A stretch of 64,000 nt of DNA, from assembly GCA_030272155.1 (NCBI GenBank), contig CP126198.1:124001-188000 (forward strand), written 5' to 3'. This document shows positions 1 to 64,000 of this stretch, one piece after another; the first letter of the stretch is position 1; the number at the start of each line of letters is the position of its first letter. A program made the position numbers and the translations under genes. The notes below the pieces were generated by a model. It saw only the letters and a program-made list of their open reading frames with translations, did not search any database and was not told the DNA's origin. This DNA is from Tetradesmus obliquus. Its lineage: Eukaryota > Chlorophyta > Chlorophyceae > Sphaeropleales > Scenedesmaceae.

Positions 1-68
1 CAGCAGTGAGCGTGACAGTTGGGGCGGTGGGCGGTGGTAGCCTTCTGGAATGATCGCCATGTGGTTGG

Positions 69-113
<45 letters not shown>

Positions 114-192
114 GAGAGCGAGAGTCAGGGCAGTGGGCGTGTGGTAGCCTTCTGGTATGATCGCCAAGTGGTTGGCCTGCGCTTAGCAGAAC

Positions 193-253
<61 letters not shown>

Positions 254-1002
254 TATGGGGGCAGCAGCAGTGTGGATGTTGCAGCTGCTGGCGCAGCACA
301 CACCACACTGCACCAGATGACACCAAGCATAGCCCTGCTGCCCAGCGACAGCCCAGACACAAACAGGTGCAGCAGCTGAAGCAGCAAACCGCATGACAGT
401 TGCGCCTGATTGACAGCAACGGCAGCAGCCTGGCTGGTCAAGTCATGCACGATACCCACTCACCCACACCGCCTCAACAGAGAGACACCCCCACACAACA
501 CCCACACACTTGGATGCACCTGAATGCAAGATTTCCTGGCGACAATTAAAAAACACGCACTCACCACGTCACCCAGCGCATCAGCTGACCCTCGTGCTCC
601 CCCAGTGGGGGGGGGGGGGGCCCAGCAGGCACGTCAGCCCAGCCATGCGGCAGGCACACGCTGCTGACAAGACAGGGCTAAGGAAGCTTTTTGCAGCAAG
701 CTGCCATGCACCGCAGTCAGCATGCGCAGCGCAGCATCACTGCGCCAGCCGCAAATGCTGCAGCCCCCCCCCCCCCCAAAAAAAAATAAAAAAAAAATAC
801 ACACATACACACCTCTCTCGCCATCAGCTGCTCACCAGCGTCACCCACCGCATCAGCTGCACCGGCAGCTGGCCCTCATGCTCCCCCAGGGGGGGCGGCC
901 CCAGCAGGCCCAGCAGCCAGCGGCCCAGCGGGCTGCCCCGCTGCTCCCACCAGAACAGGCCCTGCAGCCGCACACTGGCCACGGCTTCCTGCAGGCACAT
1001 AT

Positions 1003-1052
<50 letters not shown>

Positions 1053-1138
1053 GATCAGGTGAGGTGAGGGTGTGCTGCTCCCACCAGAACAGGCCCTGCA
1101 GCCGCACACACTGGCCACAGCCTCCTGCAGGCACATAT

Positions 1139-1192
<54 letters not shown>

Positions 1193-1903
1193 GGGAAGGC
1201 AAGGTGGCAGGGTGGGTGAATTGAAAGTGGTAGGCTGCTGCAGTGACAGTCAATCGTAAAAAAGGAGAAAAGTGCATGCTGACACCGCATGAGGTGAGTG
1301 TGCTGCTCCCACAAGAGCCGGCCCTGCAGCAGGCCCGCCACCACCACCACAACCGCAGCCGCCAGCCCACACCCTGAACCCCACCTGTGTGAATCCCAAC
1401 ACAATCTCACGGCTCCCTGGGGCACTTCCCGCACCGCCTCCCCATCCCACCTCACACCCACCATTCAAACCGTATACTCTAAATCTTGCCCTGAACCCCA
1501 CCTGGGTGAAGCCCAGCACGTTCTTCCGCACTGCTTCCAAGGGAGCGTCCCGCCCCGCCTCATCAACAGCGCGCGGGTTCAGCACCAACCTACCAACACC
1601 TCGACAGCTCCAAAACCCAAAACCCCAAAACCCTCAGCCACCCCACCTGTGTGAAGCCCAGCACGTTCTTCCGCACTGCCTCCGCAGGAACCTCCCGCCC
1701 CGCCTCCCCACCTCACCATACACAACTGAACCGTGTACCCAAATTTAAACCCTAACCCTTGAACCCACTGCCCACCTGCGTGAAGCCCAGCACGTTCTTC
1801 CTGACCTCCAGCAGGGGCACATCCCGCCCCGCCTCATCGACAGCGCGCGGGTCCAGCACCAGCATCCGGCTGCCTGCTGGCACCACGTTGAGGCCCTGCA
1901 CCT

Positions 1904-1939
<36 letters not shown>

Positions 1940-2628
1940 CGGCGAGGCGCGAGTACAGCAGCAGGTGCAGCAGCAGAGCTCTACAAAAGCATTATTCGTC
2001 ATATCGGCAAGGTGTTGCATGGCAAGTTGTCCAGCAACGATGCGCCGCTTCAGGTGGCAGCAGCAGCGTGTGAAGTGCTTGCAGCAGCAGCGACAGCAGC
2101 AGCATGCTGCAGCAGGGCATGCAGCACCCCTGCAGTGCCCCTGGACTGCAGGGATGAGCAGCAGCAGGCTCAGTCACACACTGCATGCACTGAACGAGCT
2201 CAACCTGGCAGCAGCAGCCTCGCACACTCGGCCACAACACAGTAGCACTACTGCAGCAGCAGCAGCAGCAATACAGCAGCAGCAGCAGCGCTTACTCTTG
2301 CCCCCGTTGACGATCGTTTTGCGTGGCAGCTCGATCCAGCTGGATCCTTCGCGGCCCTTCAGCTTCCTGCCAGCCCCAGTGGATGACAGGCCCCTGGCCA
2401 CCCAGCCCTGCAGGCTGCTGCTGCTGTAGGGCGGCACATAGCTGGTGGACACTCCCTCAGCAGGCTCTGATCTGGCAGCACTTGAGGAGCCCCCTGCAGC
2501 GTGCTTCAGCAGGGCAGCAGCTGCATACTTCTGCTGGTCTGCTGCTGCTGCTGCGGAGGTGTCTGCTGCCGGGGCCAGCAGCTGGTTGTGGTGCTGCTGC
2601 TGCTGCAGCAGCTGCTGCTGGCGTGAGC
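1..2628 (-). CDS. Unrecognised protein, 3' part cut by window edge
   Basis: Four exons can be joined in frame on the minus strand: A 2296-2628, B 1776-1978, C 836-988 and D, which starts at 69 and runs off the left edge. Exon A (Gln/Ala-rich, then SSWIELPRKTIVNGGK) splices into a Leu-rich stretch (LLLHLLLYSRLAVLLL) followed by MLVLDPRAVDEAGRD and RKNVLGFTQ. Exon C encodes ASVRLQGLFWWEQRG and LPVQLMRWVTL, and exon D begins ANHMAIIPEGYHRP. Phases match at every junction. No ATG was found, so more 5' exons above 2628 are likely. I do not recognise the family; the Leu run could be a membrane segment or only a CTG-repeat product. Edges of exons B, C and D are repeated in the introns (see repeats). 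Confidence is moderate for the exons, low for boundaries upstream of A. Confidence 0.5.
104..1700 (-). repeat. Exon-edge echoes in introns of the first gene
   Basis: Partial copies of exon edges lie in the introns. Exon B's 3' end plus donor recurs at about 1640-1690, 1490-1580 and 1370-1430. The acceptor side of exon C recurs at about 1065-1140 and 1290-1335. Exon C's 3' end plus donor recurs at about 550-625. Exon D's acceptor side recurs at about 104-190. CAG/CTG runs (74-114, 190-253, 1003-1051, 1138-1192) sit just before the acceptors in the sense direction. The copies are diverged but keep the splice dinucleotides. A G run of about 14 interrupts the copy near 608. Confidence 0.75.
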
Positions 2629-5041
2629 CTGCAGCAGCAACAGCTGGATGTGGTGATGCACATGTTGATTTGAATGATAGCAGACATTCGATTCAACGGT
2701 CGTATGTTGTCTGCAGTAGAAGGCTGAGGGCCCTGTGGATGCTGATCAGGCGGCAGCAGCAGCAGCAGCAGCAGGGCTGCTGCAGCAGCAATCTGCCGCC
2801 CTGAAGCTGTGATGCCAGTTGCTGGACAGACGCTCGTACCTGATGTTGCAGCATCTTGATATGGTTTTCTGTCGTCGCTCATTGCGTGTGGCTTGGTAGC
2901 GAAACAGGACGCGGGCAGATCAGACTGGCCAGCCTGCAGCGTGGACAACAACGCTGGAGTACTGACTCGCTGGGGTGCATAGACGCAATATATATCTGTC
3001 TTCACCAGCAGCCACCAGTGTGGTTGTATTCGAGCCTGCAATCTCACCGCTGCGGTCGCGGCAGGGTTGCGGGGTGGCTCGCTGCTGTTGTCTCTTCAGT
3101 TCAAACTGGTGCGTGCGGCAATCCTGAACAAAAGTCGTAGACCTACGTTGAACACGTGACCTCGTTAAATCCACAAAACAGATTTACTGTTCTTGCAGAC
3201 TGCATGGCAACCAAGCAGACGTTGGACCCCTGCTGGCTGCAGCAAGTCACATGCTCGCTCATGCTCAACCTGGCATGCTGCTTCCATGGCAGGAGTCTTC
3301 GATGTTTGCAGTCACACTGTATGACGCTTACAGAGCAGAGCTGCCTAAGCCTGTGCAACCCAGCCGCAACACGCATGCTACTGCAGGCTGCTGCAGCTGC
3401 TTGCAGGACAACTGCATGGTGCAGTACTGTCGCCAGCCAACGTGAAGCAGCACCAGGTGCAACATTATTCTTCAGACTGCAAATATTCGCGGTCAACACT
3501 ATTACAAATACCCAGCTTGGAAGCTATGCAGTGCTTGCCACATGGTGATGAAAATGAGACAGCTGCAAGCAACGGTGCCACATTCTGGCAGCTGTGCTCA
3601 ATGCTACTGGATCAGATGGTTTGAGGGTGTCACCAACTCACAACTGCGGGCGTGGCTGCTGGTCCCTCAAACACGAACTACAGGACCCCATACAGGCCTG
3701 ACATACATTGTACAGCCGCAGCACAAGGGTTGCAACAACACAACCCAGCAAAGCCAACCACGCAGGAGATCACCCCCCACAACAGCATCGCCAAAGACAT
3801 CAGGGCAGGGCACCAGATCATAAGTGGTGCCGCTGAGAGCAATGCAACGCCAAGCTGGTGACTACAAAAATGAGCCAACTAGTCAAATGTCTGTGGTCTG
3901 CCTCGGCAGCCGCCCAACAACTCGTTAGCCAGCTGCAGCTGACCGGCAGAACACACACCAGCAGCTTGCCGTGCAGCACATGCTAGCCAGGCAGCGTGAG
4001 TATGCACTGGCCCAAGTGCACTGTCCACTGTGCACTGTCCACCACGTAGCGAGCCCAACGCACAACAGCGAGCAACAGCTGCTGCTGCCACAGTGGATGG
4101 CGGCGTGACCTGCATGCAGTTACCCAACACCAACACACATCCACATGCTGCCAGCAAAAGCACAGATGCAGCTGACACATGAAGATGGCCGCACGCTGCG
4201 GGCCTAGCATGCCACAGCTGTTGCGCACAACAGGTCGGGTGTTGTGCCACAACAAGCTGCAGCAACAAGTGGGTTGCCTGCTTGGCTAGACACACCGTGT
4301 GTGGGAGTGACTCCCAAGGCAATGCACAGGAAGCAGGACCATAGGCGTACGGCCCAAGAAAAGGTCAAACAATGGACACTGTGGGGTAGCGCTGCCCTGA
4401 CCAACAGATCGCGTGTTGGCGCATGGCAGGCAGTTGAGGCATGAGGCAGAACTCCTGCTGTGCGTGCTGCCCACAAACTCATGGCGGCCGCTACACAGAT
4501 GCAGCTACAACTCGTGAGCAAAAGTCAATACATTGACCAACCACTAATGGCTACCAGGGGCGCAGCACGCCCTATGTGTGTGCAGGCACCGGCAGAAAGA
4601 GAAGCTTTGCTAGGCTGCTGAACACCCAGATGATGCAGCGGATCGCAAAGCTTGCAACTGTGTCATGCGTTTCCCTACTTTACCGCAGCCAAGTGTCTGT
4701 GGTGGCGTATGCCGCATGAACACACCATGTAACCCCTCTATATATCATGCGTTTCCCTACATCGCACACCAAGCACACCCGCTTTCAAACAGCAAACGAC
4801 AGCCAGCAGCGCTTGAGCAATCACACCCGCGGCCGCAGCAGCCAGCTGACCCAAGCAGGCATAGTGACCTGGTAAGCAAGCAGTGCACTGCAAGCCGATG
4901 GCGACCCCGCCAGTGGATCCCGCCACTACCAAACCTTACGCAGCAGCATACACACATCGCTGCATCATGGCTGCTTCATGGCTGTATCATGGCTGTATCA
5001 TGGCTGCATCATGGCTGCATCATAGCTGCATTACAGCTGCA
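2629..5041. other. Intergenic / no gene recognised
   Basis: No reading frame here has a recognisable domain or a consistent exon chain. The open frames are short and Cys/Ser/Ala-rich. The left part may hold 5' exons or promoter of the first gene. The right part should be the 3' flank of the bZIP-ARM gene. The motif CATGCGTTTCCCTAC occurs twice, near 4664 and 4748. An 11-bp tandem repeat closes the interval. Confidence 0.5.
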
Positions 5042-5047
5042 TCATGT
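4968..5047. repeat. 11-bp tandem repeat CATGGCTGYAT, about 7 copies
   Basis: Units CATGGCTGCTT, CATGGCTGTAT (x2), CATGGCTGCAT (x2), CATAGCTGCAT and TACAGCTGCAT follow each other without spacing. The array abuts and slightly overlaps the predicted stop codon of the bZIP-ARM gene at 5042, so on the minus strand it would begin the 3' UTR. The period is close to one helical turn. Confidence 0.85.
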
Positions 5048-7513
5048 GCGGCTGCTGCTGGCCGCCCCAACGGACGGCTGTGCCATGTGCCGCACACCAG
5101 CAGCCGCCACCGCCACCTCATCATGCCCAGGGGCCAGCTGCGCCATGCTGACTAGACACCCAGCAGCAGCCTGCCGCAGCGCCGACCCCGCCTTACCCCG
5201 CGCCACCGCTAATAACAACACCTCCACGCCGCCTGCAGCAGCCAGCCCCTCGACTGTCTTCACACTGCACTGCTGGCTCAGCAGCCCCTGCAGCGCCCGC
5301 ACAGCCGCCAGCTGCACTGCCATGCTGCCTGCAGCCTCCAGCAGCCGCAGCAGCACCACAGGGGCCCCAGCCGCCACCAGAGCATCCTTATACCCCGCAT
5401 CTTGACCCGCCAAGCTATCCAAAACAGCCAGCGCAGTCAGCTGCAGGTCAGTCCAGCCGCCGGCCTCCTTACTGTTCACACAGCAGCGCAGCAGCCCCAG
5501 CAGGCCCTGCAGCGCGAGGGCTAACGCGTCATCCGCGCGCTCGTCATCTGTTAGTAACAGCGACGCCAGCAGCCGGAACAGCCGCTCCAATGCTTCCATC
5601 ACTGTGGCTTTGTCCACGCTGCTCAGCAGCTGCACCTCTGTGTGGATCTGCCGCTGCAGCTCGTCGCCGCCACACGCAGCAGCGGCAGCAGCAGCAGCAG
5701 GGCCGCGGCCCAGCAGCTTCGGGTGCTGCTGCTGCAGCAGCGCCACCGCACTCAGCGCAGCTGTAGCAGCGAGGCACTCCTCAGGGCTGAGGCCTGCCGC
5801 AGGAATCAGGCCTGCGGCGGCCGCCTCCGCAGCGCGCGACGTCATGTGGCGCTTGCGCTTGCTGCGATGCGCATGCTCGCCTGCTGCTGGTGTGGCTGTG
5901 GCTGCGGCTGGAGCTGTGTGACCGACCGGCATGATGTGTGCCGCTACCGCTGCTGCTGCTGTATCAGCTGCAGCGTTCTCAGGCGAGGCGCGCTTGCGCC
6001 GGCCACTGTCAAAGCTGCCGCCGCTGCCGCCGCTGGCATCGCCTGCTGCTGCTGCTGCTGCTGCTGCTCCGCCGCGGCGCTGCTGCTGCAGCTGCTGCAG
6101 GCGTGCCATGACCCTGGCGTGTGCTGCCCTGTCTGCTGCATCGCTGCCGTGCAGGTCTGCCACCTCACCGGACGAGGCGGACTGCAGCTGCTGCTCGTCA
6201 CAGCCCAGCTGGGCTGCTGCTGCTGCTGCTGCTGAGGATGATGAGCGGCGGCTGTCACGCTGCCGGTGGGCGCCAGCATCCTGCTGCAGTACAGGGGGGG
6301 GGGGCAGCAGCAGCAGCAGCAGCAGACGGGCACTGTCATACGAGTGCCGTGCTGCGGGTGGATTGCACTTTTGAGTGTTGCTGCCAAACAGCAGCCAAGG
6401 CACGCATGAAAACCCTACACAGCATGCTTGCACTGTGCAGCAGTGCACAAGGTGCACAGGCACTGCAAATTGCAAGCATGCACTGCTGCGAGCATCGCGC
6501 TACGCATGGGCCTGCCCTGCAACCCACCTGCTGCCAGCCGTGTGGGTCTGCAGTGCTGCGGTGGCCAGGGGTGCTGCTGCCTGCTGCTGCTGCCGCTGCT
6601 GCTGCTGCTGGTGCCAGCAGCTCCTCCTCTGCTGCTACTGCTGCCAGGCAGTCAAGCGCAGCCAGCGCATCCACTTCTACTGCTGCTGCTGCTGCTGCTG
6701 CTGCTGGGCGGATGCCGTTCTCCTTCTGGCCTGCTGCTGCTGCTGCTGTGTGTGCTGTGCTCCTGGCTGCCGGGGTCTTGGCAGCAGCAGCAGCAGCAGC
6801 AGACTTGGGTGCCGGCATGCTGCTGCTGCTGCCAGGCGGGCCCCTCAGCTTCTGCAGCTGCAGCTGCAAGCAGCAACAAGACAAGTGACAGTACACGTGT
6901 CGACAGGCGCAGCACAGTCACCACTTATTGCAAGGTGGCGGCTCATAGCTAGTCAACAACCTAAGCCTGCTCAGACGTCTGTTGCGTTGACATGCATGCA
7001 GCTGTACATGTAACTATTTCATTGTTTATTTTTTGTGTAGCGTGCTGGGTGCTTCATCAGGACGGGCCATCAGCAGCCACCTACCTTGCAGGACAGGCCA
7101 GACTCGTCCCCAGCCGGCCACACACTAGCCAAGGATGCACTGTACGCCCTGCACCCCCAGCCCCTTCCCTCTTCTGCCCATCTTCCATTTCTATGCCACA
7201 CCTAACTCCACGCCTTCACAACCCCCGCACCAGCCACCCTCACCTCCTTCAGCAGCTTGGCCTTCAGCTTGCTGCGTGCTGCTGCCTCCCTGTTGGCCAT
7301 GATGCGCGCAACCTTGCTCGGCTCAAGCCCAGCAAAGCGGGGGTCATGCAGCGGGTCGACCTGCTTCTGGCGGCCGCCCCTGCCGCGCCGCACTACTGTC
7401 TTGGCGATGAGTGCGGGCAGCACCTCCTGCGGCAGCTCCTGCAGGACGCCCAGCTCGTCCAGGATGGTGCTGGCGGTGCGCACCGCATGCGCGGTTTGCA
7501 CAGGCAGCGGCAT
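5042..7513 (-). CDS. bZIP basic region plus armadillo-like repeat protein
   Basis: Three exons join in frame: 7244-7513, 6528-6863 and 5042-6283 (stop), giving 615 aa from the ATG at 7513. Exon 1 ends with a plant group I (RSG/VIP1-like) bZIP basic region, SKVARIMANREAAARSKLK, which keeps the N-x7-K spacing. The following heptads do not form a normal zipper: after LLKELQLQKLRG the chain turns into Ala/Ser-rich linker. Exon 3 has a Lys/Arg patch (RSKRKRH, possible nuclear signal). Its C-terminal half is Leu/Ala-rich helical repeats with armadillo-like features (VVLLRLLEAAG, LAAVRALQGLL, VEVLLLAVARG). A nuclear DNA-binding or scaffold role is inference. Upstream 5' exons are possible because the frame is open to an acceptor-like site at about 7528. 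Alternatively two genes could be wrongly joined, but the phases agree. Confidence 0.6.
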
Positions 7514-7528
7514 GGTGGCAGGCAGCGC

Positions 7529-8990
7529 CTGGGTGGCTGTTGGCGGGGAGGGTAGCAGGCGGGGTTGAGGTGGGAGGTGTGTCAGAAAGGGGAGCAGCAG
7601 CGGAGCCACAGCAGGTGCATGATTTAGATTAGGGTTGGGAACAGTTGGTTCGCATACTGAGGCAAATGGAGCAGGCAGATGGCAGACTGCTGTACATGCA
7701 CCCACATACAGCAGCGCATGCAAGGTGCCCTGATCATACAGTGCAACGTGCCAGCTCCCTCGCTTCACGCGGCTTTCGAAGACCATACCAGCCAAATTCC
7801 ATAAAAGTGCAAATATGGAAGCAACGGCGGACGGGCATTGGCGGGCCCGCTGTGTATATTGAAGGCTGCAGAGTAGGCGGTCTCTGGCCCAGCTGTGTGC
7901 GTAGCTGCCCTGCAAATTCCGTACTCTTGTCGCTACCCCTCTGCTTACCTGATCCAGGTCCCTTGCCGAGCGCCTCAGGCCCTGCTCCGGTGCCAGTGTC
8001 TTGCCGCGCTTCCTGCATATCTCAAAGGCCAGCTTTCTCCAGGCAGCCTCAGGACAGCGGCGATCCTATTTCTCAAGTGACCGATTATGTCCAAGTAACA
8101 GTGAAAGCAGGCTCCGGCTATGCCGTGATGGCACTGGCCAAGATTGGCACCTGTCCCTGTCGACACTGTGTTTCGTGCTGTGAGAGTGTAGAAACAGGAT
8201 AACTTCGATGTAATACCCGCCGAGGTCGCCGATCAACTGGTGCGAGGGGGAGGTCTTCGCTACCAAAACCGGCGCGCCACTTCCTTCTGAAACATGTGTT
8301 ACGTTTCCTACACACCGCTATTGAGCATGTCGAGCGTCGATAAGGCGTTTCATCAGCATATCAACTCATAAGCATCGCACACGCTGAAGTTGGCTGCAGC
8401 AGAGAGCCATGATAAATGGACAGCAGTTCAACAGCATGCCTCACCTGCAGAACGAAATACTAGGCCGTGTATCACTGTCGTCGATCGGCTACCTTCCTCA
8501 ATAGCTTAGATCCATTTTGAGTTTCTCAGCTTGAACTGTGAATGGATCTGGACCTGCTACCTGTCCGTCAAGCCCATCACTTACAGGCCCTGTACACGCT
8601 GCCCGGCTCAAGGGCCTTGATGCCAGAACTGTGCCTGCAGAGCTATGCTGCAGGCAATGATGTTGCACATTAAACATGTTGGCAGAGGTACCCTTGTCAT
8701 GTATTGAAGCCTGCAAAGCATATACTCATGTTGCATGCAGCGCCCACAAGGTTGGCGCTGGCAGTGTGAGCAGGATTAATCACAATATTGTGCATGCGCT
8801 GGGGCCAGCCCTCCCGTGAGGTGCTATATAAAGAAAGTTGCCGATTGCATTCATTACAAGCACAAGCATCATGCAACAGGTGCTGGCACAACCTGGACCA
8901 GGCAGCTCAAGAAACACCACTTGCAGTCCGCACACTTTTGCTTCAAAAACTCTGCGCTGCATGACTGCCAGCATGCTGTGTGTGAGCTAT
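7529..8990. other. Intergenic, no gene recognised
   Basis: Contains promoter and possibly 5' exons of the bZIP-ARM gene and the 3' flank of the MYND gene. A plus-strand TATATAA lies at about 8825, but no plus-strand gene follows. I see no conserved domain in any frame. Confidence 0.4.
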
Positions 8991-8999
8991 GCAGCATGC

Positions 9000-10112
9000 C
9001 AGCTGCCACGGACATGCACGCCCTGCTCTCCTTGCTGCCCCGTGCGTGCCGCAGCGATGCACGTGCGCTACGTCAACCATACGCTACTCCTGCTCCTGCC
9101 CCTTGCGTGCAGCAGCGATGCGCTTGCACACTGGCGCGTGCTGCCCTTACCAGCTCTGCTGCTGGCAGGTCTTGCTGCAGAAGCGTGCAGTGGCGCAGCC
9201 AGAGCACCTGCTGCCCTTGCGGGACACCAGCGCAAGCTCGCTGCACTCCGCCACGTTGCTGCAGGTGGGGTTGCAGCACCAGTAGGGCACAGGCAGCTGC
9301 AGGCAGATGGCATCCCCAAACTGCTGCAGCGCCTGGGCCAGCTGCTCAGCCTGCTGGCCTAGGAAAACCTGTTGCTGCTGCTGCTGCTGCTGCTGCCTGC
9401 CATCCTGCTCCTGTTGTTCGTCTTGCTGTACACCATTTGTAGCGCTGCTTGGGACCACGGTGGTGCTGCTGCTGTTCAGTCCAGGCAGCTGTGTCGTGCT
9501 CTGTTGCTGCTGCTTCTGCTGCTGCCCTTCCTCTTTGCTATGCTCCTGCTGTGCCTGTTGCTGCAGCCGTTTCGTGTTGCTGCCAGAGCTCCAGCAGCTG
9601 ACAGTTGGCACCTGTGCATTGCCTGCTTGCTGCTGCTGTTGTTGTTGCGCCCCCAAGCCTAGGTACGGCTGCAGCTGCTCCTGCAATGCCTGCCCCTGCT
9701 GCTGCAGCTCTGCCAATGCATGGGCAGCAGCTGCTGCATCACCCGGCAGCTGCAAGCCTGCAGCAGCCAGGCTGGCACTGCACGCACCAATCATCCCCTT
9801 TGTGACTGCAGGGAGACGCTGCACTTGGATGCTGACAAATGCTGTCTTGGCTGCCGCTGCAGCTTCCACTTGGCTGCAGCGCTGCTGTGCAGCTGCTGCA
9901 GCCAGTTGTGCCGCAGCCTGCTGCTGCAGCAAAAGTGCATACTTGGCGAGCTGCGACAAGCAGCGGCCACGCAGCAGCAGCTGCAGCGGGCCATCAACGT
10001 GTTGGCAGGCTTGCATCACCTGAAGGCACAGCTTCTGGCTGTTGCCTGCAGCACTCAAGACCTGCAAGCCAGTAGCCGGGGCGGCAAGGCCAGAAGTGCT
10101 GCTGCCCGCATC

Positions 10113-10192
<80 letters not shown>

Positions 10193-12806
10193 ACTGTACT
10201 GGACGGTCGGCAGCTTTCAGGCACGTCACTAGCAGCGAGAACAGCTGCTTGGCTGCAGCGCCGCTCATGGCTGATTTCAGACAGCTGCTGCCGCCGCCAG
10301 AGCTGTCAGGCATCCTGCACACGCATATGCATGCCGCGGTGATAAGCGTGGCTATCCTGTCAGCGCTGCCCTGCACGGCATGCTCTGCCTGCAGCGTGAA
10401 GCGCAGCGCTGCCTCCAGACTCTGGCATACCTGCTGCGGGTGGCTGTCGTATGCCTGCTGTAGCTGGGCTGCAGCAGCGCCTGCAAGCACACCACAACAG
10501 TGCATGCAGCGCTCGCCAGGCGCTACGAAGCAAGGCAATACAGCACTGCAAGGCTAGCAATGCTGCTGGCCAGTCTTGCTGGTGCTATGCTGCATTGCGT
10601 GGGCACGCAAGACATCATGCACTGGCTGTCTGCAGCCCCTGCGCAACCAGTGCTGTTGGCGCCCACCTGTGCGCAGCAAAACGTGCAGCGCTCCCGTTGC
10701 GTGTACAAAACATGACACCTGCTCAGCCGGCGCCTGCTGAGGTGCACTGGCAGCAGCGACCGCCTGTCCTGCAGGCTGTGGCGTCAGGTGCTGCTCCTGC
10801 TGCTGCTGCTGCTGCTGCGCTGCAGGACTGCTGGCACCAGCTGCTGCATGCCCGGTAGCTGTGTCAGCTGCCAGGCTTGCTGGCAGCAGCTGTGTGAGGA
10901 CTGGCTGCAGCAGCACAGCCGCTGCTGCCTCACGAGCTGGGCCGCTGAGTGCTGCTAAGAAGCTTTCGAGCAAGGACACGGCCCAGCAAGGAGCCACAGC
11001 TGAGTCAGCAAGGAGCCACAGCCCCACCTGCAGCCTCCACAGCGCTACAGCAGCTGCCTGCAAAGGCAGCAGCACCAGCTAACGAGGAAGAGGAGGGTGG
11101 CAGCACAATTGTGCTGCCGCTGCTGCTACTGCTGCTACTGCTGCTGCTGCTGCGGTTGCTGCTGCTGGCTTCGACATTTCGCTGCGGTGCCGCAATGTTC
11201 ATGTGATAACTCAGTGCCACAGCTGCTGCAGTAACATCTTTCCGATATGTGGATGACCGCTTGCGCAGGTCGCTGTGCTGCAGCCACTCAATGCCCAGCT
11301 CCTGCAGCAGCAGCATGTGGTGCTGCTCCGGCAGCGCCACACGCCCGCCGCCCTGCTCTACTGCCCTCTCGTGCAGCGCCATGGCATGCGCTGCAAGGTT
11401 GGCCAGCAGCAGGCAGCACAGGGCGCTGCTGGCTGCTGGGTCTGCCAGCTGCAGAAGCTTTGTGTGCTGACCATTGACTGCCAGATCAGCCACCACAGAC
11501 CCAAAGTTCATCGCTGAAGGGGCAGCGCATCTCAGCGCGGTCGTGGCATGCTTTTCTGAACTGCTGCAGCAGCCTGTGTCCCTGCAAGCCTCCTGGGGCG
11601 AAGCAGCGCCCAAGCCAGCCGTGCAGACACCATTATGTGCGGTGCCAACGCGCCTGCCAGCCAGCTAGAAGGCATGCAGGAAAACAATGTTGGCAGCGTG
11701 CTGAGGTGCATTTGGATCCTGACGCATGCTGCTGGGTCTGCGGTGAGGCTGCCTGGAGGCTGCCGCTGCTTCTTGGTTGACTGCTTCTTGGCCACTGGCT
11801 GCTGCTGCTGCTGCTGCTGTGGCCGTTGCTGCCTGTTGTATTGCCGCTGCAGCTGCTGCTCTAGCCAGGCCGCGTCACGCCCACACGCCGACAAGATTAC
11901 TGGTAGGATGTCTGCAATGAGACAGCGTGAAGGAGGCCATATAGGAGTCAACTGATACACAGGTACAGACTAAATGCCACCTTGGCTGCTGTCCCACTGG
12001 TGCTTGAATGCAGCTAGCATCTGCTTGCAGCTCGCGCTGCCCCACCCAGGGCTGCTTTGGTGACGGTTGAGTACACCAAGAAGTGAAATCACACCAGTAA
12101 AGCGGGGTGCTGCTGTCATGGCTGCTCCTCACCTGTTTCTTGCAGCTGCTGCAGTGCAACCCTTTTCCCTGCTGCTAGCTCTGCTGCTGTTGGGTCAGGC
12201 GTGCTGCAGAGCCAGGCGGTCAGGCCATGTGGCAGCAGCGCCTGCAGCTGCATGTAACTGCTGATAAGCTCGGGCTTGCTTTGCTCGTTGCTGGTGGCCC
12301 TCAACATCAGCTGCAGCGCCCTGCTGCTGGCCTGTGCCAGCAGCTTAAGGATGCTGTGCTGCTGAACCAGCTCCTGCAAGGCAGAACACGTGACATCACG
12401 GTGTGCTGCTGCTGCTGTGCATGAAGCTGCATTGCCCTGCCGGCAGCCTTACCAAGGTGGATCACCTTTTACCAATTTGTGAAGAGATTTTTTATGCGAG
12501 CTGCAGCACGACAAGTATGGCAGGTGTGTTGCTGTGGGTGTGCACGCAGGTTGGCTGGCATCTGCAACACGCGGTCACACCTATCTGCATGATTATGCGC
12601 ATGTCAAGAATTCAGTTGAGGCGGGTCACACCTACTTGCATGATTTTGTGCGTGTCACGAGTCCCAGTTGAGCACTCTGCTTTGAAGAAGTCAAGCAGCA
12701 GCTCGACTCCCGACGCCCCCTCCCCGTAGTAAGCAAGATCTGGAGCAGTGATGAACGACTGCAGTAGCTTGACTGCATCGCCAACAAATTCTGGGGACAT
12801 GGCCAT
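9000..12806 (-). CDS. MYND-type zinc finger protein, Gln/Ser/Ala-rich
   Basis: Minus-strand multi-exon gene. Placed exons: 12636-12806 (ATG, MAMSPEFVGDAVKLLQSF), 12133-12373, one starting at 11911, then about 11530 down to 11090, about 11060 down to 10710, and about 10480 down to 9151. The N-terminal two thirds are Leu/Ala-rich helices, as in many chlorophyte MYND proteins. A Ser run of about 26 comes from an AGC repeat at 10113-10192, followed by Gln-rich linkers. The last placed exon ends with the MYND signature: CCNPTCSNVAECSEL, then CSGCATARFCSKTCQQQSW. MYND fingers bind two zinc ions and mediate protein-protein contacts. The exon stops at a GTAAGG donor inside the codon after Ser, so the final His/Cys ligands must lie in a short last exon below 9150, which I could not place with confidence. 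The 11090-11911 junctions are also unresolved. Confidence 0.6.
9012..9136. repeat. Tandem repeat of about 62 bp, two copies
   Basis: Two diverged copies, about 9012-9074 and 9075-9136, share CGTGCGTGCCGCAGCGATGC-like cores. They lie in the intron following the last placed exon of the MYND gene, next to its donor. Confidence 0.6.
10113..10192. repeat. (CTG)26 microsatellite, coding poly-Ser
   Basis: An uninterrupted CTG run read as AGC on the minus strand, giving about 26 serines inside the MYND protein. It is the longest pure triplet run in the window. Confidence 0.95.
12574..12672 (-). repeat. Exon-1 edge echo of the MYND gene
   Basis: The 3' edge of exon 1 with its donor (12622-12672) is repeated immediately downstream at 12574-12621. 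The two 50-bp copies differ at several bases, and both keep a GTAGG/ATAGG donor-like site. Confidence 0.7.
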
Positions 12807-14476
12807 GATGCCACTGACACGCGTCTACTGCTGATGCTGCTGCTGCTGTCGCTGCTGCTGGCCACAGGTCATCAGGTACTGTGGCTGCCGCACCAGGCTG
12901 GGACTCAAACTTTACATTTAGTGCTTAATCACGGCTGAGGATCAAAGGCTTTGGCGAGACCGTGATCGTAAGATGCGTTCTGCTGCGTCCGACGAACGGT
13001 GCCACTGTGCTCAGCCCAAGGTTGCTGCTCAGCTCGACTGGCTTGGGTAGGAGAGTACATTTGCTGAGCTTGCACAGCTGATCAGACACGCCTTGTAGAG
13101 GACGATGACGTTTGCAAGAAATTCTCGCGTTGTGCAGCGTCAACCCTCTAAACGCGCCTCCTCACACTGTCACGTTCACTCTTACAACGTCACTTGTTGG
13201 TACTTCCAATCCTTTGCCAGGAAAACTAAATTTGATTACCACGTCTGAATTTATGGTGTAAGTCGCACGCAGTGGCTGTATCGGCACAGAGGCGCTGAAA
13301 ACCCTGGAGATCACTGCCGCAGACAACCCTAGTCCTGCCGCAGACACCAAGTTCCACGCAGAAGTCCAGTTACACGGATGCCTCAGCCACCTCAAACCAG
13401 CCGCACATCACGCTCAACCAAGGCCGCATGCACGCAGCAGTGCTGTCACACTACGAGTACTTCCTGCTGCTCTTGAGTCTAACCTGGGGGAGGTCTTGAC
13501 ACATGCACCTCACTCATTGTACGAAAAAAAGCCTCAAAGATGGCATCAGACTCAGCAACCACCAGCATTTCACATGTAACAACGAAGCAGATCTATCCAT
13601 GTAAATCCCAGGACTTGCTGTGCAGATGTTATGCAAGTAGGTTGAGCAGCGATGTCACAGGGGTTCAACATGCCACAAATGCTATGAAACACGGCATCCA
13701 GTCGTCAGATCAAACAGTGTATATGTAGCAGATCAAACGCGTCACCCAAGGCAGAGTGATCGCAGTCCTTTTCTATGGTCCCAGTCGCCAGTCAAACGCC
13801 TGTCATCTACAGCTTATTGCTCCAGTGCGGCTGCATGCCTGCACAACACAGCAGTGCAGGGCGAGAGGCACAGCATCGCGGGTTTCAGCTCATCATCATC
13901 ATCATCATGTTACTCATCAAGCCATAGCATCAACGCCATCGGCCCCGCGCGTTTCAGCTGTGGCAGTACAAGCACCAATGACAGTATCTACACAACATAC
14001 AGCGCAAGGTTCTGCAAATGCGCAAGTATACAACAACCTTGACGATGCCAGCCTCAGGATGCAGCTGCACTTCAGTTGCCCTGCATCATGCTGCAGGCTG
14101 CACTCTCACAACTGGCGCGGCCAGCTGACAATGGCAGCAGCACGGAATGCCGCCAGCAGTCAGTCGATGCACATGCTCACCTGTGCAATCAATCGCCACA
14201 GCCACATCATGTCGGCTGCTGCAGGCTCACGCATCCCTGTCCTGGTCAGCGGCCAGCGCCTGGTCCGGCCCGCTGCCAGCAGCACGGCCCACACGGCCGC
14301 GCTTGCCGTCAGAGCCAGGCGTCCTGCGGCGGGCAGCGCACGCAAAGCTGTCTTGGCAGGATTGCCCCACACCACACATGTCAGCACTGCCGCATTACGC
14401 ATCCACGGCAGCATGCATCTGCTGCTAACACTGCAGCCGGCTTGCCGCTGCAGGGCACCCTCAGCTACACAGGCAG
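12807..14476. other. Mostly no gene; plus-strand exon-like fragments at 12938-13490
   Basis: On the plus strand three stretches read like exons. About 12938-13050 encodes IKGFGETVIVRCVLLRPTN, then ends at GTAGGAG. About 13142-13258 encodes NPLNAPPHTVTFTLTTSL and GKLNLITTSEF before GTAAGT. About 13290-13500 encodes LKTLEITAADNPSPAADT. They look like pieces of a beta-rich extracellular protein, but I found no start, no full chain and a stop just before the first piece. This may be a relic or a gene I failed to assemble. From 13500 to 14476 open frames exist on both strands with no recognisable domain; part is presumably MAP65 3' UTR. Confidence 0.25.
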
Positions 14477-17329
14477 TCACGGCGTAGGCCCCCGCCACAG
14501 CACACACGGTGCACTCCCGCACCTGGCATCAACCGAGCCGCTGCCATCTGCTGCTGCGCCGCCCAGCTTCGCCACTGGGTGCTGCACGCTGCTGCGCCTG
14601 AAGATGGTGTCCAGCTTGCTGCTGGTGCTGGCGCGCAGCCCTGCAGCCGCCGCAGCATCCCCTGCCCTGCCAGCCACTGGCGTACGTGCTGCTGCGCCTG
14701 TGCTGCCGCCATCTGCAGCTGCCGCCAGCGCTGCGCGCAGCTGCTGCCGCGTGGGTGTGCCTGCGCTGCTGCTGCTGCTGATGGGGCTGCCCCTAGGGGT
14801 GGTGCTGGCAGAGGCAGTGCCTGCTGCTCTGCGGGCTGCTGTGCCGGCTGGGCCGCCAGCAGCAGCGCCTGAGCTGCCAAAGCCAGTCCTGGCCGCTGCC
14901 TTGCTGCCTGCTGTTGGCGTGCCCCGCAGCCGCACCTCGCCGCTGCGGCTCAGCGCTGCGCTGCCGCCTGCAGCTGCAGCTGCTGCCTCGCGCTCAGACC
15001 TGCATGCATGTCAACAGCACAGCAGCAGCACCACCACGTCAGTGAGCCACTTAGGCACAGGTACGTGCTGCTCACTGTGAACTCATGCTGCTGACTGGAT
15101 ATTCCTGCAGATCAAATGCTAGATTGTCAACAGGCAGGCTGCTAACATGCGCAACAAACCACGATAAACACTTATACATTCACACTCGCCGCACGCCCTC
15201 ACCTGACCACGCAGATGCTGTGCCGCTCAGACAGGGTGCGGCTGCTCACGCCGCGCAGCGGCATGGGCGTTGATGGGCCGTCTGCGCGCCGCGCGCCGGG
15301 GCTGCCCACGTTGCCGTACGCGCTACCAGGCCGCGGCGGCAGCGCGGCGCCGCCAGCGCTGGCGCGGTGTGGCGCTGCGCCCTTGGCGGGTGACAGCAGG
15401 CCTGCTGCTGCTGGCGGCGCGCCGCCGCCGCTGACAGACTGGCGGCGTGCAGTGGCTGAGCGTGCTGCCTTGGCGGCGCGCGCCTCTGCCGCCTCCTCCA
15501 CCTCTGACTGCAGCACGTCCAGCACCTCAAACTGCACACACAGGCGTGCAGACAGCCGCTTGATCAGCAGGGAACTGCCAGCACTTGTCAATTCCGCAGT
15601 GCCTGTCTCATAGTATGATGCCACCTTGCAGTCTGCCGCCTTTCCCAGACTTCCTGCAGCCGCATCCTCTGTTTTGCCACAACCAACGTGGTCACGAACA
15701 ACGTACAACACAGCACATCCGCTCCGCCCGCACCTCGTAGTCGCGGCCGTCGTAGGTGAAGGGCGCGCCCTCCGACTCCCGCCACTCCGCCAGGCGCGCC
15801 CGCACCTCGCCCAGCAGCCCTGGCAGCCGCTCGCGCAGCTTCTTAGCCTTGATGGCGCGCTGCAGCTTGCGGTTGGCGTCACGGCCCTGGCCGCGCAACA
15901 CAGACACCGGCACGCACAGCAGCAGGTGGTAAGCTAGTGTGACTTGCGCATGCCCTGACAACTAACAACACAAATGACTGACACAGCGGTGTTGCAACGG
16001 CTGTGGCAGCTAGCAGGTAGCCTCACGCCCAACACCACAGCCAGCCGCACCCCGGCACCCCACCCCCAGCACCCCAAGCCGCACCTTGTATCGCCCCTCG
16101 TCATTCTCGTAGTCCTCCAGCCACGCGTCCTCCGCCACTGCACCCTGCACCTCCCTGATGGCCGCGATGATCTCCGCGCGCTTCGCCGTAAGCACCTGGC
16201 AGCAGCAGACGCAGCACACAGCGGCATGTGTGGGTTGTCAAGCATCCAGTGCAGAACGGCATGGCATGAAGGATGCTAAACCTGCGCTTACCAGGGCACT
16301 CAGCTACGCAGCTCCCCAACTGTGCACTAGCACCAACATCCTCTGTGCGGCCTGCACGCCACCCAGGCAGCCCCACCCTGCAGCCAGCCTACCCAGCCAG
16401 CCAGCCAGCCGCACCTTGACCTCCCCCAGCATGGCAAACAGCTTGGCCAGCAGGTCTGCAGCCGCCCCCGGGTTGCGGTCCCCGCTGTTGACCTCCTGCA
16501 GCGCCTCACTCAGCCCGGGCGGCTCCGCCACGTGGCTGTCTGCGCACAGCTGGCGCAGCTCCTGGGCGCGGCCGTTGATGAGGTCCAGCATCTGCTGCAG
16601 CTGCACGCCCTCCAGGCGGCGTACCTCGGCCTGGCACTGCGGGGGGTGAGGCGGGCAGTGGAGGCACGGCAGCAGCAGGCAGCAGCAGCAGCACATTGGT
16701 ACAGCACTTGGGGGATGGACTCATGACAGCACCACCAACCGCAAAGCCCCATCTTGTCAATGCAGGTGTCTCTCTGAGACCTTGGTGCAAATAACCTGCC
16801 AACAGTATTCATTGCCGCACACTGCTGCTGCCATGTCATCACGCCTCAGCAGGCACAGCCGCACCTTCTCCAGGCTGCGGGCGTGCAGGCGCAGGCTGCC
16901 GCCCATGAGCTTCACAAAGTGGCCCCGCTCCTCGGCAGGCACCGCCGTGGCGTCCCACAGGCTGTGCAGCACGCCCAGCACCTCCGCGGCATGCGTGGCA
17001 CGCGCAGACTGCGGCAAGCGGACAGCAAAACAGGTGCAAAGACAAGTGTCAACTACAACAGGCGAGGAGTTGATGTGACCTCGCATGCAAGACAGGATCC
17101 TTTCAAACAAACCTTGCAATATGCAGCGCTGCATATAGACAAACAGAAGCTGCAGCATGAGCAGCACTGCAGCCCCCGCCCCACCCACCTTGAGGTCCTT
17201 CATAGCCTGCAGCTTAGAGCTGAGCTTGCTGATGGTGGAGTCGCTCAGGTCCACTGGGGCGCCGCCAGAGGCCGCGTAGCTGGCGCTGAGCTTGTACATG
17301 TCGCGCACCACCTTGGACGCCTCCTTGTC

Positions 17330-17371
<42 letters not shown>

Positions 17372-19314
17372 GCAGAGTGGATGCATGATAGCACAGGCTG
17401 TGGCACATCAACATATCACAGAGGCTGTGGCACATGCGAGCAGCATGGTGGCAGCAGCTTCTTCAGGCTGTGCATTCCCGCAGCTGCTTCTGCTGCATTG
17501 CATCGGCTGTGGGCCTGCTGCTGCTGGCGGTGCGTGCAGCGCCTCACCACATGAGCGGCAGGTTGGGGTGCACCTCTGCCGCTGCCGCCTTGGCGTCCTC
17601 GCCGATGTCGCTGCATACACCAGCCAGGCCGTCCACCAAGCTGCGCAGCAGGTCCTCACGCCGCTCCTGCGCGTGTGCATGCAGCGACAAGCAGAGTGCC
17701 ATCAGTAAGTAAGCAAGTTTTGCGGCAAACACGCAGCCACAACAACTAACTTCCACTCCGCCGCTCAGCAACGTGGTCATGGGGGGGGGGGGGGTCAAAG
17801 GAGTTGCACTGCTTCTGCAGACCAATGTGTGTGTTCTGCATGTCAGGCTCCATATTTGAGGCCATCAGCACGCACTGCTGACTGCTGTGAGCACCCACGT
17901 TCCACAGCCTGCCTCGACCCCCTCCCCCAAGCCTTCCGCTGTGCTGCAGCCACACCTTCTCCACCGCCAGCCGCTCCAGCTCCAGCTGCAGGAACTCCAT
18001 GTTGGTGACGCTGATGTCGGGCTTGACGCATGCCGCCAGCGGCGCCAGCCCGCACAGCCGCCGCAGCACGCCGATGCGCGCCTGCAGGGGCACACATACC
18101 AGGTCAGGTGGCACCAGCATGCAGTTTCACGGCCAGATTTGGCGTGGTTCAAGACAGCTTGCAGCATACTGGCACATGCAGCGTGATGTACATGGTGTGT
18201 TAACTTGCTTTGTTGCTGCCGTTATGTCACATGCAGTAACGACGCCATTGTGGCTGCACTGTCCAGCTGCGGCATTGCTCCGCTGCCCACCGCGCCCAGC
18301 GCGCCAGCTGCTGCTCCTGCCGTCCACTACGAGAGCTGCTGCTGTGTGCCGATGCACCCCCGTCCAGCCTGCCCCCAAAGCCGCCCCCCTCACCTGCAGG
18401 TCCTCGTACTCCGCCAGCCGCAATTATGCTGCTGCAACTGCAATATCTCACTGTGCCACTGTGCCACTGCATTGCCCCGCTGCAGCCCGCAAGCCAGCCA
18501 GCTGCCGTCCCCCTCACCTGCAGGTCCTCGTACTCCGCCAGCCGCGCCAGCTTCTGCTTCTGCCAGTACTTGGCCTTGAGGCACACGTCCTCCTCCCAGG
18601 CGCGCAGCGTCTTGTGCGCGCAGCGGCTGCCCTGCAGGAGGCAAGCAAGGCAAGCAGGAACAAGTGCAAGTGCATGCTTGCTGTCAGGGCTGCTACAGTT
18701 TAGGATGGACGGAAGGGATGCGCATGTCTGTGCAGCGGCAGTGCGGGCAGTACAGAATGCTGCAGTACATGAATGTGTCTGGTGCATATACCCTGAGTTA
18801 ATTGCTCAGCGGCAGCACAACATGTGCTGGTGTTGGGCTCTGGTAAGCAGTGGTTTGACATTGCCAGACATCATGATGCGCAGCGTGGGAGGCTGTTGGA
18901 GCTGCTAAGACTGGCTGCTGCTCCCTGCTGACACTCGGTCAAACACCATGCAGCTGCCGCCTGACCGCCTACCTGCAGCCGTGACAGCTCTGCCTCTGCT
19001 GCTGGGTCTGCTGCTGCCCCCAGGGCCTCCTTGGTCTCCATCATCTCAGCAAGCATCTGCTGGATGGAGTCGCGCACTGCTTGCTGCTGCTGATGTGCGC
19101 TGCTGACCGCGCCAGCCCAGCACTCGCGCACTGCCTTGAGCACACCGGCTAGTTCCTGCTGCTGCTGGTCGCATGGCGTCTCTAGGTCTGCCCAGACGTC
19201 TGCTAGCTTGAGGAATGCTTCCTTGGCAGTGCTTGGGTAGTCTGCTGTATGCTGATGCAGGTCGTCCAGCAGCTCTAGGCCTACAGCTGCTGCAGACATG
19301 CTCACATCTGCCAT
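14477..19314 (-). CDS. MAP65: Microtubule-associated protein MAP65/PRC1/Ase1 family
   Basis: Eleven exons with matching phases: 18973-19314 (ATG), 18518-18631, 17956-18081, 17548-17666, 17189-17330, 16865-17008, 16415-16636, 16085-16195, 15734-15886, 15203-15531, 14477-14999 (stop); 774 aa. The N-terminal half is coiled coil. The best family match is the microtubule-binding core at about residues 404-490: EDAWLEDYENDEGRYK followed by ANRKLQRAIKAKKLRERLPG and FTYDGRDYE, which corresponds to the plant/fungal block with WLEDY, R-x-Y and the Lys/Arg-rich helix. MAP65 proteins crosslink antiparallel microtubules in the spindle midzone and phragmoplast. The C-terminal tail (about 250 aa) is Ala/Ser/Arg-rich with TP/SP sites, typical of a cell-cycle-regulated tail. 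A donor-like site near 14520 means the extreme C-terminus could differ. The gene is longer than plant MAP65 (about 600 aa) because of this tail. Confidence 0.9.
18386..18421 (-). repeat. Echo of MAP65 exon 2 3' edge with donor
   Basis: About 36 bp identical to the end of exon 2 plus its donor (18510-18545) lie about 125 bp downstream inside the intron. They encode the same AEYEDLQ residues and the same GTGAGG donor. Confidence 0.9.
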
Positions 19315-19827
19315 AACTGATATGCTACCCTAATTTGGCTTGACTGATGCCTACGGTGGACTTGCCGTCCTTCTGATGGTCACCGGGAACTGACAACGGC
19401 TAGTTGTATGGAGACCGCTTAGTGTACTGTGCTGCTAGCGAAACATTCAAGTGTAGCAGCGCGAACCAGTGTACAAGCTATGTCAAACACAGAAGTGGTG
19501 TGTGAGCGTAGGACCTGGTCATCGTCTCTCTTGGTACTGGATGATTTGCAGGGAGTGCATTTCACACCAGTCTATGTGTAATTTCAGTTAAACCAAATGT
19601 TTGATAATGTTAGTGCTCGCACCAGCTGTGATGGCGTTCACACTGGTCACCGCCCTTTTTCTGTCAAAATTGAAACGCTGTTACTGCCTGTGGGTGTCTC
19701 AGATGTCAGCGAACGATGTTACTGGATTACTGTTTACAGCTTGAACTCTGTTTCGGCTCTTTCGTCCAGCAGCTGCGGTGGTCACCGTCTGCACAGTCAC
19801 CACCAGGCAAACATCGTTGCAGCAACC
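19315..19827. promoter_or_regulatory. Divergent promoter region, MAP65 / plastid protein
   Basis: This 513-bp spacer separates the MAP65 start (minus) from the next gene's start (plus). It is less GC-rich than the flanking exons and free of CAG runs. No clear TATA box or named element is visible, so its bidirectional role is inferred only from gene orientation. Confidence 0.4.
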
Positions 19828-21519
19828 ATGAGCCAAGCAATGCACAGTGATGTTAGATCTGCATCATCAGCTTTGAAGCAGCAGCCCGCATGCAGCAGCA
19901 GAGCGCTCGCTCGGCACATGGGCTCGGCCCTGCACAGAGCCCCATGCAGGTGCAGACGCAGTGTGTTAGTGCAGGCAGAGAAGCCAGGTAAGGCATTAGT
20001 TCTGTTGTGCTGCTTTGGGGCTCAGCGTGTGCCTCTGCATGTTGAACGGTGCATGGTAGGGCTTTCACCCGCAACTGCTGTCCTGATGATGTTGCAGACC
20101 AGCCGAGCGACTTGGAGTCAATGTTTGCCGAAGAGATCAAGAGGCGAGGTCTTGACAGCGTTGACATGGCAGACATCGGCAGGGACAGCAAGGGTGAGGA
20201 GCAAGGCAGCACCTTGTATGGCAGCAGCACTACTACAGCAGCATCACTACCACAGTGGCAACGGCAGCATTGGCAGCAGGTTCAGCAGCAACTCGCTGCC
20301 AAAGGGGTTACATTACTTGCAGCCTGCTTGTAGTGACAGATACGGCACCCATCAGAAACGTGAGAGGCGCGCAGCAGGGCCGTACCGCCTACTGTGCAGT
20401 GTGCAGGGGTCGTATCTGCCAGTATCGGAGTCCTGCAGCCTGCGTGACATCGCACTGCTGCCCGCAGCAGCACCTGCCTTGCCAACCATATCTGCCTCAC
20501 CTATTGCGCCAAACGTGTACCTGCTGTTCCTGCAGGCGCTGCCACCTCCACCTCCACCAGCAAGAGCCCCTTCCAGAGCGCCACCAAGACGCGCACAGCA
20601 GACACCAACGTGTCGGGCGGCGACCAGCGGCAGCGCAGCATCGCACTGGTCAATGAGGGGCTGGAGGTGCGCAGCCAGCAGCAGCAGCAGCAGCAGGGGA
20701 GGCAGCGGGTTGGGCAAGCAGCAGAGTGAACGGTGCTGCAAGAGGAACACCGGCACAGCTGGTAGCAGCAGCACAGCTTGCATGGATATCTTACAGGAGC
20801 CTTGGCTACTCGCAGTTGTGCATCCATGAACAGCAGGTGTTCTGCAGCACCAGGGCAGCTGTGTGCTGACTCACATGAGCCCCGTTGTCCTTCGCTTGCG
20901 TGGCACCTGCTGCGATGAAGAGCGCTGGCACCTGCTGCAATCAAGTGCGCACATGGGTTTTGATGCATTGCTGCTGCGCCCCTCGCAGTTGCTGCAGCGC
21001 ACATGCAAGCAGCTGTGAGGTGCTTTCGCTCCCCCACGACCTGCTGCCGCGGTCCAGCGAGCTGCTGAAGCTGGTCTGTGTGCCTCCTCATGTTGCTGAC
21101 TTTGGTTGGCACCTGCTGCACTGGCCGCTCATGCACATCTGCTCCGATGCATGCTCCTTGTGCGCAGGGCCTGATACCGCGCGCCCGCGAGCTGCTGAGG
21201 TTGGTTGGCACCTGCTGCAATGTCAAGGGCACACAGCTTCTCATGCCTGCCTGCTCTGTTGCCTGTCTGCTGTGACGCATGCCTGTCCGTCCAGGGCCTG
21301 ATACCGCGTGCCAGTGAGCTGCTGAAGCTGGGTGGCAGCGTGTTCCTGGCCTTCGTGCCCTTCATCCTGGCCATCAGCCTGGCCTTTGGCGGCATCTACG
21401 CGCTCTTCGGGGAGCACTTTGTGCACGGCGGCGACTCCAGCTACAGCCGGCCCGCTTATATTGACCCGGAGACGCTGCTCAGTGAGCCCACCGTGGACCC
21501 ATACATCCCCTACCGCTAA
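19828..21519 (+). CDS. Conserved plastid-type membrane protein, one hydrophobic segment
   Basis: Four exons join in frame: 19828-19987, 20098-20193, 20536-20666, 21295-21519; 203 aa. The N-terminus is rich in Ala, Ser and Arg, lacks acidic residues over its first stretch (after one Asp) and ends near VLVQAEKPG, like an algal chloroplast transit peptide. A short acidic/basic segment (DLESMFAEEIKRRG) follows, then a Ser/Thr linker. The last exon encodes LIPRASELLKLGG and a hydrophobic segment of about 26 residues (VFLAFVPFILAISLAFGGIY), then FGEHFVHGGDSS and a short tail ending VDPYIPYR. The pattern resembles conserved, uncharacterised thylakoid or envelope proteins of plants and algae, but I cannot name the family. 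Plastid location is inference. Confidence 0.7.
21040..21230 (+). repeat. Echoes of last-exon 5' edge, plastid protein gene
   Basis: Two diverged copies of the acceptor side of exon 4 lie upstream in the intron, at about 21040-21120 and 21165-21230. The second keeps CAG before GGCCTGATACCGCG. Both are followed by GTTGGCACCTGCTGCA, a block also seen near 20925. Confidence 0.75.
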
Positions 21520-23929
21520 ACTAGGTGGCTGGGTGGTGGCATGTGGTGCTAATGGTGATATCCTACCGCTGAGCAACTGTGCTGGCAGCAGCAGCAGCAG
21601 GGCGCAGGGATTTCTCACTGCTGAATGCTGTGCAGCTGCAGCAGGGCGTTGCGGTTGGTGCTCGTTACGTTGAACACTGACTGTGCAGCAGATGCAGAGT
21701 GGTTCAGCGTGAGGGCTGCAAGATTCAGGGCAGGGAGCTTGCGGCTGCGTGCCCCGCGTGTGGCACATGTGCCGCGATGCTGCAGAGCGGCCGCTCCTGG
21801 ACGGAGGGCTGACGTCATTGCAGTAATTGCAGGTCATGTCAGGTGCCTTGCAGGACTGTCAGTGGGCGTGCAGTTGGCGCAGCAGCAGCAGCAGCAGCAG
21901 CAGTGTTGGCTGTTGCAACGTTGCCTGCTAAAGAACTCTCATGCTGCTGCTGCACCAGCAGTGAATCCTGCTATGTGCACCAGATGCTGGGTGGTAGTGT
22001 TACTTACATAGTGTTACTTACTTAGTGTTACTCACTTGTACAACAGCAGCTAGCCGAGGGTGCTGTGTGGCGCATGCAGTGTTGATCTGCTTTGATGTTG
22101 GCTTGATGTACGTAGGGATGTTGGAATGGATCTGATTTGCGCTGCGGGACTGTGCGCTGTTTGAGGTTCTAGGTTTTTAGAGCTTGTTGCAACAGTTTGG
22201 GTTGCACGTGGCGTCGCATGTGGCCGCAGACTGTTGCTGCAGCAATGCACATAGTGTACACTAAGCTTGGTGGAGTGTTGGTGCCGTTGCAGCCACCACT
22301 TGGGGGTTGTCCCTCACGTGGCACAGGAGGGTGGCTTGCACTCAGCATCCTCAAATCATGGGAGCCATGATTGCTTTGTAGAGGCCGAGGTTTCAATGTT
22401 TGCTGCTGCTTTGATTGTAGGGGCCAGCTGTTGGCTGCTGCTTTTTTTGCAAGGGCCAGCTGCATGCGCAGACAGTTGGCGCATGGTTGTCACGCGCATG
22501 GTTGTTTGCATGCACGAGGCATGCCGACATGTGCTGTATTGCATCCATGCTTGTTACTGCATTTGGCTAGGAGCAGCAAGCCGTCACCCACTTTACTAGG
22601 CAGCTGTACAGCTCAGTGTGCTGGGCGTCTTGGAGTCTCTGCCGTGCATGCCTGTGAACAGTGCACGTGATAGCACATTGTTGTGAAGGTGGTGGGAAGC
22701 TGGTGGCGACCCCACCTGGTGATTTTGGCCCAACACAGTTGCTGGGCCTGCGGGCTTAGGACACAGCCTATTGTCTGAGGACGTTCCACAGCGTGTTTTG
22801 AGCATCGCTGTGGCAGCTGCCATAACTTTTGCGGCGCCGCTGCTATGGTTTCATTTGTAACTGGAAGTGCAGTGCGTTGGTTGCAGAATATGGCGCTGGT
22901 GAACCCCGGGGCTGTTTGAGCTGCACATGTGAGACAGGACAGTTGGCGATGAGGTTAATCGCCCTTGAAGAGCAGCATCATGCACAAAGCAGATGATTGC
23001 GGTCATGCGTCATGTCACGTGCATGCACCGAACGCCTAGCGACTGCCAGGTTAGCACGAGCAGCAGCACACCGTCAATGCCTGCCAGGTCGAGCCAGGTG
23101 CGGCTACAGCCACCATGCAGCCCCAAGCAGCTTCTGCATGGTGGTGGCGATGGTACAGCCGCCTGCAGTGCTGCTGAAGGCACAGGCGGTACTATCTGCA
23201 GGCTGTACAAGGCTGCCAGCAGCTAGCAGTCCTGCAAGCCCATCGTGCTGCTGCTGGTGCTGCTGTTGATGCCGAATGCCACGCACAGCAACCATTTCAA
23301 GGCGCTCAAACGCTTGGTCGGACTTTTTGGAGCAGCGGCATCCTGCAGCGCCTGGTGATGGTGCAGGTGATGGTGCTGGATGGTGTCCTGCAGCTGCAGG
23401 TGACTGTGCACTACTACCACTGCCACCAGCCCTCTGCCAAATCAGGAGCTGCCAGAAGTCAACACCCAATATACTACAGCTACATTTGGTCACATTGTTT
23501 TCTGAAGTCTCACAGCGGGGGATACTAGGAGGCAGGCGTATCACATCACACGGCTTTCTGTGCTAGTATGGCTGCTGCGGTGCTGGCCGATAACATCGAC
23601 GCTGGATACATTGATTGAAAACAACATGCACTTGTGGCAATCGATCATTTGCCTGCACATGCTTCAACCAACATTAGCAGTTGGCACTGCTTGTCCAATG
23701 ACCGCCGGCGAACGTTACATGCGACGTCTGGCAGTGTTCAGCTGCCCCGAAGATGGTTGCAACTGCTGATTACTTTTGACGGTGCGTCACACGCAACTGC
23801 AGTATGCGGCAAGCACTCAATTGAACAAAGCACAATTCAAAAGTGCCTACCGCTTGATCATCGCGCGCATGCTTGAAGTCGCTATATCCGTACGTCAGAC
23901 CCGCAGCAACCTCACTGCAAGACAAAGCA
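21520..23929. other. Intergenic, 2.4 kb, no gene recognised
   Basis: 3' flank of the plastid protein gene followed by the CotH-family promoter. It is less repeat-rich than elsewhere. The open frames (for example minus 23104-23544) have no recognisable domain and no convincing splice pattern. Confidence 0.45.
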
Positions 23930-24466
23930 ATGGCGAGCAGCACAGCGCGATCTGTGCTGCTGCCAGCTGCAGCCTTTCTTCTCCTGCTGTCAGCCTCTTT
24001 TGCTGCAGCCCAGCAAATCATCCCCGAAGCTCCTGAGAACAGCAGCACGCCTGACAACACAAATGAAGCAAGCCCCGGCAATGGTGCCTGCTGTGCACAG
24101 CTGCGGGCTCTCAACTTCAGCAGCAACATCCCCGTGATGGTTGTGCAGCTGGCACACACAGAGCAGATGGCTGGCAAGGTCACACCTACACAGGCTCAGC
24201 TGCTAGCAAAGGGGCCATACATGCCTGGGGTTGCCTGCACATGCGGCGCTGCACCAGGTGAGTGCTAAGAGTGCTCTTGCTGCTTGCAACAGGCCGGTAC
24301 AGCAGAAGAGCACTGTCAAAACACACCACACGCCATTTGTCCTGCTGCTGCCGCTGCTGCTGCCGCATCCATCTGCTGCCACCAATACAGATGGCGATGA
24401 CTTCGACGTTCTGCCAGTGCGGTTGTGGCTTGGAAACTGTTGAAACACACCGCATGCCATAAATGC

Positions 24467-24516
<50 letters not shown>

Positions 24517-27500
24517 CTCGTACAGATGGTGACGACTATGATGATCTGCCAGTGCGGCTGCGTGTGCGCGGCTCCAGCAGTGCGCGGCTGTACGCCAAGA
24601 AGAGCTTCGCGCTGCGCACATTAGACCAGTCGGCCAACCTGAGTACAGCAGAGGACAACAAAGTCAGCCTGCTGGGTGAGCACTACGCTAGTAGCGAAGC
24701 ACATCATGCACAACAGCAGCAGGGCAGGGGCCAGCTGCAGAGGACTGGCTGTTGTGGTGAGCAGTGCAGAGGACGACACGGTTGGCCTGTTGGGTGAGCG
24801 TGCTGTGCTGCTTGTGTAAGCAGCGGCAGCATGGCAGGGGCCAGCTGCAGCACCTTGGACCAGTCCGCCAACCTGAGCAGTGCAGAGGACAACAAAGTCA
24901 GCCTGCTGGGTGAGGCGCAGGGCAGGCGCCACGACTGTCAGGGCATGGCTGTTGTGGCTGTCAGGATCAGCACTGGCCCGGTTGCTTTCAATTCTCCATG
25001 TGGCATTGCCTGGCTGCTGCATCTGCTATGCTCCGAGCGGGAGTTCCGCAGTGGCGCTGGGAGCCTTGGACTTGCTGGGTTGTGCTGAGCTACTGCTGCT
25101 CCTGCTGCTGCTGCTGCCTGACCTTAGGCTTCCCGCGTGAGCACAATTGGGTGCTGCACGGCCCTGAGAACGACCGCACGCTGGGCATGCGCAACTGGCT
25201 GGCGTACGGCATTGGCCGGCGCATGGGCCGATACGCCAGCCGCAAACGATATTTTGAGCTCTTCCTCAACACGGTGCGTCGGACGTTGCAGTGCAGCGCT
25301 GTTGGCCTCGTGTTTGAAGGAGAGTTGGAGCCAGTTGCTGCAGGCGACAGGCATTTGCACAGGGAAGCGGATCTATTTAGTGCGGCCTGCTGCTGTGAAC
25401 AGGACAGCAGTCGCATGTCTGCCACTGCAGCATGTGTCAAGCTGCCTTGCGCCACAGACCATAATCTGGTCGCCTGCGCTTGCGGCAGCACACAGTTTTG
25501 ATCTGATCCAGGTGCGATGCCCTGCTCTGCACAAGTCCAACTGCTGCTCGTAGCTTGATGTGCACCGCAACGGCTGCTTTTCCTGCCCCACACAGTAACA
25601 CATGCCGTGGTGTGCCGTGCTGTGCCGTGTCGTGCTGCGCCTTGCTCATTGTGCTTGCAGGAGCCTGGCAGCCCCCTCAGCGCCTCCCACTACTGGGGCG
25701 TGTACATGCTGCAGGAGCCAGTCAGCCGCGACAAGCACCGCGTGCCAATCTCCAAGTATGATCCTGCAGTGGACCCCTCAGGTGCGCACACGTACACAGA
25801 CGAATTCAACACTAAACAGTGCAGTTGTAACGTGATGGGGTCTATAGGCCGGATCGAGGCTCACAGGCATTTGGGGTATCGTTACAGCAGTGCGGCAGCA
25901 GGCCAGCGGAGCCTAATAGCTGGGCTGGGGAGGGTTGTAGTGTCCAAGCATGACCCTGCTGTGGACCCCTCAGGTGCATATCACAGCGCAGCAGCAGCAA
26001 CCCCGCAGCCTTTGGGGGAGCGGCGGAGCAGCCGTGTGGCGGCGTCCAAGTATGACCCAGCGGTGGACCCCTCAGGTGCGCATGCAATGTATTTTAAACA
26101 GCATGCAATGCGGCAGCAACAGCAGCAGCAGCCCAGCAGATGAAGCAGGTAGGTGCCCAGATATGACCCAGCACTGGACCCCTCAGGTGCGCACACGCAC
26201 ATAAACGAGTTCAAACATTAATCAGTGCAGTGCGGCAGCAGGCGAGCAAAGCCTAACAGCTGGGCTGGGGAGGATGCAGTGTCCAAGTATGACCCTGCCG
26301 TGGACCCCTCAGGTGCGCACATGTGCACAAACGAACTCAAACATTAATCAGTACAGTGCGGCAGCAGGCCAGCGGAGCCTAATAGCTGGCCTGGGGAGGA
26401 TGCAGTGTCCAAGTACGACCCTGCTGTGGACCCCACAAGTGCGTATCACAGCGCAGCAGCAGCAATCCCGCAGTTTTTGGGGGAGGGGCGCAGCAGCCGT
26501 ATGGCGGCGTCCAGTTACGACCCAGCGGTGGACCCCTCAGGTGTGCATGCAGCGTATTTATGAATTATATGCAATGCGGCAGCTGCAGCAGCAGCAGCAG
26601 CAGCCCAGCAGATGGGGCAGGTAGGTGCCCAAATATGACCCAGCTCTGGACCCCTCAGGTGCGCACGCGTACATAAACGAGTTCAAACGTTTAAACAGTA
26701 CAGTGCGGCAGCAGGCCAGCGGGGCCTAACAGCTGGGCTGGGGAGGGTTGCAGTGTCCAAGTATGACCATGCCGTCGACTTCTCAAGTGCGATTGCAGCG
26801 CAGCAGCAGCAGCCCCGCAGCCCCGCAGCAGCCCCGCAGCCTTTGGGGGAGGGGCGGAGCAGCCGTGTGGCGATTGCCAAGTATGACTCTGCGGTGGACC
26901 CTCAGGTGCGCATGCAGTGTATTCATGAATACTATGCAATCGTTAGCAGCAGCAGCCCAGCAGATGGGGCAGGTAAGTGTCCTTATGACCATTGGTGGAC
27001 ACCTCAAGTGCAAATCAGTGCCGCAGCAGGGCCAGTAGTAGACAGGGCCAGTAGTAGACAACCGCTGGATGCGGGGGGGGGGGGGGGGGGGGTGTAGCCG
27101 TGTGGCAGTCACTTGTATGACTTGTAGTGGACCCCTCAGGTGTATATGCAGAGCCCTGGGGCGCATATGCGGAGCAGGCACCAGTGCTGCTGGTGTTGTT
27201 CAACTCTGCTCGCAGTGTTTGTCAACAACAGCAGTGCTGGTGCCTTCTCAGCTTCACACTAGCAGCTGAACCACAGCTGCTCGCCACCACTTTCGCTTCC
27301 TGTGTATGTGTGTGGTAGTGACTGTCTGAACAGCTGCTGCCGCTGCTGCGGCTGCTGCTGCTGCTGCTGCTGCAAGCGGCTGCATGTTCTCACATGAGAA
27401 TAATGACATCGTGCGTGCCTGTGTCTCAGTGGCATTTTCGCTGCCTGCTGCTGCTGCTGCTGCCAGATGGCTTCATGTTCTCTTCTGAAATTGACAACAT

Positions 27501-30500
27501 TGACATCGGCTCCGACCCCGTGTTCCTGCATGCATGCATGGCTGCGTACGGCTATCTGGACTGCTGCTGCTGCTGCTGCTGCTGCCGCCAGGTGGCTTGA
27601 TGTTCTCTTATGAGAACGACAACATCGACATCGGCTCCGACCCCGTGTTCCTGCATGCATGCATGTTTGCGTATGGCTATCTGAACTGCTGCTGCTGCTG
27701 CCACTGCTGCTGCTGCCGCCAGGTGGCTTCATGTTCTCCTATGAGAACGACAACATCGCGCGTGCCTGTGTTTATGTGGCTTTTTTTGCTGCCTGCTGCT
27801 GCTGCTGCTGCCAGGTGGGTTCATGTTTTCTTACGAAAATGACAACATCGACATCGGCTCCGACCCCGTGCTCCTGCTGCGGCTGAGCCAGCTGGCCATG
27901 GTGGTGGACTACCCCAACAACGCAGACCAACAAACATTGGCCTGGCTGTCACGGTGAGTTGCTCAAAGTAGGGACTTGAAAAGCTGGTACTGCCCCGTTT
28001 TACCCAGCATGCAGCTGGCCATAGTGGCAAGCACCCCAGCAACGCGCAGCAGCAGGCGCTGGCCTGGCTGTCACGTGAGGCAGGCGGCAGCTTTGGAAAC
28101 CAAGGCAGTGCCGTCCTGACATTATTGTGCCTGCCTCGCCTCTGCCTCCGCGTTTTCAGGTGGATGACTTTGAGGCCACGCTGCTGCAGCGTGGCCAGCC
28201 AACATGACCAGCCAGCTCACACCATGCTGCCTGCCCCTCCCTGCCTCTCTGCGCCCTGCAGGTGGATGAATGACTTTGAGGCGTCGCTGCTGCAGCGTGG
28301 CACAGCCAATATGAGTGCCCCGCTCAGACCATGCTGCCTGCCCTGCCTCGTTTTCCGCTTGTTTCAGGTGGATGAATGACTTTGAGGCCACGCTGCTGCA
28401 GCGCACCACAGCCAACATGAGCGGCCAGCTCACAGGCATGTGATGCTGCCTGCCCTGCCTCTTGCCTCCGCTGTTTTCAGGTGGATGAATGACTTTGATG
28501 TTGCGCTGCTGCAACCAAGATCGGCCAGCTCATATCTTGCTGCCTGCCCCGTGCTGCATCTGTGCCCTGTTAGGTGGATGAACGACTTTGAGGCCACGCT
28601 GCTGCAGCGTGGCACCGCCAACATGACCAGCCAGCTCACATGCATGTGATGCTGCCTGCCCTGCATCTGCCTCTGCTGCTTCAGGTGGATGAATGACTTT
28701 GAGGCCACGCTGCTGCAGCGTGGTACAACCAACATGAGCAACCTGCTGGACGTGCCTGCTGCTGTCGATTATTTCTTGGCGACGGAAGTGACCAAGAACC
28801 CCGACGGCTACAGGGGCAGCATAAAGATGCACAAGGACAGGGGCGGACCCCTGGTGATCGGGCCGCTCTGGGTGAGTGGCAGGGTATGCAACACAGGGAA
28901 AGTGATGTTGTGTTGTGGAGAGATTCAATGGCCGATCGTGCAGGCCGCGCTTGAAGAGAGAGGGGCCACTGGTGATTCAACTGCTGTGGGTGAGTGGCAT
29001 CGACAGTGACTTATCATACATCTGGTTCAAGGGCAGTTATGGAGGGCAATTGTGCTGTTGCTGCTGCTTGGCGGAGGTGCAGCGGCGGCTGCATTGGCCA
29101 ATCCTGCAAGAGGGCGCATGCCATGCCAGATTGCTGCCATTGCGACTTGTGCACTGCAATGCGTGCTGAGCACACAGATGCTGATAGTCGGCTGAAGGGG
29201 ACGCTCCCAGTGACTCACCAGCTCCTGTGTTGCTGCTACTGCTGCTGCTGACGTGCACCTGGCTTGGCGGCTGCAGGACTACAACGAGGCCTTTGGCATG
29301 TGCTGCGGCTTCCCCATTGAGGGTGAGTTTTTGGTTTTGATTTTGGCGACTGGCTATCGCTGCTTAAATACAGTTCAAATTACATGCCTTGAGAGTGAGG
29401 CCAGGCCAAAGTGCAGCGCACGGCATGCAGCAGAGCGGCAGCACACATTCTGGCAGCAGCTGTTGCTTGCGGTGTGCTGCTGGTGTTGCCGCGTGCTGCT
29501 TAACAGCTGTATGGCTTGGAGTGTCGATGTGAAGTGTGTGACTCCAGCGACATCACCACACTGCGTGTACTGCGGCACTCCAATACCCATCACACATTGC
29601 TGCCACTGGGAAGAGGTAGGCTATCATATATTCGTGGGTCCAAGCACCACCTGAAGATGCTTTGTTGCTGCTGTCTCGCCTACTGCCTCGCCTACTGCCT
29701 CGCCTGCTGTCACGCCTGCAGGCTTCCAGCAGCAGGGTGCCAGCAACGGCAGCAGCGGCGGCAGCGCCATCTCTGCTGCCGGCTGGCGCTTCAACGTGTG
29801 CCAGGACAGGGGCAGGTGCAAGGTGGACCCACTGGACGGCATCAGCCAGTGGTACAGGAGGCTGTGGCAGGTGGGGCAGGGGTTGCGGTACCGCGGTCTG
29901 TTGTATTGTGTGTTAGTGTTGTTGTGCGGCTGTGGCAGGTGCAAGGTGGACCCACTGGACGGCATCAGCCAGTGGCAGGTGCGGCAGGGGTTTTGGTACC
30001 GCGGTCTGTGGTTTGTGTCTTAGTGTGGTTTAGGCGGCTGGGGCAGGTGCAAGGTGGACCCACTGGACGGCATCAGCCAGTGGCAGATGCGGCAGGGGGT
30101 GTGGTACCGCAGTGTATGGATAGTGTGTAAATGTGGTTTTGGCGGCTGTGGCAGGTGCGAGGTGGATGCGCTGGATGGCATCAGCCAGTGGTACAGGAGG
30201 CTGTGGCAGGTGGGCAGCAGTTGTGGTTGTGTTCTGGTGTGGTGTGGTGTGGTGTGCTCTGGTGTGGTGTGGGCGGGACAGGCCTTGGTGGCATCAGCCA
30301 GTGGCACAGGAGGATGAGGCAGGTGGGCCATTTGGGGGGGGGGGGGGGGTGCAAAAGGCTGTGGCAGGTGTGGTGCAGGTGTGGTTGTGGTGTTGGGGAG
30401 AGGAGCCTGGATGGCATCGACCAGTGGTACAGGAGGCTGTGGCAGGTGGGGCAGGGGGCTCAGTACCGCGGTCTGTGGTTTGTGTCATAGTGTGGTTTTG

Positions 30501-33500
30501 GCGGCTGTGCAGGTGCAAGGTGGACCCACTGGACGGCATCAGCCAGTGGTACAGGAGGCTGTGGCAGGTGAGGCGGGCATGTGGTACCGTGGTCTGTGGT
30601 TTGTGTCATAGTGTGGTTTTGGCGGCTGTGGCAGGTGCAAGGTGGACCCACTGGACGGCATCAGCCAGTGGCACAGGAGGCTGTGGCAGGTGAGGCATGT
30701 GCTGGGCGGTATGTAGTGGGAGATTTGATACACATGTGATTAAGACACACAGTTACAGTCGTTTCGTTGAACACAACCCGCATAGCCAACTTCAAGCACA
30801 GAGTCACGCAGTGGTGACTTGTAAGCAGCTGTCAGAGCCGGGAACCTGATTCTTTGTGGGTCCCATGCCGCACTCACAGATCTACAAACACTGTCAATGC
30901 CTTCAGTCCACAACACAGTGAGACTGCTGCCTCAGAGAGATGGATGTTGGATGCTCTAGCTATGCACATACAGCAGTTGCATGGCACAGGCTGAACATTA
31001 GACTTTACGTGTGGCACACACTACTTTCCCCCTCCACAAGGGAAGCCTGTGACCATGCAACAAGCAAAACCACACAGGCTGCCAGAAAAAAACTCAGTAC
31101 CTCTCACAAACCTGAGGAAACTGACAGCAAGCCAGGCCGCGCTGACAAAATAAACCGAATAGTCACAGACATGCAGAGCTCAGGGTACCAGCCTGAACAC
31201 ACACGCGATAGCAGATGACACACTGCGCCTGATCTGGTCATCAGACCAATGTGACACCGCGTACCATAACCACCCAGCCATACACGAAAGCACAAGGCGC
31301 TGCCCTTATACAGTTGGAGCAACTGTCGAGACAATAAAGCCACCGAGAGAATAGGCCATCCTAGGGTAGGCCAGCCAAGGGCCAACAAACCCATGTAAAA
31401 CACCATAAACCAGGGGTGGGAGAGGCCAACAAAGGCAAACAAACCCATAACAAGGGGTCTTCCAGGGGGTGGCGACTGTGAAGTGCTACAACTTAATAAC
31501 AGACTAACAGAGCTGACGGCATCACAAAAGCCAGAGAAACACTCTCCTGCCGACCATCCTCATGCTCCAGAACACACGAACTACCAGGTTGTGGACGTGA
31601 CAAGTAGTCAGCCACACAGTTGGTGGATCCTTTGATATATTGCACCGTAAAATCATACACCTGCAGCTGCATCGCCCACCTCTCCAGCTTGGAGTTGGTG
31701 AAACGCGCGCTGTCAAGCCACTCCAGAGCTTTGTGGTCTGTGCGCAGCAAGAAACGATTGCCATGCAGATAGTAGTGAAATTTATCAACCGCCCACTTCA
31801 CAGCCAGACATTCACCTTCTGTAGCAGCATAGTTCTGCTCAGCAGCAGTGAGCGCACGTGAAGCAAACGCAAGAGGATGCTCCTCACCATCCGGATTTGC
31901 CTGTGACAAAACTGCCCCAATCGCCAGCCGACTCCAATCTGTTGTCAAAATAAACGACAGGGCCCAGTCTGGCAGTGCAAGCACTGGCGCAGAGCACAGC
32001 GCCTGCTTCACCGTATCAAAAGCAGCAACAGCCTCAGCTGTCCAAACATACGGCACTTGGCGGCGCGTCATTAGCTGCAGCGGCGCACACATCGCTGCAT
32101 AACCGCTGATGTACTTTCTGTACTGCTCCATAACGCCCAAAAAACCTTTCATACCTTTGACCGAATTAGGACGGGGCAGATCCATGATGGCAGCCACCTT
32201 ATCCATAACAGGCCGAATGCCCCGAGCAGACACCAAATGGCCCAGGCACACAACTTCCGGTACACAGAAACGGCACTTCATAGGATTCATCTTCAAGTTG
32301 TACTCTCGGCTACGTCGAAAGACACACGCCAAGGAAGCCAACTGCTGCTCAAAAGTTGCTGTAAACACAAAAGTATCATCTATGTATGTTTTTGCACCGC
32401 TCACACTATCCAGAACCTCATCCATCAGCCGCTGAAACGTAGATGGCGCAGACATCATGCCCATGGCCATCCTGCAAAATTTAAAATTGCCAAAAGGAGT
32501 AGTAAAACCAGTCTTATGGCAATCTTCCTCCTTCATTGGCACCTGCCAAAACCCCGTCACATAATCCATCTGAGACCACAACGTACATCCACCCAAAGCT
32601 GCATGCACCTCCTCGATGCGGGGCAGAGGGTAGGGATCTGGCAGGGTGGCCTTGTTGAGTGCACGCAGATCCACACACAGACGCAGGCCCCCATTAGGCT
32701 TGTTCACCAACACAACCGGGCTCATCCAAGCAGACTTGCTGGGCCGAATCACCCCAAGCCGTACCAAACGCTTCAACTCAACACGCAGCCACAGCGACTC
32801 GTGATGGCTCAGCTTGTAAGGCCGCTGCGTCACCGGCTCAGCAGAACCAGTGGGGATGCAGTGAAACACCCCTTTCTCATCAGGCACACAACCAAGAACT
32901 GTATCATCAACCGTAAAAACGTCACTATACTCAAACAACAAAGCCTGTAGCTGTTCAAACTGCTGCAGCGGAAGATGCAAATATGCCTCGCGCTGCAGTT
33001 GCAACGCGCGCAACAGCGCCTCATGCTGCTGCTCACCACCAACCTCCGAAGCCGTCGGTGAGCTGGGCGCATCACCAGGCATGAAGCACAACTCCTCATT
33101 ATCACTGGACATACTCATGCAAACTGCCATGCCAAGCAAGCCAGGAGCCTCGCTACACTGCTGCTGCTGGCGGCGCTGCCACTGCAATCACTTTCATCTC
33201 TGCGGGGGACGTTCCCTCAATCTCCACCAAACAAGGTGTGAGATTGAGGAGGCTGCGCCTGCCCAAAAACCATACTCATGCAAACTGCCATGCCAAGCAA
33301 GCCAGGAGCCTCGCTACACTGCTGCTGCTGGCGGCGCTGCCACTGCAATCACTTTCACCTCTGCGGGGGACGTTCCCTCAATCTCCACCAAACAAGGTGT
33401 GAGATTGAGGAGGCTGCGCCTGCCCAAAAACCATACTCATGCAAACTGCCATGCCAAGCAAGCCAGGAGCCTCGCTACACTGCTGCTGCTGGCGGCGCTG

Positions 33501-36500
33501 CCACTGCAATCACTTTCACCTCTGCGGGGGACGTTCCCTCAATCTCCACCAAACAAGGTGTGAGATTGAGGAGGCTGCGCCTGCCCAAAAACCATGCAGC
33601 CTGCGTGGTTTTGCTTGTTGCATGGTCACAGGCTTCCCTTGTGGAGGGGGAAAGTAGTGTGTGCCACACGTAAAGTCTAATGTTCAGCCTGTGCCATGCA
33701 ACTGCTGTATGTGCATAGCTAGAGCATCCAACATCCATCTCTCTGAGGCAGCAGTCTCACCGTGTTGTGGACTGAAGGCATTGACAGTGTTTGTAGATCT
33801 GAGAGTGCGGCATGGGACCCACAAAGAATCAGGTTCCCGGCTCTGACAGCTGCTTACAAGTCACCACTGCGTGACTCTGTGCTTGAAGTTGGCTATGCGG
33901 GTTGTGTTCAACGAAACGACTGTAACTGTGTGTCTTAATGACATGTGTATCAAATCTCCCACTACATTATGTAGCATGTGAATTTGTGTCACTGTGTGAA
34001 AGGCTGTCAGGCATTGGTTGTGTCACAAACAGTGTTACGTCTGTTGGCCTGCCAGCCTGCCCCCTTCATAGGCTGCTCGTGCACACAGCCTCTTTGGTGG
34101 TGTGTGAATGATTCCGACCCCCCGGGATGGCCCGTAACAACTTCGGGTAAGCCCGATATAGCTTTGGACACAGTTCGATCGCAGCTAAGCTAGCAGCCAC
34201 ATGCGGCCCAGCAGCTTAAGGAGAAAGTCTGAATTAAAGATCTGATCTATTGCCGGAGGCAGCCGTTGTTGCGTGCCCTCTCGAGCAGCGTTTGAGGCTT
34301 CTTGTCGGCGTGGTGCGCAAGTGACGCACACGGTGATCCCTGATCCAGGCTCAGCGAAGGATAAGAATGTGAGTTTGATATGATCTCCAGGTTTGGAAGC
34401 TTATTGGCAATGGTCCTCGGAAAGTGAAAAGTGAACGACAGCAGCAGAGTGTTCCTGCTGCAGCCTTGTGGGTGAGTGACCCATAAGCACTCTGGTGGAG
34501 ATTGAGTTGGAAAGGATTGATGGTCGCGACTGTACCCCAGGTCCCACCTTGTTTGGTGGAGATTGAGGGAACCAGAGTGCTTATGGGTCACTCACCCACA
34601 AGGCTGCAGCAGGAACACTCTGCTGCTGTCGTTCACTTTTCACTTTCCGAGGACCATTGCCAATAAGCTTCCAAACCTGGAGATCATATCAAACTCACAT
34701 TCTTATCCTTCGCTGAGCCTGGGTCAGGGATCACCGTGTGCGTCACTTGCGCGCCACGCCGACAAGAAGCCTCATACGCTGCTCGAGAGGGCACGCAACA
34801 ACGGATGCCTCCGGCAATAGATCAGATCTTTAATTCAGACTTTCTCCTTAAGCTGTTGGGCCGCATGTGGCTGCTAGCTTAGCTGCGATCGAACTGTGTC
34901 CAAAGCTATATCGGGCTTACCCGAAGCTGTTACGGGCCATCCCGGGGGGTCGGAATCATTCACACACCACCAAAGAAGCTGTGAGCACGAGCAGCCTATG
35001 AAGGGGGCAGGCTGGCAGGCCAACAGACGTAACACTGTTTGTGACACAACCAATGCCCGACAGCCTTTCACACAGTGACACAAATTCACATGCTACAGGT
35101 ATGGGATGGGGTGGGGGGCTGTGGTCGGTGGGTTGCAGTTGTGGTTGTGGCGGGTGGGGCCTGGCTGCACCGCCAGCTTGCCAGTAGACGGGCATCAACC
35201 AGTGGTTTCGGCGGCTGTTGGCCGGTAAGAGGGGAACTTGGTGCCGCGATCTGTGGATTGTGCCTTAGTGTGTTTTGGCGGCTGTGGCAGATGCAAGGTG
35301 GACCCGCTGGACGGCATCAGCCAGTGGCAGGTGCGGCAGGGGGTTTGGTACCGCGGTCTGTGGTTTGTGTGTTAGTGTCGGTGCGGCGGCTGGGGCAGGT
35401 GCAAGGTGGATCCGCTGTACGGCATCAGCCAGTGGTACAGGAGGCTGTGGCAGGTGAGGCAGGGGAATCTGGAATCGGGGTCTGTGGTTTGTGTGTTAGT
35501 GTGGTTTAGGCGCTGTGGCAGGTGCAAGGTGGACCCGCTGGACGGCATCAGCCAGTGGTACAGGAGGCTGTGGCAGGTGTGTTTTAAAGGACGGGAGGGG
35601 TCGGACGTTGCGGGCGGTGGCATTGCCTATTTCAAGGGTGCACTGGCAGCCAGTGTTACAGAAGGGCTGCACTGCATGCTAGCGGCTTATCAGCCTTTCA
35701 TGTACACAGTAGATGCTGATCCTGATCCTGCTGCTGCTGCTGCTGCTGCTGTTGGCGCAGGACTTTGCGTTCAGGAACTACACTGCGGCGCGCTGGCAGC
35801 AGCTGCGCGCGCCAGTTGGCGGCAACCTGACTGACGAGTACTTCACTGGCGAGATTGCAGCCTTGAAGCAGCTGCTGCAGGAGCCGGCGGCACGCAACTA
35901 CCAGAAGTGAGTGGGGCTGTCACAGGGCACGCAGTTTGCAGTTATGAATGTTGTAGTCCAGCCGCACTGCAGATGAGCCTGAGGCTGCAAGCACTGCTCA
36001 GCAGTCGGTCACTGCAGCTGTGCTCTCCCACATGTGATCATAATCGGCAAGTCACACTGCAGCATCCTTCAAGATGAATTGCCCAATGCTTACTTATTTT
36101 ACACGCACGGCTGCTTGTGGTTCCCTGCAGGTGGTCGGCTGCGCTCAACCGCCCCGACTACGGCCCCCCTCACGCCACCTGGCAATCCATGTTTGACGCA
36201 GAGACAGCGCAGCTGCAGCAGTGGACCCTTGCACGGCTGCGCTGGCTGGATGCTGCACTTGCAGCACAGGCTAATGCCACAGCACCAGCTGATGCTTATC
36301 TGAGCATTGGATACATCCAACCAGAGCCGCAGATAGCTGGCGGTGCCAGCGCAGATGATGCGCAGGTGCAGAGTCAGAAAGAGGCAGCAGCACACGGCCT
36401 GCATGCGAAGGCTGCTGCTGCTGGGGCTGGCGGTGGTGGTGGGGCTGCTGCTGTGGTGGCGGCGCCGCCGCCGCAGGTGGTGGCAGTGTCGGGGCAGCTG

Positions 36501-36512
36501 GGCAAGCGCTGA
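23930..36512 (+). CDS. Secreted CotH kinase family protein
   Basis: Ten exons with consistent phases: 23930-24257, 24526-24675, 25128-25273, 25661-25781, 27815-27953, 28685-28871, 29277-29322, 29722-29870, 35761-35906, 36131-36512; 597 aa. A signal peptide (LLPAAAFLLLLSASFAAAQQ) starts the chain. The start at 23930 is chosen because it opens directly with this signal. Family marks in order: VRGSSSARLYAKKSFALR (Gly-x-Ser-Ser and KKSF block), YWGVYMLQE (strand with Glu), a hydrophobic WMNDFEATLLQ helix, YFLATEVTKNPDG, and DYNEAFG at about residue 358, matching the family D-W-D-x-x-F-G metal-binding motif. CotH proteins are atypical secretory-pathway kinases that phosphorylate spore-coat or extracellular proteins; here a wall or matrix role is inference. 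The C-terminus is Ala/Gly-rich. Four introns hold long echo arrays, and intron 8 (5.9 kb) also holds a transposable element. Confidence 0.88.
24388..24912 (+). repeat. Echoes of CotH exon 2 (both edges)
   Basis: A diverged copy of the exon 2 acceptor side (ACAG then ATGGCGATGACTTCGACG) lies at about 24384-24430. Two copies of its 3' edge with a GTGAG donor lie at about 24764-24800 and 24855-24912; the latter repeats DQSANLSSAEDNKVSLLG. A (CTG)15 run lies just before the true acceptor (24467-24515). Confidence 0.85.
25930..27150 (+). repeat. Array of about 11 echoes of CotH exon 4 3' edge
   Basis: Copies of SKYDPAVDPSG plus the GTGCG donor recur near 25935, 26042, 26157, 26278, 26402, 26512, 26632, 26752, 26875, 26985 and 27112, with a spacing of about 105-130 bp. 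Most keep GGACCCCTCAG followed by GTGCG or GTGCA. Each unit also carries intron sequence downstream of the donor. The authentic exon 4 is the first copy. A run of G (about 18) lies in the last unit at 27077. Confidence 0.95.
27365..28076 (+). repeat. Echoes of CotH exon 5 (four upstream, one downstream)
   Basis: The acceptor side of exon 5 (GFMFSYENDN plus IDIGSDPV in some copies) recurs at about 27372, 27466, 27592 and 27718 before the complete exon at 27815. Each copy is preceded by a CTG tract and CCAG. The exon 5 3' edge with donor recurs once downstream at about 28010-28076. Confidence 0.92.
28150..28995 (+). repeat. Echoes of CotH exon 6 (five upstream, one downstream)
   Basis: TTTCAG or GCAG followed by GTGGATGAATGACTTTGAGG recurs at about 28158, 28261, 28369, 28482 and 28573 before the full exon at 28685, a spacing of 92-113 bp. 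Copies keep RWMNDFEATLLQRG. The 3' edge of exon 6 with GTGAGTGG is repeated once at about 28950-28995. Confidence 0.93.
29935..30707 (+). repeat. Echo array of CotH exon 8 3' edge, part 1
   Basis: Copies of the segment encoding GRCKVDPLDGISQWYRRLWQ with its GTG donor recur near 29935, 30044, 30150, 30290 (partial), 30400, 30510 and 30630. The array is interrupted by the transposable element at 30712 and resumes at 35102. Confidence 0.93.
30708..30711. repeat. Target-site duplication GGTA, left copy
   Basis: GGTA precedes the element terminus TGTAGTGGG and matches GGTA at 35098-35101, directly after the opposite terminus. Confidence 0.7.
30712..31082 (+). repeat. Terminal inverted repeat of unit A, left, 371 bp
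   Basis: Near-identical reverse complement of 33596-33966, differing at a few bases. It begins TGTAGTGGGAGATTTG. Read on the minus strand it contains a purine tract GGAGGGGGAAAG like a plus-strand primer site. Confidence 0.9.
31083..31492 (-). other. Non-coding segment of unit A downstream of RT
   Basis: Read on the minus strand this follows the RT stop codon. It contains a TGTATAAGG TATA-like box near 31305 and short direct repeats of TGGGTTTGTTGGCC type. It resembles LTR-type regulatory DNA, but no intact LTR pair is present. Confidence 0.4.
31493..33130 (-). CDS. Ty3/gypsy-like reverse transcriptase-RNase H polyprotein fragment
   Basis: About 545 aa from the ATG at 33130. RT motifs in order: GVIRPSKSAWMSPVVLVNKP, LCVDLRALN, SQMDYVTGFWQ (first catalytic Asp), TPFGNFKFCRMAMGM, and TYIDDTFVFT (YxDD active site, about residues 249-252). 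RNase H follows: LTTDWSRLAIGAVLSQ, ATEGECLAVKW and LRTDHKALEWL. The chain ends soon after VADYLSRPQ. No gag, aspartic protease, integrase or chromodomain is encoded on either side, so the element is not autonomous in its present form. A stop codon lies just before the ORF within the 161-bp repeat. The frame is intact, suggesting recent activity or selection. Confidence 0.9.
   Translation of the reverse strand: MAVCMSMSSDNEELCFMPGDAPSSPTASEVGGEQQHEALLRALQLQREAYLHLPLQQFEQLQALLFEYSDVFTVDDTVLGCVPDEKGVFHCIPTGSAEPVTQRPYKLSHHESLWLRVELKRLVRLGVIRPSKSAWMSPVVLVNKPNGGLRLCVDLRALNKATLPDPYPLPRIEEVHAALGGCTLWSQMDYVTGFWQVPMKEEDCHKTGFTTPFGNFKFCRMAMGMMSAPSTFQRLMDEVLDSVSGAKTYIDDTFVFTATFEQQLASLACVFRRSREYNLKMNPMKCRFCVPEVVCLGHLVSARGIRPVMDKVAAIMDLPRPNSVKGMKGFLGVMEQYRKYISGYAAMCAPLQLMTRRQVPYVWTAEAVAAFDTVKQALCSAPVLALPDWALSFILTTDWSRLAIGAVLSQANPDGEEHPLAFASRALTAAEQNYAATEGECLAVKWAVDKFHYYLHGNRFLLRTDHKALEWLDSARFTNSKLERWAMQLQVYDFTVQYIKGSTNCVADYLSRPQPGSSCVLEHEDGRQESVSLAFVMPSALLVCY
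33113..33595. repeat. 161-bp tandem repeat, three copies
   Basis: Three nearly identical units start near 33113, 33274 and 33435, each with CTCATGCAAACTGCCATGCC and a CTGCTGCTGCTGG core. The first overlaps the start of the RT ORF. Read on the minus strand the units encode LVEIEGTSPAEVKV, possibly the end of a lost upstream protease or gag-pol region. The motif TCAATCTCCACCAAACAAGG is shared with the loop of the palindrome in unit B. Confidence 0.9.
33596..33966 (-). repeat. Terminal inverted repeat of unit A, right, 371 bp
   Basis: Reverse complement of 30712-31082 with few differences (for example GTGCGGCATGGG context retained). It ends CCCACTACA, followed by TTA and unit B. Confidence 0.9.
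33970..35097. repeat. Near-perfect palindrome, two 526-bp arms (unit B)
   Basis: The left arm 33970-34495 and right arm 34572-35097 are inverted copies of equal length with only a few mismatches, around a 76-nt centre. The ends are TGTAG and CTACA. The centre carries GGTGGAGATTGAG twice. No ORF with a recognisable domain is present. A transcript would fold into a very long hairpin. Confidence 0.93.
35098..35101. repeat. Target-site duplication GGTA, right copy
   Basis: Directly follows the CTACA end of unit B and matches 30708-30711. Confidence 0.7.
35102..35580 (+). repeat. Echo array of CotH exon 8 3' edge, part 2
   Basis: Continuation beyond the insertion: a degenerate copy near 35180-35225, then clear copies near 35288, 35395 and 35520, with a GTG donor after the exon edge. 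These match the copies at 29935-30690. Confidence 0.93.
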
Positions 36513-38429
36513 TGGGATCAGGCTGCGAAACAGCATCAGGCTGCGAAACATCATGCAAAAAGGGGGTGAGAGAACTGTTCAGGAGCGGACAAGAGGCTGA
36601 ATGGGGATATCATGAGCCCTCCCTGCTGTGAGCGGCTGCTGGCCAGCCCTTGGATGCACTGTGATGCGTGTGTGGGGCGGGTGGGTGGGGGCGGTGGATG
36701 AAAATGCTGGCAGATTGGGGAACAGACTGAAATGCAGCCAGTAGTGAATATACCTTAGGTACGTAGCCAGCATTGCCGCAACGCATAGTTGTGTGGCATA
36801 TGTTGGCTCAAACTGGCCTGTTTACTGCGTGCATGTGCCGACAGAGAATGCTGCTGCCGCTGCTGTTGTCTAGCTTCTGTGCTGTTGTGGCTGCTGTATT
36901 GAGCCATCAAACATGGAACAGCATGCAAGCTTCGCACAGTGTTTTTTATTGAGGTGTTGGCATGGGCCTCTGTTGTGCCTCTGAAAAGAACTAGAGACAG
37001 TTTGTACATAAAGTGCAGTGGCTCCTGAGAAGGAGCCTTCGTCTGCTCAGGCATGGCCGTGCCATCCCATGTATTCTTGCCATCCAATGTTACTGCAGTA
37101 AGCAGCTGCTATTCTGGCAAGCCCCATCAGGTGCACTGGTGTGCGGTAGCCCAAGTATGCCACGCAGAATCAGTGAAACAACAACAAATAAGCTTTCTGC
37201 CATAAACCGTTACAGCTAAATTCAGCCTGTTGCAGTCTGTTACGTGGCCACAGTAATCTCACGGCCCGGCCCGTGCTGTCATCTGACTTGTTCCGCTCGC
37301 TCAACATGAGACAGCCACACTGAGGTACAATGTGTCGTTGATGAGTGCATGTTGTCTGTAACTTATGCTGATGCATGCAGTGCATATTTCGGCCTGATTA
37401 CCGGCTGATCAGCTGCTTTGGACGTTGCTATGCATGGGCGCCCACCAGCGCCCACCAGCACAACGCCAACAGATCATTGCGTACACCTCCCATCATAACA
37501 TCATCTTCGCAGCTTTCTTCTGCTTTTCGGTGTCTGCACTGGTAGGAATCGGCCATGTTCGTACTGCTGTGTTCTGAGCGCCGGTGGCAAAAGACAGCTT
37601 CATTGCACTCGACAGCGCAAGGTGGGGTATAAACTGGTGTTTCCCACATGTGCAGCCGTGCCCTATGGGCTTATAGCGCCCAGCGGCAAACCAATGGCAC
37701 CAGGTACTTTACCCCTGTACCCCACATGCCCACAGTGCCGCGTTTTCTGAGTTTATCATACATTTCAATTATTTTCGGAGCTGCTGGGGCGCGCACTGCC
37801 GCAAAAACAACACGTTTTGCGCGCCTTTGTAAGCCAGTTCCCGAAAATCAAAGTGAAACCAACACAGATCGGCCATGGATGTCCAGGGAAGGAGCAGCAA
37901 CGCACACGAAGCTGGGTTGCACACCTACAAACGCCCACACATGTACCAGCCCAGGCTGCGGGCCTGCATTGCTGTGGCATGTGGTATGCAGTGCTGTGTG
38001 CTGTCACAGTCACGGTGGCATGCTGGCGCATCAAGGGCAGGCCCTGACCTTGGACCAACCCAGCAAAATCGATCGCTGCGCTGCAGCCGCTGCGTTGCAA
38101 CTGCTGAGCCAGCAAAAAGCAACGCACAGCCAGCATGCAACAGGCGCATGTATCCAAGTGAAGCCAACTGCCAGTTTCAGCTGTACTGCACGCTGACACC
38201 GGTAGGGTACCCTACACAGGTCACCAAGTGGCGAAACACTCAACCCTCAACCCAGCCAGACCACACGCTTACAGCCGCACACAAACATGCCAACTTTGCA
38301 CAGCCGCTCAGTCACACGCCAAGGAGCCTGGACTTTTCTGCAGTCCCTTCTCGCCACCTGCCTGCCAAAGAGCATTCCGCACCACCCCACTAAACATCAT
38401 CAGCAGCAGCCGCAGCAGCGCAGCGCTCA
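36513..38429. other. Convergent intergenic region, CotH / UFD1 3' flanks
   Basis: No gene recognised. Directly after the CotH stop, AGGCTGCGAAACA occurs twice, 20 bp apart. On the minus strand TGTAA, the usual green-algal polyadenylation signal, lies at 38269-38273, about 160 nt after the UFD1 stop. The frames between are short and lack domains. Confidence 0.45.
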
Positions 38430-38544
38430 TCACCCCTTCAGGCTGCGGCCCTTGCCCTCAAAGGGCTTGAAGGCGGGCCCCTCATCAGGCTTCTCCTCCT
38501 CAGCTGGGGGAGGAGCAGGCGCCTTGCCTTGCGCCTTCAGCTGC

Positions 38545-38586
<42 letters not shown>

Positions 38587-40654
38587 CAGTGAGTACTGGC
38601 TGTATCGCAATTGCCAGCAACAGAGAGCTCCTGCCAGTTTGCGGTTGCAAGCAAACACTACAGATATGATAATTGCAGCCACAACAGCAGGTACCAGCAG
38701 CGCGAACCCATGTGCTGCAGCGTTCCGCCACCATGCACATTTCATGCTTCGGCAGCGGGCAGCAGCACAACAGCAGCAACACCAGTATCTGCACAGCGCC
38801 CAGCCCCAGCCGCACCTTGTCTAGGGCCAGCTTATCAGCAAGGCGGTTGCCAAGGCTCACAAACGTGCCAGGCTTGGCGCCGCCAGTCACAGCAGATCCA
38901 CCGCCGCCGCTGCCGCTGCTGCTGCCAGCGCCTGCAGCCGCTGCTGCACGTGCTGCTGCTGCCGCTGCTGCTGCCGAAGCCGCAGGCGGGCCGCTGCTGC
39001 TGCTGGCTGGCTTGCCATCTAGCCGCCGGCCAGTACCCACAAACGGCACAAACTTAGGCCCCTCTTCTTCCTCAGGCTCTGCTGCTGCTGCTGCACTGCC
39101 GCCTGCTGCACCTGCTGCTGCCGCTAGCGGTGCTGCTGCTGCTGCTGGTGTGTAGGTGGGCTCCTTGTAGTCCTTGGCGGCCTCAAAGTCCACCTGGCAG
39201 TCTGTCTCTATGATGGAGATGGCCTCACCTGGCTTGCAGGAGCGCACCTGCAGCAGCGCGGTGATAACAAGCAGGACAAAGCATTAGGTGAGCGAAAGAT
39301 CGCATCACTAAACAGCCAGCAGCATAGCACGAGAAAGATAAGGCAGCAAGAAACGAGCTGAGGCAGAAGCCGTAGGGTCAGGCTCGATCTCTCCAGCCAC
39401 AGCAAGCTTGCAGGAGCATTGCCGTCCGCAGACCCAATCAAACATAACGCCCACTCAAAGTGCTCCACAGTGCCCGCTACCGACCTCTGCGCCGTAACCC
39501 TTGCTGCACGGGTGCACTGATGCACCAACCTGTGTGCGTCATCAGAGATTTCGGTGGCTCTGCAGCGCAACTACAGCAGCAGCTGTGGTCAACCATTGCA
39601 GGTCAAGGCAACAATCTCATAGTCCTTGTTGTTCTGATGCACTACGTAGCAGTCCCCACAGTCAAACATTAGTTGGTCAAACATAACAGGTCAAACATAA
39701 CACATCAACCCTGAAACCCACCTTGATCTCACAGTCCTTGTTGTTGTAGTGCACCACAAAGCGTCCCCCACAGTGAGGCAGCAGCTGGTCTAACATAACG
39801 GATGCAAATGACATATACCAGCCATCATATTCACCTCGATCTCATAGTCCTTGTTGTTGTAGTGCACCACGAAGCAGTCGCCCACAGTGAGGCAGCAGCT
39901 GGTCAAGACGTAACAGGTGAAACTAGACATACACCATCTAGCATGCCCACCTCGATCTCATAGTCCTTGTTGTTGTAGTGCACCACGAAGCAGTCCCTGA
40001 CAGTCAAACAGCAGCTGGTCAAACATAACAAGATAAAAAACCCTAAACCTACCTCAATCTCGTAATCCTTGTTGTTGTAGTGCACCACGAAGCAGTCGCC
40101 CACAGTGAGGCAGCTGTAGCTGCGCAGTGTGCGCTCCAGCACAGCCTTAGGGTTGCTAATGTCCAGGAAATCGCTTGTCACCGGCTGCAGCTTCACATAC
40201 GTGCCCTTTGGTAGTGACACATTCGCAAAGCTGACCGGCTGGCCCTCCGTTAGCAGCAGGTTGGCCATCATCTGAAGTGGCAGGGCAGCAGCCAGGCGGA
40301 CGCGGGGTGTTACAATGCAGCGGCAATGTTTTGAGGTGATGAATGCTGTCGAATGAGCCACATAGTCCGTGCATAAAAAGGGAGTCAACTCCACCCTGCA
40401 TGAGGTATGCATGCCGTACTTTCTCACGCGACTACTGAAGCAGTGCACACTACTACTGCTGCTTCACTGTCGAGCAGCAATGCTGCAGCTCCTGATTCGC
40501 AGCCATCAGCCCAATGCGGTCACGAAACACACCAGCTGGATGCCCTCTGCTGCTGGTGGCATGCTGCTGCTGCTGCTGCTGCTGCTGCAGGCATGCTAAT
40601 TTCCACAATGCATGCTCGTCACCTGACGGGCTGTCTTCCTCTGCTGCTGTTGCC

Positions 40655-40685
<31 letters not shown>

Positions 40686-41231
40686 ATGATCCTATTTGGT
40701 GTGCAAGCAGGGGTGCCGCGCCCTGCATCAACTGCTGCTACAACTGCTGTTGCTCATAGCCTCCTCCAATGTGCTGCTGCTGCCTGCTGCGCTGCTGCTG
40801 CTGCTGCTGCTGGTGCTGCTCACCCAGCGGGGCAGGTACACGTGTCCCTCCTGCGCCACAAACTCCAGCACGCCGCAGTGCGTGGAGCGGCCTGTGCTGT
40901 TGTTGACCACCTTGAACAGCATTGGGTACTCGATGTGCAGGGAGGCTGGCACAACAGCAGCAGGCAGCAGCATATGTGGATGTTGTAATGCCTGCTTACC
41001 AGATACATAAAATTGGTGTTTGCAGGATGGCAGTAACACAGCGTACACATGCAGCAGGCATATGCATGCAGCTGGCTGGTGCAAGGACTCACCTAGCCTG
41101 TCCAGGGCTGAGGGTGGCAGGATGACCTTGTCTCCGTATTCTGCTGACTGTTTGTCAATGAATGCAAGAGGGAAGGCGCGGTATGTGGCCTCAAAGCGGC
41201 CATGGTACTGCCCGCCAAGAAAATGGAACAT
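38430..41231 (-). CDS. UFD1: Ubiquitin fusion degradation protein 1 (UFD1)
   Basis: Five exons with matching phases: 41093-41231 (ATG), 40824-40945, 40053-40271, 38816-39247, 38430-38540 (stop); 340 aa, close to the usual 310-340. Hallmarks: YRAFPLAFIDKQSAEYGDKV, LPPSALDRL, HIEYPMLFKV, THCGVLEFVAQEGHVYLPRW, LPKGTYVKLQPVTSDFLDIS, NPKAVLERTLRSYSCLTVGD, and AISIIETDCQVDFEAAKDYK. These form the double-psi barrel that binds ubiquitin. Two SHP boxes for Cdc48/p97 follow: FVGTGRRL (about residues 229-236) and FEGKGRSL at the C-terminus. UFD1 with NPL4 recruits Cdc48 to ubiquitylated clients in ER-associated and nuclear degradation. The linker is unusually Ala-rich. Intron 3 holds four echoes of the exon 3 end. 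Confidence 0.97.
39600..40000 (-). repeat. Four echoes of UFD1 exon 3 3' edge
   Basis: The segment encoding VGDCFVVHYNNKDYEIE plus its donor recurs downstream at about 39950-40000, 39834-39900, 39720-39790 and 39600-39665, with a spacing near 112 bp. The copies nearest the exon are most similar; the farthest has lost several codons. Confidence 0.93.
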
Positions 41232-41646
41232 ACTGGAGGTGTGGCAGTTGTGCTTAGCAGTGCTGCTGTTGCAGTGGCAAGCTGCCAACAGGCGAGAGCG
41301 TCACGTGCACAAAGACAGCACAGATCAGGCTATTATTGCTGCTGTACGGCAATTCAGGCAAAGCTGGCACTTCGATCGAACACACGACCAGAGTTCCACA
41401 GTGAAAGCAGCACAGTGCACCACAGCTACTGGCTGCTCAGCTCAAGCAGCAAATCCAGTTCTCAGTTGATGTAAGGCTACTGTTTGCGCACAACGTTAGT
41501 GCTGTGGCGTAACGTTATGGGCGTGTCAAGTGACCACCTGCTTGTGTTCGAGCAATCGCCTGATGTGCGCGACGTCATTGGACGTGATATGTTGTGCTAC
41601 AAGGTGTCAGGTCCAGGCACCATACAATGAGCCTGGCCTAGCCATC
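41232..41646. promoter_or_regulatory. Divergent spacer between UFD1 and SelU-like gene
   Basis: 415 bp between two divergent start codons. No named element is visible. A shared bidirectional promoter is inferred only from orientation and the short distance. Confidence 0.4.
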
Positions 41647-44587
41647 ATGTTGCCGAAACCAATGGTTGCACGCTTTCAAGCGTCCCGTGGGCCAGCCCTA
41701 CGATTACTTACATGCAAGCCGGTGATGGGAGGGAGCATCAGCCGCAATGTAGCTGTGAGAGCAGGCCCGCAGCCGGGCAGCACAGACTACTATGATAGGC
41801 TGAAGGGCAAGACGGTGAGCTGGCGACACAGCAGCTCACTGGCACCCACACAGCCAATCCTATACTTGTGCTTCATGCAAGTCCCTAAAAAGCTCGGCAT
41901 CTGTTAGCATGTGGTCCTTGCGTGCTTGTCCGACCATGCTGCAAGCCATACTGCTGTATGCGCAGCCAGGCTGGGCAGCCTGCTGCCCAGCGACCAGCAA
42001 ACCTGCAGGACAACATCAAAGGCGTGCATTCCCCCTGTGTTCACCCTGTTGTGGCTCATACCCTCCAAGATGGTGCCAGGACCCACATGTTGTAACCATC
42101 CTCCTCAAAGCAGCATGTGGCCTGCTGGTCCTGCAGGTGATTCGTTCAAGTGATGCTGCTGAGCTGGACCTGCCCAGCCTGTGGGGCCCCAATGAGAAGG
42201 CAGTGGTGGCCTTCGCACGCTCCTTCGGCTGACCCTTCTGCTGGTGAGCACATGGTGGCAACAGCAGCGGCAGATTCTGAAAATGTTACAAGCAGACGGC
42301 TGCACCACATACGCACTATAGCCCAGCAGGCAGCTGGAGCACTGAATGCCGTCCTGCACAGTAGGGCACGGCGGACGGCAGCAGCAGTAGCTTTGCCGCT
42401 TGTCTCTCTGTCCTGCGTGTCCTGCAAACTCCGCCATCCTGCAAGGGAGCTGGGCATCCGGCTCCGGCGAGACGTGAAGCCAGGCTTGCAATTTAGCATG
42501 CCCGCAAGGCTGTGTTAAACCTCTACCCCCACCCAAACCCAAACATCACACTTGCCACTGCCACACACACACATGCACCCCACACGCCTGTCCTGCCAAC
42601 TCCTGCTCTTCTGTGCGCCTCTCTCCTAACCACACACCCTCACACCCCATCTTCACAAACCTCTGCCTGCTGTGCTGCCTGCCGCCGCCCATATTCGTGC
42701 AAACCAACAAAGGGAGTTGGGCATCCAGCTGCGGCGAGACGTCAAGCCAGGCCTGGATGAGGCGGGCGTGAAGCTGTTCCTAGTATCAGTAGCAACCCCC
42801 CACCAGAGCATCGGCTGCCGCTGCTTGCAATATTACCATGTCCACAAGCTGTGTTAACCCACACCCACCCATGCAAACCCACACAACACATTTGTCTAGC
42901 AGACTCATTTTCTTCTGCTCGCCCCACCCACCCACCCACCCTGTTAATTGACAGGGAGCTGGGCATCCAGCTCCGGCGGAATGTGAAGCCAGGCCTGGAT
43001 GCACACCACCAACAGAGCACTGGCTGCCGCTCTTGCAGTTCACCGTGTCTGCAAGCTGTGTCACACTCTAGCCATGCATACCAACAGCAACAAACCACAT
43101 ACCACAGTCACACACCTGTCCTGCAACTCCTGCTCTTCTGCCCACGCCACCCTGTGGACCTATATTGCAGGGAGCTGGGCATCCAGCTCCGGCGGGACGT
43201 GAAGCCAGGCCTGGATGAGGCGGGCGTGAAGCTGTTCCTGGTGTCCATAGGCACCTGGGAGCGCAGCGGCCAGTTTGCAGACGTGACGGGCTTCCCCAGG
43301 GACTGCCTGCTGGCCGACCCTGGCAGTGTTACTTATGAGGCGCTGGGGCTGGTCAAGGGGCTGCAGCAGACCTTCCTGGCTAAGGAGGTGAGCAATTGTG
43401 GAGGGGGTGCGGTGGACACAGTGAAAAATGCCAGATGCAGGAGCAGCAGCAGCTGCAGAGGTGCAGGCGTGCTTCGACAGAGTGTTATTTGTGTGGCCTG
43501 GATGGGCAGCAGTGGCACTGCCTGCTGGCTGATCCTGCGAGTGTTACGTATGAGGCGCTGGGGGTGGTCAAGGGGCTACAGCAGACCTTTTGGGCAAAAG
43601 AGGTGAGCGCGCGCGAACCTCAGTACATATGCATGTAGTCATGCCGGACATGCTGGGACATTGCGTGGACGCATGTGTCATGTATGAGCGGTTGGACTGG
43701 TCACAGGGGCTGCAGGAAACTATACTGGGAAAGGAGGACAGCCCTGGCAGGCCAGGGGGCAGCCGTGCGTGGCATCCGTGTTGGCGCCCGCCCTTGAAGC
43801 GCGTGGTAACCATGCCACGGTGAGCTGCTGACAGCATTGTCTGCAGTTGCAGCGACACTGCTGCTGCTGCAGCTCGCGGGCGCTGCTGTTGTCAACTGCA
43901 CTGATACCACCATTACTGCTGCTGCTGCTGCTGCCGCCGCCAGACTGCGTTCTCCTTCCTGGGCCGGCTGCGCAGGCCGGGCGGCATGGCTGACCTGAAG
44001 GACGTCATGGGCCGCTGGAAGCCCTGGGTCCCACCCAAGCAGGTGCGGCAGCTGGGAATAGCTGGCTAGCTAGCAGCGCTCAGCAGCTTGTTAGGGGTGG
44101 GCTTGGGGAGTGGCACAAGGCACGTGGCAGCCCCATATGCAGTGCTGCAGGTTAGGGAGCAGTGTGATGCGCTGCTCAAGTCCTTGTAGCAGGCAGGCAG
44201 GATGTAGGGTGTGGGGGTGTTGGCAGTCCATTTAGTCACGACTTTCATGCGGATATCGGTGTACGCGGCGGCACGACACAGCGCAATGCGTTGCGTGCTG
44301 CAACCCACAATGCAGTCATCAACAGCTGTTGCTCACAATTGTACTCGCGCCTGTTCCCGCTGCTGCCGCTTCACTGCGCTCAGGATCAGGCTCTGCAGCA
44401 GGGCGGCATGTTTGTGTTTGACGGCCCGCGCTGCGTGTTCAGCCACTTTGACCAGGCCACAGGCGCACATGCAGACCTAGCAGAAGTGCTGGGCCTGGCG
44501 CAGCAGCTGGGCGGCAGCCTGGCCACCAGCGCGGCAACAGCCAGCATGGACTGCGGCTGCGAGGAGCCTGCGCAGCAGCAGCAGTAG
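41647..44587 (+). CDS. SelU/PRXL2-type peroxiredoxin-like protein, candidate selenoprotein
   Basis: Five exons join in frame: 41647-41814, 42137-42243, 43171-43387, 43944-44042, 44384-44587; 264 residues if TGA at 42230-42232 is read as selenocysteine (residue 88). The thioredoxin-like fold is seen in AVVAFARSFG-U-PFC-W, then ELGIQLRRDVKPGLDEAGVK, FLVSIGTWERSGQF, DCLLADPGSVTYEALGL and FVFDGPRCVFSHFDQATG. In the PRXL2/FAM213/SelU family this spot is CxxC, or UxxC in selenoprotein forms. The N-terminus is basic and Ser/Arg-containing, perhaps an organelle transit peptide. The family is linked to thiol redox control. Without Sec decoding the product would be an 87-residue stub. I could not identify a SECIS element by eye in the 3' region. 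An assembly or sequencing error (TGC to TGA) is the main alternative. Exon 3 is echoed on both sides. Confidence 0.85.
42230..42232 (+). other. In-frame TGA at redox-active position (candidate Sec codon)
   Basis: The reading frame is fixed by exons on both sides and by intron phase. TGA sits between Gly and Pro-Phe-Cys, where PRXL2 relatives carry the first Cys of CxxC. No alternative GT donor removes it. Confidence 0.7.
42435..43000 (+). repeat. Three upstream echoes of SelU-like exon 3
   Basis: The acceptor side of exon 3 (ELGIQLRRDVKPGL) recurs at about 42440, 42708 and 42946 before the full exon at 43171, a spacing of 225-270 bp. The second copy is longest and reaches FLVS. Each keeps AG before GGAG(C/T)TGGGCATCC. 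Confidence 0.92.
43480..43745 (+). repeat. Two downstream echoes of SelU-like exon 3
   Basis: The 3' edge of exon 3 recurs at about 43490-43610 (clear, with GTGAGC donor) and 43675-43740 (degenerate). Confidence 0.85.
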
Positions 44588-46755
44588 CGCAGAAGGGCTG
44601 GCGGTGGCTTGCAGGGCAGGGGTTGCGGCAGTTGCAGCCGGCGCACAGGATTGCGGTGGCTTGCTGCACAAGCAGTGCTGCCGCCTTCCACGCAAGCATG
44701 ACCTGGACTGCATGCGGCGAAAATCGCTGCTGTTGCAAGAAGCAGCAGACACCACAGCAGCATGCATGGCTTGAAATTTGTGACATGAGTCTGTCGGCCC
44801 TGCTGTATTTTGTGTACACCCTCCTTGATGTGATTTCAGCAATGGTGCATGACTGGCTGTGGCCGCGCCATATGACGCCTGCTGTGTGAAAGGCACCCAG
44901 CAGCGGTTGCCGCACACAGGCCGAGCAGTGCACTGCTGCAGCCAGGCCGTTGCGCCATCGTGCGGCATTGCACAGGAGCGACTTTGTGTTGGCGGATATC
45001 TCTATATATACATACAGATTACAGGTATTGCATGCAGTTGAAGTTCCATTGCATGGCATGGCCGTTGTGAAGTTTCTGTCAATAGCTATGATGTCGCTAT
45101 GTGCTGCAGCGAGTGGGCACCATGCTGCTTGACTATTGGCACACTCTGCTGCTCTTGAGTGTATTGACAGAGGTATGGCGCTCGCATGCAAGTCATTGTG
45201 CAGCTTGCTGGTGTGTTTGTGGAAAACAGATAGGGCTGTGCTGCAGAGTTTGTAAGGATGTCTGTCCAGCCGTGAGGGTCTTTGGGGTGTGATTGCTGCA
45301 TAGCCCGCCACCCACTGGCAAGCTTGTGTTGGGGTCGGTCTGAATGGTCGGTTTGAATGGCTGTTTGCTGAACAACCCAGCAGGTGTGTTTGCTGAATTG
45401 GGCAGCTGAGTGGGCTGCACCAGTGGCGGAGTGCTGCTTTTGGAGCATCAGGTGCCGCAGGGCTGGTTCCAGTTCTTGCAATACCTGGTGTGCGTGTAAC
45501 ACTTTTGACTTGAATTGTACACCCTTCACCTCTGACCCCACAGCTTTACTTACCGTGAAAAACTGTTTGACACGTTTGCACAGTGTACCAGACAGCCTGC
45601 CAAATTTGGCATAACGCACCTGGATCACCCGTGGTACAAGGTGTTACACAAGGTATTGCAGGCAAGTCAACAACGACGTAAGCCCACATTTTTATTCAAG
45701 CAGCCAGCACAGCAGTGCTGTTGTGCTGCCAGCAGCATTTACGCAGCACAACTGTAGTGATTCAGACATAACGCTGTTCCTGCACAAACTTCACCCGAAC
45801 TTCACCAGTACTACAACAAAGCTACCCTTCCTGCCCAGCAGCCATATGGATGCATCAACATGTGCAGCATGCTGTGAGCAACAAAACATGTTCTAACAAC
45901 AGTACAACACGTGCGTCATCAGGCTCGCAGCTGCACAGCTGCAGCCAAGATGCACCACCTGCTGCAGGGCAGCTGTGCCTGCTACAGCCCGGCACGGTGT
46001 GAGGCATGACAACAGCCTGCCGGCACCTGCGCTGGCGGCGCTATCAGGCCAGCACAGCACGCATCACAACATGATTTGAGCCTGCAACAATACACCAGAA
46101 CAAGCGCTCACAAAGTCCTGAACACCGCAAGTCCTGCACACCACAAGACACCCAAACAGGGGCTCAAAAAGTCCTGAACACCACGCTGCTTGCTGGCAGC
46201 CTCCACTCTTTTCCCTGCGCCAGTCACACTAAGCCGCGCCCTTGCTAGCAGAGGTGTAGCTGGTAATGAGGTTGCCGTGCTCAGGAGATTACCCCAGAGC
46301 CAGCAGCCCCCCCTGCAGGGTCAGCAGACCCGCCAATCCTTCTGCAGCTCAGAGGCACTGACTTACAGCACAGCAATCAAACCATCAATGCGCAGCAATG
46401 TGTCCAGATAACAGTGCGGCAGCCTGGCAGGTTCAAAACCCACAACTGTTCATTTTCGGCACCACTGCTGGCAGCCCACCAGACAGGGACGATCAAACTG
46501 CAACATTAAGCCGCGCCCTGGCTGGCTAAGGTGCAGCTGGTAATGAGGTTGCCGTACTCGGGCAGGCAGCCAGCCAGCAGCTCACCCAGCCCTGCCCCTG
46601 CCCTGGGCCCCAGCCGCAAACCCTTCTGCAGCTCACAGACACTCAACAAAACACAGCAATGAACCACCAATGCCCAGCAATATCTCCAGCAACTAAACAG
46701 TGCAGCAGCCTGGCAGGTCATTAAACCCCGCACAGGGCTAAACCTCTGTGCAACA
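44588..46755. other. Convergent intergenic region, 2.2 kb
   Basis: 3' flank of the SelU-like gene, where a SECIS element would be expected, and 3' flank of the isochorismatase gene with its terminal-exon echoes. No further gene is recognised. Candidate ATGA starts at 44698, 44783, 44849, 44871 and 45091 do not form a complete SECIS fold by eye. Confidence 0.45.
46205..46640 (-). repeat. Two echoes of isochorismatase terminal exon
   Basis: Copies of the last exon's 3' edge, including the stop region, lie downstream at about 46500-46640 and 46205-46350. Both still encode CELQK-like, LGPRAGAGLGELLAG-like and PEYGNLI-like pieces. The nearer copy is better preserved. Spacing is about 255 and 295 bp. 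Confidence 0.9.
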
Positions 46756-48357
46756 CTACACCGCCCCCTTGCTGGCAGATGAGTAGCTCCTGATCAGGTT
46801 GCCGTACTCAGGCAGGTAGCCAGCCAGCAGCTCACCCAGCCCTTGCCCTGCCCTAGGGCCCAGCCGCCAATCCTTCTGCAGCTCACAGGCCACTGCAAAC
46901 CAATTGATAGGCACAGCACCAGCCGCCACTGCACGGGCCAGTGCGGCATCACGCACCGCCTCACTGAAGGTGCCACTTGCGTCAGTGACGATGTACACTT
47001 CGTAGCCTTCGGCGAGCAGGGAGAGGGTCGGGAACAGTACGCACACGTCGGTGACAATGCCGGCCAGCAGGATCTTCTTGCGGCCGGTGGCCTGGAGGCA
47101 GCAGCAGCAGCAGCAGCAGCAGGGCAGGGCGCGGCAGACGGTGTCAAATTCTTGGCATGGTGCAGGGCACAGGGGGTACTGTTGGTGGTGAGCTTCAGCA
47201 AGCAAATGGCAGATTTATTGCATAATTAATGCAGATTTGAAACGTGATGTGGCGGCAGCACCTGAACTGACACTCGCCTTGCCACATCATGTCTGCTGCA
47301 AATACGCTCGGTCATCAGCGGCTGAGGCCTTGACAGCCTTGCAGATGCTATGCTAGCGCTGGCAACACACAAGGGCCAGCGCGTTCCGCTGGTGCTGCCG
47401 TCTGCAGCTGGGCTTCATCCCAGACACACTATAGTTCATTTTTATCTATAATCCAGCACGCTGGCACTGCTCAGTGACGGCATGGCCTCTGTAGTCGCAT
47501 GCTCACCTTGACTGCGTTGACAAAGTCAGTGTTGTCCCACGCGTTGATCTCTCCGGGGCGGTTGATGAGTGTGGCTTTTGGGAACATCTCCCTGATCTCA
47601 GGCAGCAGAGGGCCATTGGGCCCCTGGGGCAGGCTGGTGGTGAGGATGGTGGGCACTCCGTACAGCTTGGCAGTGGCGGCCAGTGCCAGCACGTTATTTT
47701 TGAAGCCTGTGACGCTGTAGTCCCTCACCAGCTGGAACAGGCCCGTCTGGTGAATGGGAGGTGAGGGGGCAGCAGCAGCAGTAGTGGCAGCAGCGGCAGC
47801 GACAGCGGCAGCAGGGGCTGGTGAAAACTAAAGGTGTTGCCAGGTTGGGCTACTTGACCATGTTGCTGTGCACTGCTAGGAGGTAGCATGGTACTGAGGG
47901 TCCCAAAAATGTCCAGGGTTGCGGCAGGTAGATGCGGTGGGGAAAGGCCGTCGCTGGCTGTGTTCAGGCTGCGCTGATTTTGCCAACAGCCAAGTGTATC
48001 AATGGTCGAGTATGTCTAGCGCAGCTGCAGTTGGTATGCTGGGCGTCACAGCCGTGAGATACAGCACAGCAGTGTCAATTGTACTGCTAGCGCTGCTGCC
48101 ACCAAAACAGCCAGCTGTCCTGCAGGCACCTGCTGACTGGCAATGGCAATGGTCAGCACTGAACAAACCACAGGCCGTCAGCAATTGTAACACACCTGGT
48201 GGTCCAGCATCAGCAGCACGGAGTTGTTGGCGGAGATCCTGTTCTCCTTGACCTGCTGCCTGACCCAGTTGCGCTGGTCGGTGCTCTGGCAGCTGCCAGG
48301 CAGCAGCAATGCAAGCACCGCGGCAAGACACAACACAAAGCGTACGTTGTAAGACAT
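46756..48357 (-). CDS. Isochorismatase-family hydrolase, YcaC-like, with signal peptide
   Basis: Three exons: 48196-48357 (ATG), 47507-47746, 46756-47091 (stop); 245 aa. The start at 48357 is chosen because it opens a signal peptide (VRFVLCLAAVLALLLPGSC); an upstream ATG in the same frame exists. Family marks: LLMLDHQ with the catalytic Asp (about residue 52), TGLFQLVRDYS, KNNVLALAATAKLYGVPTIL, TTSLPQGPNGPLLPEI, INAWDNTDFV, GRKKILLAGIVTDVCV with the catalytic Cys (about residue 151), YEVYIVTDASGTF and NWFAVACELQKDWR. The order matches bacterial YcaC-type hydrolases of the cysteine hydrolase superfamily, whose substrate is unknown. Secretion or vacuolar delivery is inferred from the signal. 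Bacterial origin by old transfer is possible, but the introns show full nuclear integration. Confidence 0.93.
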
Positions 48358-48537
48358 CGGGACGCAATGCTGCTGTGGAGCCTGAGTGGAAAGAGGAGAT
48401 TCACTTAAAAGCAGCGACGACAGCGTGTTGATGGCGCGAGACCTGTTGATGCACCCGCATTCGCTGTCGAGATGAACAATTGAAACGAATCTAGGCATTT
48501 TATAGTTTGTGATGGCTTCACCAAGTTCTAAGATGAC

Positions 48538-48812
48538 AGGACCGCTGGGCGGGGTAATCGATCGTTCTTAGAGCGGTGACTTCCGACACTGTTCAGGCCT
48601 GGCGATGTCCTCCAACATAGCCTTGGCCGGCCTTGTATTGTTGTCATGTAAAAATCATCAGTCACATGACAACAATACAAGGCCGGCCAAGGCTATGTTG
48701 GAGGACGGCCTTCTATTATATAAATAATCTCAGGCTAGCAAGGCATTGACACTGGATTAGTAGTGCCGCTGGGCTGGGTAATCGGTGGTCTTAGACAGGT
48801 GACCTCCGACAT
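48538..48812. repeat. Direct repeats of about 50 bp flanking a hairpin
   Basis: CCGCTGGGCGGGGTAATCG at about 48542 and CCGCTGGGCTGGGTAATCG at about 48766 begin two similar blocks, each running to GGTGAC(T/C)TCCGACA. They bracket the inverted repeat. Confidence 0.8.
48607..48706. repeat. Perfect 43-bp inverted repeat with 14-nt loop
   Basis: The arms 48607-48649 and 48664-48706 are exact reverse complements; the loop is 48650-48663. The arms contain GGCCGGCC. RNA from either strand would form a 43-bp perfect stem, the shape of a small-RNA precursor or of a foldback mobile element. Confidence 0.97.
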
Positions 48813-50489
48813 GTCTGCAGTTGATCAGCTTGGCAAGTGTGCGAAGGTGCGCAAAACGCCCTTGACCGGCGCTATTATGCTGCATTCAACTGAAACTCTT
48901 GTTAACAGCATTGGAAATGCATCCAAGACATTCTGTGCACCTACATTCAAACAGCTGCCAGTTGGTACTGCCCACCCCACTGTGCTGGCAGTGCAGCAGC
49001 ACTACGCCAGGTTCCTGCAGCGCTGCTGTCTGCCAAGTCGTTTTATAAGTTGCAGGAAAGACATTACATTTTGCGACAGCATCAATGCAACATAATGCGT
49101 ACTCACATCTAGAAGGTAGAAAAATCGTCACTGTACATGCAGCATGCCACAGAAACCCATAGGGGTATGAAATACCCCTAGAGGCCTCTGGCAGCCATAC
49201 AGCATGCAACCTCCTTCCTTAATGTGTTTGTCGACAGGAACCCAAAGGTCAAAGTGCCATGCGCCAGGTGACAATTGCACATCAAATATCTGTGCATCTG
49301 CACCCTGGGTATGGCACAACACTAACCAAGAGAACACAGCACTGCGTGCGCACACGTAAGGTTCTCAGAGCAACAACAGCAAGCCTAAAGTCTCTTCAGA
49401 CCCTGAGCATCTGTCAGCAGGCCTTGCACGCAATGAGCGGTGCTGCCAACAGGATTGAAAAGCAGTCAGAAGCAGACAACACCGACATTGAAACGCATCT
49501 GCAGACTATGAGCCCAGCCACATGAGAGAACGACCTCCTCTGGAAGCCTCGCACTGCGAGGCCACACACAGCAGAACATGCCAACCTCATATGATATGCA
49601 TGTTATTCAAGCTTCTCGGCTGCGACACAATGCAATGCAGCACCCCTGTTTTTGTAGCGCCCGACGCAGAACCCCGGTTTGCAAACTGTGAAGGCAGCCA
49701 CACACTTCCACGCCCCACCTCGCTTGCAGGCAATGCTCCTGCTCAATGGCTGCTTGATCTACCAGCCAGCAATACAATGCAACAACACACAGCCGCACCA
49801 TCTGATATGCATCTCAGCATGCAATGGCAACCGCCGCACCCCCGCCTTCCCCCTTAACCCCACCTCCCGTGCGCCATGATTGGCGCAGCACTATGTTGCT
49901 GCGCCAAATGGTGAAACGTCTACAAGGTTACTTCTAGTACTGAAGCAGGACGACAAACTGAAGGGCATGCTGCACAGTTTGATAGCCACACTCAAGACCA
50001 GTGGTGCTGCACAACATGCATTGACCTGTACATACTACAAGCGCCGCAACGGCCAAATGTTCAAGGCTAGTGTGCATGACACACTGGCTACTGCGTCCAT
50101 GCCGCATACAGAGCAGCCATGTTATATGACAGCATGTTGGGCATCTCTGCAGACAAACAACCAGTTGGTACCCGATGCACTCGGGAAACCCTCTGAACTG
50201 AGAGCCACCCAACACCCATGTCTGCATGTGCTGTGTGAAAAACTGCTACGATCAGCAGCCCACTGCTGTCCAGAGAGAGAAAGCGGCTTGACCAACCAAG
50301 CTGCAGGTGCCAGCAGCACACGCATGCGCCACATGCAGACACTACACAGCGGACACAGGCGGCTCATAGTGTTTGAGCTGGTGGATGCAGCAAATGGCAA
50401 CAGCACATGTGAGTGTAGCAGGTACCCACCCTTGGGCTCAGGGCGCGGCTTTGCCAAAACGACACTCGCATTAATGTGCCAGGCGGCAG

Positions 50490-51700
50490 CGCTTAGTACT
50501 GCTGCTGTTGCAGCTGCTGCTGGCCTGACGTAACGCCAGCCCTTCCAAGCGCAAACGTGCTGCTGCTGCCAGCACCACCAGCCGCTGCTGCTGCTGCTGC
50601 CAGAGGGCTGCCCACCGTTGCCACAGAGCTCCTGCTGCCTGGCATGCTGCCTGGAGCAGCACTGTGCTGGATGCCACAACTTGGCACTCTCACAATGATG
50701 CCAACCCAGCAGGGCTCAGTACTGCTGCTGCAGCGGCTGTTGCTGCTGACGTGGCGTGACCCCAGCCCTGCCAGGTGCAAACATGCTGCTGCTGCTGCTG
50801 CTGCCGCCACCAGCCGCTGCTGCTGCTGCTGCTGCTGCTATCGCTGAAGGGCTGCCCACAGTGGCCACGCAGCTCCTGCTGCCTGGCATGCTGCCTGGCG
50901 CTGCACTGTGCTCGATAGGTGTTACCACCACTTGACACTCCCACAATGGTAATGTATTGATTTCAACCCAGCAGGATTCAGTACTGCTGCTGCAGTGGCT
51001 GCTGCTGGCCCGGCATGACCCCAGCCCTGCCAGGCGAAAACATGCTGCTGCCGCTGCTGCCGCCAGCACCAGCCGCTGCTATTGCTGAAGGGCTGCCCAC
51101 CGTTGCCACAGAGCTCCTGCTGCCTGGCATGCTGCCTGCATCTGGACTGTGCTCAAGCCACGACTTGACACTCCCACCATCGTTGCATTTTAACCCAACA
51201 GGGCTTAGTACTGCTGCTGCAGCGGCTGTCGCTGGCCCGGCATGACCCCAGCCCTGCCAGGCGCAAATGCACTAGTGCTGCTGCCAGGACTGCCAGACGC
51301 TGCTGCTGCTGCAGCCAGAGGGCTGCCGACAGTCGCCACAGAGCTCCTGCTGCCTGGCATGCTGCCTGGCATGCTGCCTGGCATGCTGCCTGGCATGCTG
51401 CCTGGCATGCTGCCTGAATCTGGACTGTGCGCGAGGCCACCGCTTGACACTGCCACGCTGTTTTCAACCCAACAGGGCTTAGTACTGCTGCTGCAGCGGC
51501 TGTCGCTGGCCCGGCATGACCCCAGCCCTGCCAGGTGCAAATGCGCTGCTGCCGCCAGCACCGCCAGCTGCTGCTATTGCTGAAGGGCTGCCCACAGTAG
51601 CCACTGAGCTCCTGCTGCCTGGCATGCTGCCTAAACCTGGACTGTGCTCAGGCTGGGGTGGCTGCTGCTGCTGCTGCTGCTGCTGTGGGTGCTGTGCATG
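50490..51700 (-). repeat. Five echoes of the terminal exon, membrane protein gene
   Basis: The C-terminal coding end, PLQQQY or QQQQY plus stop, recurs near 51480, 51208, 50978, 50719 and 50496 downstream of the authentic stop at 51791. Each copy also keeps SVATVGSP and GRAGVMPGQ-like pieces, so about 45 codons and the 3' flank are copied. One unit contains a 12-bp repeat (GCATGCTGCCTG, six copies, 51351-51416) encoding GSMP. Confidence 0.92.
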
Positions 51701-51790
51701 CCTGGCATGCTGCCTGGCGCTGCACTGTGCTCGAGGCCACCAGTGAACACTCCAACGACATATTCTGTGGCAATTTCAACCCAGCAGGGC

Positions 51791-53729
51791 TCAGTACTGC
51801 TGCTGCAGTGGCTGTCGCTGGCCCGGCATGACCCCAGCCCTTCCAACCGCAAATGCGCTGCTGCCGCCAGCACCGCCAGCTGCTGCTATTGCTGAAGGGC
51901 TGCCCACAGTTGCCACGGAGCTCCTGCTGCCTGGCATGCTGCCTGGAGCAGCACTGCTGCTCAGGCTGGGGTGACTGCTGCTGCTGCTGCTGTGCATGCT
52001 GTGCGTGCCGCAGCTGCTGCCACTGCTGCTGCAGCCACTGTGGAACTCCGTCAGGTACGGCCTCGCTGACCCTTGTTGCTGCTGCTGCTGCTGCTGCTGG
52101 GTGGTGCTGCTGTCATCCAAGGTCTTGTAGCTGCCATCACTCGCCAGTGCAATGCGTGCACTGCCAACACCAGCGAGCCCCTCACCAGGCTTGCAGCTAC
52201 CTGCTGCTGCTGAGGGTGCTGCTGCACCCACCAACTCATCACCTGCTGCAGCCGGTGCAGCGTCCGCCAAGCCGCCAAAGTCATATGCCAGTGCGAAAGG
52301 AGAGGCCTTCACCTTGCTGTGGGGACCAGGGGGGCTGCTGCTGCTGCCGCTGCTGCTGGCAATGCCCAGGGCAGCTAGGTCCAGCACTGCAGGGGTAGGA
52401 GGCCCGAGCAAGCCAGGCGAGCCTCCCCTCTCTGCTGCTGCTGCTGCTGAGGCTGTTGGTACAGCAGATGCTGCTGCTGCAGAAGCCGCAGGGGAGACAG
52501 AGCCTGCTGCTGGAAGGGTCACTGCCAGGGGTGCAGGCCTGGCAGGCGTGCCTGGGCTCAGGGGGCCCCCATGCTGCTGCACATGATGCCCTGCTGCTGC
52601 CGCTGCTGCTGCTGCTGCTGCAGTCACACCTGCAGCGGGTGCTGCACTTGAGCCAGGCACCCAGCCGCCCCTCCTGCTGACGAGATCCGGCTCGGCACTG
52701 CTGCTGCTGCTGGGCAGCAGTGGCAGCACAGGTGCTGCTGCTGCCGACCCATGCTGCTGCTGGTGTTCGGCAAGGAGTGCTGCTCGAGCAGCTAGCACTC
52801 GCTGAGCGCTGGACTGGCCCGCTGCTGCTGCTGCTGCTGATTGTGCCGGATCCTGCTGCTGCTGCTGCTGCTGCTGCTCCTCGTCATCATCCACTTCAAA
52901 CCTGACAGCAGATGTGACAGAGTCACCCAGCTCGCGCATGGCTGGCCTGATCTGATCAGGATCAAGCAGGTCATCCTCAACAGCAGCAGCAGCAGCAGAA
53001 GTGCCTGCAGCTGCTGCTGCTGCTGCTGCTGTGGGTGAGTCTGCTGGGGGCTCTGGGGCCAGGTAGCGCCGCTTGCCCTCCCTCCTCCGCTGCAAAAGGG
53101 TGCAAGAAAACAGCAGCAGCAGACAAGCACAGCAGGCAAGAGGTCAGGACATGCATCCCTAAAGCCAAAAACAGCTACCTCTGAAGAGCAGCAAGCATGG
53201 TTGAGATGCAACTGTACATGCTGTGTTGCAGCAGCGTCCAAACGAGACAGGCAGGGAAAGGCACACCGTCTTGCACACACATCACACGCAGTAATGCACA
53301 CTCTGCTGTACACTGCCACAACATCCAACACGCCAGCCGCCGCTCACCCTCCTGCATGACACCACTGTGCAGAATGGTTCGGCAGCAGCATCAAGCATTC
53401 CAGCCAAGAAAGGGAGTGCATGCTTTACTGCAAACACTACAGCAAGACAATCTCTGCTGCATTCTGCCATAACAGCGCCCTAACACGCCAGCCGCTGCTC
53501 ACCCTCCTGCGTGCGCTGCTGGCCTCGCTACCATCATGGTCATGCTTGGCAGCATGCTCCGCTGCAGCACGCCGCCGCCGCACCAGCAGCAGCAGCAGGC
53601 CGGCCGCCAGCGCTGCTGCTGCTGCCGCGCCTACAGCAATGCCTGCGATGGCGCCTGGCGCCAGCTTTGCGGCTGTGGCAGCACCATTCTCAGGGGGCCC
53701 GGGCTGCAGTGGATAGCCAGAGCAACACG

Positions 53730-53760
<31 letters not shown>

Positions 53761-54602
53761 GCATAGGATCAGCAGGGCGACGAGTTTCCAGGATGCATGA
53801 TACAAAACCACTGCACAGGCGCCTGGCGCCAGCCTGGCAGGGGTGGCGGCGCCTCCCTCGGGTGGGCCGGGCTGCAGTGGATAGCCACAGTAGTGCAGCA
53901 GCAGCAGCAGCAGCAGCATAGGATCAGCAGGGTGAGGAGATGCCAGGATGCATGGTACACAACCAGTTTACAGGCGCCTGGCGCCAGCCTTGCAGCGGCT
54001 ACAGCGCCTCCCTCAGGTGGGCCGGGCTGCAGCATATGGCAAAAGCAACGCAGCAGCAGCAGGCATGGCAGTAAAACCAGGGTGAGGATGATCCAAGGCG
54101 CATACATATCTGCAAAGCATGTCTATGACCCGCCGACTGCAGCTTTCGCACATGCAAGTGGCTTGTTGCCAGTGGCTGTCATGTGCCTAGTTGTGCAACA
54201 TTCAGCCACTCGAACGCGCCCTGCCACAAGCCAGCCCACCCCACATCACCACACGAACCAACAACTTCACACCAGCCAGCCGTCACAACACATGACATGC
54301 ACCAGCGCGTCCCAAATCCTGCCCACCCACATCATCACCAACAGCAGCCCACGTCGACAACAGCAGCATACCAGCAAACCACTCACCGGCCCATCCCAGA
54401 TCTCTGGAGGCATCAGCCACTTGATCAGCGCATGGGGGCCAATCGGGTCAGGCAGCCCACTGGCGCGGATGCCCGCATACACGTTGGCAGGGGCTGCCAG
54501 CCACGCGCCCAGCACTGCATCTGTGCCTGCTGCTGCCTGGCTAGGCGTGATGCCAACCGCCAGCCGGATGGCCAAAGACACCTGCAAGCGGGGAACAGGC
54601 GG

Positions 54603-54640
<38 letters not shown>

Positions 54641-57600
54641 AGAAACATGTAATGACCTGAGTGAGAGCCAGGCACAGGGGCTGGGCGTGATACCCACTGC
54701 CAGCCAAATGCCCAGGGCGACCTGCAAGCAAAAAACACAGAGGAGCAGTGGCAATGGAGCAAATGCTAGACTGCATCTTTTGCCTGCTGGTGCCTCACTA
54801 GGCATGATGCCTACTGCCAACCGTATGCCAAGCGACACCTGCAAGCACAAAACCGAGGAGCAGTGGCGATGTGAGCAAACGCTGGGATGCTTCTGTGCCT
54901 GCTGCTGCCTGGCTGGGCGTGGTGCCCACTGCAAGGCGGATGGGTTTTGGGGCTGGGGGTGATACCAACTGCAAGCCGGATACCCAGCGACACCTGCAAT
55001 AGCCCCTCCCCCATACCACTGCGCGGCACGATCTGCGAACAACTCACCATGGGGTCGTCAGTCATCCACAGGTCATACTCCGGCCCATCAACGCCCAGCA
55101 TGCCAGCCCCCAGCAGCGCCTGCCCGCAATCAAACTCCTCTGGCAAGACTCTTCGCACCACAGTTGTAGCACTGCCGCGCGCATCGAAGGGTCACCCGCC
55201 AGCCGCATGTTGCAAGCTTTCAAAGAAAACACATGCTGTTACAGTCTCCAAATGCAAAGCTTTCCCTTGCGAAAGCTACCATTGCTCACCATGGGATCAT
55301 CCGTCATCCACAGGTCATACTCCGGCCCATCGATGCCCAGCATGCCCGCCCCCAGCAGCGCCTGACGCACCGCCAGCCCACCCACCTCACCGCCACCAAA
55401 TCACTGCAACGCTTGCCAAATGCTCATTTACACCAGCTAGCAAGCCCAAACAACACATGATCGTACAGCTTCTACTCCACCAGACACTATAACGACAAGT
55501 CATAGCACTCACCATGGGATCATCCGTCATCCACAGGTCATACTCCGGCCCATCGATGCCCAGCATGCCAGCCCCCAGCAGCGCCTGACGCACTGCCAGC
55601 CCACACCGCGATCCAGTCAGTGGAGCAGGACCATCCAAGCTCAAGCCACATGAGGTGGCAAGGGCACACAGCAGCACTGAGGTGTTGGCTGGCAGCAGCC
55701 GCCCGAAGCTGAGCCACACTTTGGTCCAGCCCTCGCTGCTGCTGCTGCTGCTGCCGGGCACGTCCGCGCCCCACGGGGCCAGATCCATGCTGCTGCTGTC
55801 AGCTTGCAGAACCATCCTGCTGTTAGCGCTGCTTCTGCTGCTGCTGCTGCTACCAGCTTGCAGGATCATCCTGCTGCTGCTGCTGCTGGTCTGTAGCAGC
55901 CGCCGTGCCAGCGCCCGGCGGCCGCTGGCCACATCTGCGCCCCCCAGCATATGCGGATGCTGCCTGTTCCCCACCGTCATGTTATTCACCGGCACGCGTG
56001 TTACGGCTGCCGGCGGGCTGGCCTCAAACTGCTCGGCTGGCACGCCAAAATCCGGCGCTGCTGTGTACACGTGTATCAGGGCAGGGTCGTAGCCGCCTGC
56101 CATGCCTGAGGCTGCGCTGCGCAGCGCTGCTGTTGCTGCGTCACTCCAGGGCGTTGCGAGGCCCTTGAATGCAAAGCTGAGCGTGACGTTGGCCGCAGCC
56201 GCCAGCTGGATCTGCATTCAGATGAAGGACGCGGTGGTGAGCAGGTGTGCATTAGTGCAACGCGGCGCAACGCAAGATGATGGTGACCGCCAGCTGGTTT
56301 CTGCAATGCACACGCATATGTGTGTGTGGGTTGAAGAGTGACGAACAGTAGGGCTGCGTCGCTCCAGGGTGCTGCCAGGCCCTTGAAGGCGAAGCTGAGC
56401 GTGACGTTGGCTGCAGCCGCCAGCTGGATTTGCAACGCACAACATGATGTGTGAATGCACACATATGTGTGAGGGTGGAGCAGCAGCGCAGAGCAGCCAG
56501 CGTGACGCTGGCTGCAGCCGCCAGCTGGATCTGCAGGCCACAGCAATGTGTGGATGCATACAAATGTGTGTGAAGGTGGAGCAGCAGTGCAGGTCAACAA
56601 TGCAGTGTGCAGTGTTGCGGCAGCCGCAAAAGTTGTTGACCAGGCCCTGCACCTGCCCTATGGCCGCATCACTCAGCATGGCAGGGCTGCTAAAGTTGCT
56701 GGCTATACCCTAAACCCCAAACCCAAACCCTTAAAACCTGCTGCTGCTAGAAACCTCCGTCCGCACCTGCCCCGGCGCCATCGCGCTGAAGTTGGTGACC
56801 AGGCCCTGCACCTGCCCCATGGCCGCATCACTCAGCATGGCAGGGCTGCTGAAGTTGCTCACTGCCCAGCCACAAAACACCCAGCGGGACATCCAGGGCA
56901 GGCCTGGCTTGTCATCCAGAGGCATGCCTAAGGGGTTGCCCTCATGGCCATCTGGCCGCATGTAAGAGTAGTCAATCGCGCTGCTGCTGGCAGGGGCAGT
57001 GTGGTTTGCGGCATCCTGGAAGCTGCTGCACATGCCGGCGTGCTGTGGTAGGGTGGTGGGGGATGCTGTGGTGGCGTTCTGCAGCTGCTGGGGGCTGCTG
57101 CGGTTGCTGCTGCTGCTGGTGGTGGTGATTGAAGGTTGGGGTGAGGCTGCATTGCTGCTGCTGGGGGAGGGGCTGACAGCTGGCCCCACTTGCACTTTGA
57201 TGGCTTTGCTGCTTGCGTCGCCAGCTGCTGCTGGTTGACCTGCACTCCAGTTGAAGTTGACTGACCAGCTTCCTGCCAAGCCCTGAAGGAGGCCGCCTGG
57301 CGGCAGCGTGGCAGCGCTGCTGCTGCTGCTGCTGACTGGCAGGACAGGGGCCTGCTGCAGCGTGCGCGCCTGCCTCAGGCTGCTGCTGCCATGCGCAGCA
57401 AGACTCCTGCTGCTGGGCAGCTGCTTTGGCTCCAAGCCCCCAACAGCACGGCGAGGAACATGTATGTTTCTGCCTCCTGCTGGCGATGGCTGCTGCTGTT
57501 CCTGCTCCTGTTCCTGCTGCTTCTGCTTCTGCTTCTGCCAGCCTGTATCAACCTTGGCTACTGACACCAGTGCTCCGCTGACCTCCGACAGACAGAGAAC

Positions 57601-57642
57601 TAAAACCAAAACTAGATTGCGTATTTGTGACGGGCAGCGCAT
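51791..57642 (-). CDS. Type I membrane protein, large unknown ectodomain
   Basis: Five exons with matching phases: 56755-57642 (ATG), 55513-56211, 54387-54581, 53503-53703, 51791-53089 (stop); 1093 aa. The start at 57642 opens a signal peptide (NLVLVLVLCLSEVSGALVS). The ectodomain has a Gln/Ser-rich spacer, then conserved-looking pieces WSVNFNWSAG, LPWMSRWVFCGWAVSNFSSP, NVTLSFAFKG, WTKVWLSFGRLLPANTSVLL, DGPEYDLWMTDDPM and PEIWDGP, with several N-x-S/T sites. A single membrane segment (IAGIAVGAAAAAALAAGLLL, about residues 613-634) is followed by RRRR and a long Ala/Gln/Ser cytoplasmic tail ending PLQQQY. I do not recognise the ectodomain family. A cell-surface or matrix-anchoring role is inference. 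Every exon has echoes nearby. Confidence 0.8.
53335..54035 (-). repeat. Echoes of membrane-protein exon 4
   Basis: The exon 4 acceptor side (PGPPENGAA-like, then AAKLAPGA) recurs upstream at about 53815-53890 and 53965-54035; the CTG tract before the acceptor is copied with the nearer one. A short echo of its 3' edge and donor lies at about 53335-53352. Confidence 0.88.
54650..55005 (-). repeat. Three or four echoes of membrane-protein exon 3 5' edge
   Basis: Pieces encoding RLAVGITPS with the preceding CTTGCAG acceptor recur at about 54670-54730, 54795-54850 and 54905-55000 (the last appears compound). Confidence 0.88.
55042..55380 (-). repeat. Two echoes of membrane-protein exon 2 3' edge
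   Basis: QALLGAGMLGIDGPEYDLWM plus DDPM and the GTGAG donor recurs at about 55285-55375 and 55042-55145, nearly identical to the true edge at 55513-55605. Confidence 0.95.
56340..56700 (-). repeat. Echoes of exons 2 and 1, membrane protein gene
   Basis: The exon 2 acceptor side (IQLAAAANVTL) recurs at about 56350-56435 and 56500-56540. The exon 1 3' edge (SPAMLSDAAIGQVQGLVNNF) recurs at about 56625-56700. Telomere-like (CCCTAAA-type) sequence at 56707-56738 lies between the echo and exon 1. Confidence 0.9.
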
Positions 57643-58586
57643 GTCCGCACACTCCCTGGGCACCTGACGAGCACCAGGAGGAAGGCGCACCAAAAGAGTA
57701 TCAGCACTTGGCCTGATGAACGCCAAACATGTTCATCAAAACATTGAAAAACAATTGGTGATCGTCGATGTCGATCGGTGAATGTAAGGCTCAGATGCCT
57801 GGCTCAGGACACATTATCGTTCAACTCTTTCTGTCTGCTACTGATGACGATGAACGCAGAAATCACCAAGCAAGAAGACCGATATCGAGCATGGCACAAG
57901 CCATCAGGTTTACGCGAGCTGTTCTCGTCGGTGACGGGTGTGAGCTTTCTGGTGTTAGGCAAGGTGGTGGGGGTGCATTCGTGTCTTTCTTACATTAAAT
58001 CCTGCAAAATTCAATATTTGTGAAAGTTTTGATATGTTGGTGGGCAATGTGTACTTGCCTGTTCGAGAGGCACTCGAAGCCTTGGTCAGACGCAGACACC
58101 AGCGTCAACCGTGCCGCACGTGCGACATGCCGGACTGCAGCCAGGGAGTTCAAATCGCTGTCAAAAAATTACAGGCGCTTCAAATATTGTTGCAAGCCTG
58201 GCCGTCGTATACATCAGCACTGGGCCAGGCAACAAGTTGCGAACCAACAGCAACAGACATCAGGTCAGGCAGGTGGCACCATGCCACCACTGGTGGCACA
58301 CCACCAATTGGAAGCCATCGTATAAAGAATTGCAGGGAAGACAATTCATTTTGCCAAGCAACGCGTCCCACTCCCTTTCTTCTCAGCCGATGGCAGCAGA
58401 TACCTAAACTTTCTGTCAACACCCACAGCCACTCCAGCCTTGACCGCTGCCGTTGGCCCTGCCGTTGACCGCTTCCGCCAACCACAAAGCACCAGATAGA
58501 CAGATGTGAAATGGTCAACCGGCAAGCGACTGCATCTACCATACATTCGTGCAGCACAATACCATGCATACGATGGCTGGCTGCTG
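57643..58586. other. Intergenic spacer, no gene recognised
   Basis: Lies between the membrane-protein start and the stop of the next minus-strand gene. It is lower in GC and nearly free of triplet repeats. The frames here (for example plus 58034-58468) have no recognisable domain. Confidence 0.5.
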
Positions 58587-61500
58587 CTAGTGCTCCTGCG
58601 AGCTGGAGCCCGGCCTGCTCATCATGCCCAGGAAGGCCACCTCAGCCTGCAGCAGCTCGTCATCACTACCACCAGCAGCAGCAGCAGCAGCAGGCGACAC
58701 CATACTGCTGCTGCCGCCATTGCTCGCCGCTGCCGGCCTACTGCCAGCACTGCCACTACTCAAGCCGCTACTCATCCCTGACCCTGCTGCCGCTCCCACC
58801 GGCTGCGCAGCCGCCTGCAGCTGCTGCTTACCGCCGCCATCACCCACAGCTGCCGCCGCCTTACTACTACTACCAGCCACTGCTGCCGCTGCCTCCGCTG
58901 CCTCTGCTTGCGCGTAAAACCGCTCCGCATTCTCTAGCTGCACCGCCAGCGGCGCCAGCACCGTGCGCTGCACCTTAGCCAGTGTTGCTCTGTGTGCTGG
59001 CGCCTTTGCGGCCAGCAGCAGCAGCATCCAGCCCAGCTGCAGCTGGAAGGCTTTCCAGGGGCCTTCTGGCACTGCTGCCCGCACGGGCTGGAAGGCGGGT
59101 GCTGACCGCGCCACCAGTCCCTGCCACAACCCTCCCGCGTCCTCTTGCACTGCAGCGCAACAGACATGCAGTGCAGGCAGGAGCATTAGCGGACAACATC
59201 AGTTAGGGCTGAACCTAAGACCTTTTGCGCCACCAGGCCCTGCCACAACCCGCCCGCAATCCTCTTGCACTGCAGTGCAGCGCAAAATTGTAAAGTTTGA
59301 TTGTGGAGGTTGTATGATATGTGTGACGCGCCAGCCACCAGGCCCTGCCACAGCCCGCCCGCGTCCTCTTGCACTGCAACAGTGCGGCAGAAATGGGGTG
59401 TGCAGGCAGGCGCAGCATGTGCAATTCCAAGTAAAACCAAGGGGATCCATTGTTCAATAGTTAAGGCTAGAACGTGTGTGGAATGGAATACACAGATATG
59501 GGAATTCAGCCAAAAAAAGTTGCATGTGGTGCGCATGGCTACAGCAGTGATAGCAACCGTAATAGAGGCATGCGCAGCAGGCAGCACAGGCCCTGCAAAA
59601 CAACCAGCATGCAGGAGTCCTGCCTGGTGTTGCCATGCTGGTCACAAAAGCTGCAGCGCCTGCCCTATCCAACGCCCGCAGCGAAGCCGTGCGCCTACTT
59701 TGCCCACAGCCGCTACTCACTTGACCACGTGCGCAGCACCGCAAGGCCCGAGGTGTGGTCAGTCACAACCGACGGCAGCAGCGACACCGGCTGCTCCAGA
59801 GGATTGATGCCAACACTGCCAGCACCACCATCCTGCTGCTGCTGCTGCTGCGGCCCAGCTGCCGCTGCTGCTGACCTGCCGCCGCTGCCCTGATGCCTGA
59901 GCTTGCCGCCTGCTGCCGCCGGCTGCTGCAGCGGCGGGTGCGCAGGCGCCGTCCCAAGCCCCGACACAACAAACGTGCCGCTGCCACCACTCGCACTGCC
60001 CGTCCTCTGCACCCCTGGCGTCACACTCCCGGCGCCAGCAGCAGCAGCAGCAGCACTGCCCGTGCCTTGTCCAGCTGCTGCTGCTGGCAGTGTAGCTGGA
60101 TCCGAGGCATCCACAACCAGCCCTAGCAGATCTGCTGCCTGCCTGATCACTGCAGCAGGCGGTGTGGCAGCAGCACCAGCGCCGCCCAGCACCACGCGTG
60201 CAGCAGCGCCGCGGCCGCTGCCGGTGATGGCCAGCGCTCCACGTGACAGCGCCCGCAGCAGCGCCAGCAGCATATCGGCTTCGAATTCTGCACGGTCGTC
60301 TGCATCGTCGGCCGTGTCGGCGCGCACGGCTACAAACTCCAGTGCACTGCATGGCAGGACAGCAGCAGCAGCAGCAGGAGATGTGGTGAGAACAGGAGAT
60401 GTGACTGACAGTGCAAGAACAGCCTTTGGTGCTACGGATATGGAAGCAAATCAAACAGAATATGGTGGATGCAAAAAAGGCCCTCTAGCCTTACCACGCA
60501 GCCTAGTGGCTGTCGGCGGGTCGCCCACGCCCAGCAGCCGGAGCAGCAGCAAACCCCTTCCCAACCACGTACCGCATTAGCCAGCAACACCCTATAGCCT
60601 CATCGCGCCGCCTGTGTGGCTGCTTGCGGATCCCTCCACGCCCAGCAACCGAAACAGCAGGCAAGACCCTTCCCAACAGCAAACCCCACTAACCAGCAAA
60701 ACCCTCACCGCGCCGCCTGTGTTGCTGTCTGCGGGTCATCCACCCCCAGCAGCGGAACAGCAAGCGCAACCCTTCCTAACCACATTCATTAACCAGCAAA
60801 ACCTTCCAGCCTCACCGCGCCGCCTGTGTTGCTGTCTGCGGGTCATCCACCCCCAGCAGCCTGAACAGCGCCGGCAGCACATCAGGGCTGCTGCTCAGCC
60901 CCCTTGCTGCCTCGGGGCAGTCCTGAGCCAGCGCCACCAGCGCGGCACACGACGCAGCCACGGCAGGGAACAGCCGCAGCGAGCCCAACGTGGCGTTCAT
61001 GTCCGGCGCCTGCATGAAAATGCAGAGGGACAGCCAACAGGGGAAATGGCAGTTGGTTTTGAGTCAGCCTGTGTGTGAGCTGGGTGTGTGGTTGTTGATG
61101 GAACAGTTGCAGCGAGCCCAGCACTGCCCGCAAGTCAGGGGCCTGCATACAACCCAGCGACAGGCCAGCCAGCGCATGACATGATGAGCTGAGCTGAGAA
61201 GAGAGAGCGGCGCAATACGAGGGAGTGCTTGTGCGCGTGGATTGATGCTGCATGGGGAGCGCCAGCGCGCCACATGCGCCAGCGACAGCAGGGAACAGCC
61301 ACAGCGAGCCCAGCGCGGCATTCATGTCCGGGGCGTGCATCCACAAGCACTCCGCAGCATGTGCAGCAACACTGTACTCAAAACACACTGGAACGTTTTC
61401 CTCATGGACCTCCTGCACAGCTGCATCCCCACACCACGTTCCCTGCAAGCTGCACCCCCATGCCACCCTTCCTGCAAGCTGCACCCCCATGTCACCCTTC

Positions 61501-63737
61501 CTGCAAGCTGCATCCCCATTGCCACCCTTCCTGCAAGCTGCACCTCCATGCCACCCTTCCTGCAAGCTGTACCCCCATGTCACCCTTCCTGCAAGCTGCA
61601 TCCCCATTGCCACCCTTCCTGCAAGCTGCACCCCCATGCCACCCCTCCTGCAAGCTGCACCCATGCCACCCTTCCTGCAAGCTGCACCCCCATGCCACCC
61701 TTCCTGCAAGCTGCACCCCCATGCCACCCTTCCTGCAAGCTGCACCCCCATGCCACCCTTCCTGCAAGCTGCACCCCCATGCCACCCTTCCTGCAAGATG
61801 CATCCGAACCACCCAGCCCCCCCTCACCTCCGCAGCCATCAGCAGCAGCCGCGCCAGCACGTCCACCGCCCCACTCTCCCTCGCCAGCAGCTTATTCGGC
61901 GCACAAAACTCCACAGCAGCCGCCACAGCGCCCGCCACGCCCGCCAGCAGCCCACCATGCGGCGCAGCAGCCTCCAGGCTCTCCCCTAGCGCCAGCGCCG
62001 CCAGGCCTGCTAACTGATCGATCAGGCCCTCGGATGCCGCTGCTGCTTGGTTTGCATGGCAGCCGTGGCAGAGCTGCTCTAGCACTGCCACAGCAGCCGC
62101 CAGCAGCTGCAGCGTGGCGGTTTGCTGTGCGACTTCAAGCTGCGCCAGCTGCTGAGCCGGGCCCGGCTGCTGCTGCTGCTGCTGCTGCTGGGCTTTGGAT
62201 AGCGAGGTCCTCACTCGCAGCTGCGCCACAGCACTTAGGCGGCCGCCGCTGCCCGGGCGATCTGGTGTAGAGCGGCCCGAATCAGAATGCAGCAGATAGC
62301 CGCCGCCGCCGCCGCTGCTGCTGCTGCCGTTGGCATGCTGAGGTGAGCGGTTGAAGGACCCGCCAAGGTGCTGCAGGTGCTGCTGTTGCTGCTGCTGCTG
62401 CGCCACAGCCGCCTGCAGCGCCCCCTTTCCCAGCTGCAGCATGTCCACCAGCAGCAGCATCGCGCATTGCTGCCTCGCAGTGTTCTTCGTGAACATGTTG
62501 TCATGTGCAAGCGCCCCAATCGCCTCCAGGCAGGCCACGCGCACATGCAGCAGACCCAGCTGGTGCCGCGCAGCAGCAACAGACGCATCCTCCGCATGAG
62601 CAGCAGCAGCAGCCGCTTGCTGCTGCCGCTGCCCGGCTACGGCCGCCGCCGCTTCTTTGCTGCTCAGGATGCCTGCTGCCGCCGCTGCTGCTGCTGCGGT
62701 ACCATCAGCCTGCTGCTGCTGCTGCTGCTTGTCAGCAGGTGCCTCTGCCACCTCATCTGGCACCAAATCTGAGTCACCGTCACTTGATGCTGCTGCTGCT
62801 GCCTCGTCAGCCGCCGCATTGCTGCTGCCAGCCTTACTCGCATCCTCCGCTGTGCGCGAAACAGCGGCAGCAGCAGCCGCAGCCGCCGCTGCAGCAGCCG
62901 CAGCAGCAGCCGCCGCCTGTGCCTCCGGCGCCGCTGCCGCTGCTGCATTATTTGCAGGATCCAGCCGATCCAGCAGCGCAGCCAGGCCCCCTGCTGCAGT
63001 GATCTGGCCCTGCAGCTCAGTGTCATTTTGTGCTAAAACCCCTAGGGTTTGTGCTGCTGCCAGCAGCGTGGCTGGTGAGGGGCTGCTGCGCAGCAGGTGC
63101 ACCAGCAGCGGCAGCAGGCCGTACTGCAGGGCCTGGGCCTTGCCTTGGGGGTTGGCGTCAAGTAACGGTGGCAAAGCAGCCATGCACACCTGCAGCACGG
63201 GGTGGGGCAGTGCATCAACAATATCTCACAGCCAGCATGTCTTCACCCCAGCACCGCCACTACCATCATCACCACCCCCTGAGAGCATCCAGGGCTGTGC
63301 ACACAGCAACTCCACTGCCGCTCCTTCACGCAGCGGTCTCACACTGCTCACCACCAACAGCGTGTTCACGCTCCTGCTCGAGGCCACCCTCACCACTGTA
63401 GCATGCAGCCAAAAGTAGGACTGTGTATAGTATCCAATCTAGATCTGCATCTGTACCTCTACCAAGGCACATCTTTCCTCCTCCGCCCCTCACCTCAAAC
63501 ACCGACACCCCTGCGATAGCCTGCTGCTGCAGCATGTTCAACACCACAACATGGCTCCGTGCCACCCACCCATGCAGCAACAAAGATGCAAACCTCCCCT
63601 CCGCGCCTCACCTCTGACACCAGCACGCCTGCAATGGCCTGCTGCTGCAGCACATTCATCACCACAGCCACCAGCCCCCCGGCAGTGGCCTCAGCCTGCG
63701 CCCCCGGCTGCGCCTTGCTGGCAAGCAGCGACAGCAC
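58587..63737 (-). CDS. Armadillo-like repeat protein, Ala/Gln-rich, 5' end missing
   Basis: Five exons are placed: 63612-63737, 61828-63189, 60816-61009, 59721-60346, 58587-59149 (stop); phases agree. The 5' end lies above 63737, probably outside the window. Helical repeat pieces: LVAVVMNVLQQQAIAGVLVS, VCMAALPPLLDANPQGKA, GLLPLLVHLLRSSPSPATLL, AAQTLGVLAQND, LHVRVACLEAIGALAHDNMF, GLIDQLAGLAALALGESL, CAALVALAQDCPEAARGL and VLPALFRLLGVDD. This periodicity is armadillo/HEAT-like. Long Ala and Gln runs and Ser-rich linkers separate the repeats. The last exon (DAGGLWQGLVARSAPAFQPV) is well conserved-looking. Such proteins act as scaffolds, but no partner can be inferred. Alternative: part of a larger HEAT-repeat protein. 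Echoes flank four of the five exons. Confidence 0.8.
59225..59390 (-). repeat. Two echoes of armadillo-gene last exon 5' edge
   Basis: The acceptor CTGCAG plus the segment encoding QEDAGGLWQGLVA recurs at about 59225-59285 and 59325-59385, upstream of the authentic exon starting at 59149. Confidence 0.93.
60488..60775 (-). repeat. Three echoes of armadillo-gene exon 3' edge
   Basis: LFRLLGVDDPQTATQAAR-like ends with GTGAG/GTAAG/ATGAG donors recur at about 60706-60775, 60600-60662 and 60488-60553, a spacing near 110 bp, downstream of exon 60816-61009. Confidence 0.93.
61100..61345 (-). repeat. Two echoes of armadillo-gene exon 5' edge
   Basis: The acceptor side of exon 60816-61009 (APDMNAALGSLWLFPAVAG) recurs at about 61270-61340 and, shorter, at 61105-61160. 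Confidence 0.9.
61436..61800. repeat. 29-bp minisatellite, about 12-13 copies
   Basis: Unit of the form CTTCCTGCAAGCTGCACCCC plus CATGCCACC, with minor variants (one 26-bp unit). It lies in the intron downstream of exon 61828-63189. Because 29 is not a multiple of 3, all frames cycle through it and make long but meaningless open frames on both strands. Confidence 0.95.
63483..63545 (-). repeat. Echo of armadillo-gene exon 63612-63737 3' edge
   Basis: One diverged copy of NVLQQQAIAGVSVFE-type coding end with its GTGAGG donor, about 125 bp downstream of the authentic edge. Confidence 0.88.
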
Positions 63738-64000
63738 CTGAGGAGACAGATACAGCAGAAGCAGCAGCATCAGCAACACCAGCATGAATTTAGTACTTCT
63801 GTACATAGGACGAGCTCAGATTCAACAGGAAATGGGAGAGTTTCATTAGCAAAAATGATGAAGGTCACAATAGTGCAGGCGACGCAGGGCGTGACACAGG
63901 TTCCTGCCGCCACTGGCCTGTCAACGCGCACCCGCATGAGCTGGAACTTTCAGATAATGATTATGTATGGTGTTACGTGCATGTGATGCGTTTGGATTCA
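63738..64000. other. Upstream of the armadillo-like gene's first placed exon
   Basis: Holds the acceptor-side intron or 5' region of the armadillo-like gene. No exon is identified. The sequence is lower in GC and without CAG runs after 63790, so it could be promoter or a long intron. Confidence 0.4.

Follow-up and report, generated by a model that had tools for sequence, protein, structure and literature searches.

Exon-edge echoes in Tetradesmus obliquus: local duplications at coding boundaries that may lengthen introns

In plants, short tandem duplications arise from nearby nicks on opposite strands (paired nicks), and we know of no exon-edge bias and no lower limit of about 95 bp for such duplications. 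In algae, introners are intron-sized insertions that form dispersed families. Intron gain of the AGGT type (Rogers) involves local intragenic tandem duplication with copied splice sites and requires an exonic AGGT that acts as both donor and acceptor. End joining at staggered breaks, for example in Daphnia, leaves short direct repeats around inserted sequence, as described in the accessible part of that report (PMC3443670). In the potato RdRp gene, a single boundary-spanning tandem duplication gave rise to a new intron and an altered mRNA, according to the accessible part of the study (PMC4974935).

Here we describe partial copies of exon ends, termed exon-edge echoes, in a 344-kb sample of the green alga Tetradesmus obliquus. 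Like the potato duplication, they extend across an intron-exon boundary, those at exon 5' edges carrying the acceptor and that edge. However, unlike the potato event as far as the accessible text presents it, they affect about one-fifth of the tested splice edges in 344 kb, have a narrow unit length, and lengthen existing introns. They share local intragenic tandem duplication and copied splice sites with AGGT-type gain, but their copied blocks are not enriched in AGGT and the intron apparently pre-existed. In the repeat-spacer-repeat events, direct repeats surround a sequence that may be inserted, as after staggered-break end joining; whereas the repeats in the accessible Daphnia text are short, the T. 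obliquus blocks were 29-112 bases long in 46 of the 50 non-array events and are tied to exon edges. Their short tandem units are similar to those of plant paired-nick duplications, and nothing specific was found among the matches listed in the paired-nick and microDNA literature. Unlike introners, the three spacers that were searched matched only their own locus. Among the matches listed, no paper described exon-edge echoes as a genome-wide class, most subscription papers lying outside the literature covered.

The sample comprised the window (the whole 64,000-nucleotide stretch, on contig C8) and 280 kb from four further places, the five places falling on four chromosome-size contigs. Exons were called by a home-made gene finder started from a codon table, which replaced an earlier unsupervised one that had degenerated into CAG-repeat introns. 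This gene finder merges adjacent genes, and some of its predicted exons are themselves echo copies. The exon part of a copied block is denoted X. Strict filtering retained 91 of 163 edges, of which 87 had a copy spanning 60% of X; these 87 edges carried 198 echo copies. Four of them (two single-echo, two multi-echo) had no usable flank and were excluded from the flank classes but kept in the all-edge total. The echoes of the window are listed in Table 1. The CotH gene was recognized on hand-joined exons (PF08757, E = 9e-33), although searching the genome for the family one exon at a time had missed it (2 candidates scored).

Table 1 Exon-edge echoes and related repeats in the window. Coordinates are window positions; exons are as predicted.
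Feature	Position	Strand	Evidence or remark
Clusters 560-918, 940-1330, 1372-1861 at predicted exons 849-988, 1502-1589, 1776-1895	560..1861	-	Edge list
3'-edge echo of MAP65/ASE1 exon 18518-18631	18380..18545	-	42-bp match at 98%; PF03999
5'-edge echo of predicted exon 21295-21481	21138..21337	+	Edge list
5'-edge (24342-24560) and 3'-edge (24611-24914) echoes, CotH-gene exon 24526-24675	24342..24914	+	Repeat clusters, edge list
3'-edge echo array, CotH-gene exon 25661-25781	25734..27151	+	15-HSP cluster; SKYDPAVDPS end and donor repeated
5'-edge echo array, acceptor and GFMFSYENDNIDIGSD..., 5' of exon 27815-27953	27319..27877	+	Self-alignment
3'-edge echo of exon 27815-27953	27889..28079	+	Offset 123, X 65
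5'-edge echo array, acceptor and WMNDFEATLLQR, 5' of exon 28685-28871; unit about 100 bp	28128..28747	+	Self-alignment
3'-edge echo array of exon 29722-29870, CKVDPLDGISQWYRRLWQ and donor; unit about 123 bp	29809..30709	+	Self-alignment
Array 29809-30709 resumed beyond inserted retroelement	35191..35579	+	30413-30697 matches 35181-35579 at 82-89%
3'-edge echo array, UFD1 exon 40053-40271, LTVGDCFVVHYNNKDYEIE and donor; unit about 112 bp	39612..40114	-	Self-alignment
5'-edge echo array, 5' of peroxiredoxin-like exon 43171-43387	42443..43245	+	AhpC-TSA_2 PF13911
3'-edge echo of peroxiredoxin-like exon 43171-43387	43299..43608	+	Offset 215, 86%
Echo array, last exon (46762-47091) of isochorismatase-like gene	46226..46895	-	Sequence read; PF00857
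3'-edge echo array of predicted exon 51874-52573; unit about 220-270 bp	50452..52008	-	Self-alignment
Clusters 53301-53513, 53650-54098, 54514-54999, 55042-55604, 56135-56592 at predicted exon edges	53301..56592	-	Edge list
Copy starting 22 bases within predicted exon 56767-57109; edge near, uncrossed by matched block	56630..56859	-	Self-alignment; absent from edge list
Clusters 59108-59414, 60481-60869, 60937-61340 at predicted exons 58641-59120, 60816-61009	59108..61340	-	Edge list
3'-edge echo of predicted exon 63612-63770	63480..63666	-	Edge list

Local direct repeats made up about 13% of the 344-kb sample. In the window, self-BLAST gave 87 direct and 3 inverted pairs within 5 kb. Exact runs within 3 kb were likewise mostly direct (749 versus 65 inverted), and the direct ones were concentrated at offsets of 100-160 bp. 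The unit-length histogram of the whole sample confirmed the similar unit lengths noted earlier across arrays, with a sharp peak at 100-160 bp, its multiples, and a second hump near double that length. Exact 18-mer runs numbered 26-45 per 10 bp at offsets of 100-150 and 0-16 at offsets of 10-100, increasing sharply at 100 bp. The copies are adjacent, direct, and derived from a local segment, as in tandem genomic duplication, with unrelated spacers in part of the events. Arrays are difficult to assemble and the gene models are home-made, but the core observation is real and an assembly or annotation artefact is extremely improbable: most copies differ from one another, edge matches spanning 65-100% identity; repeats were present at every one of the five places and not only in the window; and the UFD1 and ClpR2 exon joins of the gene finder match the deposited proteins.

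Clusters of repeats were strongly associated with exon edges. Across 344 kb, 104 of 114 clusters spanned a predicted exon edge, compared with 69.8 ± 4.6 after local shifting, which preserves cluster length (400 trials, none above 90); the count fell to 84 of 114 when only the best-scored exons were considered. The arrays are thus not positioned independently of genes, as minisatellites would be. Within the window, 27 of 31 clusters crossed a predicted exon edge, and the other four lay at 1-222, 33110-33595 (within a retroelement), 48542-48811, and 61409-61814 (a 29-bp minisatellite). Both edge types described by the sequence-only reading were found: before strict filtering, the 344-kb sample had 81 edges on the 3' side of exons and 82 on the 5' side, some of them on echoes called as exons. 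That reading had the copies always anchored at an exon boundary and present in nearly every gene. Anchoring holds for most clusters, the remainder lying off edges. The second claim goes too far: echoes were found at 105 of 491 tested splice edges (about 21%), and window positions 1862-18379 contained zero clusters at the thresholds used.

Ordinary random tandem duplication with purifying selection could in principle produce such a pattern, since exon-internal copies would be lost, intron-only and edge-spanning copies kept, and conservation of the exon copy would keep the edge pattern in view. As this explanation predicts, none of the 78 clusters in the 95-180 bp class was exon-internal. However, a simulation of random duplication and selection with identical detection gave 62% noncoding-only clusters, compared with 17 of 78 observed in that class; multi-unit arrays raise the chance of edge contact, and the single-unit simulation is blind to this effect of length, which the local shift retains. 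Matches between noncoding copies alone were equally biased, with 27 clusters anchored and 8 of 35 not, the eight including one retroelement repeat, one minisatellite, and a 144-bp repeat region that accounts for two rows. The distribution of X also departed from the simulated null (KS, P = 5e-5), and neither its shape nor the lower size limit of about 95 bp is explained by random duplication. Duplications of 15-94 bp behaved differently: 3 of the 23 lay at an edge and the others elsewhere (Fisher, P = 2e-8). In the stretches examined, the edge link is tighter than random duplication with selection predicts, and we regard this explanation as already disfavoured and unlikely.

The 50 non-array events took a repeat-spacer-repeat form, with spacers of 22-116 bases in 33 events and 4-246 bases in the rest. 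Our first assumption, strict tandem duplication of the exon with its intron flank, was abandoned because the flanks were unrelated at 18 of 36 single-echo edges; they were similar at 12, representing plain duplications, and intermediate at 6. Because of the unrelated flanks, insertion with target-site duplication was considered. The repeat-spacer-repeat form indeed looks like an insertion bordered by a long target-site duplication, as an introner-like mobile element might leave, and CAG|GT stands at the start of the repeat in the CotH array at 29811, as intron gain by AGGT exon duplication might suggest. However, the three searched spacers had no match elsewhere in 104.7 Mb (very common words skipped), although one of them recurred within its own array; they are of local origin and, unlike a mobile element present at many genomic places, were each matched only at their own locus. 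AGGT occurred in 18 of 87 copied blocks, compared with 13.8 ± 3.6 in random exon windows (76 of 500 draws reached 18), and AGGT intron gain was rejected on this ground. Moreover, the donor or acceptor borne by an echo was already present in the gene, which suggests that the introns are older than the echoes. Intron gain by these known routes is therefore very improbable.

In 30 of the 50 non-array events, the copied block stopped 4-14 bases beyond the splice site. Such ends, and the nearly equal numbers of affected acceptor and donor edges, would be expected from splicing- or RNA-guided copying, for example with a pre-mRNA fragment as template or through R-loops at splice sites. A block end near the splice site could, however, also result from a conserved consensus or decayed flanks, and some units duplicate exon and intron flank in full. 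Stop-codon edges were echoed as well, which implies that splice sites are not required and extends the anchoring beyond the exon-intron junctions originally proposed. Echoes occurred at 4 of 25 stop-codon edges, a proportion indistinguishable from that at splice edges (Fisher, P = 0.62), as random duplication would also predict; two of the four rows rest on predicted exons that are echo copies. Stop-codon edges bearing an echo include C3 48868 and, as read from the sequence, window position 46762 in the isochorismatase-like gene, where the gene finder had called a donor but the exon seems to end in a stop codon, with stops at the matching place in the copies. RNA guidance thus seems improbable to us.

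Most full-length echo edges carry a potential decoy splice site, as had been suggested, GT or AG being retained at 137 of 146. This retention would also be expected if echoes were functional, with extra exon ends or splice sites under selection and used in alternative transcripts. However, the second splice site (an acceptor before 3' echoes, a donor after 5' echoes) was no better than in random intron sequence. The copies therefore lack the two working splice sites of alternative or mutually exclusive exons, and we rejected the idea that they are complete additional exons. Echo splice sites also scored lower on average (donors 2.17 versus 6.55, n = 25, P = 0.018; acceptors 1.77 versus 5.45, n = 27, P = 0.057), but these scores were taken at a constant offset that indels can displace, and we give them no weight. 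The deposited UFD1 (OEZ86_014018, P0001) and ClpR2 proteins, one isoform each, contain the echoed segment once and provide no direct evidence of decoy-site use. Unit lengths showed no bias towards multiples of 3 (remainders 0, 1, and 2: 17, 29, and 20; P = 0.17), and exon-part indels were not multiples of 3 in 32 of 36 cases, and in 38 of 52 in multi-echo sets.

The divergence of the copies is in part what function would predict. Between exon and nearest echo, mismatches at codon positions 1, 2, and 3 were 4.8, 3.1, and 22.9% (18 single-echo edges with unrelated flanks). At single-echo edges, 60 of 186 codon differences were nonsynonymous, compared with a fraction of about 0.54 expected for a neutral echo and a synonymously free exon (P = 2e-9; 5e-6 if two unclassed edges with 9 synonymous and 26 nonsynonymous differences are included). 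The all-edge total was 178 nonsynonymous of 441, and W>S and S>W changes at single-echo edges were balanced (60 versus 61). A simple neutrally decaying echo does not account for this third-position divergence. Echo-private changes comprised 114 nonsynonymous and 119 synonymous, about 70% nonsynonymous being expected, but these may be older exon states. Taken with the splice-site and indel evidence, function of the echoes is rather unlikely. Single echoes were 69-100% identical to their exon, so the events seem to be of many ages. The copies nearest the exon had been thought best preserved; mean identity by rank fell slightly with distance, with no clear gradient (90.4, 89.0, 88.0, 89.4, and 87.6%).

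We tentatively favour, at somewhat less than even confidence, an unnamed DNA-level process of edge-anchored local duplication that lengthens introns in T. obliquus. Local duplication, favouring units of about 100-160 bp, would act at coding/noncoding boundaries, each event producing a second copy of the first or last bases of an exon (mostly 25-95) and of the adjoining splice site or stop codon, in many cases separated from the original by a spacer. Recombination between direct repeats could then turn a pair into an array. The exon copy joined to the rest of the exon would remain in use and the others would become intron or 3'-UTR, lengthening it, while copies wholly within an exon would presumably be purged by selection. 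As to the chemistry, our best guess is that staggered or paired nicks are repaired, in which case fill-in would leave a direct repeat, sometimes with filler between; neither a junction motif nor a source of nicks was found. A further-reaching version is possible, though on the doubtful side: a dedicated, boundary-recognizing DNA copying process acting repeatedly on segments of about 125 bp centred near coding edges, which would be a main driver of the unusually long introns and would leave a layered record of earlier exon states. On this version, some copies may once have been coding themselves, and their third-position divergence would be accounted for. The sequence-only reading had proposed that introns are lengthened by re-copying of junctions; the spread over all five places on four contigs and the excess over the null speak for such a process, but not for its action in nearly every gene, at junctions only, or with clear decay.

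The mean intron length is 462 bp in T. obliquus and 230-302 bp in four other green algae, as given in the accessible part of the source (PMC5966456), which agrees with lengthening by echoes without proving it. The echoes bear on how introns lengthen and why their sizes differ among related species. T. obliquus offers one genome with many lengthening events that are traceable in sequence, of various ages, narrow in unit length, and tied to exon edges. They also provide many natural experiments on how an intact decoy splice site is passed over by the spliceosome when the true one lies 100-160 bases away.

Local direct repeats made up 20, 11, 8, 8 and 25% of the five sampled places in self-BLAST, or ~13% of the whole sample, and local inverted repeats 0.5–4.5% of the places. 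The sample covered 344 kb on four contigs of the host genome (104.66 Mb in 17 contigs): the window (C8:124001–188000) plus 280 kb from contigs C1, C3 and C12 and a second place on C8. Exact 18-mer runs no more than 3 kb apart numbered 749 direct versus 65 inverted. Each 10-bp bin of offsets from 10 to 100 bp held at most 16 runs; counts jumped at 100 bp, the seven bins up to 170 bp holding 26, 39, 45, 29, 45, 15 and 19, and a further hump lay at 200–300 bp.

Exon predictions came from an in-house hidden Markov gene finder. Because it fuses adjacent genes and occasionally takes an echo (a partial copy of an exon end with its splice site or stop codon, in adjoining noncoding DNA) for an exon, gene counts are unreliable. 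Hand-picked joined exons had Pfam matches to CotH, MAP65, AhpC-TSA_2, isochorismatase and, on C12, an RSN1-type protein. Joined predicted exons of UFD1 gave a 100% match to deposited T. obliquus OEZ86_014018 (P0001, one sequence from a cluster of 3) across the 250-residue query, and the joins were consistent with that protein. Those of a ClpR2-like gene were consistent with P0121 (99% across a 194-residue query; one sequence from a cluster of 12), whose locus tag, OEZ85_007551, is from a different T. obliquus assembly.

Merged clusters of overlapping repeat matches spanned a predicted exon edge in 104 of 114 cases, compared with 69.8 ± 4.6 (maximum 90, 400 trials) when clusters were shifted locally with their lengths preserved. 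With the best-scored exons alone, 84 clusters lay at an edge versus 41.2 ± 4.7 (maximum 54) after shifting. Under strict classing of exact-run clusters of 95–180 bp, 61 of 78 touched an exon, 17 did not and none lay inside one, against 43.5, 29.6 and 4.9 after local shifting; several of the 17 are, in our reading, echo-to-echo matches within anchored arrays. Clusters of 15–94 bp differed from this class (Fisher P = 2e-8), with 3 of 23 at an edge, 2 inside an exon and 18 noncoding. When only noncoding-versus-noncoding matches were used, which keeps exon conservation from aiding detection, 27 clusters were anchored and 8 were not. The eight included the retroelement repeat at 33110, the minisatellite at 61409, two rows of a single 144-bp repeat region, and the array of echoes at 35191, which has low-scoring exons.

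We also simulated 1500 random duplications of observed lengths in array-free parts of predicted genes, discarded those altering coding sequence, aged the survivors and detected them with the same BLAST. Noncoding-only duplications were 62% of those detected (634/1023), far above the observed 17/78 and 8/35 (binomial P = 5e-13 and 3e-6), a comparison that is imperfect as observed clusters include multi-unit arrays and the shift test alone preserves lengths. The exon-edge echoes of the sequence-only reading are a real pattern, present in all five sampled places and statistically secure against the nulls tried.

Other repeats and features in the window and sample
Feature	Coordinates	Strand	Remarks
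Retroelement inside CotH gene	window 30711-35097		splits echo array 29809-35579
Retroelement ORF	window 31493-33187	minus	reverse transcriptase and RNase H matches
Retroelement inverted repeats, 372 bp	window 30711-31082 and 33596-33967		98.9% identity
Self-complementary stretch of retroelement region	window 33970-35097		self-BLAST
161-bp tandem copies (3)	window 33110-33595		99-100% identical; overlap one end of retroelement reading frame
29-bp minisatellite, 13.5 copies	window 61411-61802		adjoins predicted exon 61828-63189; outside echo class
144-bp tandem repeats	C8:2,029,466-2,031,189 (L023 9466 to L024 1189)		no predicted gene near; among few unanchored arrays of its size class
408-bp-offset repeats	C12:1,510,457-1,512,432 (L026 457-2432)		within long predicted exon; offset a multiple of 3; probably a repeated protein segment

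CAG/CTG triplet tracts were abundant in the window and the sample, with period-3 repeats at ~1–3% of each sampled stretch. The CpG observed/expected ratio was 0.57 in scored exons versus 0.51 elsewhere.

Echoes lay at 105 of the 491 splice edges, at 4 of the 25 stop edges and at none of the 10 start edges. The stop edge at C3 48868 bears a clear stop-codon echo as read in the sequence, and that at C12 3293 is CAG-rich and weak. In the window, the edge at 46509 belongs to an echo of the final exon of the isochorismatase-like gene; the end of that exon, at 46762, likewise reads as a stop codon. The C1 22682 edge appears to lie on an echo that carries the C-terminal residues of the ClpR2-like protein. 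Echoes thus occur at a minimum of one clear (C3 48868) and one probable (46762) stop-codon edge, evidence against a process directed by splicing alone.

At 66 strictly filtered edges whose units were no longer than 175 bp, the exon portion of the copied unit had a median of 55 bases at 31 3'-end edges and 46 bases at 35 5'-end edges, mostly falling within 25–95 bases, unlike a uniform breakpoint. Among 50 events with a matched block shorter than the offset, the block ended 4–14 bases beyond the splice site in 30 and was followed by a spacer of 22–116 bases in 33; some arrays had a repeat-spacer-repeat-spacer-repeat form. Flanks were clearly similar, intermediate and unrelated at 12, 6 and 18 of the 36 single-echo edges with usable flanks, and at 27, 2 and 18 of the 47 multi-echo edges. 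Part of the units therefore simply duplicate exon together with intron; for others the choice is between an insertion flanked by direct repeats and a duplication with decayed flanks. Three spacers searched against the whole genome, passing over very common words, matched only their own loci (one of them twice, within the same array), so no mobile element was seen for these three.

Each echoed segment is present once in the UFD1 and ClpR2-like proteins (one deposited sequence each). No second splice site on an echo was better than in a random intron, although GT or AG was retained at 137 of 146 full-length echo edges. Indels in the exon part were not multiples of three in 32 of 36 cases, and unit lengths showed no bias towards multiples of three. 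Exon and nearest echo diverged in a strongly synonymous manner, mainly at third codon positions. All 87 edges together had 263 synonymous and 178 nonsynonymous codon differences (P = 7e-8; expected nonsynonymous share 0.53 for a neutral echo and an exon free to change synonymously). Single-echo edges with a flank class, 36 in number, had 126 to 60 (P = 2e-9; 5e-6 on adding two unclassed edges). In multi-echo arrays, changes at codon positions 1, 2 and 3 numbered 102, 83 and 137 when private to echoes and 14, 7 and 49 when private to the exon. Third-position exon-echo changes showed no A+T drift, A+T and G+C changes being balanced. Exon synonymous sites may evolve faster than intronic echoes, echoes may be snapshots of differing past exon states, or they may have been constrained during part of their life.

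Together, the data show that a unit of 100–160 bp is duplicated locally, in direct orientation and anchored at edges, and that its copies have diverged to widely varying extents. In the inferred mechanism, staggered or paired nicks would be repaired with fill-in, sometimes with filler; recombination between the direct repeats would then expand the copies, and selection would eliminate those inside exons. Paired-nick duplications offer a comparison for short-range duplication, and introners for inserted introns. AGGT-type intron gain was unsupported, AGGT occurring in 18 of 87 blocks against 13.8 ± 3.6.

No description of this echo class was found among the literature matches listed. The closest case among them is a single tandem duplication crossing a boundary in potato (PMC4974935), and a review of intron gain covers both tandem genomic duplication and the repair of staggered breaks, the latter accompanied by direct repeats (PMC3443670). 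Mean intron length is given as 462 bp in T. obliquus, against 230 bp in R. subcapitata, 302 bp in M. neglectum, 284 bp in C. zofingiensis and 270 bp in C. reinhardtii (PMC5966456). A bolder reading would be a dedicated boundary-copying process. The echo class is best regarded as a form of local tandem duplication, a kind already known.
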